A stretch of DNA of 64,000 nucleotides from assembly GCF_910596095.1 (NCBI RefSeq), contig NC_056545.1, positions 101,001 through 165,000 on the forward strand. Direction: 5' to 3'. The notes below the pieces were generated by a model. That model was not told where the DNA came from. It made no database searches and saw only the letters and a list, made by a program, of their open reading frames with translations. A program made the position numbers and the translations under genes. Positions 1 through 64,000 of the stretch are shown in pieces. Every line of letters starts with the position of its first letter. Position 1 is the stretch's first letter. This DNA is from Thunnus maccoyii (taxonomy: Eukaryota; Chordata; Actinopteri; Scombriformes; Scombridae).

Positions 1-306
1 CAAACCTCTATTTATACAGGGTAGGCCATTAAGAGCAAGCTCTCTTTTACAAGGACACCCTGATTATAATACTAATATAAAATATAAGAAACAATAAATA
101 TAATTGGCAAATATAAAAAGCAAATATGAACAGATAAGCATTATAATATATAAAATATAAGAAACAATAAAAGCAATATATTAAAAAAAGGTAAGGGTAA
201 AGGTACTTTATTTGTCACACATATAGTTGTACAGGGAAATTGGATCTCTGCATTTAACCCATTCTAAGTATTAGGAGCAGCAAATAAAACATATATTATG
301 AAAACA

Positions 307-761
307 TACAGACGGGTGACAAATTAAAGAAAAAACTGGTCCAGGTCTGGATGCTTGACCCCTACAGTGATCTGGTGGCTCTGCTATGCTTTGGGGGGCA
401 TTCTTCAAAAAGATGTTCCGTCATGTGGTGGTGTGATGATGATGATGATGAAGAGCGCTGTCTAACACGTCAGCTGGGTTGAGATCTGGTGACTGTGAAG
501 GTCGTAACATGTGATTCACATCATTTAATCCTCATCAAACCATCTTGGAAGAGACCACTCCCATCAGGATAGACATGTTTCATCACAGGATAAAGTTGAT
601 CACTCACAACAACTTTGTATTGATTAGCAGTGACCCTTCCCTCTAAGGGGACAAGTGGACCCAAACCATGCCAGCATAACAGAGCCCCCAGACCCCCTCA
701 CTGCAGGGGTCCAGCATTCAGACCTGGACCAGTTTTTCCTTTAATATGTCATCCGTCTGTA
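307..761. mobile_element. MITE-like element with long terminal inverted repeats
   Basis: The two ends are near-perfect reverse complements over about 48 bp. The left end begins TACAGACGGGTGACAAATTA and the right end reads ATATGTCATCCGTCTGTA on the same strand. Both ends start with TA, consistent with a Tc1/mariner-like target site. A second inverted pairing lies inside (the 'ctctgctatgctttgggggg' stretch near 380 against 'gcataacagagccccc' near 675), so the whole 455 bp could fold back. No transposase ORF is present. It sits inside the LINE remains, and similar 'aataaaagcaatata' sequence occurs on both outer sides (about 166-180 and 769-784). This is best read as a non-autonomous, inactive element; the superfamily is inferred from the TA ends only. 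Confidence 0.7.
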
Positions 762-769
762 TTAAGGCA

Positions 770-2490
770 ATAAAAGCAATATATGTACATAACAGTTAAA
801 GCTCAATAAATCACACATATTCAGCCTGCCCTTTGTCAGCTAAGAAAAATTTAAAATGATTCAAAGGAATTAGCTCATCTAATTTTACTATCTTCTGCAA
901 GTTGTTCCAGTTGTGTGGAGTTTAATATGTAAAAGCCAGTTTCCCAGTCTCAGTGCTAACACGTTGATTTTCAAGGGCAAAATAGTGTTGGGACCGAGTG
1001 CAGTGTGAAACTGACTTTAAGTGGCGACTGCCATCCAACTTTCTCATAAAGAACACACTGATGGTTCTAAAGCATCCCAGTTATGATCCTGAGGACAGAA
1101 TGATAGACTGCATCAAGAGGTTTAAGAGTAGAAGCAGGAGAGTCACCATAGTCCATAATGGATAAAAAGGTTGAACAATTTGCTCTCTATAATTCTGGGT
1201 GATATATGCCGTATATTTCTATTAAAGACTTAGTCATTTCATCAATATGTTTTTTGAAGCACAGCCTGTCATCTATCCACAAACCAAGGTATTTATAAGA
1301 GGATGCTCTTTCTATTGGTGTCCCACTAAGAGTAGTAATATTCACTTCCATGGTATAGTTAGTCAGTTTTCTAGAAAACAGCATACATTTTATTTTATCT
1401 GAGTTTAACAGTAATTAAAGATCAATCAATGTTTGCTGTATCGCACAGAAATCAATATGCAAATTTTGAACCGCCTGGGCAACAAAGGGTACTATTGTAT
1501 AGATAATAGTGTTATCTTCATACAGATCAATGGTGCCGTTTGTCACTTTTTCACCTAATTCATTTATAAAAATTGTAAATAGTGTAAATAAAATGGAACT
1601 CTGTTGAAATGGAAACTCATACCCTTATGTAATACTGCCTTTATAGTCAAAAACACATTGTAAGACTTTGTGCTCTATGCTTCCTGCGTAAAAAATGTTC
1701 CCAATAGTCATCATCAAAGGTGAGCTGTGGGAGAGACAGAGAGGGAAAGTCCTTAAGGAGGAAAGGCAGATAAGGATTCCCCTTTTAACTCTTAATTCTC
1801 AGAAGATTGAAAGAAACTTCTTAGAGAGATGGTGAATTAATTAAAAGAAACCTATTAGGGTGACAAATATGAGATGATTGTGATGCATGCAGTTGAATGT
1901 ACAAATACTGACAGGGAACTTCATACAGTATCTCTCTTTCAGCCTAGCAAACTGGGAGATCTGCATTTGCAAATGTGAACTTTGTTTACTGCAACATTTA
2001 TGTAAAGATAAAACGAAGGCTGTCCAAATGTAGGGATGCTTCTTGTTACCACAATCAGATTAAAATATAGGTTAAGCATTCAACTAAAAATGGAGCTGCC
2101 AATGATAACAGTGGTTCTAAAGGATCCACCCCAGGGGACATTTTTTGGATCAATAGAACAAAGAGCGTTCAACCCCACAAGATTTGTTAAAGTCTTCAAT
2201 GAAAAGGTTTGGATGCCCATATTGTCTGTCCAGCAATGTGCATTATGACCAGAGACAGGGAGAAGTCCAGCAGTTTCTAATAAATAACCTGATGCTATAA
2301 AATGTTCATTGAATGCATCACATATTAATTTTCCAACTGAGATAGTGGTGGAACCTTGAACTGTGTCACTGGGTGAGGATGAAGGAGGACTATGTGGTAA
2401 TGATTAACCGTTTTCCAAAAATATGCTGGGTTTCTTTACTTTCAGATAGTGCTGAGACACACAATGAAGATTTAGCATTTTGAATAATCC
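770..2490 (-). mobile_element. Decayed non-LTR retrotransposon, reverse transcriptase remnant
   Basis: The minus strand holds a broken LINE ORF2 with frameshifts and stops. At about 2400-2150 one frame reads DAFNEHFIASGYL and then ALCSIDPKNVP, the typical region between endonuclease and RT. At about 2130-2080 it reads PLLSLAAPFLVECLTYIL (RT finger region). At about 1600-1500 it reads LFTLFTIFINEL followed by LYEDNTIIYT, a decayed form of the YADD catalytic box. At 1384-1190 it reads SYKYLGLWIDDRLCFKKHID, the conserved RT 'thumb' segment. The order is correct for one minus-strand element. The segment from 1 to about 306 may be its 3' end or other repeats. It lies inside or just downstream of the SLC22 gene and is not functional. 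Confidence 0.7.
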
Positions 2491-2609
2491 ATCCAGCCAA
2501 ACGACCTGTTCATCGATAGAGCCAATCACGTGCAACCATCACAACCATGAGCTGATTCATTTAGTAATCTGATCGGACAGACAGGTTGCCTGGTGGTGAG
2601 ACAGGTTAC

Positions 2610-4189
2610 CTGGTAGTGCGACAGGTTGTAGAGGCTCTGATTGGCCGGCAGGCTGCAGTGGTGGGCGGGGATTCCTGAGACAAAGTTGTTCAGCAGGTTT
2701 TGACTCGCCATCATTAAACCAGGTAGACTGATCAGGGTCACATGGAGCCACTGGTACCTGCCAAACCCGCCCACCTCGTCATGGTAACAGGAGAGAGAGA
2801 CAGGTTACGCACCTGCATCACACCTGATCTACACACACCTGGTCTATAACACCTGCATCATACCTGGTCTACCCACACCTGGTCTATAACACCTGCATTC
2901 CACCTGGTCTACACACACCTGGTCTATAACACCTGCATCACACCTGGTCTACCCACACCTGGTCTATAACACCTGCATCATACCTGGTCTACCCACACCT
3001 GGTCTATAACACCTGCATCATACCTGGTCTACCCACACCTGGTCTATAACACCTGCATTCCACCTGGTCTACACACACCTGGTCTATAACACCTGCATCA
3101 TACCTGGTCTACCCACACCTGGTCTATAACACCTGCATTCCACCTGGTCTACACACACCTGGTCTATAACACCTGCATTACACCTGGTCTACACACACCT
3201 GGTCTATAACACCTGCATTACACCTGGTCTTCCCACACCTGGTCTATAACACCTGCATCTCACCTGATCTACCCACACCTGGTCTATAACACCTGCATCT
3301 CACCTGGTCTTCCCACACCTGGTCCTCCCACACCTGGTCTATAACACCTGCTTTACACCTGGTCCACCAACACCTGGTCTAAACACACCTGGTCTACCTG
3401 GACAAGTGTGTTTAGCCCAAACTGACTTCTCCTCTTGTAATCAGATTATGTGATACAGTACAGATTATATGACATAACGACTTAGTAATCAGAACACATG
3501 ATGTAGTCAGATTATGCTACAGAGTAAACAGATCATGACATAATAAAACTAATCAAACATGAATCTGACTACAGGGCAGACTAATGAGATTATATTACAG
3601 TAATCAGATTAAACACATTAAACAGATTCTCACATCTGTTATCAGATTACACCACACAATAATGATTACACACAGTAATCAGTCCATCTGTAATCAGATT
3701 ACACCACACAATGATTACACACAGTAATCAGTCCATCTGTAATCAGATTACACCACACAATAATGATTACACACAGTAATCAGTCCATCTGTAATCAGAT
3801 TACACCACACAATAATGATTACACACAGTAATCAGTCCATCTGTAATCAGATTACACCTTAGAGTAATCAGGTTACATACAGTAATCAGGTTACATCAGT
3901 AATCAGTCCATCTGTAATCAGATTACACCTTAGAGTAATCAGGTTACATACAGTAATCAGGTTACATAAGTAATCAGTCCATCTGTAATCAGATTACACC
4001 TTAGAGTAATCAGGTTACATACAGTAATCAGGTTACATAAGTAATCAGTCCATCTGTAATCAGATTACACCTTAGAGTAATCAGGTTACATACAGTAATC
4101 AGGTTACATCAGTAATTAAATTACACCCAAAGTAATCAGATTACATAGCGGAGGTAACTCACCTCGTCCAGCAGGTCAGCGAAGCCCAT
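2610..4189 (-). CDS. SLC22-family organic ion transporter, first two coding exons (partial)
   Basis: Exon 1 (4163-4189) encodes MGFADLLDE and ends at a good donor (GAG|GTGAGTT). Exon 2 (2610-2774) starts after AG with GTG GGC, is in phase 0, has 55 codons, and ends CAG|GTAACC. The joined N-terminus shows the SLC22 signature order: the amphipathic start with VGGFGRYQ, then the first membrane helix (about residues 17-35, HVTLISLPGLMMASQNLL), then IPAHHC and a glycosylatable extracellular loop (NQS, NLS). This resembles the OAT branch (SLC22A6/A7-type starts have M-x-F-x-x-LL-x-x-VGG and H-x-C). Such proteins are 12-helix plasma-membrane carriers of organic anions or cations. The other exons must lie beyond the left edge, past the LINE. 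The exact paralogue cannot be decided from 64 residues. Confidence 0.8.
2805..3400. repeat. 40-bp minisatellite in SLC22 intron 1
   Basis: About 15 tandem copies of a 40-bp unit built from two related halves, each containing CACCTGGTCTA or CACCTGCAT. The array begins roughly 30 bp upstream of the exon 2 acceptor. The units differ by single bases and the last copies (3300-3400) are rearranged. No coding potential. Confidence 0.9.
3480..4147. repeat. Compound minisatellite (TAATCAGATTAC family) in SLC22 intron 1
   Basis: This is a tandem field whose core is the near-palindrome GTAATCAGATTAC. Two higher-order forms are visible: about 52-bp units at 3650-3850 containing CCACACAATAATGATTACAC, and about 67-bp units at 3850-4130 containing CTTAGAGTAATCAGGTTAC. 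On the gene strand it starts about 15 bases after the exon 1 donor. It is intronic and non-coding. Confidence 0.85.
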
Positions 4190-5940
4190 CTCTCCGTCTT
4201 CAGTTCAACGTTTTTACAATCTTAAAATCAATAAAAGTATTTCCTAATACTGATGGTTCATGTTTTACCTCCTCAGCTGTTAGTGTTCACGTGTTATTAT
4301 TAATAATAATAATAATCAGAAGTTTTATTTCCTCTCAGTTGTTACAGGGTTCACTTAATAAAAATAATAATAATAAGTTTTATCTCCACTCAGCTGTTAC
4401 AGTGTTAACTTATTAATAATAATAATAATGATAATTATTATTATTAGAGGTGTCTTCGGGCTTTGAGCTTCTGTTCCATCAGAATGAACCTGAGAACAAA
4501 AACAAACATTACTTTTGTATTAATTGTTTTTTAAACATGTACTTACTTTAAAACTCCAGAAAAGTGTTTGAATGTTTCGGGTCAAAGGTCAAACTGTCTC
4601 CTGAGGAGATGTCAACGCTGCTCACTGTGAAACTCCAAAACTATCAAAAACATCCTCCAAAACTTTCCCAACCTTCTCCAGACTATTCCAGACCTTAGTC
4701 ATTTCATTGGCTGTACTGGTGAGTGAAATCTTTACATATCATGACACGAGTCCCGTAGCAACTGTAGTGTTTTTACAGTGAACTCTAAACAGGTGAATAT
4801 TTATATGGAGTCTGGTGAGAGTTCTTAAAGGATTAGTGCGGCTGCAGCTGAACAAAGAAACAATCAAAAGAGGATTTTCTCCGTAAATCAGTGGAAACAT
4901 ACTTACAGTCTACGGAGGGACGACTGGATGGACGGAAGTCATAAGCAGCAGAAAAGAGACAACTGAACATTTAGTGACTTTACAAGGAAAAGTCAAGTCT
5001 TCCTCTGCCTGTCTGTCGTCTTCTGTCCGGTTCACTGGTCGACAGACCCTTGTAACATGGGTGACTTCTCTCTCTCTCCCTCTCTCTCTCTCTGCTTTTC
5101 TTGGCTTATAATCATTTGTTTTTCAGTTAATGGTTGAGCGAGTCGAATCCCTCTCTCACTTTAGAGGGAAAAGCTTCAGTGATCAATAAACCAGTCCATC
5201 GATCAATAGGAAAATATGTTGATGGATGTAAACAGATCATTTGCTTTTTCAGAAGAAAGCAGCTGAAACAATCAGTTTTATAACTTATTAATCATTAAAG
5301 TCATTTTTCTGGTTCCAGCTTCTTTTAGTCCTGATAGTAAAGTGAGTTCAGTGAAAAACGTTGAAAGTTCAAATGTTGGTGAAAATAAGTGTGTTCATGT
5401 GACCTTTCATGAAATAGTTTTTATATCTGTTGGTTTGGTTGGTGAAACCACAAATAAACCTCTGACCTGAAATAAAAACTGTAACTCACAGTTCACTGGG
5501 AAGCAGCAACAGGAAGTGCCCAAGTGCTTCAATCCTTTCCAAACTTCTCCAGGTTTCCTCCAAATCTTTCCTAACGTTTCCCAGAGCTCCCAAAAACATC
5601 CTCTAAACACAACTCCTCTACACATCGTTACACTTTTCTCTACACCTTTCCAAACTGCTCCAAACCTTTCCAAACCTTTCCTTATGTCCCCCAGAGTTCC
5701 CAGAAACTCTCCATACCTTTCAAAACCTTTCCAGAACTCCTCCAAACCTTTCCAGACCTCTCCCGCCAGCCTCGGCTCTGTCCGGCAGACGGTCGGGTGA
5801 CTCGTCGTTTGTTTTCTGTCCTCGCTCCTCGCTGAGCGCTCTTAAGTTTTTCTGCGCTGGAATTCATCCGACTGAGTTTGAGTCAACAAACGTCTCAGCA
5901 GGTTTCAGATCAGACAACACAAAGGACATGGACAGAGAAA
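4190..5940. other. Upstream region of the SLC22 gene, no gene seen
   Basis: This region should hold the 5' untranslated sequence and promoter of the minus-strand SLC22 gene, but no TATA box or GC box can be called with confidence. It contains AT-rich (AAT)n stretches near 4297-4440 and a pyrimidine-rich direct-repeat field at 5510-5765 with repeated TTTCCAAACC and TTTCCAGA motifs. The short ORFs in that field are in low-complexity sequence and show no family signature. Confidence 0.5.
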
Positions 5941-5942
5941 AA

Positions 5943-6950
5943 CACGCTAAACACGTGTATGAAACACACCAACATGCATGTAAAACACAGAGAAACATGC
6001 TAAACACGTGTATGAAACACACCAACATGCATGTAAAACACAGAGAAACATGCTAAACACGTGTATGAAACACACCAACATGCATGTAAAACACAGAAAC
6101 ACACTAAACACGTGTATGAAACACACCAACATGCATGTAAAACACAGAGAAACATGCTAAACACGTGTATGAAACACACCAACATGCATGTAAAACACAG
6201 AGAAACATGCTAAACACGTGTATGAAACACACCAACATGCATGTAAAACACAGAAACACACTAAACACGTGTATGAAACACACCAACATGCATGTAAAAC
6301 ACAGAGAAACATGCTAAACACGTGTATGAAACACACCAACATGCATGTAAAACACAGAAACACACTAAACACATGTATGAAAAACACCAACATGCATGTA
6401 AAACACAGAGAAACATGCTAAACACGTGTATGAAACACACCAACATGCATGTAAAACACAGAAACACACTAAACACGTGTATGAAACACACCAACATGCA
6501 TGTAAAACACAGAAACACACTAAACACGTGTATGAAACACACCAACATGCATGTAAAACACAGAGAAACACGCTAAACATGTGTATGAAACACACCAACA
6601 TGCATGTAAAACACAGAGAAACACACTAAACACGTGTATGAAACACATCAACATGTATGTAAAACACAGAGAAACACACTAAACATGTGTATGAAACACA
6701 CCAACATGCATGTAAAACACAGAGAAACACACTAAACACGTGTATGAAACACATCAACATGTATGTAAAACACAGAGAAACACGCTAAACACGTGTATGA
6801 AACACACCAACATGCATGTAAAACACAGAGAAACACGCTAAACACGTGTATGAAACACATCAACATGCATGTAAAACACAGAGAAACACGCTAAACACGT
6901 GTATGAAACACATCAACATGTATGTAAAACACAGAGAAACACATAACACA
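5943..6950. repeat. 52/53-bp minisatellite
   Basis: About 19 tandem copies of a 49-54-bp unit containing CACGTGTATGAAACACACC and CATGCATGTAAAACACAG. Variants alternate between GAGAAACATGCTAAACACG and GAAACACACTAAACACG. Every unit carries the E-box CACGTG or CATGTG and the palindrome TGCATG. Several reading frames are open on both strands only because the unit lacks stops; none encodes a known protein. Confidence 0.92.
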
Positions 6951-7189
6951 TGACCACATATGTAATAACACAATAAACAGGATGTTGTGTTTCTGTCAGT
7001 CTGTTTTGTGTGAACTGAGCCTTTAATCACTGATTAGTGTTTTACACGTGTTCCTGACAACTGAGCATGTGTGTGTGTTTAAGTGACACAGTTTCTGTGT
7101 TGAAATGTTGAATATTAACAGAACAAAGTTAAACTCGGTAATCATTCTGTGTTCAACTGAGGAACTGCTGACACCTCTGTTATTATCGT

Positions 7190-7800
7190 TTACTGCAGGA
7201 TCACTGCAGTAACTGTATTACTGCAGGAGTACTGCAGTAACTGTATTACTGCAGGAGTACTGCAGTAACTGTATTACTGCAGGATCACTGCAGTAACTGT
7301 ATTACTGGAGTACTGCAGTAACTGTATTACTGCAGGATCACTGCAGTAACTGTATTACTGGAGTACTGCAGTAACTGTATTACTGGAGTACTGCAGTAAC
7401 TGTATTACTGCAGGAGTACTGCAGTAACTGTATTACTGCAGGATCACTGCAGTAACTGTATTACTGGAGTACTGCAGTAACTGTATTACTGCAGGATCAC
7501 TGCAGTAACTGTATTACTGGAGTACTGCAGTAACTGTATTACTGCAGGATCACTGCAGTAACTGTATTACTGGAGTACTGCAGTAACTGTATTACTGCAG
7601 GAGTACTGCAGTAACTGTATTACTGCAGGATCACTGCAGTAACTGTATTACTGGAGTACTGCAGTAACTGTATTACTGGAGTACTGCAGTAACTGTATTA
7701 CTGCAGGAGTACTGCAGTAACTGTATTACTGCAGGATCACTGCAGTAACTGTATTACTGGAGTACTGCAGTAATACAGTTACTGGAGTACTGCAGTAATA
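7190..7800. repeat. PstI-containing minisatellite (CTGCAGTAACTGTATTACTG)
   Basis: Tandem units of about 22-29 bp: CTGCAGTAACTGTATTACTG followed by either CAGGAGTA, CAGGATCA or GAGTA. The last 60 bp reverse direction (AATACAGTTACTGGAGTACTGCAG), so the array ends in an inverted unit. It is intergenic. Confidence 0.9.
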
Positions 7801-7914
7801 CAGTATTGATACATACAATACAGATGCAGAACTCTCGAATTCATCAACCCAAAAACACCAATAAAAATAAAGTTCCAAAATAAAAACATCAAATACGTAA
7901 AGGAGAATTCCTGA

Positions 7915-10900
7915 CGAGGAGTCTGTTATCAGGAGGAGTCTGTTATCAGGTGTCTGTTATCAGGAGGAGTCTGTTATCAGGAGGTGTCTGTTATCAGGAG
8001 TCTGTTATCAGGTGTCTGTTATCAGGAGTCTGTTATCAGGAGGTGTCTGTTATCAGGAGTCTGTTATCAGGAGTCTGTTATCAGGTGTCTGTTATCAGGA
8101 GTCTGTTATCAGGAGTCTGTTATCAGGTGTCTGTTATCAGGAGTCTGTTATCAGGTGTCTGTTATCAGGAGTCTGTTATCAGGAGGAGTCTGTTATCAGG
8201 AGGTGTCTGTTATCAGGAGTCTGTTATCAGGTGTCTGTTATCAGGAGTCTGTTATCAGGAGGAGTCTGTTATCAGGAGGTGTCTGTTATCAGGAGTCTGT
8301 TATCAGGTGTCTGTTATCAGGAGGAGTCTGTTATCAGGAGGTGTCTGTTATCAGGAGTCTGTTATCAGGTGTCTCTTATCAGGAGTCTGTTATCAGGAGG
8401 CGTCTGTTATCAGGAGGTGTCTGTTATCAGGAGTCTGTTATCAGGAGGAGTCTGTTATCAGGAGGTGTCTGTTATCAGGAGTCTGTTATCAGGAGTCTGT
8501 TATCAGGAGGTGTCTGTTATCAGGAGTCTGTTATCAGGAGGTGTCTGTTATCAGGAGTCTGTTATCAGGAGTCTGTTATCAGGTGTCTGTTATCAGGAGT
8601 CTGTTATCAAGTGTCTGTTATCAGGAGTCTGTTATCAGGTGTCTGTTATCAGGAGTCTGTTATCAAGTGTCTGTTATCAGGAGTCTGTTATCAGGTGTCT
8701 GTTATCAGGAGTCTGTTATCAGGTGTCTGTTATCAGGAGTCTGTTATCAGGAGGTGTCTGTTATCAGGAGTCTGTTATCAGGTGTCTGTTATCAGGAGTC
8801 TGTTATCAGGTGTCTGTTATCAGGAGGTGTCTGTTATCAGGAGTCTGTTATCAGGTGTCTGTTATCAGGAGTCTGTTATCAGGTGTCTGTTATCAGGAGT
8901 CTGTTATCAGGAGTCTGTTATCAAGTGTCTGTTATCAGGAGTCTGTTATCAGGTGTCTGTTATCAGGAGTCTGTTATCAGGAGTCTGTTATCAGGAGGTG
9001 TCTGTTATCAGGAGTCTGTTATCAGGTGTCTGTTATCAGGAGTCTGTTATCAGGAGGTGTCTGTTATCAGGAGTCTGTTATCAGGTGTCTGTTATCAGGA
9101 GGTGTCTGTTATCAGGTGTCTGTTATCAGGAGTCTGTTATCAGGAGGTGTCTGTTATCAGGTGTCTGTTATCAGTAGGTGTCTGTTATCAGGTGTCTGTT
9201 ATCAGGAGTCTGTTATCAGGAGGTGTCTGTTATCAGGAGTCTGTTATCAGGAGTCTGTTATCAGGAGGTGTCTGTTATCAGGAGTCTGTTATCAGGTGTC
9301 TGTTATCAGGTGGTGTCTGTTATCAGGTGTCTGTTATCAGGAGTCTGTTATCAGGAGGTGTCTGTTATCAGGAGGTGTCTGTTATCAGGAGTCTGTTATC
9401 AGGAGTCTGTTATCAGGTGGTGTCTGTTATCAGGAGTCTGTTATCAGGAGGTGTCTGTTATCAGGAGTCTGTTATCAGGTGTCTGTTATCAGGAGTCTGT
9501 TATCAGGAGGAGTCTGTTATCAGGAGTCTGTTATCAGGAGTCTGTTATCAGGAGGAGTCTGTTATCAGGAGTCTGTTATCAGGAGTCTGTTATCAGGAGG
9601 AGTCTGTTATCAGGAGTCTGTTATCAGGTGTCTGTTATCAGGAGTCTGTTATCAGGAGGAGTCTGTTATCAGGAGGAGTCTGTTATCAGGTGTCTGTTAT
9701 CAGGAGTCTGTTATCAGGAGTCTGTTATCAGGTGTCTGTTATCAGGAGTCTGTTATCAGGAGGAGTCTGTTATCAGGAGTCTGTTATCAGGTGTCTGTTA
9801 TCAGGAGTCTGTTATCAGGAGGAGTCTGTTATCAGGTGTCTGTTATCAGGAGTCTGTTATCAGGTGTCTGTTATCAGGAGTCTGTTATCAGGTGTCTGTT
9901 ATCAGGAGTCTGTTATCAGGAGGAGTCTGTTATCAGGAGTCTGTTATCAGGTGTCTGTTATCAGTAGGTGTCTGTTATCAGGAGTCTGTTATCAGGTGTC
10001 TGTTATCAGGAGTCTGTTATCAGGAGGAGTCTGTTATCAGGAGTCTGTTATCAGGTGTCTGTTATCAGGAGTCTGTTATCAGGAGGAGTCTGTTATCAGG
10101 AGTCTGTTATCAGGTGTCTGTTATCAGGAGTCTGTTATCAGGAGGAGTCTGTTATCAGGTGTCTGTTATCAGGAGTCTGTTATCAGGAGTCTGTTATCAG
10201 GTGTCTGTTATCAGGAGTCTGTTATCAGGAGGAGTCTGTTATCAGGAGTCTGTTATCAGGTGTCTGTTATCAGGAGTCTGTTATCAGGAGGAGTCTGTTA
10301 TCAGGTGTCTGTTATCAGGAGTCTGTTATCAGGAGTCTGTTATCAGGTGTCTGTTATCAGGAGTCTGTTATCAGGTGTCTGTTATCAGGAGTCTGTTATC
10401 AGGAGGAGTCTGTTATCAGGAGTCTGTTATCAGGTGTCTGTTATCAGTAGGTGTCTGTTATCAGGAGTCTGTTATCAGGTGTCTGTTATCAGGTGTCTGT
10501 TATCAGGAGTCTGTTATCAGGAGGAGTCTGTTATCAGGAGTCTGTTATCAGGTGTCTGTTATCAGGAGTCTGTTATCAGGAGGAGTCTGTTATCAGGAGT
10601 CTGTTATCAGGTGTCTGTTATCAGGAGGAGTCTGTTATCAGGAGTCTGTTATCAGGTGTCTGTTATCAGGAGGAGTCTGTTATCAGGAGTCTGTTATCAG
10701 GTGTCTGTTATCAGGAGTCTGTTATCAGGAGGAGTCTGTTATCAGGAGTCTGTTATCAGGTGTCTGTTATCAGGAGTCTGTTATCAGGTGTCTGTTATCA
10801 GGAGGAGTCTGTTATCAGGAGGAGTCTGTTATCAGGTGTCTGTTATCATGAGTCTGTTATCAGGAGGAGTCTGTTATCAGGAGTCTGTTATCAGGTGTCT

Positions 10901-12119
10901 GTTATCAGGAGGAGTCTGTTATCAGGAGTCTGTTATCAGGTGTCTGTTATCAGGAGGAGTCTGTTATCAGGAGTCTGTTATCAGGTGTCTGTTATCAGGA
11001 GTCTGTTATCAGGAGTCTGTTATCAGGTGTCTGTTATCAGGAGTCTGTTATCAGGTGTCTGTTATCAGGAGTCTGTTATCAGGAGGAGTCTGTTATCACG
11101 TGTCTGTTATCAGGAGTCTGTTATCAGGTGTCTGTTATCAGGAGTCTGTTATCAGGAGGAGTCTGTTATCAGGAGTCTGTTATCAGGAGGAGTCTGTTAT
11201 CAGGTGTCTGTTATCAGGAGTCTGTTATCAGGTGTCTGTTATCAGGAGTCTGTTATCAGGAGGAGTCTGTTATCAGGAGTCTGTTATCAGGTGTCTGTTA
11301 TCAGTAGGTGTCTGTTATCAGGAGTCTGTTATCAGGTGTCTGTTATCAGGAGTCTGTTATCAGGTGTCTGTTATCAGGTGTCTGTTATCAGGAGGAGTCT
11401 GTTATCAGGAGTCTGTTATCAGGAGGAGTCTGTTATCAGGTGTCTGTTATCAGGAGTCTGTTATCAGGAGGAGTCTGTTATCAGGAGTCTGTTATCAGGA
11501 GGAGTCTGTTATCAGGAGTCTGTTATCAGGAGGAGTCTGTTATCAGGTGTCTGTTATCAGGAGTCTGTTATCAGGAGTCTGTTATCAGGTGTCTGTTATC
11601 AGGAGTCTGTTATCAGGAGGAGTCTGTTATCAGGAGTCTGTTATCAGGTGTCTGTTATCAGTAGGTGTCTGTTATCAGGAGTCTGTTATCAGGTGTCTGT
11701 TATCAGTAGGTGTCTGTTATCAGGTGTCTGTTATCAGGAGTCTGTTATCAGGAGGAGTCTGTTATCAGGTGTCTGTTATCAGGAGGAGTCTGTTATCAGG
11801 AGTCTGTTATCAGGAGTCTGTTATCAGGAGGAGTCTGTTATCAGGAGTCTGTTATCAGGTGTCTGTTATCAGGAGGAGTCTGTTATCAGGAGTCTGTTAT
11901 CAGGTGTCTGTTATCAGGAGTCTGTTATCAGGAGTCTGTTATCAGGAGGAGTCTGTTATCAGGAGTCTGTTATCAGGTGTCTGTTATCAGGAGTCTGTTA
12001 TCAGGTGTCTGTTATCAGGAGGAGTCTGTTATCAGGAGTCTGTTATCAGGAGGAGTCTGTTATCAGGAGTCTGTTATCAGGAGTCTGTTATCAGGTGTCT
12101 GTTATCAGGAGTCTGTTAT
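7915..12119. repeat. 4.2-kb minisatellite of 14/17-bp units
   Basis: Roughly 270 copies of CTGTTATCAGGAGT (14 bp) and its variants, with CAGGAGGAGT or CAGGAGGTGT making 17-bp forms and CAGGTGT making 14-bp forms. Rare variants (TCAGTAGG, TCAAGTG, TCATGAG) mark short higher-order segments. Three units of 14 bp make 42 bp, so all three forward frames read as variants of SVIRSLLSGVCYQE and stay open over most of the array, giving ORFs of up to 1415 codons. Those frames are artefacts. The array ends where the LINE tail (ATCAATCAATCAAT) begins. Confidence 0.95.
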
Positions 12120-14800
12120 CGATCAATCAATCAATCAATTTTTATTTATATAGCGCCAAATCACAACAAAAGTCATCTCAAGGCACTTTTCACATAGAGC
12201 AGGTCAAGAATCTTTAATATACAGAGACCCAACAATTCCCCCATGAGCAGCACTTGGCGACAGCGGTAAGGAAAAACTCCCCTTTAACGGGTAGAAACCT
12301 CAAGCAGACCCCGGCTCTTGGTGGGCGGCCATCTGCTTTGACCGGTTGGGTTGAGAGAGAGAAAGAAAGAGGAAAGTGGAGGGGGGGGGCAGAATAACAA
12401 CAATCATAACAACAATGACAATGACACAGCAGCAGCCAGGGAAGGATGCCAACAGGACTGTGAAGGACCGCAAAGGCTTGGTCCAGAACCCAGGGTTTCC
12501 TGCGAGATGAGAAAGCACAAAAAACTCCGGGGAAGAAGCAAAGTTAGTGACATGCATTGATGTTACATGAATGCATACAGATGGAGAGGAGGAGGAGGAG
12601 AGAGGAGCTCAGTGCATCATGGGAAGTCCCCCAGCAGTCTAGGCCTATAGCAGCATAACTAAGGGCTGATCCAAGGCGAGCCTGGTCGGCCCTAACTATA
12701 AGCTTTATCAAAAAGGAAAGTTTTAAGCCTACTCTTAAACATAGAGAGGGTGTCTGCACCCCGGACCCAATCTGGAAGATGGTTCCATAGAAGAGGAGCC
12801 TGATAGCTGAAGGCTCTGCCTCCCATTCTACTTTTAAAGACTGTAGGAACCACCAGTAAGCCTGCATACTGGGAGCACAGTGTTCTAGTGGGATAATACG
12901 GTATTATGAGCTCTTCAAGATATGATGGTGTCTGACCATTAAGGGCTTTGTAAGTTAGGAGAAGGATTTTAAATTCTATTCTAAACTTAACAGGAAGCCA
13001 ATGCAGCGAAGCTAAAATGGGAGAAACGTGGTCTCTTTTTCTAGTTTTAGTCAGAACACGTGCAGCTGCATTCTGGACCAGCTGGAGAGTCTTTAGAGAC
13101 TTGTTAGAGCAGCCTGATAATAAGGAATTACAATAATCCAGCCTAGAAGTAACAAATGCGTGAACTAGTTTTTCTGCATCTTTTAGGGACAGGATGTGAT
13201 TTTTGTGATATTACGTAAGTGAAAAAAGGCAGTCCTTGAAATTTGATTTATGTGGGAGTTAAAGGACATATCCTGATCAAAGATAACTCCCAGATTCCTT
13301 ACGGTGGTGCTGGAGGCCAGGGTAATGCCATCCAGAGTAGCTTTATCATTAGATAATGTGTTTCTAAGGTGTTTAGGGCCAAGCACAATAACTTCAGTTT
13401 TATCTGAGTTTAGTAGCAGAAAATTGCAGGTCATCCAGGTCTTTATGTCGTTAAGGCATGTTTGGAGTTTGTTTAACTGATTGGGTTCATCAGGCTTCAT
13501 TGATAAATATAATTGGGTATCATCTGCATAACAATGAACATTTATGGAGTGTTTCCTAATAATATTACCTAAAGGAAGCATATACAAGGTGAATAGAATT
13601 GGTCCAAGTACAGAACCTTGTGGAACTCCGTGTCTAACTTTTGCCTTCATGGAGGATTCATCATTAACATGTACAAACTGAAATCTGATAAATAGGACTT
13701 AAACCAGCTTAATGCAGTTCCTTTAATGCCAATTAAATGTTCCAGTCTCTGTAAAAGGATTTGATGGTCAATGGTGTCGAATGCAGCACTAAGATCTAAC
13801 AGGACAAGTATAGAGACAAATCCTTTGTCCGATGCAGTTAGGAGGTCATTAGTGACTTTCACCAGTGCTGTCTCTGTGCTATGATGCCTCTAAATCCTGA
13901 CTGAAAATCCTCAAATAAACTATTGTTATGTAGAAAGTCACATAACTGATTAGAGACTGCTTTCTCAAGGATCTTAGAGAGAAATGGAAGGTTAGATATA
14001 GGTCTATAATTGGCTAAAACACCTGAATCAAGAGTAGGCTTCTTAAGAAGAGGTTTAATTACAGCTACTTTAAAGGACTGTGGTACATAGCCTGTTACTA
14101 AAGACAGATTGATCATATCTAGTAAAGAAGTGCTCACTAAGGGTAAGGCTTCCTTACGCAGCCTAGTTGGGATGGGGTCTAAGAGACAGGTTGATGGTTT
14201 AGCTGAACAGATCATTGAAGTTAGTTCAGACAAGTCTACTGGAGACAAACAGTCCAAATATATGTCAGGATTTACAGCTGTTTCTAAGGTTCCTGTGTTT
14301 GGGGAGAGAACGGTGCCTGTTGAGGGCAGGAGGTGGTTAATTTTGTCTCTAATAGTTAGAATTTTATCATTAAAGAAGCTCATAAAGTCGTTACTACTGA
14401 GAGCTATAGGAATACATGGATCAGTAGAGTTATGACTCTTTGTCAGCCAAAGTGCTGAAAAGGAACCTAGGGCAGTTTTTATTCTCTTCTATTAATACTG
14501 AGTAATAGGCGGCTCTGGCATTACAGAGGGCCTTCCTATATGTTTTAACACTATCTTGCCAGACTAAGTGAGATTCTTCTACTTTGGTGGAACGCCAAAT
14601 CCTTTCATATTTTCACGATGTTTGCTTTAATTTGCAGGTTTGGGAGTTATACCATGGAGCTAACCTCTTATGTTTTATTATCTTCCTTTTTAAGGGGTTG
14701 ATGGAGTCGAGTGTTATTCGTAATGAGCCTGCAGCACTATCAATAAGATTATCAGTTTGGGAGGAACTAAAGTTAACAGGAGGATTCTGTTATGAGGATC
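12120..14800 (-). mobile_element. L2/CR1-like LINE, 5'-truncated copy 1
   Basis: The 3' end lies at the low coordinate, marked by (ATCA)n at 12119-12139 and TTTATTTATATAGCGCCAAA, a common fish LINE tail. Minus-strand ORF2 pieces run from high to low coordinate. 14383-13859 carries [20 protein letters not shown], the RT palm entry. 13862-13647 carries [17 protein letters not shown] (catalytic region A). 13650-13183 carries [18 protein letters not shown] and [11 protein letters not shown], then [13 protein letters not shown] (regions B-D). 12850-12700 carries [17 protein letters not shown] in another frame (C-terminus). Two or more frameshifts break it. The endonuclease and ORF1 are absent, so it is a dead, 5'-truncated copy. 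Confidence 0.88.
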
Positions 14801-15104
14801 AGAGGCAGAGGATGTCTGAAATGGTCATAATATGTCACTAAATCTCGAGTCTGAGTCGAGTTCCAAGATGGACGCCAGTGCTCCACTCTGAAACAGTCAA
14901 AGAGCTGACATATTAATATTAATGATGCACTGATTGCAAAATTGAAAATTTGACCCGCAAAAAATATTACTTCTTTATCAGTTAACAAGTCCGAGTCCTT
15001 GTCTTCCACTTCTGAGTCCGAATGCAGTCAATGCTCGAGTCCGAGTCCTAAAAATCAGGACTCCAGTACTACAACACTGGAATGTTTTATGTGCATTAAT
15101 ATTC

Positions 15105-15140
<36 letters not shown>

Positions 15141-16740
15141 TAAGGCTAAAACATAACTCAATAGGCTACACTCTTCTATTTTGCAGAACCTTTATGGTCC
15201 AGTATGTTAACATTAACAATGACAAATAAATAAAACCTTTTTCTGAGCTCATTTAGAAAAGTTAAAGCTATTAAGTAGTTAAATGTTCTAAACAAACCAC
15301 CATCCAAAATACATTATGCAACCCCTGGGTTCTGTCTCTATATATATAATAATAATAATAAGACAATTAGCCTGGATTTCTTTGGATGACGAATAAAAAA
15401 AGGTTCTGACCATATTTAAGGCCGTTTACATCACAGACTTTGTTCTGCAGGTTTTAGGTAATCCCTGCCATATGACACCAACATACCAGTTTAGTTTTAA
15501 TCTGAGGAGACTGGTGACTGGATAATTAACATGCACCACTACAGAGTCAGTGTGAATATGAGTTTTGGACAAACCAACAATTACTGTCTCATGTTTTACC
15601 AACTTCAGGTTGGTTTATTACAATAAATAATGCTCTGACCTGTAATAAACCTGTACACGTATTAGTGGATCTATAACAAGCCATTCAAAGAGCTGAAGAG
15701 GCCTTTTATCAAAACCATGGAGTAACCCCAGATTCACAGAGTATAGCCGTAGCCGTTGCTATTTCACAGTGTGTTTTCAGTTCATGAACGTTGAATTTAA
15801 CATTTTGGTCGCCTAAAAAAGTCTCTTTCAGTGTTTGGTTGTGATAAAAGATCCTCTAAGGAGTCGGATGTTCAGTTTTTCCGGCAAGTACATTTTGTTT
15901 TAATGGTTTTAGGCCTTTATTCCGCTAGTGAACATTTTCATTGGCATTAGCAATATCACTGACTGTAAATACACCGAGCAAACCAATCTAGCAGCTAGCG
16001 CTTTGGTCAGCTCCACCCTCTCATCCAAATATGGTCACTTCTGGCTCCAAAAATCAAAAATAGTGACGGTCAAATCACTAACTTCAAAACAGCAGTCCAC
16101 AAAGCAACGGGTGACGTCACAGTGACTACGTCCATGGTTTTTAGTCTACGGTAGAAACAAACAAGTCGAACAGCCGCCCCACAGTGAGAGGGTGGCCAAT
16201 CAGATTGTAGGAGTGACTGTAAAGGTGTCACCCCTTTAAAACTACGCACGACCAGAACCGTCCTCCGCTGCGGGTCGGACGGTTGCCTCCCAGTCGTCCA
16301 TTAATTCCTGATTAAGGATAATTCCTCGAAGTACATTGTCCCGCTTATACCATGGTCACTTGCCAAAGAAAAAAACATTAAGACAATTAATTTATATTTT
16401 CATGTGTTTTGCAACCAAAATCTAAAGTTTTTCATAAGCAATAACTCAGTTTCCCTGGTAACACCTGAGGGTTTGACTAATACCTGGAGCAATCATTACC
16501 ATCCCATAAGGTTCCTATGCAATGGAAACGTTGCGTTCAGTAGCAGTACTGCGTACAGTAGCAGTACTGTGTACAGTAGCAGTACTGCAGTCAGTACACA
16601 CAGTACTGTGTACAGTAGCAGTACTGCGTTCAGTAGCAGTACTCTGTAGTACAGGTTTGGTGTGACGTTTGCAGTTTGACTGAAAAGACAAAAATCTTGA
16701 AGCGTTTAAATAAAGTTTCAGACAATTTAAATCAGTCCGA
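14801..16740. other. Intergenic region, no gene supported
   Basis: There is a CTCGAGTCTGAGTCGAG / GAGTCCGAGTCC direct-repeat patch (14842-15060), two (AAT)n microsatellites (15105-15140 and 15345-15360), and a short AGTACTG-rich palindromic repeat at 16540-16645. The open frames are short, without family signatures. The right part may hold regulatory or 3' flanking DNA of dck. Confidence 0.4.
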
Positions 16741-16747
16741 GTGTTAA

Positions 16748-16753
16748 TTTATT
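16748..16753 (-). terminator. Candidate dck polyadenylation signal
   Basis: AATAAA on the minus strand, about 430 nt past the dck stop codon. The intervening sequence contains a (CA)n tract (16890-16970) and no ORF, as expected of a 3' UTR. Other signals are possible. Confidence 0.45.
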
Positions 16754-16887
16754 CAAACTGACAGATTCATACAGAAACCTGAAGGCATCGTGGTGCGTTC
16801 ACAGACGGCTCATTATTAGCTCCCAGAAGATAAAATGATTCAGACTGAAGCATAAATATGAAACTAATTCAAGTAAATACGTGTTTC

Positions 16888-16976
<89 letters not shown>

Positions 16977-17179
16977 GCTTTACTGACTGACATTTTAACA
17001 TTTGATTACAAAATAAAAATATACAAGTGAAGAGACTAAAAGTCTGAATCTTTACACTGAAGTTCTGCTTTAAAAGAATCCGACAGCTTCAGCAGAAAAC
17101 ACGAAACATTTACAAAGTGTGACGCGGTCGTCCAATCAGAAGAGCCCGCTGCTCGCATCACAAGCTGGTCGGTGAAGAT

Positions 17180-17397
17180 CTACAGCGTGGCGAGGAACTC
17201 TCGTACCTGAAAACAGACGATAGATGAAAAAAAAACAACAACATACAAATCATCTGAAACGTTGAATCAAAGACAGAAAATAAAGAAGAATTCTCACTTT
17301 GTCAACGATCGCCGCCTGTTTGATGCGGTCGCTCTTAAAGTCGTCATCAACGTCCAAGACGAGGACGGGAAGCTCGTTCAGGTACTCAAAGTCCAAC

Positions 17398-17476
<79 letters not shown>

Positions 17477-20400
17477 TAATGTCAGTTTCCTGAGTCTGAC
17501 CCTGAATGCACCACAAAAACAGCTTTAAATCAAACATAACTTTTAATGTACAGACTCTAAAGGGATGCTCTGAGCGCGCTCAGTGCGCCGTGTTGTGAGC
17601 GCGCTCAGTGCGCCGTGTTGTGAGCGCGCTCAGTGCGTACCTGAGGTTCCTGTGGAAGAGCCAGGACTCGTGTTTGAAGTGAAGCTGTTCCAGGTACTCC
17701 AGAGGGATCCCCTGTTCCTCCTCCCTGCCGCGGTGCAGCAGCCGCTGCATACAGCGCTGAAACACACAGACACTCACCGTGAGCCTGAATGCACCACTGA
17801 CATATAATATGTTCAGGTGTAACTCTGTGACAGGTGTACTGCGGCAGTAGTACCGTCTCATCTCCGGTTGCTGAAGTTAATTTTGCTTTATTCTTCATTT
17901 CTGCAGATAATTACCAGCTGTTCGTTAAACCTTCACTAGTTCTGCTCAAACACTCGTTGCCGGGAAGCCGGGAGGCCGGGGCGGCCCTAAGCAGAAGCCC
18001 ACGGTACACCACCAACCAGTTCATGTTTCTAACTGGTTCTCCCCCCTCAGTAACACACCTGCTTGTGCTCTCTGATTATCGGCAGCTCCATAGTCAGAAA
18101 CGTGAAGTTATCGACAGCAGCAGCTATAGTTAAATGTATTCCTGGGACCAGAGCGGACGACACTGAATCACATTTAAACTGCTGGCTGAGAATAAACGTA
18201 AATATGAGACGATTGTTATTCACGTCGGTGGGAACGACTCCTGATTACACCAATCAGAGGTCACTAAGATCAATGCTGAGTCGGTTTGTTAATATGCAGA
18301 AACAATGTGGGACTCTGTAGTTTCCTCTGGACCGCTGCCTGATCTGACCAGTGATGTCATGTATAGTCACATGTCATCATTCAACCGCTGGCTGTCGAGG
18401 TGGTGTCCAGCAAACGATGTGGGCTTCATAGATAACTGGCAGACTTTCTGGGGAAGACCTGGTGGACTCTTGAACATTAGATCTCTGTCATCTGAAGCCG
18501 TATTAGTAAACGATCTAATCTCATATCATCATATTGATTGATTGTCTTACTGAAACCTGGCTGTGTCATGAAGAACATGTCAGTCTAAATGAATCCAGTC
18601 CTCCCAGTCATATTAATACTCACATTCCTCCAGACACTGGCCGAGGAGGAGGAGTCGCAGCCTCATTATCAACTCTAGACCTGAACTTCATTATAACTCA
18701 TTAGAAAGTCTTCAATCTCAGGACTCTTCCCACAGAGAGCAGGTCTGAACTCTTTCATCTACAGAGACCCAACGTTCCTCCATCAGCAGGAAAAACAGGA
18801 AGAAACCTCAAGCAGAACCGGACTCTAGGTGGCGCCGTCTGCCTCGACCGGATGGGTTGAGACAGAAAGAAGGAGAGAGACACAGAGAAGCACAACAACA
18901 ACAACAACAACAACAACAATAATAGTAGCTGAAGGTTTCCTGCGAGACCAGAAAGCACAAAAAACTCCGGGGAAGAAGCAAAGTTAGTGACATGCATTGA
19001 TGTTACATGAATGCATACAGATGGAGAGGAGGAGGAGGAGAGAGGAGCTCAGTGCATCATGGGAAGTCCACCAGTAGTCTAGGCCTATAGCAGCATAACT
19101 AAGGGCTGATCCAAGGCGAGCCTGGTCGGCCCTAACTATAAGCTTTATCAAAAAGGAAAGTTTTAAGCCTACTCTTAAACATAGAGAGGGTGTCTGCACC
19201 CCGGACTGAATCCGGTAGATGGTTCCATAGAAGAGGAGCCTGATAGCTGAAGGCTCTGCCTCCCATTCTACTTTTAAAGACTGTAGGAACCACCAGTAAG
19301 CTGCATACTGGGAGCACAGTGTTCTAGTGGGATAATACGGTATTATGAGCTCTTCAAGATATGATGAAGAGGTTTAATTACAGCTACTTTAAAGGACTGT
19401 GGTACATAAGACAGACTGATCATATCTAACTAAGGGTAAGACCTCCTCCAGCAGCCTAGTTGGGATGGGGTCTTAGAGACAGATTGATGGTTCAATGAAG
19501 AAATCGTTGAAGTTAGTTCAGGAAGGTCGATTAGAGGAAAATCTTAAACGTAGAGCGTCAGCCTCGTGGAGGGACGTTGGGTCTCTGTAGATTAAAGAGT
19601 TCAGTCTAGACCTGCTCTGAGAGACCGGCAGCAGCAGCTTTATTACCTGTGGTTGTGCTCTCAGGTAGATGATGGCGTCCAGGGCGATGTCGCTCTCAAA
19701 CTGGTTCAGTAACCAGGTGTGCCAGTCTTGATAAACGCTCCACTCCGTGTCTGTGAGGTTACCACACTCAAACAGGTTGGACGCAAACACGTACCTGCAC
19801 ACACACAGTACACAGCGTTACTGCAGTACCGTCCGCTGTACCGCCTGTACTCACCTGTCTCAGGTGTGTCTTTACCTGTCGGAGTAGACGGAGCGCTCGT
19901 AGAACTGAACAGGTTTCTCTGCCTGCTGGACTTTGACTGACGGACACTGAAGCTGAGAACGAACTCTGCTGAGACACGCATAGCTCTGAGAGACAGACAG
20001 GTAGAGAGAGACAGACAGGTAGAGAGACAGACAGGTAGAGAGAGACAGACAGGTGGAGAGACAGACAGGTGGAGACAGACAGGTAGAGAGACAGACAGGT
20101 AGAGAGAGACAGACAGGTAGAGAGAGACAGACAGGTAGAGAGAGACAGACAGGTAGAGACACAGACAGGTAGAGAGACAGACAGGTAGAGAGAGACAGAC
20201 AGGTAGAGAGAGACAGACAGGTAGAGAGAGACAGACAGGTAGAGAGACAGACAGGTAGAGAGAGACAGACAGGTAGAGAGAGACAGACAGGTAGAGAGAC
20301 AGACAGGTAGAGAGAGACAGACAGGTAGAGAGAGACAGACAGGTAGAGAGAGACAGACAGGTAGAGAGACAGACAGGTAGAGAGAGACAGACAGGTAGAG

Positions 20401-23400
20401 AGACAGACAGGTAGAGAGAGACAGACAGGTAGAGAGAGACAGACAGGTAGAGAGAGACAGACAGGTGGAGAGACAGACAGGTAGAGAGACAGACAGGTAG
20501 AGAGAGACAGACAGGTGGAGAGACAGACAGGTGGAGACAGACAGGTAGAGAGAGACAGACAGGTGGAGAGACAGACAGGTAGAGAGACAGACAGGTAGAG
20601 AGACAGACAGGTAGACACAGACAGGTAGCGAGAGACAGACAGGTAGAGAGAGACAGGTAGACACAGACAGGTAGAGAGAGACAGGTAGAGAGAGACAGAC
20701 AGGTGGAGACAGACAGGTAGAGAGAGACAGGTAGACACAGACAGGTAGAGAGAGACAGGTAGAGAGACAGACAGGTAGACACAGGCAGGTAGAGAGACAG
20801 ACAGGTAGAGAGAGACAGACAGGTAGAGACAGACAGGTAGAGAGAGACAGGTAGAGAGACAGACAGTTAGTTGTGGTGAAACAGCTCCATCTGTTGATCT
20901 CATCACCACCTGAGATGTTTAGTAGGAGGAGTCATGTGGATCAGGGGGAGGGTCATGTGGATCAGGGGGAGGGGTCATGTGGATCAGGGGGAGGGTCATG
21001 TGGATCAGGGGGAGGGGTCATGTGGATCAGGGGGAGGGGTCATGTGGATCAGGGGGAGGAGTCAGCATGTAGTCAGGGGGAGGAGTCATGTGGATCAGGG
21101 GGAGGGGTCATGTGGATCGGGGGGGTCATGTGGATCGGGGGGGGTCATGTGGATCAGGGGGAGGGGTCAGCATGTAGTCAGGGGGAGGAGTCATGTGGAT
21201 CAGGGGGAGGGTCATGTGGATCAGGGGGAGGGGTCATGTGGGTCAGGGGGAGGGGTCAGCATGTAGTCAGGGGGAGGAGTCATGTGGATCAGGGGGAGGG
21301 GTCATGTGGATCGGGGGGGTCATGTGGATCAGGGAGAGGGGTCAGCATGTAGTCAGGGGGAGGAGTCATGTGGATCAGGGGGAGGGTCATGTGGATCAGG
21401 GGGAGGGGTCATGTGGATCAGGGGGAGGGTCATGTGGATCAGGGGGAGGGGTCATGTGGGTCAGGGGGAGGGGTCATGTGGATCAGGGGGAGGAGTCAGC
21501 ATGTAGTCAGGGGGAGGAGTCATGTGGATCAGGGGGAGGGGTCATGTGGATCGGGGGGGTCATGTGGATCGGGGGGGGTCATGTGGATCAGGGGGAGGGT
21601 CATGTGGATCAGGGGGAGGGTCATGTGGATCAGGGGGAGGGGTCATGTGGGTCAGGGGGAGGGGTCAGCATGTAGTCAGGGGGAGGAGTCATGTGGATCA
21701 GGGGGAGGGGTCATGTGGATCGGGGGGGTCATGTGGATCAGGGAGAGGGGTCAGCATGTAGTCAGGGGGAGGAGTCATGTGGATCAGGGGGAGGGTCATG
21801 TGGATCAGGGGGAGGGGTCATGTGGATCAGGGGGAGGGGTCATGTGGGTCAGGGGGAGGGGTCAGCATGTAGTCAGGGGGAGGGGTCAGCATGTAGTCAG
21901 GGGGAGGAGTCATGTGGGTCAGGGGGAGGGGTCATGTGGATCGGGGGAGGGGTCATGTGGATCGGGGGAGGGGTCAGCATGTAGTCAGGGGGAGGGGTCA
22001 GCATGTAGTCAGGGGGAGGAGTCATGTGGATCAGGGGGAGGGGTCATGTGGATCAGGGGGAGGGGTCAGCATGTAGTCAGGGGGAGGGTCATGTGGATCA
22101 GGGGGAGGAGTCATGTGGGTCAGGGGGAGGGGTCATGTGGGTCAGGGGGAGGGGTCATGTGGGTCAGGGGGAGGGGCCAGCATGTAGTCAGGGGGAGGGT
22201 CATGTGGATCAGGGGGAGGAGTCATGTGGGTCAGGGGGAGGGGTCATGTGGATCAGGGGAGGAGTCATGTGGGTCAGGGGGAGGGGTCAGCATGTAGTCA
22301 GGGGGAGGGTCATGTGGATCGGGGGGAGGGGTCATGTGGATCAGGGGGAGGGGTCAGGCGTACCTGGAAGGTGTAGGACCAGCGGCTGGGTTTGTCATAG
22401 AGCATGTGCAGCAGGTTTCCTCCGCTCTTCTGAGACGAACTCAACTCCTGCAGACAGTTTAACATCAGCACTTTATTCTGAAAGGACAGTGATGTCATTG
22501 TGTGACATCATCAGGTGTGACATATTCACCTGGTAAACGTCGTCGCTGTCGTTCTGGACGTTGCACCATTTCCCGATGGGCTCAGGTATCACCTCCCAGT
22601 CCTCCGACGCTGCCTGCAGGAGGCGCACAAACGTAGACTTACCTGCAGCTGAGAGACAGACAGGTGAGTCAGAGAGAGACAGACAGGTGAGTCAGAGACA
22701 GACAGGTGAGTCAGAGAGAGACAGACAGGTGAGTCACAGACAGACAGGTGAGTCAGAGAGAGACAGGTGAGTCAGAGACAGACAGACAGGTGAGTCAGAG
22801 ACAGAGAGACAGGTGAGTCAGAGACAGACAGACAGGTGAGTCAGAGACAGAGAGACAGGTGAGTCAGAGACAGACAGACAGGTGAGTCAGAGAGAGACAG
22901 ACAGGTGAGTCAGAGACAGACAGACAGGTGAGTCAGAGACAGACAGACAGCTGAGTCAGAGACAGACAGACAGCTGAGTCAGAGACAGACAGACAGCTGA
23001 GTCAGAGACAGACAGACAGGTGTGGTTTGTGATGATGATTTGTGTTTAGAAACAGTCAAAATTCAGTAACTCTGTATTCATGTAGGCTAATAAAGTTTAT
23101 GGTAGTAAAGTTTATAGATTATAAATATGATGTATTTTACAGTTTATAGATTATAAATATGATGTATTTTACAGTTTATAGATTATAAATATGATGTATG
23201 TTACAGTTTATAGATTATAAATATGATGTATGTTACAGTTCATAGATTATAAATATGATGTATGTTACAGTTCATAGATTATAAATATGATGTATTTTAC
23301 AGTTTATAGATTATAAATATGATGTATTTTACAGTTTATAGATTATAAATATGATGTATGTTACAGTTTATAGATTATAAATATGATGTATGTTACAGTT

Positions 23401-25966
23401 CATAGATTATAAATATGATGTATTTTACAGTTTATAGATTATAAATATGATGTATTTTACAGTTTATAGATTATAAATTTGATGTATTTTACAGTTTATA
23501 GATTATAAATTTGATGTATGTTACAGTTCATAGATTATAAATATGATGTATTTTACAGTGTATAGATTATAAATATGATGTATGTTAGTGTATAGATTAT
23601 AAATATGATGTATTTTACAATTTATAGATTATAAATATGATGTATTTTACAATTTATAGATTATAAATATGATGTATTTTACAGTGTATAGATTATAAAT
23701 ATGATGTATTTTACAGTTTATACATTATAAATATGATGTATGTTACAGTTCACAGATTATAAATATGATGTATGTTACAGTTCATAGATTATAAATATGA
23801 TGTATGTTACAGTTCATAGATTATAAATATGATGTATTTTACAGTTTATAGATTATAAATATGATGTATGTTACAGTTTATAGATTATAAATATTATGTA
23901 TGTTACAGTTCATAGATTATAAATATGATGTATTTTACAGTTTATAGATTATAAATATGATGTATTTTACAGTTTATAGATTATAAATATGATGTATGTT
24001 ACAGTTTATAGATTATAAATATGATGTATTTTACAGTTCATAGATTATAAATATGATGTATTTTACAGTTTATAGATTATAAATATGATGTATGTTACAG
24101 TTTATAGATTATAAATATGATGTATTTTACAGTTTATAGATTATAAATATGATGTATGTTACAGTTTATAGATTATAAATATGATGTATGTTACAGTTTA
24201 TAGATTATAAATATGATGTATTTTACAGTTTATAGATTATAAATATGATGTATGTTACAGTTCATAGATTATAAATATGATGTATTTTACAGTTTATAGA
24301 TTATAAATATGATGTATGTTACAGTTTATAGATTATAAATATGATGTATTTTACAGTTCATAGATTATAAATATGATGTATTTTACAGTTTATAGATTAT
24401 AAATATGATGTATGTTACAGTTTATAGATTATAAATATGATGTATTTTACAGTTTATAGATTATAAATATGATGTATGTTACAGTTTATAGATTATAAAT
24501 ATGATGTATTTTACAGTTTATAGATTATAAATATGATGTATGTTACAGTTTATAGATTATAAATATGATGTATGTTACAGTTTATAGATTATAAATATGA
24601 TGTATGTTACAGTTTATAGATTATAAATATTATGTATGTTACAGTTCATAGATTATAAATATGATGTATTTTACAGTTTATAGATTATAAATATGATGTA
24701 TTTTACAGTTTATAGATTATAAATATGATGTATGTTACAGTTTATAGATTATAAATATGATGCATTTTACAGTTCATAGATTATAAATATGATGTATTTT
24801 ACAGTTTATAGATTATAAATATGATGTATGTTACAGTTTATAGATTATAAATATGATGTATTTTACAGTTTATAGATTATAAATATGATGTATGTTACAG
24901 TTTATAGATTATAAATATGATGTATGTTACAGTTTATAGATTATAAATATGATGTATTTTACAGTTTATAGATTATAAATATGATGTATGTTACAGTTTA
25001 TAGATTATAAATATGTATGTTACAGTTCATAGATTATAAATATGATGTATGTTACAGTTTATAGATTATAAATATGATGTATTTTACAGTTTACAGATTA
25101 TAAATATGATGTATGTTACAGTTTATAGATTATAAATATGTATGTTACAGTTTATAGATTATAAATATGATGTATGTTACAGTTTATAGATTATAAATAT
25201 GATGTATTTTACAGTTTACAGATTATAAATATGATGTATGTTACAGTTTATAGATTATAAATATGTATGTTACAGTTTATAGATTATAAATATGATGTAT
25301 GTTACAGTTTATAGATTATAAATATGATGTATGTTACAGTTTATAGATTATATTTAGATATACTGTGTATAATAGTTAATATAAGTAAGTACATTATATA
25401 ATATTAACTGTGTTTGATTATGAACGCACTACTTTGTTTATCTGATGGGTTTCTTGGCGCCAATCCGCTACGTGACGGCGGGACAGAGAACCGACAGAGC
25501 TGACCGGCCTCCATCTTACTGCCCGCGCATCAGCACAGCCAAACAAAATGGACACAAAGTCATGAACCTGAAATACATCAAACTGCACCGTTTACCGGAG
25601 TTTAACGGGAAGAACCGGGACTGAACTCACAGTTTACCGGAGTTTAACGAGAAGAACCGGGACTGAACTCACAGTTTACCGGAGTTTAACGGGAAGAACC
25701 GGGACTGAACTCACAGTTTACCGGAGTTTAACGGGAAGAACCGGGACTGAACTCACAGTTTACCGGAGTTTAACGGGAAGAACCGGGACTGAACTCACAG
25801 TTTACCGGAGTTTAACGGGAAGAACCGGGACTGAACTCACAGTTTACCGGAGTTTAACGAGAAAACCGGGACTGAACTCACCGATGTTTCCCTCGATGGA
25901 GATCTTCTTCTCTCTGCGGGAGAAACCGGCGGGAACACCGCGCGCTCTCTTCGGTGGAGTCGCCAT
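17180..25966 (-). CDS. dck: Deoxycytidine kinase, complete, 8 coding exons
   Basis: dCK transfers phosphate from ATP or UTP to deoxycytidine, deoxyadenosine and deoxyguanosine, the first step of nucleoside salvage. Exons: 25966-25882, 22648-22530, 22447-22364, 19985-19876, 19794-19647, 17756-17641, 17397-17298, 17206-17180. All boundaries are GT-AG and phases join to 262 residues (human about 260). The start MATPPKR matches the family. The P-loop GNIAAGKST (26-34) is split by intron 1. Also present are the general-base region EPI (Glu51), CLSRVR (Arg103, base contact), ERSVYSD (126-132) and the Arg-rich lid [17 protein letters not shown]. Ser73 in SSSQK corresponds to the human Ser74 phosphosite. 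The end EFLATL is typical. Intron 5 holds LINE pieces, and introns 1 and 3 hold kilobases of minisatellite starting at splice sites. From memory human DCK has 7 exons, so one intron may be extra here. Confidence 0.97.
17401..17470. repeat. (CA)n tract abutting the dck exon 7 acceptor
   Basis: About 35 CA dinucleotides. On the gene strand this is (TG)n followed directly by CAG and the exon, so the microsatellite replaces the usual pyrimidine tract. Length variation could affect exon 7 recognition. Confidence 0.9.
17568..17640. repeat. Three-copy 24-bp GC-rich repeat at the dck exon 6 donor
   Basis: Three copies of a unit containing the palindrome GAGCGCGCTC followed by AGTGCG and CGTGTTGT. 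On the gene strand the repeat starts 4 bases into intron 6 (GTAC then GCACTGAGCGCGCTC). Small, but it shows the same placement as the large arrays. Confidence 0.85.
17880..18680 (+). mobile_element. L2-like LINE fragment: ORF1 esterase-like domain and start of endonuclease
   Basis: Plus-strand frames read [32 protein letters not shown] and [20 protein letters not shown], the SGNH/esterase-like ORF1 of fish L2/CR1 elements (the usual GDS nucleophile motif is GSS here). After 18540 the frame [18 protein letters not shown] followed by [11 protein letters not shown] is the N-terminal part of the endonuclease. It lies in dck intron 5, opposite to the gene. Frameshifts and the changed motif show it is inactive. 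Confidence 0.8.
18690..19500 (-). mobile_element. L2-like LINE 3' fragment, copy 2, internally deleted
   Basis: The sequence repeats the 3' part of copy 1 (12230-12940) at high identity, including the reverse-strand C-terminus [20 protein letters not shown]. At about 19365 it jumps to sequence equivalent to about 14047-14230 of copy 1, so the catalytic RT core is deleted. It meets the plus-strand 5' fragment tail-to-tail in dck intron 5. Confidence 0.85.
19986..20872. repeat. 16/18-bp minisatellite forming the 3' end of dck intron 3
   Basis: About 50 units of GAGAGACAGACAGGTA with GAG-length and GGTGG variants. On the gene strand it reads TACCTGTCTGTCTCTC and abuts the exon 4 acceptor (CTCTCAG|AGC). 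The plus strand contains no CT between 19987 and about 20883, so the gene strand has no AG in that span. The long '[10 protein letters not shown]' frames here are artefacts. Confidence 0.95.
20925..22356. repeat. About 21-bp G-rich minisatellite at the start of dck intron 3
   Basis: About 65 units of GGGGGAGGGGTCATGTGGAT with variants: GGAGGAGTCATG, TCAGCATGTAGTC, and TCGGGGGGGTC. On the gene strand it begins about 8 bases after the exon 3 donor (CAG|GTACGCCTGACCCC). The G-runs on the plus strand could form G-quadruplexes. Recurrent blocks of several units indicate higher-order duplication. Confidence 0.93.
22649..23022. repeat. About 24-bp minisatellite at the dck exon 2 acceptor
   Basis: Units of GACAGACAGGTGAGTCAGAG and longer or shorter forms. 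On the gene strand it reads CTCTGACTCACCTGTCTGTC and ends directly at the CTCTCAG|CTG acceptor. No CT on the plus strand from 22651 to about 22950, so the gene strand is AG-free for about 300 nt. Confidence 0.92.
23085..25355. repeat. 32-bp AT-rich minisatellite in dck intron 1
   Basis: About 71 tandem copies of a 32-bp unit containing ATAGATTATAAATATGATGT then ATTTTACAGTT or ATGTTACAGTT. Variation is mostly TTTT/TGTT, TTTA/TTCA and a few shortened units (ATATGTATGTT near 25015, 25140 and 25260). It is strongly AT-rich and intronic. Confidence 0.95.
25580..25881. repeat. 42-bp minisatellite carrying the dck exon 1 donor
   Basis: About seven copies of a 42-bp unit containing CAGTTTACCGGAGTTTAACG and GAAGAACCGGGACTGAACTC. 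On the gene strand each unit contains GTGAGTTCAGTCCCGG, the same sequence that forms the authentic exon 1 donor (CATCG|GTGAGTTCAGTCCCGG). The exon-proximal copy is the real splice site and the rest are copies downstream in intron 1. Confidence 0.93.
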
Positions 25967-26165
25967 GTTTAGATCAGGGTCCTGTCGGTTATTTATCTCT
26001 GCGGTTTGTTTGTTTGTTTGTTTTTTGTTCTCCGCTCGGAGGGAAACCGACTGAGCTCGAGCTGCCGCCGCGCGCTGCTTCTAAAGTTAAATCCCGCGCG
26101 CAGATATAATTCCGTTTCCGGGGGCGGGAATAACTGGGAGCTGAGATATTCTCTTACAACACAGA
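25967..26165 (-). promoter_or_regulatory. dck: dck 5' untranslated region and promoter
   Basis: GC- and CpG-rich sequence directly upstream of the ATG on the minus strand, including CGCCGCGCGCTGC (26066-26078) and a GC box GGGGGCGGG (26120-26128). On the gene strand the latter reads TTCCCGCC, similar to an E2F site, which would fit a nucleotide-salvage gene. There is no TATA box near an obvious start. Assignment rests on position and base composition. Confidence 0.5.
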
Positions 26166-26495
26166 GGAGAAGATGTCTCACTCTGCTGCTGTTTGTCGGT
26201 GTTCAAACAAAGATGTTTCACTCTGCTGCTGTTTGTCAGTGTTCAAACAAAGATGTTTCACTCTGCTGCTGTTTGTCGGTGTTCAAACAAAGATGTTTCA
26301 CTCTGCTGCTGTTTGTCAATGTTCAAACAAAGATGTTTCACTCTGCTGCTGTTTGTCGGTGTTCAAACAAAGATGTTTCACTCTGCTGCTGTTTGTCGGT
26401 GTTCAAACAAAGATGTTTCACTCTGCTGCTGTTTGTCAGTGTTCAAACAAAGATGTTTCACTCTGCTGCTGTTTGTCAGTGTTCAAACAAAGAAA
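26166..26495. repeat. 40-bp minisatellite upstream of dck
   Basis: Eight copies of a 40-bp unit containing CTCTGCTGCTGTTTGTC and GTTCAAACAAAGATGTTTCA. Copies differ mostly at one position (CGG, CAG or CAA before TGTTC). Each carries GTTCAAACAAAGATG, with a forkhead-like core. It lies at the upstream edge of the putative dck promoter. The frames reading 'FHSAAVCQCSNKDVS' are artefacts. Confidence 0.92.
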
Positions 26496-27690
26496 TTATA
26501 CATCATACATCCATTTAAAAATGGATCTTTTCAATGGCATGTCTGAAAAATGGCTCATCTACACTTGTACTAAAGGGTCACTATGCAAGGAGTGTACTGA
26601 TGTGGTTTATACCCAAGAAATGTATTTTTTGTATTTTTGATAATAAAAAGATTGAAACCTAACCATCCAAACCGACGGAGGCAACGAGTACTAACCAATA
26701 AGAGGCAGAGTACGGCAGGTCATGACTTCACCATCCTGGGAAAAAAAATGGCTTGAGGTTAGGAGGTGTGTTGGTGCTGGTGAATAATTCAATTGTTCTC
26801 TTCTAGACTTTGGGATAATACAGGAGTTCTGGTTGGATGGCTCGCTGAGCAGTCACATCCCTCCGAGTTCTGCAAAAGGAGTCCAAACGTAACAGTTATT
26901 GAAACATGATAAAAAATAAGAAGTCTTCAGTATCTAAAACCGTCCAGTTCAAAGACGGAGCAGAACACAGTTGAGCCTCAGCTTGAGAAACTTCCAGCTC
27001 CAACAAACGGGACAGAGGTAACGAGACGCCGACAAAGTCCACATGGAGAAGAAAGCAAAGGTTTGTCTTCAGAAGACACAACGAACAAATCAGTGGAAAC
27101 TAAACTGAAAACTATCGACTCACTTGTTAAACGTGTGGACGGCCACATGGAGGACGTTAGCATAGCAACGTGCTAGCTGCAAGAGCTAAAACAGTGCAGT
27201 TCAGAGGAGCTAAAAGAGTGCAAGGTGAGAGTCAAACAGTTAGAAAAACAGATAATTAAAAAGGTGACAGAAAACAGTGAGTCATAATCCTCTTTGCTGA
27301 CGGCTGCTGTGGCTGAGAATCAAGCAGGCAGAACTTCAGGGACCCTTTAACGTTCAACTTCAACTGGACACAAACAGTGGAAAAGTTCTGATTATGGGAC
27401 TCAAAGCTTCACTCCACCTCCTTCAAACTTTCATAACATCAGTTTCATCTGTGTTCCAGCTGAAAACTCATATTTCCTTCTTGTCTTTTCATACAAAGGG
27501 ACTTAAAGACTATAAAACACAAACTGTTTTCTTATTTTGTAAATAAGATGAACTGCATATTTCCTGAGGAAACACTGATGTATCAGATGTTTGGATCTCT
27601 GTGCAGGAGTCTCCTGCTTAAATCTTCATGGATGTGTTCTTGAGATTTATAGCCTTCTTATTAATATGTATTAATGTATATCAATATGTT
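26496..27690. other. Between dck and pfdn1; possible LINE ORF1 remnant
   Basis: Near 26500-26660 the sequence ends GATAATAAAAAGATTG, resembling a retroelement 3' tail. At about 27090-27290 plus-strand frames read KLKTIDSLVKRVDGHMEDV and later KVRVKQLEKQIIKKV, a coiled-coil pattern like L1/Tx1-type ORF1, with a stop and frameshift between them. No intact gene is present. The LINE reading is tentative. Confidence 0.35.
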
Positions 27691-27825
27691 CTATAGGTTT
27701 TAGAAGTTCTATGGGTTCTAGAGGTTCTACAGGTTCTGCATGTTCTATATGTTCAATATATTCTATAGGTTCTGTATGTTCTGTATGTTCTATAGGTTCT
27801 ACAGGTTCTGTATGTTCTGACATAC
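27690..27825. repeat. Short GTTCTATAG/GTTCTGTAT repeat upstream of pfdn1
   Basis: About a dozen 9-10-bp units (GTTCTATAG, GTTCTACAG, GTTCTGTAT) immediately upstream of the pfdn1 promoter. Low-complexity and non-coding. Confidence 0.8.
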
Positions 27826-27829
27826 ATAC

Positions 27830-27954
27830 ATCTGACGTCACTACACCTGTGGGAGGCAGCAGCGCGCTAAACCTGCCCAGTCTGCCGGACACACGAAGAA
27901 GAAAGTCGTCTTTGCACATGCGCACTGTGTAACAGGGATCCAGCGTTAGAGAAG
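27830..27954 (+). promoter_or_regulatory. pfdn1: pfdn1 promoter with CRE and NRF1-like sites
   Basis: A perfect cAMP-response element TGACGTCA lies at 27833-27840, 115 nt before the ATG. TGCACATGCGCA (27913-27924) is close to the NRF1 consensus. There is no TATA box, as in many housekeeping promoters. Sites are seen directly; activity is inferred. Confidence 0.6.
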
Positions 27955-30900
27955 ATGGCAGCGCCCATAGATCTGGAGTTGAAGAAGGTACCGCGCGTTA
28001 AACTCCCCTGCTCTTACCTGTCTGTCTGCTCTTACCTGTCTGTCTGCTCTTACCTGTCTGTCTGCCGCTACCTGTCTGTCTGCCGCTACCTGTCTGTGTT
28101 TAATGAAGAGCCGACACACTAACAGCTAACAGCCGAGCTAACTGCAGCACGAGGAGCTAACCCTGATTCATTACACTCACGCGAGCAGTATCAAGTACCT
28201 GATGTCCACGTGCAGCTGATTATCAGTAACTGTTCTCAGTGTTCAGAGTTAAACTGAGTGTCTGTGAGTCACAGAAACCTGCAGCTCAGCCCGGTCAGTG
28301 AACGCATCAGTACAGATGTGTGTGTGTCAGTGAACGCATCAGTACAGGTGTGTGTGTGTGTCAGTGAACGCATCAGTACAGATGTGTGTGTGTCAGTGAA
28401 CGCATCAGTACAGATGTTTGTGTGTCAGTGAATGCATCAGTACAGATGTGTGTGTGTCAGTGAATGCATCAGTACAGATGTTTGTGTGTCAGTGAACGCA
28501 TCAGTACAGATGTGTGTGTGTCAGTGAACGCATCAGTACAGATGTTTGTGTGTCAGTGAATGCATCAGTACAGATGTGTGTGTGTCAGTGAACGCATCAG
28601 TACAGATGTTGTGTGTTGTATTCTGTCCTTTATTTTATGAAACACCAGAACAGGAAATGAAGTTTTTAAAGGGCTTTTTTTTTGCCCTGATGAAATGTTT
28701 CAAATGATGGAATGGATGAAGGTTGTCCAGGTGTTTTTAATCAGAGCGAGACCTCCTGCAGGTGAAAGCTGTCCAGGTGTTTTTAATCAGAGCGAGACCT
28801 CCTGCAGGTGAAAGCTGTCCAGGTGTATTTAATCAGAGCGAGACCTCCTGCAGGTGAAAGCTGTCCAGGTGTATTTAATCAGAGCGAGACCTCCTGCACG
28901 TGAAAGCTGTTCAGGTGTATTTAATCAGAGCGAGACCTCCTGCACGTGAAAGCTGTTCAGGTGTATTTAATCAGAGCGAGACCTCCTGCACGTGAAAGCT
29001 GTTCAGGTGTATTTAATCAGAGCGAGACCTCCTGCACGTGAAAGCTGTTCAGGTGTATTTAATCAGAGCGAGACCTCCTGCAGGTGAAAGCTGTTCAGGT
29101 GTATTTAATCAGAGCGAGACCTCCTGCACGTGAAAGCTGTTCAGGTGTATTTAATCAGAGCGAGACCTCCTGCAGGTGAAAGCTGTCCAGGTGTTTTTAA
29201 TCAGAGCGAGACCTCCTGCAGGTGAAAGCTGTCCAGGTGTTTTTAATCAGAGCGAGACCTCCTGCAGGTGAAAGCTGTCCAGGTGTTTTTAATCAGAGCG
29301 AGACCTCCTGCAGGTGAAAGCTGTTCAGGTGTATTTAATCAGAGCGAGACCTCCTGCAGGTGAAAGCTGTTCAGGTGTATTTAATCAGAGCGAGACCTCC
29401 TGCAGGTGAAAGCTGTTCAGGTGTTTTTAATCAGAGTGAGACCTCTCTCTCCGCAGGCGTTCTCGGAGCTGCAGGTGAAGATGATCGATACGCAGCAGAA
29501 AGTGAAGCTGGCCGACCTGCAGATCGATCAGCTGACTCGTGTTCAGAAACATGCTAAGCTAACTCACGCTGAGATCACCACGCTGCCTGACAACACACGG
29601 CTGTATGAGGGCGTCGGACGCATGTGAGTCTCCATGGCAACGGCCAGGTTACCTGTGACACACACACACACAAACCTAATGATCATATTATTGATTAAAG
29701 TTGGCGTGTGTAGAAGTCACAGCTTTGTTCCACCTATAAGTTTACAGTGATTACACTTCATTCTGTCCCTGAGATACTACATTACCCATGAGCCTCGGCT
29801 GCTGCTGCTGCTATGGAGAAGAAGCCAGTCATAGGTGTGAATCCAAACGCTTGGTTACTGAAGTTGTAAACAAAACGTGTCGCCATGGTTACTGAAGTCA
29901 CTCAAAGTGAACTGATTTAATCTGCATAATCTTCAACTTCTGATCACTGCCAGCGGTGCATGTGATCAAATTCTAAGCTCTGTGATTGGTTGTTTCTGGC
30001 TGAAATGCACCTTGGGAGTCGTAGTTAACTTTTTACTGAAGAATCAGAGATTTATTAACAGCTGTTGTTTTGTTGAGTTTAATGCTGATCAGAAAATTGA
30101 AACATCTGCTGCCGTCGCACATCTGCACATCTGTACATCTACACATCTGTACATCTGCACATCTGTACGGCACAAACAGAGAAAATCAGAGTCTCCTTTA
30201 AGAATGCACGTCTGTGATTGGACGTCTGTTTATTGATAAAATTCCCAGTTACCATAAATCCTCTAAAAGTGTGCAGGACCTTTATTCACCTGAGTGCTCT
30301 TCATCAGACACACACCTGGATTTCTAAAGGTCACCTGTGTGTGTGTGTGTGTGTGTGTTTCAGGTTCATCCTGCAGTCGAAGGAGGAGATCAATAATCAG
30401 CTGACGGACAAACAGAAAACAGCTGATGAGAAGATCAAAGAACTTGAGGTACAAATAGACAAATACACACAATGAGTCAGGTATTGATCAGCGATCAGCT
30501 GGCTGAGCAGTTCATGTTATTTCAGTGGGTTTTTTTAAACGGCTGATCGGTGGTTCGATTCTCGACTCGTCCAGACGACACGTTCTGAAACGTGAGTCAA
30601 CGTCTGTGTCGTTGTCATGGAAACTGCAGGTAGCGTAGCGTAGCTCCTTTTAAGAAACAGGGCAGAGCGTAAGCGAGTGAGTGTCATAAAAATGTTCAGT
30701 ACAGACTACAGTGTCAGTAAATATACAGTACAGACTACAGTGTCAGTAAATATACAGTACAGACTACAGTGTCAGTAAATGTTCAGTACAGACTACAGTG
30801 TCAGTAAATATACAGTACAGACTACAGTGTCAGTAAATGTTCAGTACAGACTACAGTGTCAGTAAATATACAGTACAGACTACAGTGTCAGTAAATGTTC

Positions 30901-33900
30901 AGTACAGACTACAGTGTCAGTAAATATATAATACAGACTACAGTGTCAGTAAATATACAGTACAGACTACAGTGTCAGTAAATATACAGTACAGACTACA
31001 GTGTCAGTAAATGTTCAGTACAGACTACAGTGTCAGTAAATATACAGTACAGACTACAGTGTCAGTAAATGTTCAGTACAGACTACAGCGTCAGTAAATA
31101 TACAGTACAGACTACAGTGTCAGTAAATGTTCAGTACAGACTACAGCGTCAGTAAATATACAGTACAGACTACAGTGTGTCAGTAAATATACAGTACAGA
31201 CTACAGTGTCAGTAAGTGTTCAGTACAGACTACAGTGTCAGTAAGTGTTCAGTACAGACTACAGTGTGTCAGTAAATATACAGTACAGACTACAGTGTCA
31301 GTAAGTGTTCAGTACAGACTACAGCGTGTCGGTAAATATACAGTACAGACTACAGTGTGTCAGTTAATGTACAGTACAGACTACAGTGTCAGTAAGTGTT
31401 CAGTACAGACTACAGTGTGTCAGTAAATATACAGTACAGACTACAGTGTCAGTAAGTGTTCAGTACAGACTACAGCGTGTCAGTAAATATACAGTACAGA
31501 CTACAGTGTGTCAGTTAATGTACAGTACAGACTACAGTGTCAGTAAGTGTTCAGTACAGACTACAGTGTCAGTAAGTGTTCAGTACAGACTACAGTGTGT
31601 CAGTAAATATACAGTACAGACTACAGTGTCAGTAAATATACAGTACAGACTACAGTGTCAGTAAGTGTCCAGTACAGACTACAGTGTCAGTAAGTGTCCA
31701 GTACAGACTACAGTGTCAGTAAATATACAGTACAGACTACAGTGTCAGTAAGTGTTCAGTACAGACTACAGTGTCAGTAAATATACAGTACAGACTACAG
31801 TGTCAGTAAGTGTCCAGTACAGACTACAGTTGTCAGTAAATATACAGTACAGACTACAGTGTCAGTAAGTGTTCAGTACAGACTACAGTGTCAGTAAGTG
31901 TTCAGTATAGACTACAGTGTGTCAGTAAATGTTCAGTACAGACTACAGTGTCAGTAAGTGTCCAGTACAGACTACAGTTGTCAGTAAATATACAGTATAG
32001 ACTACAGTGTGTCAGTAAATGTTCAGTACAGACTACAGTGTCAGTAAGTGTCCAGTACAGACTACAGTTGTCAGTAAATATACAGTATAGACTATAGTGT
32101 GTCAGTAAATGTTCAGTACAGACTACAGTGTCAGTAAGTGTCCAGTACAGACTACAGTTGTCAGTAAATATACAGTACAGACTACAGTGTGTCAGTAAAT
32201 GTTCAGTACAGACTACAGGGTCAGTAAATGTTCAGTACAGACTACAGTGTGTCAGTTTATAAATGTTGCAGCTTCTCAAGACCAAGAAAATTCACGTCTG
32301 TTGTTTCCTCAACTGCTGGAAAAGTGAAGGGGGTTAGCTCCAAAGTTAGCAACAATAAGTTAGCCCAACCTGAAGACACTGAACAGAGAAATGTGGCTGC
32401 TGACCCCCCGACCCGCCCGCCAGGCCGAACCAGTCAACTCGGGAAACACTGGACAGAACCTAATAGCCTAACCCAGTTCACCATTTAAACAGCTTTACTG
32501 TTTCTTACAAACTCAGATTTTTTTATGTAAAAATCAGACGACACACACAAACACCTACAGTGTGGCCCAATCCCAGTGGCCCCCAAACCCTAAATCCTGA
32601 ACCCTAATCCTAAAACCTAAACTCTGAACTCTAACCCTAAAACCTGAACCCTAACCCTAAACTCTAAATCCTGAACCCTAACCCTAAAACCTAAACTCTG
32701 AACCCTAACCCTAAACTCTAACCCTAAAAGCCTAAATCCTAAACCCTGAACCCTAAATCCTGAACCCTAATCCTAAAACCTAAACTCTAAACCCTAACCC
32801 TAAAACCTGAATCCTAAACCCTGAACCCTAAAACCTAACCCTAAACTCTAAATCCTGAACCCTGACGCTAAAACCTCAACTCTAACTCTAAAACCTGAAC
32901 CCCAAACCCTAATACCTGAACCCTAAAACCTAACCCTGAACCCTAACTCTAAACTCTAAATCCTGAACCCTAACCCTAAAACCTAAACTCTGAACCCTAA
33001 CCCTAAACTCTGAACTCTAACCCTAAAAGCCTAAATCCTAAACCCTGAACCCTAAATCCTGAACCCTAATCCTAAAACCTAAACTCTAAACCCTAACCCT
33101 AAAACCTGAATCCTAAACCCTGAACCCTAAAACCTAACCCTAAACTCTAAATCCTGAACCCTAACCCTAAAACCTCAACTCTAACCCCAAACCCTAATAC
33201 CTGAACCCTAAATCCTGAACCCTAACTCTAAAACTTGAACCCTAAACCCTAACCCTAATCCTAAAACCTGAACCCTAACCCTAAAACCTGAACCCCGAAC
33301 CCTAAAACCTAAACCCTAACCCTAAAACCTAAACTCTGAACCCTAAAACCTAACCCTGAACCCTAACCCTAAAACCTGAACCCTAACCCTAAAACCTAAA
33401 CCCTCACAGACGTAACTGCCGTCACCTGGTAAGTGATTGTGATTGGCTGCGAGGGCTTGAAATGGTTTAAACAGGAACAGGGATAGAAAGCAATAAATCA
33501 CTGTACGTATTACATATTATTGTGGTTTTGGGACTTTTATTCAGTATTTTATATGAACATGTCTGACTGGCTCAGTGAAATCACTGAAACAAAAGCAGAA
33601 AAACTACTCAGTCATAAAGTACACGATACATTTAAGTATAAAACAGATAAACATTAAATAATCACGTGCACGACAGTAACGTCAGAGACCGACGGATCTG
33701 AACGTCTCCTCACAGAGGACGACAGTTACAGCCACCACCTACCAGTTTGTTTACTGGTTTTTTAACGCTTCTGGGCTTCCCCTGGTATCCCCGTATTTAA
33801 CGCTGATTTAACGTCACAACGCTATGAACTGTGGGTAATTCCCTCAGGCAAAGTGTGAATAAAAGACTCAAAACGTCTGCCGGAGAACCGTCACACACCT

Positions 33901-34137
33901 GCTGACAGGTGGACAGAACCAAACCCTCGCAGGCTGAGCCGACACAAAGTCTGTAAGACGCTGGGATTCGGTCTGTGTCCAGGTGTGTTACCTGCAGTGT
34001 GTGTTCAGGTGTGTGTTACCTGTCTAACTGTGTGTGTGTTTTGTTATTTCCAGCAGAAGAAGGTGTACCTTGAACGCAGCGTGAAGGAGGCAGAAGACAA
34101 CATCAGAGAGATGCTTCTGTCCAGGAGAGCTCAGTGA
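27955..34137 (+). CDS. pfdn1: Prefoldin subunit 1, complete, 4 exons
   Basis: PFDN1 is a beta-type subunit of the hexameric prefoldin chaperone, which hands unfolded actin and tubulin to the chaperonin CCT in the cytosol. Exons: 27955-27987 (MAAPIDLELKK), 29457-29623, 30364-30448, 34054-34137. Phases join to 122 residues, the same length as human PFDN1 from memory. The first helix carries DTQQKVKLADLQIDQL (25-40), the central beta-hairpin region EITTLPDNTRLYEGVGRMFI (50-69), and the second helix DEKIKELEQKKVYLERSVKE with the C-terminus NIREMLLSRRAQ. The exon 4 acceptor is CAGCAG (NAGNAG), so Gln96 may be optional. It is divergent from dck and convergent with ttc1. Introns 1 and 3 are mostly tandem repeat. 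Confidence 0.97.
28008..28092. repeat. 22-bp pyrimidine repeat at the pfdn1 exon 1 donor
   Basis: Four to five copies of CTGCTCTTACCTGTCTGTCT with a CTGCCGCTACC variant, starting about 20 bases into intron 1. It shares the ACCTGTCTGTCT core with arrays at dck and ttc1 acceptors. Confidence 0.85.
28283..28612. repeat. About 32-bp minisatellite in pfdn1 intron 1
   Basis: About ten copies of a unit containing CAGTGAACGCATCAGTACAG followed by ATGTGTGTGTGT. Variants are TTTGTGTG and GAATGC. Confidence 0.9.
28715..29440. repeat. 46-bp minisatellite ending at the pfdn1 exon 2 acceptor
   Basis: About 15-16 copies of a 46-bp unit containing CAGGTGTATTTAATCAGAGC and GAGACCTCCTGCAGGTGAAA. The last copy degenerates directly into the true acceptor: TTTTTAATCAGAGTGAGACCTCTCTCTCCGCAG|GCG in pieces, where the array has GAGACCTCCTGCAG|GTG. 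Each unit therefore carries an acceptor-like CCTCCTGCAG and a branch-site-like TTAATCA. Confidence 0.93.
30685..32260. repeat. 29-bp minisatellite in pfdn1 intron 3
   Basis: About 54 copies of a unit containing CAGTACAGACTACAGTGTCA followed by GTAAATATA, GTAAATGTT, GTAAGTGTT or GTAAGTGTC. Many units contain CAGTAAGTG or AGTAAGT, which resemble 5' splice donors, downstream of the real exon 3 donor. Non-coding. Confidence 0.93.
32570..33412. repeat. Degenerate telomere-like (CCCTAAA/CCCTAA) array in pfdn1 intron 3
   Basis: Roughly 840 bp of variants of ACCCTAA, CCTAAA, ACCTGAA and ACTCTAA. It is related to the vertebrate telomere unit CCCTAA but with 6-8-bp, substituted units and at least one long internal duplication (about 32600-32870 against about 32950-33170). 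It lies inside a gene, so it is interstitial. Confidence 0.85.
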
Positions 34138-34176
34138 TCAATAATCAATAACGTGTATATGTCAGTAACTGTTCAT

Positions 34177-34182
34177 ATTAAA
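34177..34182 (+). terminator. pfdn1: pfdn1 polyadenylation signal candidate
   Basis: ATTAAA, 40 nt after the pfdn1 stop codon. This variant signal fits a very short 3' UTR. AATAAA alternatives occur near 34258. Confidence 0.5.
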
Positions 34183-34508
34183 GTGTTGAACCTTCCTCTG
34201 CGTCTTTCTTTTAAATGATCAGAAACTTGAACGGTTTATTCAGCAGCTCACCACTAATCAATAAATAAACTGATATTTGAGATTTTAGTGATTTTGTCTT
34301 CTGATCAATAAAAAGTTCTGAGGAGCAGAGATGAATCTGAAACGTTTATTGATCAGGTGAAATATCATCACTGAAGCTGATCAATAAAAACATCTATTGA
34401 TCTTTTAACTCATGTTTCTAGTGATCTGATCACGGTCGGGCTGCTGATCCTGAGGTTACCATGGTGATGGAGAACACGCTGACACACAGGAAACAAACTC
34501 AGCAGCTT

Positions 34509-34514
34509 TTTATT
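34509..34514 (-). terminator. ttc1: ttc1 polyadenylation signal candidate
   Basis: AATAAA on the minus strand, 62 nt past the ttc1 stop. The pfdn1 and ttc1 stop codons are only 438 nt apart, so their 3' ends face each other closely. Confidence 0.5.
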
Positions 34515-34575
34515 TGGTTGAACACACACACACACACACACGCGCGCACACGTTGCAGTGATGTCATCGGTGATG

Positions 34576-37500
34576 TCATCTGTTGTTGTTGTTGGGGTTC
34601 TGGACGAAGTTGACGGAGTACGAACCCGTCTCGCTGTCCTGGTTCACCTGGAAGTTGTTGGTAGAAAGACCGAAAGGTCTCAGGATCATGTTCCCGAGGT
34701 CCTTCAGCTTACCTGCAGGGGTCAAAGGTCACAGAGGCACCATCAAGAACTAATCAATACATCTGATTAATTACACTTTGTAGTTAATGAGTCATGTTGT
34801 GTTCAGGTGCAGCTCGTACTCATCATTTCCTCCTTCAGCTTCTCATTTCTCTCCTGAATCTGCTGAGGCAGCCTCTGAGAGACAGACAGGTGGAGAGAGA
34901 CAGACAGGTGGAGAGAAACAGACAGGTGGAGAGAGAGACAGGTAGAGAGAGACAGACAGGTGGAGAGAGAGAGACAGGTGGAGACAGACAGACAGGTGGA
35001 GAGAGAGACAGGTAGAGAGAGAGACAGGTGGAGATAGAGAGAGAGACAGGTGGAGATAGAGAGACAGGTAGAGAGAGAGAGAGACAAGTAGAGATAGAGA
35101 GACAGACAGGTGGAGATAGAGAGAGAGACAGGTGGAGATAGAGAGACAGACAGGTGGAGAGAGACAGACAGGTGGAGATAGAGACAGACAGGTAGAGAGA
35201 GACAGACAGGTGGAGAGAGACAGACAAGTGGAGAGAGACAGACAGGTGGAGAGAGACAGACAGGTGGAGAGAGACAGACAGGTGGAGAGAGACAGACAGG
35301 TGGAGATAGAGAGAGACAGGTGGAGATAGAGAGAGAGACAGGTAGAGAGAGACAGACAGGTGGAGATAGAGAGACAGGTGGAGATAGACAGACAGGTGGA
35401 GAGAGAGACAGGTAGAGAGAGACAGACAGGTAGAGATAGAGAGAGACAGGTGGAGATAGAGAGAGAGACAGGTGGAGATAGAGAGAGAGACAGGTAGAGA
35501 GAGACAGACAGGTGGAGATAGAGAGACAGGTGGAGATAGACAGACAGGTGGAGAGAGAGACAGGTAGAGAGAGACAGACAGGTTAACAGCAGCTTATTCT
35601 TCCTAAAACTAAAACCCAAACAAGAGGAAACCAGAATAAGAAGACCAGAACATCAGCAGCTGCGTTTTCACCGTGGTGACTCTCAAACAATATAAACAGA
35701 CACAAAAACCAGAAAAACTTAGAAGAATCAATAAACTCAAACAGTTTCTGGGACCAAAAATATTAATAATAATAATATTAATAACAATAATAATGATGAT
35801 AATAATCTGGCCATTCAAGATGGAGACATACGGATAAAACACGCAACACACCCGAACGAGACCAAATACGAGAAACAATCATTAAGAACCAAAACCCAAT
35901 CAATCACCAAATTACCGAAAACGAATTAGACCAAAAACTGAAAACCCTAAAATGTAGCGAAGCTTGTGGACCTGACGGCATCCTCAATGAGACTCTAAAT
36001 CCAGATCAGCCGTTCTGAAACTTTTCAGTTTAGTACTCAAAGTTACTGAGATACAGCCGAGTGAAGGACTAATCAGACCCATATTTAAAAGTGGGGACAA
36101 AACAGACCCTCAGAATTACCGTGGCATCTGCATAAATTCATGTCTGGGAAAAGTTTTATATATTTATATCATGAACTTCATTATAGAACATCATTTAGTA
36201 ACTAAAAGCCAAACTGGATTCCTTTTTACATTGAACCGGCACATTGGCGCCTGATGAGTGATGAACCTGCTACATTGAGTGCTGGTCAGTGTCACCTGAC
36301 CCCCGGGTCATGCACTACGTCGCTGAAGCCACGCCCCCTACAGTCCCCAGCGAGGCAGCTAGCAGAATTAGCATGTAGCTAATCTTTAACCAAGTTATCA
36401 ATTTACAGTTAATTTTAAAAGAAACTTTAGCTTCCATTTGTCATATCGTCCCAGATATATATGTGTATTGATCCGGTATATAACCCATCTCACCATGCAG
36501 GCCCGCCTGGCGCTGGCGTGGTTCGGGTCTTGGTCCAGAACCTTCTTGTAGTCCTCCAGAGCCTCGTCCAGCTTGTCTGTCTGCTCATAAAGCTCCGCCC
36601 TCCTCAGCAGCGCCCGCACATAGTCCGGATTCAGCTCTATCGCTATGACAACCACACAGCCAATCAATCAATACGTGGAGTGATCAGTGACCTACTGATG
36701 AAAGGGTGTAGCATGATGTCATCACTCACCTCTGGAGCAGTCTGAGATCGCTTGATCCTTCAGATCCTGAGAGACAGACAGGCAGCGTTAGCATGTGGCT
36801 AATCTGTGTGTTAGCATGTGGCTAACCTGTGTGTTAGCATGTGGCTAACCTGTGTCAGCATATCGCTAACCTGTGTCAGCATATGGCTAACCTGTGTGTT
36901 AGCATGTGGCTAACCTGTGTCAGCATATGGCTAACCCGTGTGTTCGCATGTGGCTAACCTGTGTGTTAGCATGTGGCTAACCTGTGTCAGCATATGGCTA
37001 ACCTGTGTCAGCATATGGCTAACCTGTGTGTTAGCATGTGGCTAACCTGTGTCAGCATATGGCTAACCTGTGTGTTAGCATGTGGCTAACCCGTGTTAGC
37101 ATATGTCCAACCTGTGTGTTAGCATGTGGCTAACCCATATATAATTAATATATTTTAAATATATAGTATATAATTAAAATAGTAACAATATTTAGTATTT
37201 CATTAATATAATTATATATTCCTGCCTGTGACCATCAAACTCTCCATCTCCTCCCTCAGAGTGTCAGATATACTAGTTTATCTACTGGTTATACTAGTTT
37301 ATCTACTGTTATACTAGTTTATCTACTGGTTATACTAGTTTATCTACTGTTATACTAGTTTATCTATTGGTTATACTAGTTTATCTATTGGTTATACTAG
37401 TTTATCTACCATTATACTAGTTTATCTACTGGTTATACTAGTTTATCTACTGTTATACTAGTTTATATACTGGTTATACTAGTTGATCTACTGTTATACT

Positions 37501-40500
37501 AGTTTATATACTTGTTATACTAGTTTATCTACTGGTTATACTACTTTATATACTTGTTATACTAGTTTATCTACTGGTTATACTAGTTTATCTACTGGTT
37601 ATACTAGTTTCTCTATTGTTATACTAGTTTATCTACTGTTATACTAGTTTATCTACTGGTTATACCAGTTTATCTACTGGTTATACCAGTTTATCTACTG
37701 TTATGCTAGTTTATCTACTGGTTATACTAGTTTATCTATTGGTTATACTAGTTTATCTATTGGTTATACTAGTTTATCTACTGTTATACTAGTTTATCTA
37801 CTGGTTATACTAGTTTATCTATTGGTTATACTAGTTTATCTACTGTTATACCAGTTTATCTACTGGTTATACTAGTTTCTCTACTGTTATACTAGTTTAT
37901 CTACTGTTATACTAGTTTATCTACTGGTTATACTAGTTTATCTACTGTTATACTAGTTTATCTACTGGTTTTACCAGTTTATCTACTGGTTATACCAGTT
38001 TATCTACTGTTATGCTAGTTTATCTACTGGTTATACTAGTTTATCTATTGGTTATACTAGTTTATCTATTGTTTATACTAGTTTATCTACTGTTATACTA
38101 GTTTATCTACTGGTTATACTAGTTTATCTACTGGTTATACTAGTTTATCTATTGGTTATACTAGTTTATCTACTGTTATACCAGTTTATCTACTGGTTAT
38201 ACTAGTTTATCTACTGTTATACTAGTTTATATACTGGTTATACTAGTTTATCTACTGTTATACTAGTTTATATACTTATTATACTAGTTTATCTACTGGT
38301 TATACTACTTTATATACTGGTTATACTAGTTTATCTACTGTTATACTAGTTTATCTACTGTTATACTAGTTTATCTACTGGTTATACTAGTTTATCTACT
38401 GTTATACTAGTTTATCTACTGGTTATACCAGTTTATCTACTGTTGTGCTAGTTTATCTACTGGTTATACTAGTTTATCTATTGGTTATACTAGTTTATCT
38501 ATTGGTTATACTAGTTTATCTACTGTTATACTAGTTTATCTATTGGTTATACTAGTTTATCTACTGTTATACCAGTTTATCTACTGGTTATACCAGTTTA
38601 TCTACTGTTATGCTAGTTTATCTACTGGTTATACTAGTTTATCTACTGGTTATACTAGTTTATCTATTGGTTATACTAGTTTATCTACTGGTTATACTAG
38701 TTTATCTACTGGTTATACTAGTTTATCTATTGGTTATACTAGTTTATCTACTGTTATACTAGTTTATCTATTGGTTATACTAGTTTATCTACTGTTATAC
38801 CAGTTTATCTACTGGTTATACTAGTTTATCTACTGGTTATACTAGTTTATCTACTGGTTATACTAGTTTATCTATTGGTATACTAGTTTATCTACTGGTT
38901 ATACTAGTTTATCCACTATTATACTAGTTTATTTACTGGTTATACTAGTTTATCTATTGGTTATACTAGTTTATCTACCATTACACTAGTTTATATACTG
39001 GTTATACTAGTTGATCTACTGTTATACTAGTTTATATACTTGTTATACTAGTTTATCTACTGGTTATACTACTTTATATACTTGTTATACTAGTTTATCT
39101 ACTGGTTATACTAGTTTATCTACTGGTTATACTAGTTTATCTATTGGTTATACTAGTTTATCTACTGGTTATACTAGTTATCTATTGGTTATACTAGTTT
39201 ATCTACTGGTTATACTAGTTATCTATTGGTTATACTAGTTTATCTACTGGTTATACTAGTTTATCTACTGGTTATACTAGTTTATCTATTGGTTATACTA
39301 GTTTATCTACTGGTTATACTAGTTTATCTACTGGTTATACTAGTTTATCTATTGGTTATACTAGTTTATCTACTGTTATACTAGTTTATCTATTGGTTAT
39401 ACTAGTTTATCTACTGTTATACCAGTTTATCTACTGGTTATACCAGTTTATCTACTGTTATGCTAGTTTATCTACTGGTTATACTAGTTTATCTATTGGT
39501 TATACTAGTTTATCTATTGGGTATACTAGTTTATCTACTGGCTATACTAGTGTATCTACTGGTTATACTAGTTTATCTATTGGTCATACTAGTTTATCTA
39601 CTGGTTATACTAGTTTATCCACTGTTATACTAGTTTATCTACTGGTTATACTAGTTTATCTATTGGTTATCTAGTTTATCTACCGTTAAACTAGTTTATC
39701 TACTGTTATACTACTTTATCTACTGGTTATACTAGTTTATCTACTGTTATACTAGTTTATCTACTGTTATACTAGTTTATATACTTGTTATACTTGTTTA
39801 TCTACTGGTTATACTACTTTATATACTTGTTATACTAGTTTATCTACTGGTTATACTAGTTTATCTATTGGTTATACTACTTTATCTACTGGTTATACTA
39901 GTTTTTCTATTGGTTATACTAGTTTATCTACTGGTTATACTAGTTTATCTACTGGTTATACTAGTTTATCTATTGGTTATACTAGTTTATCTACTGGTTA
40001 TACTACTTTATATACTTGTTATACTAGTTTATCTACTGTTATACTAGTTTATCTACTGGTTATACTAGTTTATCTACTTTTATACTAGTTTATCTACTGG
40101 TTATACTAGTTTATCTACTGTTATACCAGTTTATCTACTGTTATACTAGTTTATCTACTGGTTATACTAGTTTATCTACTGTTATACTGGTTTATCTACT
40201 GTTATACCAGTTTATCTACTGTTATACTAGTTTATCTACTGGTTATACTGGCTTATCTACTGGTTATACTAGTTTATCTACTGTTATACTAGTTTATCTA
40301 CTGGTTATACTAGTTTATCTATTGGTTATAGTAGTTTATCTATTGGTTATACTAGTTAATCTACTGTTATACTAGTTTATCTACTGGTTATACTAGTTTA
40401 TCTACTGGTTATACTAGTTTATCTACTGTTATACTAGTTTATCTACTGGTTATACTAGTTTATCTACTGTTATACTAGTTTATCCACTGGTTATACTAGT

Positions 40501-42899
40501 TTATATGCTGATGATATTATTCTATATATTATTATATTTGTGATCGTGTTACCATGTGCAGTCTTGCAGCAGCTCTGTTGGAGAACAGCACGGCTCGCTC
40601 TCTGCTGAAACACACTGGACATAAAACCAGCGACTCCGTGTAGCTTCGCTCCGCCTCCAACCAGCCTGAAGAGAGGACAGATACTGGTTATACTGGTTTA
40701 TATACTGTTTATACAGGTCTATACGGGGGGGGGGGGGGGGGGGGGGGGGGCTCAAAAACATGTAATTAGTCTGAGGATGCAGAAACATTTAAAAACAGAA
40801 GTTATGATGTGTAAACTGCACTACTGACCAACAAAGATCAGGTTTCACTGAGCTGAGTTTCTAGTCTCTTCTAATACTCCACCAGGGCTGCCAGGCTTGC
40901 CATACACTGCTAGAAACACCGTTATATACTGGTTATACTGGTTTATATACTGGTTTTACATACTGTTATACTGATTATTCTATTTTATAAGTCAGTGGGT
41001 TTTACCTTCCATCTCATGATATGCATTGTATGTGTTCTAGTTTCACTTGATTTTATTTAGGTTTGAACACAGAGACGGAGGTGTTTTTAACCACACAGCA
41101 GCACTGAGGGGGTATTTTCAGGGCAGCTTCGACCCAGATCAGACCCACAGTGAGGTTAAAGCTGTGTGAAAACATTCTGGGTTCAACTGAAAGAGGCTTA
41201 TTTCAGTGAAACGAGACCAACGGCGAGTCTGTGTCTGTTGGGAAAGCTTCTGTTATGCTTATCAGAGACCCAGACGCTGATTTATAGATTGTATGTCTGA
41301 GTTTTCACTTATTAAATGTCAACTTACCACTGAAGTAAGCATCCTATGTTGCATTTTCACTTTATGTTTAGTGATATTATCAAGTTATTTTCCATCCGAT
41401 GTACATTTACATGTTTTTATGTTCATTTTATCTTTGATGTGAAGCACTTTTATTGCTCCCTTCTTGTCTACTGATTTTTGCTTTTATCATAATTATTTTC
41501 TCTTCTCATTCAGACTATTTTTCTTATTTTCCACAAACGAATTGTTCTCACCAGATGACGCACAGAAGGGTTGATATCAAAGTAGAAAATTAAGATATAA
41601 AAATAAACTTCAATAAAACGTGTGGCCACAAACTAAAGAACAGCTGAGAGCTGATGAACCAGCTGATTCAATCACTAGTTGCTGCTTCAGTGTCGCTTCA
41701 TGTTCTAACATCAACACAACTCCAGTAGTTCATAATGAATCTATTTCACATCATCATATTGCATTACATTTATGCATAATTACTCAAAATCAAACTTGGT
41801 AACAAAATCATGAATTTGGCTGGTTATACTGGTTTATATACTGGTTTGTACTTACTTCCAGCTTTAAACTGACTGTTGCCTTTTTCCTTCAGTGTTAAAC
41901 TCTGCTGCCGTCGACTCTGAAACACAAAACAGAAAATAAACTGGAGCTCAGAAACCTGCAAATGTGACCAAAACTCTGATTTACAGCATCAGACCTGACA
42001 CCTGAACGCCTCTTTACAGAGCTAAAAGACAAGCTGAGAGCAAGAGTCCTGGTCTGAGGACGTCGCTCTGGTTTGTTAGGACGTCGCTCTGGTTTGTGAG
42101 GACGTCGCTCTGGTTTGTGAGGACGTCGCTCTGGTTCTTGAGGACGTCGCTCTGGTTTGTGAGGTAAATACAGATAAACAGCTGAGAGTTTTACCTCTTT
42201 CTCCTCCTCTGTCAGCTCCTTCTCCACCTCCCTCAGGTATTCATCGTCAAACTCAACTCCCCGTTCGTCCTCCTTCTTCATCTCTGAATCTGAGTCCTCC
42301 AGCAGCCTGTCGCTCTGCTCTTCCTCCTGCAGCCTGTCGCCCTGCAGCCTGTCGCCCTGCTCCTCCTCCTGCAGCCTGTCGCCCTGCAGCCTGTCGCCCT
42401 GCTCCTCCTCTTTCAGCCTGTCGCCCTGCAGCCTGTCGCCCTGCTCCTCCTCCTGCAGCCTGTCGCCCTGCTCCTCCTCTTTCAGCCTGTCGCCCTGCAG
42501 CCTTTCGCCCTGCTCCTCCTCCTGCAGCCTGTCGCCCTGCTCCTCCTCCTTCAGCCTGTCGCCCTGCTCCTCCTCCTGCAGCCTGTCGCCCTGCTCCTCC
42601 TCCTGCAGCCTGTCGCCCTGCAGCCTGTCGCCCTGCTCCTCCTCCTTCAGCCTGTCGCCCTGCTCCTCCTCCTGCAGCCTGTCGCCCTGCTCCTCCTCCT
42701 TCAGCCTGTCGCCCTGCTCCTCCTCCTGCAGCCTGTCGCCCTGCTCCTCCTCCTGCAGCCTGTCGCCCTGCTCCTCCTCCTGTCGTCCTGTCTCACTCTC
42801 TGCGTCCTGTCTTCGGTCTGGAGGCTCCAGAGTCTCCTGGCAGTCGTAGAAGTCGTCCTCGTCGTCCTGCTCTCTGGGTTTCAAAGCTACTCGGCTCAT
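34576..42899 (-). CDS. ttc1: Tetratricopeptide repeat protein 1, complete, 7 coding exons
   Basis: TTC1 is a cytosolic co-chaperone adaptor with three TPRs that binds the C-termini of Hsp70/Hsp90. Coding exons: 42899-42195, 41916-41856, 40665-40553, 36766-36730, 36642-36494, 34874-34820, 34712-34576. Phases join to 418 residues; human is 292 from memory. The N-terminus [11 protein letters not shown] leads to [11 protein letters not shown], then a coding minisatellite of EEEQGDRLQ units (about residues 35-195), then [18 protein letters not shown]. The TPR part has [49 protein letters not shown] and [17 protein letters not shown]. The end [20 protein letters not shown] with NPNNNNR matches the family closely. 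The start Met lies 8 nt into exon 2, and exon 1 is untranslated (45031 upwards). The expanded acidic repeat explains the extra length. Confidence 0.96.
34877..35584. repeat. Minisatellite (ACCTGTCTGTCTCTC family) at a ttc1 acceptor
   Basis: About 35-40 units of GAGAGACAGACAGGTGGA and GATAGAGAGAGACAGGTG. On the gene strand it is a pyrimidine run ending exactly at the acceptor of the [10 protein letters not shown] exon (CTCTCAG|AGG). The plus strand has no CT from 34877 to about 35592, so the gene strand is AG-free for about 715 nt. Its core matches the arrays at dck exons 2 and 4. Confidence 0.93.
35800..36240 (+). mobile_element. LINE reverse transcriptase remnant in a ttc1 intron
   Basis: Plus-strand frames read [20 protein letters not shown] then DGILNETL, and after a frameshift [20 protein letters not shown] and [12 protein letters not shown], followed by QTGFLF. 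This is the N-terminal part of a jockey-like RT (the NYRGI and SCLGK signatures are clear). It belongs to a different family from the L2 copies, is opposite to ttc1, and is broken by stops. Confidence 0.75.
36790..37135. repeat. Minisatellite with GTTAGC/GCTAAC inverted core
   Basis: About 17 units of TTAGCATGTGGCTAACCTGT and CAGCATATGGCTAACCTGT. Each TTAGC...GCTAA pair can form a small hairpin. It lies about 20 bp upstream of the ttc1 [10 protein letters not shown] exon acceptor. Confidence 0.88.
37265..40505. repeat. 3.2-kb minisatellite (TATACTAGTTTATCTACTGG) in ttc1
   Basis: About 155 copies of a 20/21-bp unit, TATACTAGTTTATCTACTGG(T) with TATTGG, ATACTTG and CCAGTTT variants. Longer blocks recur: the part around 38540-38830 is nearly repeated at 39390-39680, showing higher-order duplication of about 850 bp. 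ACTAGT (SpeI) occurs in most units. It ends about 48 bp from the donor of the [10 protein letters not shown] exon. All ORFs are artefacts. Confidence 0.95.
40725..40750. repeat. 26-bp G homopolymer in a ttc1 intron
   Basis: A run of 26 G on the plus strand (C on the gene strand) about 60 bp upstream of the [10 protein letters not shown] exon acceptor, flanked by TATACTGG-type repeat units. Homopolymers of this length are often mis-sized in assemblies. Confidence 0.85.
42058..42165. repeat. Ancestral short 21-bp repeat in a ttc1 intron
   Basis: About five copies of GACGTCGCTCTGGTTTGTGAG. This is the same unit (reverse complement) that fills about 5.8 kb in the inverted copy. It lies in the intron after the large ttc1 exon. 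Confidence 0.9.
42305..42800 (-). repeat. ttc1: Coding minisatellite in ttc1 (EEEQGDRLQ)
   Basis: About 15 full 27-bp units encoding EEEQGDRL plus Q or K, and several 15-bp partial units encoding QGDRL. Both lengths are multiples of three, so the frame is kept. The product is a highly charged, probably disordered or helical acidic stretch before the TPR domain. The inverted copy keeps only about four such units. Confidence 0.92.
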
Positions 42900-43079
42900 G
42901 TTGAAGGCTGAAAACATAAAATCAATAACAGTGATCAGAAGCTGCTGCTGTCGTCTGTTTTCATCTTCAGGCTTCATAAAACTGCAGAGTCACTCAACTT
43001 TTATCATGTTTGTGCTGCAGCCGTTTAAATATTAATAAACCAGAACTTTAAGGAAACAGAGCAGAACTTTAGTGTGTTA

Positions 43080-43252
43080 CACACACACACGCGCGCACGC
43101 ACGCACGCACACACGCACACATGCACACACACAAACACACACACACACATGCACACACACAAACACACACACACACACATGCACACACACAAACACACAC
43201 ACACACATGCACACTCACAAACACACACACACACACATGCACACACACACCA
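43080..43252. repeat. (CA)n-rich microsatellite
   Basis: An interrupted CA tract with ATGCACACACACAAACACAC sub-repeats, in the first intron of ttc1 at the inner end of the inverted duplication. Confidence 0.9.
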
Positions 43253-45030
43253 GCTGCCATATTTACTTTTCTACTGTTTCAGATTCAATATTTATTGATA
43301 AAGTTTAAAATCACAACAAGTCATCAGATCCAGACTGAACTCTTTCATTGATCTGTTATGTTACATATTGATTAATGTCTGAATCTCATCAATAATCAGA
43401 GTATCGATACTGATTTCCTGACGATATATTGATCCTGTTGGAAATATTTTGGTTACAATAACAACATGAAAGAGATTTTTCAGAGAACTAATGCTGCAAA
43501 TTGAAGGAATCGTCAACCTGCATTATTATTATTATTATTATTATTATTAATTTCCTTTATTTTAATTGTTGGGATCATGTGCGGTTATTAAACATGAATG
43601 TTGTCATTCGATGCAGCAGAGTTAGCTTTTAGCTTTTAGCTTATCTGCAGAACCTCACAATTAAAACACATAAACACAATAAACACAAAGGATGTAAAAT
43701 AATACAGAATAAATATTACAAAGTTACACAACAGCTCATCACTCACAACCAGAACAGTTCATCAATACTTTTCAATTAAAATCAAGAATATTTGTGTTCA
43801 TCAGAACCATCAGTGTTTACAGAGCTGAGCTCAGCTGCAGCTCTTCATCATCATCATCATCAGGACGATGAAGAGCTGCAGCTCATCATCATCATCATCA
43901 GCAGCAGCAGCAGGACGATGAAGAGCTGCAGCTCATCATCATCATCATCATCATCATCATCAGCAGTATCTGCAGGACGCAGTGGTTCCTTTAATATTTC
44001 ACATCCATACACTTAATGCTTCTTGATTGTTTAAGAGGTTTTCTGGTTGTTTCTCCAACATGTGATCAATAACACATCTGAGAAACAATCATAGCTGCAT
44101 AAATATCAATCAATATAATCAATATCAATCAATATCTGCAGTGTTCAGACACACAGTTTCTCTAACGAGGTTCAAACTTCATGTTCACAGGAAAACACAT
44201 TTATTAGAAGATCAATCTCTATGAATCGATATCTGATCATTTGGATGAAGAATCATTCCAATCAGAAGATTATCAATAATGTTGATCAGGTGTCATATTA
44301 ACTCTTCACTTTTCCTGCTTATCTTTTATGATTTATTAAAAACTTTTACAAACAATAAAACTATTAAAAATGAGAAATTAAAATAAATAAACTGTAAATA
44401 TATAAAATATATAAAAAACAACAATGAACACAGTTAAAGAGGATCAATTAACAGATCTGGTCTTCAATTTAAATTAAAGGTTAATAAATTAATATAAAAC
44501 ATTAAATATTAACATTAAATATTCAGGTCGTTTAACTGTCCCAGTGTGACGTCACAGCAGTGACGTCACAGCGCGCAGCAGCCTTTAATCAGCTTTTTTT
44601 AATCATTATTTCTTCTTGTAGTTATTGTTTGAATGTGAGCTCGTGGAGCTGCTGTTTGCTAGTGTGCTGCTAATCAATAATACTTATTAATCATTATTAT
44701 TATTATTATTATTATTGTTATTATTATGGGCTGGATGGGGGGGGGGGGGGGTAGAAATGTCTCATAACTTTGCTGCTGTGACACAAATATTAATAAATAT
44801 GTTGAGTTCATCAATAACCTGACACATTGATCTGGTCAGCAGTTTAAACGCAGCTAACAAGCTGCTAACTGCTAAGCTAACAGCTAACAGCTAAGCTAAC
44901 ACGCAGCCGCGGACTGTAAGAATGTTGTCAGCCGCCTGTTACGTCACAGATGGGTGTGATGTCATCGGTCTGACGGTTAACCGGAGATTAACGTAATAAA
45001 AACGTTAAAACAACCGGTTTGGCTTCTTAC
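43253..45030. other. ttc1 intron 1 (untranslated), no other gene
   Basis: AT-rich intron sequence between the 5' untranslated exon and the first coding exon. It contains an (ATT)n tract (43523-43549), repeated GAGCTGCAGCTCATCATCATC-type units (43820-43970), a 15-G run (44737-44751) and a GTGACGTCACAGCAGTGACG repeat (44547-44572). Confidence 0.6.
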
Positions 45031-45310
45031 CTGCTAACAGCGGTTAACCTGCCGAGGACTGACCACTTCCGGGACGATGACCCGCTTCTTCTTCTTCTTC
45101 TTCTTCCGTTGTTACCGCTGACCCGGCTCCGCTCCGGGTCCGCTCCAGGTCCGGGTCTCTGTCAGAACCAGCTGCTGTTTGGACTTCAACACAATCAAAG
45201 GCAAACGTGTTTCCAGAGCTTTCACCGGGAGAGTCAGGCTTCTTCTTCTTCTGCTGCTGCTGCTTCTTCTTCTTCTTCTGGTGATATTTGCGGCAGTGAC
45301 GCAGCGGCGG
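45031..45310 (-). promoter_or_regulatory. ttc1: ttc1 untranslated exon 1 and promoter
   Basis: On the minus strand the sequence CGCTGTTAGCAG|GTAAGAAG gives a strong donor at 45031/45030, phase-independent because the ATG is in the next exon (acceptor TTTTCAG|CC at 42907). Upstream is CCGGAAGT (ETS site, 45065-45072 reverse strand) in GC-rich sequence, typical of TATA-less housekeeping promoters. Transcription start not determinable. Confidence 0.55.
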
Positions 45311-46013
45311 CGCCTCTACAGGTCATTTATAGAATCACACTGAATGAGTTGCGTTTTTTCTGTCCTTTATTTATTCAGTCATCATAAAGCAGACCTTTTA
45401 GATACTCACCAGTCCGTCCAGTGGTTCATTTCATTCTTAAACTGGTGGATACTGGGTTTCCTGTCAGACCAGTTGTATTTATGAATAGAAAAAGATTTAA
45501 AGTAAAGGCAGATCTTCATCGTAAAGAACACACACGAATCACAAAGATCGTTTCTATACTTTCATAGAAAGTGTTTTTTTTTGGATAAATTACATCTATA
45601 ATTTTAAAATACACATCACTAACTTCACTGTTGTAAATATTTATTATAGTTTGTCCAGTTAATGTTTATAAAGTGTTTATTCCAACAGTGTTGAAGCTGC
45701 AGCGTATCATCAACTGATCACATTTGTTCCTTTATATTGATGCCATTTAATATTAATTTATAATTAACTTTAGTCTCTGATCAAAGATGTGGGCCGATAA
45801 TTATACATCATTATTAATTAATGAAGGTTATTGGCCTCCAGTTATCAACCAATAACTGATCTTTACTGGGTTAAACTTTAACTTCCCTAAAAACGTACAA
45901 TAAGACTCAGAAATATGATCTGTTGATAAATACCTGCAGATTTATTATCTTTCATATGACAAACGTTCACTGGTTCACCTGACGAGTCTTTATGGTGTCC
46001 ATTGTTTTCTTTC
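45311..46013. other. AT-rich intergenic DNA, nothing recognised
   Basis: No open frame with a family signature, no tandem array. It separates the ttc1 promoter from the first rearranged block. Confidence 0.5.
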
Positions 46014-46105
46014 CTAGCTGACTTCAGTGTTTGTGTCTCGTCTCACCTGACTGAGCGTCACTCATCATCATCATCATCACCATCATCACCATCATCATCA
46101 TCATC

Positions 46106-46137
<32 letters not shown>

Positions 46138-46626
46138 CATCACCATCATCATCACCATCATCATCATCATCGTCACCATCATCATCACCATCATCATCAT
46201 AATCATCACCATCATCATCACCATCATCACTATCATCATCACCATCATCATCACCATCATCATCATCATCGTCACCATCATCATCACCATCATCATCATA
46301 ATCATCACCATCATCATCACCATCATCACTATCATCATCACCATCATCATCACCATCATCACCATCATCGTCACCATCATCATCATCATCGTCACCATCA
46401 TCATCATCATCATCACCATCATCATCACCATCATCATCATCATCGTCACCATCATCATCATCATCATCACCATCATCACTATCATCATCACCATCATCAT
46501 CACCATCATCATCATCATCATCATCGTCATTGTCAACTCTGCAGCTGCATGAGTCTGTTGGCCCCGCCCCCTCAGCTGTCAATCACTCTGAGGAGGAAAC
46601 ACACACTTTCAGTGGTCACAGTGTGT

Positions 46627-46680
<54 letters not shown>
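46014..46680. repeat. Block B: unique flanks with an expanded (ATC/ACC)n array and (TG)n
   Basis: The flanks CTAGCTGACTTCAGTGTTTG (46014 on) and CAGCTGCATGAGTCTGTTGG (46542 on) recur in reverse complement at 55325-55540. Between them lie about 470 bp of CATCATCACCATCATCATC here against about 60 bp in the other copy. A (TG)n tract of about 50 bp (46621-46680) ends it. The Met-rich and Asp-rich ORFs are artefacts of the trinucleotide repeat. Confidence 0.9.
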
Positions 46681-46682
<2 letters not shown>

Positions 46683-46830
46683 CACACTAAAGTTCTGGTT
46701 TATTAATATTTAAACGGCTGCAGCACAAACATGATAAAAGTTGAGTGACTCTGCAGTTTGATGAAGCCTGAAGATGAAAACAGACGACAGCAGCAGCTTC
46801 TGATCACTGTTATTGATTTTATGTTTTCAG

Positions 46831-49800
46831 CCTTCAACATGAGCAGAGTAGCTTTGAAACCCAGAGAGCAGGACGACGAGGACGACTTCTACGACTGCCA
46901 GGAGACTCTGGAGCCTCCAGACCGAAGACAGGACGCAGAGAGTGAGACAGGACGACAGGAGGAGGAGCAGGGCGACAGGCTGAAGGAGGAGGAGCAGGGC
47001 GACAGGCTGAAGGAGGAGGAGCAGGGCGACAGGCTGCAGGAGGAGGAGCAGAGCAACATCCTCACAAACCAGAGCGACGTCCTCATCAACCAGAGCGACG
47101 TCCTCACAAACCAGAGTGACGTCCTCATGAACCAGAGTGACGTCCTCACAAACCAGAGAGACGTCCTCACAAACCAGAGCGACGTCCTCACAAACCAGAG
47201 TGACGTCCTCATGAACCAGAGCTACGTCCTCATGAACCAGAGTGACGTCCTCACAAACCAGAGCAACGTCCTCACAAACCAGAGCGACGTCCTCATGAAC
47301 CAGAGCGACGTCCTCACAAACCAGAGCGACGTCCTCATGAACCAGAGTGACATCCTCACAAAGCAGAGAGACGTCCTCACAAACCAGAGTGACGTCCTCA
47401 TGAACCAGAGTGACATCCTCACAAACCAGAGAGACGTCCTCACAAACCAGAGCGACGTCCTCACAAACCAGAGCGACGTCCTCACAAACCAGAGTGACGT
47501 CCTCATGAACCAGAGTGACATCCTCACAAACCAGAGAGACGTCCTCACAAACCAGAGAGACGTCCTCACAAACCAGAGCGACGTCCTAACAAACCAGAGT
47601 GACGTCCTCACAAACCAGAGTGACGTCCTCATGAACCAGAGCTACGTCCTAACAAACCAGAGTGACATCCTCATGAACCAGAGTGACGTCCTCACGAACC
47701 AGAGAGACGTCCTCACAGACCAGAGTGACGTCCTCACAAACCAGAGAGACGTCCTCGCAAACCAGAGTGACGTCCTAACAAACCAGAGCGACGTCCTCAT
47801 GAACCAGAGCGACGTCCTCACAAACCAGAGTGACGTCCTAACAAACCAGAGCGACGTCCTCACGAACCAGAGCGACGTCCTAACAAACCAGAGCGACGTC
47901 CTCACAAACCAGAGTGACGTCCTCACAAACCAGAGCGCCGTCCTCACAAACCAGAGTGACGTCCTCATGAACCAGAGCGACGTCCTAACAAACCAGAGTG
48001 ACGTCCTCACAAACCAGAGCGACGTCCTAACAAACCAGAGCGACATCCTAACAAACCAGAGTGACGTCCTCATGAACCAGAGCGACGTCCTAACAAACCA
48101 GAGCGACGTCCTAACAAACCAGAGCGACGTCCTCATGAACCAGAGTGACGTCCTCACAAACCAGAGCGACGTCCTCACAAACCAGAGCGACGTCCTAACA
48201 AACCAGAGTGATGTCCTAACAAACCAGACTGATGTCCTAACAAACCAGAGTGACGTCCTCACAAACCAGAGCGACGTCCTCATGAACCAGAGCGACGTCC
48301 TCATGAACCAGAGTGACGTCCTCACAAACCAGAGTGATGTCCTCATGAACCAGAGTGACGTCCTCATGAACCAGAGTGACGTCCTCACAAACCAGAGCGA
48401 CGTCCTCATGAACCAGAGTGACGTCCTCACAAACCAGAGCGACGTCCTCACAAACCAGAGCGACGTCCTCACAAACCAGACTGATGTCCTAACAAACCAG
48501 AGTGATGTCCTAACAAACCAGAGTGACGTCCTCATGAACCAGAGCGACGTCCTAACAAACCAGAGCGACGTCCTCACGAACCAGAGCGACGTCCTCATGA
48601 ACCAGAGTGACGTCCTCATGAACCAGAGTGACGTCCTCATGAACCAGAGTGACGTCCTCACAAACCAGAGTGACGTCCTCACAAACCAGAGCGACGTCCT
48701 CACAAACCAGAGCGACGTCCTCATGAACCAGAGTGACGTCCTTACAAACCAGAGCGACGTCCTCACAAACCAGAGTGACGTCCTCATGAACCAGAGTGAC
48801 GTCCTCACAAACCAGAGTGACGTCCTCACAAACCAGGGAGACGTCCTCATGAACCAGAGTGATGTCCTAACAAACCAGAGCGACGTCCTAACAAACCAGA
48901 GCGACGTCCTCACAAACCAGAGCGACGTCCTCACAACCCAGAGTGATGTCCTAACAAACCAGAGTGATGTCCTAACAAACCAGAGTGATGTCCTAACAAA
49001 CCAGAGTGACGTCCTCACAAACCAGAGCGACGTCCTCACAAACCAGGGAGACGTCCTCATGAACCAGAGTGATGTCCTAACAAACCAGAGCGACGTCCTC
49101 ACAAACCAGAGCGACGTCCTCATGAACCAGAGCGACGTCCTCACAAACCAGAGTGATGTCCTAACAAACCAGAGCGACGTCCTAACAAACCAGAGCGACG
49201 TCCTCATGAACCAGAGTGACCTCCTAACAAACCAGAGCGACGTCCTAACAAACCAGAGTGACGTCCTCATGAACCAGAGTGACGTCCTCACAAACCAGAG
49301 TGACGTCCTCACAAACCAGAGAGACGTCCTCATGAACCAGAGAGACGTCCTCACAAACCAGAGCGACGTCCTCATGAACCAGAGTGACTTCCTCACAAAC
49401 CAGAGTGACGTCCTCACAAACCAGAGCGACGTCCTCATGAACCAGAGTGACGTCCTCACAAACCAGAGTGACATCCTCAAGAACCAGAGTGACGTCCTCA
49501 CAAACCAGAGTGACGTCCTCACAAACCAGAGAGACGTCCTCAGGAACCAGAGTGATGTCCTCACAAACCAGAGCGACATCCTCAAGAACCAGAGTGATGT
49601 CCTCACAAACCAGAGTGACGTCCTCACAAACCAGAGAGACGTCCTCATGAACCAGAGTGACATCCTCACGAACCAGAGAGACGTCCTCACAAACCAGAGC
49701 GACGTCCTCACAAACCAGAGTGATGTCCTAACAAACCAGAGCGACGTCCTCACAAACCAGAGCGACGTCCTAACAAACCAGAGTGACGTCCTCACAAACC

Positions 49801-52800
49801 AGAGTGACGTCCTCAAGAACCAGAGTGACGTCCTCACAAACCAGAGTGACGTCCTCACAAACCAGAGAGACGTCCTCATGAACCAGAGTGACGTCCTCAC
49901 AAACCAGAGTGACGTCCTCACAAACCAGAGCGATGTCCTCATGAACCAGAGCAACGTCCTAACAAACCAGAGTGACGTCCTAACAAACCAGAGTGATGTC
50001 CTAACAAACCAGAGCGACGTCCTCATGAACCAGAGCGACGTCCTCACAAACCAGAGTGATGTCCTAACAAACCAGAGCGACGTCCTAACAAACCAGAGCG
50101 ACGTCCTCATGAACCAGAGCGAACTCCTAACAAACCAGAGTGATGTCCTCATGAACCAGAGCGACCTCCTCACAAACCAGAGCGACGTCCTCATGAACCA
50201 GAGTGACCTCCTCACAAACCAGAGCGACGTCCTCATGAACCAGAGTGACCTCCTAACAAACCAGAGTGATGTCCTCATGAACCAGAGCGACCTCCTAACA
50301 AACCAGAGCGACGTCCTCATGAACCAGAGCGACCTCCTCACAAACCAGAGCGACGTCCTCATGAACCAGAGTGACGTCCTCACAAACCAGAGTGACGTCC
50401 TCACAAACCAGAGCGACGTCCTAACAAACCAGAGTGACGTCCTAACAAACCAGAGTGATGTCCTAACAAACCAGAGTGATGTCCTAACAAACCAGAGCGA
50501 CGTCCTCATGAACCAGAGCGACGTCCTAACAAACCAGAGCGACGTCCTCATGAACCAGAGTGACCTCCTCACAAACCAGAGCGACGTCCTCATGAACCAG
50601 AGCGATGTCCTCATGAACCAGAGTGACCTCCTCACAAACCAGAGCGACGTCCTCATGAACCAGAGTGACCTCCTCACAAACCAGAGCGACGTCCTCATGA
50701 ATCAGAGCGACCTCCTAACAAACCAGAGCGACGTCCTCATGAACCAGAGCGACCTCCTCACAAACCAGAGCGACGTCCTCATGAACCAGAGTGACGTCCT
50801 CACAAACCAGAGTGACGTCCTCACAAACCAGAGTGACGTCCTCACAAACCAGAGCGACGTCCTCATGAACCAGTTACGTCCTCACAAACCAGAGCGACGT
50901 CCTCACAAACCAGAGTGACGTCCTCACAAACCAGAGCGACGTCCTCACAAACCAGAGCAATGTCCTCATGAACCAGTTACGTCCTCACAAACCAGAGCGA
51001 CGTCCTCATGAACCAGTTACGTCCTCACAAACCAGAGCGACGTCCTCATGAACCAGTTACGTCCTCACAAACCAGAGCGACGTCCTCATGAACCAGTTAC
51101 GTCCTCACAAACCAGAGCGACATCCTCATGAACCAGTTACGTCCTCACAAACCAGAGCAACGTCCTCATGAACCAGTTACGTCCTCACAAACCAGAGCGA
51201 CGTCCTCATGAACCAGTTACATCCTAACAAACCAGAGCGACGTCCTCATGAACCAGAGTGACCTCCTCACAAACCAGAGCGACGTCCTCATGAACCAGAG
51301 CGATGTCCTCATGAACCAGAGCGACGTCCTCACAAACCAGAGCGACGTCCTCATGAACCAGAGTGACCTCCTCACAAACCAGAGCGACGTCCTCATGAAC
51401 CAGTTACATCCTAACAAACCAGAGCGACGTCCTCATGAACCAGAGTGACCTCCTCACAAACCAGAGCGACGTCCTCATGAACCAGAGTGACCTCCTCACA
51501 AACCAGAGCGACGTCCTCATGAACCAGAGCGACCTCCTAACAAACCAGAGCGACGTCCTCATGAACCAGAGCGACCTCCTCACAAACCAGAGCGACGTCC
51601 TCATGAACCAGAGTGACGTCCTCACAAACCAGAGTGACGTCCTCACAAACCAGAGTGACGTCCTCACAAACCAGAGCGACGTCCTCATGAACCAGTTACG
51701 TCCTCACAAACCAGAGCGACGTCCTCACAAACCAGAGTGACGTCCTCACAAACCAGAGCGACGTCCTCACAAACCAGAGCAACGTCCTCATGAACCAGTT
51801 ACGTCCTCACAAACCAGAGCGACGTCCTCATGAACCAGTTACGTCCTCACAAACCAGAGCGACGTCCTCATGAACCAGTTACATCCTCACAAACCAGAGC
51901 GACGTCCTCATGAACCAGTTACGTCCTCACAAACCAGAGCGACGTCCTCATGAACCAGTTACGTCCTCACAAACCAGAGCAACGTCCTCATGAACCAGTT
52001 ACGTCCTCACAAACCAGAGCGACGTCCTCATGAACCAGTTACATCCTAACAAACCAGAGCGACGTCCTCATGAACCAGAGTGACCTCCTCACAAACCAGA
52101 GCGACGTCCTCATGAACCAGAGCGATGTCCTCATGAACCAGAGTGACCTCCTCACAAACCAGAGCGACGTCCTCATGAACCAGAGTGACCTCCTCACAAA
52201 CCAGAGCGACGTCCTCATGAACCAGAGCGACCTCCTAACAAACCAGAGCGACGTCCTCATGAACCAGAGCGACCTCCTCACAAACCAGAGCGACGTCCTC
52301 ATGAACCAGAGTGACGTCCTCACAAACCAGAGTGACGTCCTCACAAACCAGAGTGACGTCCTCACAAACCAGAGCGACGTCCTCATGAACCAGTTACGTC
52401 CTCACAAACCAGAGCGACGTCCTCACAAACCAGAGTGACGTCCTCACAAACCAGAGCGACGTCCTCACAAACCAGAGCAACGTCCTCATGAACAAGTTAC
52501 GTCCTCACAAACCAGAGCGACGTCCTCATGAACCAGTTACGTCCTCACAAACCAGAGCGACGTCCTCATGAACCAGTTACATCCTCACAAACCAGAGCGA
52601 CGTCCTCATGAACCAGTTACGTCCTCACAAACCAGAGCGACGTCCTCATGAACCAGTTACATCCTCACAAACCAGAGCGACGTCCTCATGAACCAGTTAC
52701 GTCCTCACAAACCAGAGCGACGTCCTCATGAACCAGTTACGTCCTCACAAACCAGAGCAACGTCCTCATGAACCAGTTACGTCCTCACAAACCAGAGCGA

Positions 52801-53100
52801 CGTCCTCATGAACCAGTTACATCCTCACAAACCAGAGCGACATCCTCATAAACCAGAGCGACGTCCTCAAGAACCAGAGCGACGTCCTCAGACCAGGACT
52901 CTTGCTCTCAGCTTGTCTTTTAGCTCTGTAAAGAGACGTTCAGGTGTCAGGTCTGATGCTGTAAATCAGAGTTTTGGTCACATTTGCAGGTTTCTGAGCT
53001 CCAGTTTATTTTCTGTTTTGTGTTTCAGAGTCGACGGCAGCAGAGTTTAACACTGATGGAAAAAGGCAACAGTCAGTTTAAAGCTGGAAGTAAGTACAAA
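46831..53100 (+). pseudogene. Truncated inverted copy of ttc1 (pseudogene)
   Basis: It starts with the same acceptor (TTTTCAG|CCTTCAAC) and ATG (46839) and encodes [11 protein letters not shown] through about four EEEQGDRL units. At about 47050 the coding sequence jumps into the 21-bp repeat, losing the exon end ([13 protein letters not shown]) and its donor. After the repeat the second coding exon follows (about 53032-53092, with CTGATG in place of CTGAAG, Lys to Met). All later TPR exons are absent and no promoter exon is adjacent. The frame stays open to 50918 only because 21 is divisible by three (LTNQSDV units). A functional product is unlikely. Confidence 0.85.
47055..52890. repeat. 5.8-kb 21-bp minisatellite (CAGAGCGACGTCCTCACAAAC)
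   Basis: About 270-280 copies of a unit whose core is AACCAGAGCGACGTCCTCAC, with CTCATG/CTCACA/CTAACA alternation and GAGTGA/GAGCGA variants. From 50870 a 39-bp variant containing AACCAGTTACGTCCTCAC appears. Blocks of about 800 bp recur (51240-51790 and 52060-52490 are near copies, also similar to 50560-50960). Forward and reverse frames are both open for about a thousand codons, so neither is evidence of a gene. Confidence 0.95.
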
Positions 53101-53857
53101 CCAGTATATAAACCAGTATAACCAGCCAAATTCATGATTTTGTTACCAAGTTTGATTTTGAGTAATTATGCATAAATGTAATGCAATATGATGATGTGAA
53201 ATAGATTCATTATGAACTACTGGAGTTGTGTTGATGTTAGAACATGAAGCGACACTGAAGCAGCAACTAGTGATTGAATCAGCTGGTTCATCAGCTCTCA
53301 GCTGTTCTTTAGTTTGTGGCCACACGTTTTATTGAAGTTTATTTTTATATCTTAATTTTCTACTTTGATATCAACCCTTCTGTGCGTCATCTGGTGAGAA
53401 CAATTCGTTTGTGGAAAATAAGAAAAATAGTCTGAATGAGAAGAGAAAATAATTATGATAAAAGCAAAAATCAGTAGACAAGAAGGGAGCAATAAAAGTG
53501 CTTCACATCAAAGATAAAATGAACATAAAAACATGTAAATGTACATCGGATGGAAAATAACTTGATAATATTACTAAACATAAAGTGAAAATGCAACATA
53601 GGATGCTTACTTCAGTGGTAAGTTGACATTTAATAAGTGAAAACTCAGACATACAATCTATAAATCAGCGTCTGGGTCTCTGATAAGCATAACAGAAGCT
53701 TTCCCAACAGACACAGACTCGCCGTTGGTCTCGTTTCACTGAAATAAGCCTCTTTCAGTTGAACCCAGAATGTTTTCACACAGCTTTAACCTCACTGTGG
53801 GTCTGATCTGTGTCGAAGCTGCCCTGAAAATACCCCCTCAGTGCTGCCGTGTGGTTA

Positions 53858-55182
53858 TATGGTTATTATTTATAATAACCGTATGATGTGTCGATACGTT
53901 ACTGGAAACTGTGACGTGAACATCTGAATGATTGATAATCCTGCACCTTTACAACCATCTAATATCTAATGATCAATATTCTAAGTTTGTTTTATGACAT
54001 ATTGATACAGTGATTGATGTAAACATGTTGTAATGTGATTGTTGTGCAGCATCAGTGATCAGATGCTGGTGTGAATGACGCAGTTTGGTTTAAACTGGTT
54101 AAAAGTGTTTCCTGTCTGTGTTTCGGTCTCAGTTTGCTTCCCTGTGAAACATCGTGTGGTCTGATGGTCTCGTTTCCTTCTTCTTCTTCTCTGTTTCATC
54201 GTGTTTGTTTCATTCAATTCTAGTTTGTTGTCTTTGTCTCCGGCTGAATCCGTGTTTATCCTGGTTATTGTTGCGTCAGCAGACAGGTAGGTGGTGTGAG
54301 GGATTTATTGTGTCTAAGTATAACTTAATAGACAGCTGACGGTCGTCTGTACAGAGACGCCTGGTCGTAGAATCGACTGTCACTCTGTCAGGAGGTCATG
54401 AAGAGTTTGTTGATTGGTTCGGCTACGTGCTTTATTATTTTATTACCGTCTCTCTGTGTCTAATTCCTGCTAGGACATACTGTATTTAAGCTGAGACTGG
54501 TTGTCCGGCTGTACGAGTAGAGAAAGATTCATCACTCTGTGTTTTCATTCTTCAGACAACTTCAGATAAACACATTACTGCAGCTGCTGCAGGTCTTCTC
54601 TCTCTGTTTCTGTTTATTAGCAGCAGTAACCAGCGATCAGCAGCTTACACACAAACAGGAAGATAAACAACACATCACAGCAAAATAATAAACAACGATG
54701 TTTCAGAGGAAGAAACATCAGAATTAACGAGTTTGTGATGTGAATCTGATCTGAAACTGTAGATACTGATGTTAGATCAACAGATCATGAAACAAATTAA
54801 ACTATAATTATTATATTGTTATTATGATTATTACTGTACTACTGCGTTAAAACCAAATGAAAACATCTACTAAACACCAATCAGCTGTGTGATCGATGAG
54901 TCTAAACTCCATCTATGGTCGTCTCGTTAGCGCAGGTAGTCGTTGTGTGTGTGTGTGTGTGATGTGCTGTTGTGTGTTTCGATTGTGGATGTAAATTAGC
55001 ATCAAGCTAACTCTGATGTCCCGATCAATAAATACAATCAAAGCAGGTCTGAGGTTCAGTTCATCTGTTCGTCTTATTATGTTTTTAGTCAACGATGCTG
55101 TTAAAGTGTTTTATATCAACATTTTAACTTTTATAAAGTGTCTTTGAGAACCATGAAAACCGCTCAATAAATACAATGTTTA

Positions 55183-55227
<45 letters not shown>

Positions 55228-55324
55228 GTTATTATTATTGTTATTATTATTATTGTTATTATTATGTCCTGGTTAGATAATTCAGAATGGAAGATAAAGA
55301 TTTATAAAGTAGCAGAGTTACAGA
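53858..55324. other. Unassigned DNA upstream of the receptor gene
   Basis: AT-rich sequence with a long (ATT)n microsatellite at 55181-55265 and a (GT)n tract at 54942-54960. A possible leader exon for the receptor (54398-54455) is listed separately. No other gene-like feature. Confidence 0.45.
54398..54455 (+). CDS. Possible signal-peptide exon of the CD2-like receptor
   Basis: ATG opens MKSLLIGSATCFIILLPSL, a good signal-peptide profile. Ending after the T at 54455 gives phase 1, matching the phase-1 Ig exon (T+CT = Ser). The donor would be CTCT|GTGTCT, which is poor, and the distance to the Ig exon is 1.4 kb. It is offered only because an Ig receptor needs a leader and no better one is visible. 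Confidence 0.25.
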
Positions 55325-55540
55325 AACACACACACACACACACACACTGTAACCACTGAAAGTGTGTGTTTCCTCCTCAGAGTGATTGACAGCTGAGGGG
55401 GCGGGGCCAACAGACTCATGCAGCTGCAGAGTTGATGATGACGATGATGATGATGATGATGATGATGATGGTGATGGTGATGATGATGAAGAGTGACGCT
55501 CAGTCAGGTGAGACGAGACACAAACACTGAAGTCAGCTAG
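55325..55540. repeat. Block B', inverted partner of 46014-46680
   Basis: Reverse complement of block B: it starts in a (CA)n tract, contains CCAACAGACTCATGCAGCTG, a short GATGATGATG array (55433-55493), and ends CTTCAGTGT-complement GAAGTCAGCTAG. The trinucleotide array is about eight times shorter than in B. Confidence 0.88.
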
Positions 55541-55900
55541 GACTCCCAGGATGCATTTCACTAACTATCATCCAATCACAGAGCTTTAAAGGTTACTAAC
55601 CAGTTGACAGTCGTTGTTGTTGTTAGATGCAGCAGCTGAGCATCATGGGTAATGTAGTATTTACAGGCAGAACATCAACCTCCATGTTGTCATCACGACC
55701 TTCAATGAAATGTTTTATGGATCAGAAGATGAATTGATCAGTTAACTGAGAAAATGATCAGTGGATGGATGTTTATCGGAAACTCTCACTTCACTGCTCT
55801 TTTTACTGTCTTTGTTTCCGTGGTAACAGTGAGGGAGGTCATGTGATGAGTTAACTGATGTGTGTGTATGTGTGTGTGTGTGTGTGACCTTTGACCCCAG

Positions 55901-57075
55901 CTGCCTCTGCAGAGGTGCTGCCAGTGTCTGCAGTCAGCGGGAAGGAGGTGGTGCTGACCTCTGACCTGCAGAAGGGAAAGATAGAGGCCATAAGTCACGT
56001 CAACTGGGACCACAACAACGAGCGGCTGCTGAAGAAAAACAAAACCACATGTGACCACGGACGCTGCGACCTGCAGAAGGACGGCTCGCTGAGGTTCAAC
56101 CGCGTTCAGGCTGAAGACGCAGGAAACTATAGCGTGGAGGCGTTTGACAACACAGGGCAGTGTCTGCTGAAGAAACGCTTCCTGCTCACTGTGGAAGGTC
56201 AGAAGTACACACTACTGTACTGTAGTACACACTACTGTACTACAGTACACACTACTGTACTGTAGTACACACTACTGTACTGTAGTACACACTACTGTAC
56301 TACAGTACACACTACTGTACTGTAGTACACACTACTGTACTGTAGTACACACTATTATACAGTAGTACACACTATTATACAGTAGTACACACTATTGTAC
56401 ATTAGTACACACTATTATACAGTAGTACACACTAGTCTACTGTAGTGTGTACTACTGTCCTTTAGTAGAAATAGTAAAAGTATTCGTTCTCCTGCTTTAA
56501 AGCTTTACAGGTTTCAGTGTTTGAGTTTTATTTATTATTTATATATATTTTATATTATTATTTATTCCAGCTGTTGTTTATAAACAGTTTATTTATTATT
56601 TATATATATTTTATATTATTATTTATTCTAGCTGTTGTTTATAAACAGTTTATTTATTATTTATATATATTTTATATTACTATTTATTCCAGCTGTTGTT
56701 TATAAACAGTTTATTTATTATTTATATATACTTTATATTACTATTTATTCCAGCTGTTGTTTATAAACAGTCAGCTGGTTCAGTCCGACGTGTTTTTCAT
56801 GTGAATGTTTGTATGAAAAACAAACAAACAAAGTAAACATCAGTGTGACGTAACGCAGGAAGTATGAAAATCTCAGATGAGAATATATTTGCAACGTACT
56901 GCTGAATGTATCAATAACTGTCACTTCTGATAAATGATGATAATATTCTGACCGTCAGCAGCAGTCGTCCAGGTCAAAGGTCGATCAGCTGATCAGCTGA
57001 TCCTGATCAGCCCGTCGATCAGCTGATCAGCAGCAGTGATGAATCTCTGAGTGTTTGCTGTGTGTCAGCAGATGT

Positions 57076-57116
<41 letters not shown>

Positions 57117-58502
57117 GTTTGCTGTCGACTGTGTCGGTTTGCTTCCTCCTGATGTTTCTGCTGCTGATCTTCATCACCGTCTTCATCCTGAGGAGGAGGA
57201 GGAGCCAGAGGATGAGGACTGCAGGTACAGCAGCCAATCAGAGACAGTCTGAGCTCTGACATGAGCAAGAGGTTCATCTATAATCTCTGCAGATTAATAT
57301 TAATACAACATTATGAATTCAGTTCATTTCTATTTTTATTTATAAAACATCAAATCCCAACAGACGTTATCTCAGGACTCTAGGTGGCGCCGTCTGGAGG
57401 GAAAGGAGGGAGACACAGAGAAGCATAATAATAACAAAAACAACAACAACAACAACAATAGATACATGACTAGCAACAACAAACAGCAGCAAGGCCAGAG
57501 CCTGCATCCCAGATGCAGAGGAGGAGGAGGAGAGAGGAGCCCAGTGCATCATGGGAAGTCCCCCAGCAGTCTAGGCCTATAGCAGCATAACTAAGGGCTG
57601 ATCCAAGGCGAGCCTGGTCGGCCCTAACTATAAGCTTTATCAAAAAGGAAAGTTTGAAGCCTACTCTTAAACATAGAGAGGGTGTCTGCACCCCGGACCC
57701 AATCTGGTAGATGGTTCCATAGGAGAGGAGCCTGATAGCTGATAAATATAATTGGGTGTCATCTGCATAACAATGAACATTTATGGAGTGTTTCCTAATA
57801 ATATTACCTAAAGGAAGCATATACAAGGTGAATAGAATTGGTCCAAGTACAGAACCTTGTGGAACTCCGTGTCTAACTTTTGCCTTCATGGAGGATTCAT
57901 CATTAACATGTACAAACTGAAATCAGTCTGATAAATAGGACTTAAACCAGCTTAATGCAGTTCCTTTAATGCCAATTAAATGTTCCAGTCTCTGCAAAAG
58001 GATTTGATGGTCAATTGTGTCAAATGCAGCACTAAGATCTAACAGGACAAGTATAGAGACAAATCCTTTGTCCGATGCAGTTAGGAGGTCATTAGTGACT
58101 TTCAACAGTGCTGTCTCTGTGCTATGATGCCTCTAAATCCTGACTGAAAATCCTCAAATAAACTATTGTTATGTAGAAAGTCACATAACTGATTAGAGAC
58201 TGCTTTCTCAAGGATCTTAGAGAGAAATGGAAGGTTAGATATAGGTCTATAATTGGCTAAAACACCTGAATCAAGAGTAGGCTTCTTAAGAAGAGGTTTA
58301 ATTACAGCTACTTTAAAGGACTGTGGTACATAGCCTGTTACTAAAGACAGATTGATCATATCTAGTAAAGAAGTGCTCACTAAGGGTAAGGCTTCCATGT
58401 GATTAATCTGATCTCCTGCTGCAGGACCCACGGAGGAAAATGTTTACATGACGATGCACAGTCACCATGGCAACAACAAGAAAGAGGAGGAGTGTGATTA
58501 TG

Positions 58503-58549
<47 letters not shown>

Positions 58550-58660
58550 CTAACATGCTAACATGCTCTACTCTCTACAGTTCCCTGTGATCCTGCCGTT
58601 TCCAAGGAAACACCAATCACACAGCAGCCGTCAGTGGATGCAGAAGACATCTACGTGTGA
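55901..58660 (+). CDS. CD2/SLAM-like Ig receptor, single V domain, tyrosine tail (5' end missing)
   Basis: Exons 55901-56195, 57069-57224, 58425-58502 and 58581-58660 join in phase 1 throughout, ending in TGA. Exon 1 is one Ig V-like domain: Trp in HVNWDHN, then [16 protein letters not shown] and [12 protein letters not shown] (the D-x-G-x-Y motif). The usual B-strand Cys is absent (VVLTSD), as in N-terminal domains of the CD2 family. Exon 2 gives a Ser run (about 13), a membrane helix ([18 protein letters not shown]) and a stop-transfer RRRRSQRMR. The tail carries EENVYMTM (YxxM), ECDYVPC and a C-terminal EDIYV. No second (C2) Ig domain lies between exons 1 and 2. It is probably a leukocyte surface receptor; ligand and orthologue unknown. 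The leader exon is uncertain. Confidence 0.8.
56204..56450. repeat. GTAC/GTAGTACAC palindromic minisatellite at the Ig exon donor
   Basis: About 12 units of AGTACACACTACTGTACTGT and similar, beginning 9 bases after the donor of the Ig exon (GAAG|GTCAGAAG). GTACTACAGTAC and GTACTGTAGTAC are hairpin-forming. Confidence 0.9.
56525..56772. repeat. About 62-bp AT-rich repeat, four copies
   Basis: Four copies of a unit containing TTTATTATTTATATATATTT and TCCAGCTGTTGTTTATAAAC, in the intron between the Ig and membrane exons. Reads as short ORFs in one frame; non-coding. Confidence 0.9.
57340..58398 (-). mobile_element. L2-like LINE copy 3, internally deleted, in the receptor intron
   Basis: Closely related to copy 1 (12330-14150). 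Minus-strand frames include [46 protein letters not shown] and [20 protein letters not shown]. At about 57740 sequence equivalent to copy 1 position 12806 joins that of 13501, deleting about 700 bp of the RT C-terminal region. It lies between the membrane exon and the first tail exon, opposite to the gene. Confidence 0.88.
58505..58548. repeat. (CA)n tract at a receptor tail donor
   Basis: About 21 CA units starting 3 bases into the intron after the CDY exon (TATG|GTACACAC). Confidence 0.9.
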
Positions 58661-58784
58661 CGACCAATCAGAGCTCATCTTGTTGTCCGTGTGCTGCGTC
58701 TGTCTGAACACCGACTCACCTTTACTCTGCCTTCACCGACTCACCTGCTCTGCATTTTTCAATCCTTTGTTTTTATAAAAATAC

Positions 58785-58790
58785 AATAAA
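58785..58790 (+). terminator. Polyadenylation signal of the receptor gene
   Basis: AATAAA, 125 nt after the stop codon, followed by CTTGGCATGT. Confidence 0.65.
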
Positions 58791-58799
58791 CTTGGCATG

Positions 58800-59790
58800 T
58801 CGCCGCTGTAATCTTTTCAAATGTTTAGTTTCAGCCCAAACATTGATTATTGATTGAATGATTGATAAATACCATGTTCCTTCAGCTCTCAGTTATGTGA
58901 TGTTTTAATGTTTTAAATGGGTAGATTTGATGCAGCAGCTTCTCTCATCACTCTGTTGGGCCTCAAACCGCGAGGTCACACAGAGAAGGCCTTCGTGTAC
59001 CCGCTGAGGTCCGACCACGCGGTGCTCTTTCCTTTGTTTCCTCCGAGACAAAGCAACAGCGCCACAACGCTGCTAACAGACAATCCCTCCCTCCTTGACT
59101 TTAATTTGATCCATAATAACAGTTCAACACATTTATATTTTACATCATTTATCCTCATTTACATTCAGTCACATGTGAGGCTGAAAATTCCTGAGCGTCG
59201 GGTTTGATATGAGTTACATCATTTCCATTTTCCCTGAAACATTTAGCCAAATACATATTTTCCAGTGTTCAAAAGACACTCTGATCATATTCTGGGTTAT
59301 TAAATAATGAATTCACTATCAGAATATCAAACAATACAGATGCAAATAATCAATAAATAATATAAACGCATTCTGTGAGTAGAAATGGTTCCTGTGCCTC
59401 TGAGCAGGACACAGTATAAATGCAGAATGCAGGTTGTTATTTATGTTTGTTAAACAGGTAACAGCTGCAGAGAGGAAACAGCTGCTGCAGTGATAACTGT
59501 GAACATTTATTAGTATTAATCAGAAGTTTCTACAGCTGTTAAAACTGACTGACAGCTGATCAGCTGTGATCAGAAACGGACGTCGCTTCGGACCTCGACT
59601 GGTTATTTCTTTTCTACCATCTATTAACGTAGCCTTCCTCTCTCACCATGCGCCACAGAGATGTCCCTGTGACCCAGGGCTTCTGAAACAAACACCTGAT
59701 GTAGACAGAGCAGCTCAGAAAACCTCATTCCACTCAGTCCTCCTTTACTCCTGGTCTATGGACCTGCCAATAAACTGCAAACAAAACAGA
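58800..59790. other. Unassigned region
   Basis: Contains an open frame at 58917-59207 with no recognised motif. Nothing else gene-like was seen. It may be retroelement-derived since a LINE fragment follows. Confidence 0.4.
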
Positions 59791-59799
59791 ATTTATCTA

Positions 59800-64000
<4,201 letters not shown>

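Follow-up and report, generated by a model that had tools for sequence, protein, structure and literature searches.

Tandem arrays at splice sites near chromosome ends of Thunnus maccoyii and a recurrent pyrimidine module at acceptors

In amphioxus, minisatellites called mirages are described at the intron-exon boundaries of the Adh3 and globin genes; they are length-unstable and have been proposed as a source of new introns containing the repeats (PMC3087553). In intron 7 of human factor VII (F7), the genuine donor is part of the first in a row of highly similar 37-bp repeats (PMC6627357). Dual-specific AGGT splice sites within tandem repeats, as in UBC and VCX3A, are presented as a route to new introns (PMC10809524). 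On the chromosome scale, human VNTRs with units of >15 bp and a GC content of >60% are reported to show a 21-fold enrichment in the terminal 5 Mb of chromosomes (PMC7608644).

We analyzed a 64,000-bp stretch of Thunnus maccoyii contig NC_056545.1 (positions 101,001 to 165,000), here called the window, for which it had been predicted that tandem arrays repeatedly begin at the splice junctions of genes unrelated to each other. Reading frame and GT/AG served to place the exon ends of five genes: dck, pfdn1, ttc1, an SLC22 gene and an Ig receptor gene. Pfam or PDB matches back the identities of dck, pfdn1, ttc1 and the Ig receptor. The fifth gene is one that we take to be SLC22 from seven similar loci elsewhere in the genome; Pfam returned no family for concatenated SLC22-like exons outside the window. 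The arrays are listed below in window coordinates, and acceptor gaps (array edge to intron end) count the AG.

25581..25881, minus strand: 42-bp unit, 7.2 copies; begins precisely at the donor GT of dck exon 1 (gap 0 bp), units carrying GTGAGT
22654..23022, minus strand: 23-bp pyrimidine unit, 16.6 copies; 5 bp (AG counted) before dck exon 2
20925..22356, minus strand: 22-bp unit, 65 copies; dck intron 3, 7 bp from the exon 3 donor
19988..20870, minus strand: 18-bp pyrimidine unit TCTACCTGTCTGTCTCTC, 50 copies; adjoins the AG before dck exon 4 (gap 2 bp), 883 bp without AG
17571..17637, minus strand: 25-bp unit, 2.7 copies; 3 bp from the dck exon 6 donor
17401..17470, minus strand: (TG)35 microsatellite; at the dck exon 7 acceptor (gap 3 bp)
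28008..28097, plus strand: 18-bp pyrimidine unit, 5 copies; 20 bp from the pfdn1 exon 1 donor
28717..29445, plus strand: 46-bp unit, 15.8 copies; 11 bp from pfdn1 exon 2 (acceptor)
30690..33404, plus strand: two large arrays in pfdn1 intron 3, a counterexample; 241 and 649 bp from splice sites
34877..35583, minus strand: 18-bp pyrimidine unit, 38 copies; adjoins the AG of ttc1 exon 7 (acceptor gap 2 bp), 707 bp without AG
36790..37135, minus strand: array of 44/65-bp units; 23 bp from the ttc1 exon 5 acceptor, fills 97% of intron 4
40681..40723, minus strand: 21-bp unit, 2 copies; 15 bp from the ttc1 exon 4 acceptor
42055..42164, minus strand: 21-bp unit, 5.2 copies; 30 bp from the ttc1 exon 2 donor
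47049..52890, plus strand: the 21-bp unit of the ttc1 exon 2 donor array, 281 copies; inverted duplicate with flanks 99.3-99.5% identical
2810..4147, minus strand: two blocks (2810-3395 and 3633-4147) making up 79% of SLC22 intron 1; donor gap 15 bp, acceptor gap 35 bp
56204..56446, plus strand: 20-bp unit, 12 copies; 6 bp from the receptor Ig-exon donor
57076..57115, plus strand: (CAG)13; directly before the receptor transmembrane exon as placed here, entering it by 1 base, each unit being a possible acceptor
58505..58547, plus strand: (AC)n; 2 bp from a receptor donor

At all 10 junctions named in the original prediction, an array edge was found no more than 20 bp away, with coordinates right to within a few bases. 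Beyond those, the ttc1 exon 4 acceptor (15 bp) and the donor of receptor intron 4 (2 bp) were near ends too. The claim that arrays start at splice sites in dck, pfdn1, ttc1 and the receptor was confirmed: among the array-bearing introns of the five window genes, 15 of 32 ends were ≤20 bp from an array compared to 6.00 expected. These comprised 7/16 donors and 8/16 acceptors, indicating that both intron boundaries are affected, in several genes. The other 17 ends were >20 bp from any array edge, for instance those of pfdn1 intron 3 (241 and 649 bp), ttc1 intron 1 (129 and 171 bp) and dck intron 5 (727 and 1135 bp), and 6 of the 22 introns of these genes were array-free.

The expected value comes from random placement within the same 16 introns, with intron length and array fill kept fixed; none of 20,000 runs reached 15. 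Chance alone gives as many as 6.00 ends because the introns are short or nearly filled with array (dck intron 3 is 97% array). The premise that random placement puts most arrays in intron interiors is true, but too loose to serve as a null. A stricter gap-exchange test gave a weaker result than random placement (13/22 versus 8.48 expected; P = 0.0041). Split by side, it gave 6/11 for donors alone (P = 0.19) and a borderline P of 0.056 for acceptors. The rank of the terminal gap in the window was 0.350 versus 0.500 expected (P = 0.0096), and ttc1 by itself had no excess (2/10 versus 1.46). Outside the window, the hazard of meeting an array at <20 bp was 5.5 times that at 60 to 500 bp (P = 6e-4) at 42 exon ends, which were not chosen blind, as the exons were the 21 of 51 de novo calls selected as recognizable once the gaps had been seen. 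We rely on the within-intron tests, since hazard curves can drop with distance merely through differing array density among introns.

Donors and acceptors behaved differently once pyrimidine arrays were set aside. Under random placement, donors were in excess (7/16 versus 2.98 expected; P = 0.009) and stayed so when only units of ≥9 bp were kept and the three pyrimidine acceptor arrays were taken out (6/14 versus 1.77; P = 0.003). Removing these three arrays, with their length deducted from the introns, left no significant excess at acceptors (3/14 versus 1.77; P = 0.25). As the donor excess persists without them, something besides an acceptor module must put arrays at donors; no common donor module was seen among the donor arrays. 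The proposal that splice-junction sequence seeds arrays is well supported for acceptors, where one sense-oriented module recurs in unrelated genes from a single copy upward. For donors, it gains from the excess under random placement and loses from the exchange test and the missing shared module.

This acceptor module, (Y)ACCTGTCTGTCTCTC, occurs on many contigs, where it sits at 3' splice sites of genes that are not related to one another, the pyrimidine strand being the sense strand. Among 20 loci carrying an 18-mer from the window pyrimidine arrays, drawn from the first 100 of 172 matches, 16 abut an acceptor AG (gap -8 to +9) followed by an open exon, again with the pyrimidine strand sense. 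One of the other four, on contig C1, is away from any recognizable exon, and three gave no clear call. Pfam or PDB supports 12 of the 16 exons (ITPR, ABCG1, the DAB2IP C terminus, REP1, dck, ttc1, a PDGFR-like Ig exon, gelsolin, GST, Ig, kinase and PTB). A 17-mer including the AG was followed by an exon-like open frame at 9 of 10 further loci, 6 of which have support; since both probes derive from acceptor arrays, these counts would overlook other pyrimidine repeats distant from genes. A check based on composition, on the first 265 kb of the contig that bears the window (C13:1-265 kb), found that 7 of 23 pyrimidine-rich arrays end ≤8 bp from the AG of an exon recognized by eye.

Copy number of the module ranges from one to roughly a hundred. 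Single-copy and 2.8-copy forms occur at loci L041 and L042 and, as judged over 70 bases of sequence, at several of loci L048-L056; the single-copy forms resemble ordinary polypyrimidine tracts. The flanks are unrelated, with one 37-bp match among the TR-masked sequences of 22 loci. A literature search of titles and abstract openings, in which subscription papers were thinly covered, returned no report of a recurrent acceptor module. The (U)ACCUG of the module presumably resembles the 5' end of U1 and could pair with a donor; we dropped this reading because the motif was fixed by the choice of the 18-mer itself.

The last 100 bp were free of AG in 14 of 16 acceptor arrays, and the whole array was AG-free on the sense strand in 12 of 16. 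Across these 16 arrays, AG density was 4.0 per kb over the final 100 bp and 4.9 per kb higher up; avoidance, expected to be stronger close to the acceptor, was not stronger there. The absence of AG follows from a unit that itself lacks it, and we do not claim it as selection against new AGs. At CHM and at a csf1r-like exon, AGs occur inside the arrays, 31 and 19 nt upstream. Of 86 exon ends, only two are overrun by an array, which enters the PDGFR-like exon (C13:221425) by 8 bases and, at the CAG run, the receptor exon by 1 base. Constraint also contributes to the array edges at junctions.

Placement near chromosome ends is a second regularity. In C13:1-265 kb, divided into 27 bins of which some are partly N, minisatellites make up 25 to 66% of 20 bins, compared to 0.56% in one interior 50-kb sample of the same contig at 15.0 Mb. 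The original wording "in this genome" must therefore be narrowed towards chromosome ends. In agreement with this, 65 of 66 matches to the 17-mer lie ≤4.1 Mb from a contig end, a count that takes in the small contigs C33 and C50. The 15-mer core is also found singly in chromosome interiors. Its multi-copy clusters occurred at 4/49 loci ≤5 Mb from an end versus 0/27 farther in, and at 2/34 versus 2/42 with a 2-Mb limit, the lengths of four contigs being assumed. The GC content of the window is 0.27 to 0.57 per 2 kb, and the units are not GC-rich as in the human study. One array there, lying as far as 30 bp from the ttc1 exon 2 donor, differs in length between duplicates: its 21-bp unit has 5.2 copies, and the inverted duplicate has 281 beside flanks that are 99.5% identical, showing that copy number changed after a recent duplication.

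We lean toward the reading that, in unstable chromosome ends, minisatellites are seeded by the part of the 3' splice site that holds branch point and polypyrimidine tract. Such ends would be strongly prone to minisatellite growth in this fish, and in the genes they contain, the stretch immediately before the acceptor AG would be a preferred seed. This seed, about 16 to 18 nt long, would comprise branch point and polypyrimidine tract, often as (Y)ACCTGTCTGTCTCTC with an internal CTGT/CT periodicity. Its duplication would add branch-point/pyrimidine modules upstream, usually without AG, so that the first AG encountered should still be the genuine one, with little effect on splicing. From a single copy, the array could then expand to roughly a hundred, fill a compact intron and stop at the exon. 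Three points here are our inference: arrays were born from the module, their growth is tolerated by splicing, and recombination is the driving force. Donor-side arrays would be an excess of their own with no common module, one of them repeating the donor itself as in human F7. Geometry and constraint might instead suffice, arrays being born anywhere in compact introns and spreading or drifting until exon or splice-site constraint stops them, so that edges accumulate at junctions with no seeding. The two introns that are 97% array (dck intron 3 and ttc1 intron 4), the rarity of exon entry, and the involvement of both intron ends, donors even without the pyrimidine arrays, fit this account. Nevertheless, the null that fixes intron length and array fill still falls short of the observed count, single-copy and 2- to 3-copy forms already sit at acceptors, and one sense-oriented pyrimidine module at 16/20 loci is not what geometry predicts; we regard it as unlikely, while giving it some weight. 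The module could also have travelled from acceptor to acceptor, carried by a mobile element or through ectopic gene conversion among chromosome ends, as its recurrence as 16 to 18 bp in unrelated genes, mostly near contig ends, would suggest. With a single 37-bp common flank among 22 loci, no shared element ends, and single-copy forms looking like ordinary tracts, we rejected such spread as the leading reading and find it very improbable. Positive selection, whereby arrays aid splicing through extra branch points or RNA pairing that joins intron ends, would agree with the sense orientation at acceptors and with the window having a TG repeat at one acceptor and an AC repeat at one donor. However, the terminal arrays of dck intron 3 are both pyrimidine-rich on the sense strand, from which little mutual pairing would be expected, and the arrays sit where minisatellites of many kinds abound; we hold this account to be improbable.

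Cause and effect could also be reversed, in that an exonic tandem duplication makes a new intron and the array is the intron, as in mirages or gain by tandem duplication. That would explain why such introns have array edges at donor and acceptor alike. Indeed, dck intron 3 is missing in both paralogs (C19 dck and C9 dguok-like), SLC22 intron 1 (79% array) is missing in 7/7 other SLC22-like loci, and the latter has GACGAGGTG at both junctions (GACGAG/GTG). The absence of these two array-filled introns from paralogs makes intron gain possible. On the other hand, the junctions of dck intron 3 have no clear duplication, and other dck introns with terminal arrays fall where the paralog matches also break. 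The intron positions of pfdn1 and ttc1 presumably match the human ones, which also counts against this reversal, and as a general explanation it appears doubtful. A broader and speculative combination, to which we give only a minor chance, is that acceptor signals near chromosome ends form a minisatellite nursery, the module being amplified in place in unrelated genes, and that the same process turns exon stretches into array-filled introns such as dck intron 3 and SLC22 intron 1. If so, splice-site architecture and subtelomeric instability would jointly reshape gene structure.

The birthplace of minisatellites is a long-standing open problem, and it becomes directly testable with a module that recurs at many distinct loci, in anything from one copy to roughly a hundred, and almost always lies intronic to the acceptor. 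The finding ties the length of introns, the tolerance of splicing and, possibly, the gain of introns to the instability of chromosome ends.

Repeats close to fish intron ends have reportedly been seen before, by Lin et al. 2016, as AC/GT repeats near both ends of introns for which RNA pairing bringing the ends together was proposed; those are said to be dinucleotides, whereas most arrays here are minisatellites. Like the human subtelomeric VNTRs, the fish arrays concentrate near chromosome ends; the human enrichment concerns GC-rich units, its abstract does not mention splice-site placement, and many fish units are AT-rich or pyrimidine-rich. The UBC and VCX3A repeats, as described, share with ours that tandem repeats bear splice signals, but they carry AGGT, whereas 12/16 acceptor arrays here lack any sense-strand AG. 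Amphioxus mirages and human F7 intron 7 are the nearest precedents. The dck exon 1 array (25581-25881) shares the reported F7 anatomy, with the donor in the first repeat and GTGAGT copied in the 42-bp units; F7 is a single human locus, whereas this array is one of several donor arrays, and sole use of its first donor is a candidate feature. As in the mirages described, minisatellite-like arrays occur here at the 5' and 3' intron boundaries of unrelated genes. Mirage units, however, are reported to span the boundary and copy exon bases, which contrasts with the rare exon entry in this fish, and, unlike mirages, the fish arrays include one short pyrimidine module at many acceptors, mostly near chromosome ends.

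The window lies 101 to 165 kb from the end of its contig (C13, one of 54 contigs of this 782-Mb genome), and its genes point to a fish. TRF returned 109 rows, which merged into 58 arrays covering 30.7 kb of the 64 kb. We placed the exons of five genes by reading frame and GT/AG signals. The identity of dck was given by a PDB match to dCK (E 6e-110), and Pfam supported pfdn1 (prefoldin), ttc1 (TPR) and the receptor (Ig). The fifth gene, which we take to be an SLC22 gene, has seven similar loci in the genome; other gene or exon names given here without a database match are likewise presumed. There is a second dck at C19:22.437 Mb, which over the part compared seemed to resemble human dCK more than the window copy (17207-25966) does. 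The following features were also observed:

12120-14500, 18600-19520 and 57400-58400: dispersed repeat element, also at C13:219.2-220.9 kb; located in intron 5 of dck and intron 3 of the receptor gene, and splitting a pyrimidine array of the PDGFR-like gene
40725-40750: homopolymer of 26 G within intron 3 of ttc1
46062-46530 (469 bp) and 55433-55489 (57 bp): TCA/TGA repeat carried by copies of the receptor 5' end in opposite orientation
57076-57115: (CAG)13 run at the start of the receptor transmembrane exon, a chain of possible NAGNAG acceptors
60295-61124: 830-bp array of the 9-bp unit TTCACTGGG, beyond the placed genes

Arrays were present in 16 of the 22 introns of these genes, and an array edge lay within 20 bp of the splice site at 15 of the 32 ends of these introns. 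Random placement, in which the identical arrays were repositioned inside the identical introns, gave an expectation of 6.00, and none of the 20,000 runs reached 15. Under the same null, the excess was found at donors (7/16 versus 2.98 expected, P 0.009) and acceptors (8/16 versus 3.02, P 0.001), persisted with units of at least 9 bp (12 of 28 ends versus 4.14, 0/20,000 runs) and withstood the removal of any single gene (P 0.0021 or less). Taken singly, ttc1 (P 0.44), pfdn1 (P 0.06) and slc22 (P 0.27) were not significant by random placement. We also used a gap-exchange test, which makes no placement assumptions and treats gaps as exchangeable within each intron holding at least two arrays. Here, 13 of 22 terminal gaps were at most 20 bp (8.48 expected, P 0.004); donors alone gave P 0.19 and acceptors alone P 0.056. 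The mean rank of the terminal gaps was 0.350 versus 0.500 (P 0.0096). These tests indicate that arrays do lie at splice junctions beyond chance, as originally predicted, yet that the excess is smaller than the list of examples behind the prediction implied.

Among units of at least 9 bp, leaving out the three pyrimidine acceptor arrays (before dck exon 2, dck exon 4 and ttc1 exon 7) preserved the donor excess (6/14 versus 1.77, P 0.003) and left no significant excess at acceptors (3/14 versus 1.77, P 0.25). The acceptor excess rests mainly on pyrimidine arrays, and the donor excess on other kinds of array. Outside the window, we used the 21 exons (42 ends) that were recognisable among 51 de novo calls in the remainder of C13:1-265 kb. 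Gaps below 20 bp numbered 8 in 734 bp of exposure, compared to 14 in 7,050 bp for gaps of 60-500 bp, a ratio of 5.5 (P 6e-4) that differences between introns can inflate and that comes from exons not picked blind. The clearest case was the PDGFR-like intron at C13:222045-227217, whose 5,167-bp array stops 5 bp from the donor end and 1 bp from the acceptor end.

The dck exon 4 and ttc1 exon 7 arrays have in common the sense-strand unit TCTACCTGTCTGTCTCTC or near variants. The exact 18-mer matched the genome 172 times, and the 100 matches listed (C1 to C13) formed 20 loci, all of which we inspected. At 16 of these 20, the pyrimidine strand was sense and an AG with an open exon behind it adjoined the array or single copy, at a distance of -8 to +9 bp measured to the AG's last base; the C1 locus adjoined no recognisable exon. 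Database support was obtained for 12 of the 16 exons.

Loci of the 18-mer, among the matches listed
ITPR exon, ABCG1 exon, DAB2IP C-terminus exon: after the array, database match
REP1/CHM, dck, ttc1 and PDGFR-like Ig exons: after the array, database match
Gelsolin, GST, Ig, tyrosine kinase and PTB exons: after the array or single copy, Pfam (Ig score slightly under Pfam's cut-off)
C10:496k and C10:827k exons: frame and splice signals only
C10:836k exon: frame and splice signals only, no family found
C13:264.9k exon: frame and splice signals only, no family and merely weak unrelated PDB matches
C6:34.23 Mb, C9:509k, C9:620k: three of the 20 loci, outside both counts (at an acceptor, away from an exon)

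Copy number ranged from one (gelsolin) and 2.8 (GST) up to arrays exceeding 1.4 kb. In the REP1/CHM array (C13:664900-667400), many units contain CTCAG, so that the acceptor AG itself is repeated and a series of potential 3' splice sites results.

A 17-mer probe, ACCTGTCTGTCTCTCAG, gave 66 genome matches and its backwards control none. We fetched ten places, all new relative to the earlier loci, and in nine an exon-like open frame came next; the tenth, 16 Mb inside C5, adjoined no exon. Six of the nine exons had database support (mitochondrial carrier, thioredoxin, B-box, SGL, CDC27 and KIF20A, the last with an engineered protein scoring marginally higher). The other three were laminin-like and MARK-like exons, both recognised by eye, and an unnamed last exon; Pfam returned no family for two of them, and the length of the MARK-like peptide fell below what a scan requires. 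Most of the nine loci held one or few copies in the 70 upstream bases viewed. We also selected arrays by composition only (C13:1-265 kb, length of 40 bp or more, one strand with a pyrimidine content of 72% or more). Of the 23 obtained, 7 had an end no farther than 8 bp from the AG of a visually recognised exon. Repeat-masked sequences of 22 loci shared a single 37-bp match, and the loci therefore resemble separate in-place births rather than copies of one insertion.

The original prediction referred to the genome as a whole, and a regional limit is needed. Minisatellites fill 25-66% in 20 of the 27 bins of C13:1-265 kb (less in the other seven, three of them partly N) versus 0.56% in one interior sample, 50 kb at C13:15.0 Mb. 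Of the 66 matches to the 17-mer, 65 are no more than 4.1 Mb away from a contig end. A wider distribution was seen for the 15-mer core, CTGTCTGTCTCTCAG, with 198 matches versus 38 for its backwards control. The 100 matches listed formed 76 loci, of which 27 lay more than 5 Mb inside, all single-copy, and 49 within 5 Mb of an end, 4 with several copies; a 2-Mb limit gave several copies in 2/34 outer versus 2/42 inner loci, the lengths of C2, C3, C7 and C8 being assumed for these distances. This is compatible with a seed present widely and growth nearer the ends.

Exons 2-3 of ttc1 are present twice inside the window, in opposite orientation (41088-43050, minus strand; 46688-53857, plus strand). 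The flanks of the two copies are 99.48% identical over 967 bp (52891-53857 versus 42054-41088) and 99.26% identical (46688-46956 versus 43050-42782), and the adjacent 21-bp array differs between them, with 5.2 units in one and 281 in the other. Exon 2 contains an in-frame coding repeat with a 27-bp unit (42302-42782); in the plus copy this repeat passes straight into the 281-copy array, and the exon 2 donor is missing.

Overall, the idea that splice-junction sequence seeds arrays is supported at acceptors and may also apply at donors, where arrays are in excess and have no common unit. Acceptors are preceded by a short pyrimidine tract that is quasi-periodic and includes a branch point. Most likely, where tandem duplications arise and spread fast along a chromosome, duplication of this tract would add pyrimidine modules upstream; transcription, R-loops and recombination breaks are candidate triggers. 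No AG occurs within the final 100 bp of 14 of the 16 acceptor arrays, which should leave the original AG as the first acceptor. Arrays intruded into the exon at only 2 of 86 exon ends, by 8 and 1 bases, a rarity expected if selection removes such arrays.

Two introns, both largely array, have no counterpart in paralogs. The 2,378 bp of dck intron 3 are 97% array, and neither the C19 dck nor a dguok-like gene on C9 has an interruption in the corresponding stretch. SLC22 intron 1 (1,388 bp, 79% array, GACGAG|GTG at both junctions) is missing from 7/7 other similar loci, each with an open frame across the site. Both may reflect ordinary intron gain with array growth afterwards. They also fit the proposal made for mirages, the amphioxus minisatellites at intron-exon boundaries, that new introns should carry repeats derived from them (PMC3087553, in the part consulted).

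The dck exon 1 donor array resembles human factor VII (F7) intron 7 in that it begins at the donor GT and repeats GTGAGT; in F7, according to the section consulted, normally only the most upstream donor is used (PMC6627357). From the portions of these sources seen, the nearest known systems are amphioxus mirages (PMC3087553), F7 intron 7 (PMC6627357) and subtelomeric VNTRs (PMC7608644). Compared to these, and as far as our literature searches show, what is new is the recurrence of one short acceptor module, in anything from single copy to large arrays, in numerous genes that are unrelated and lie for the most part close to chromosome ends.
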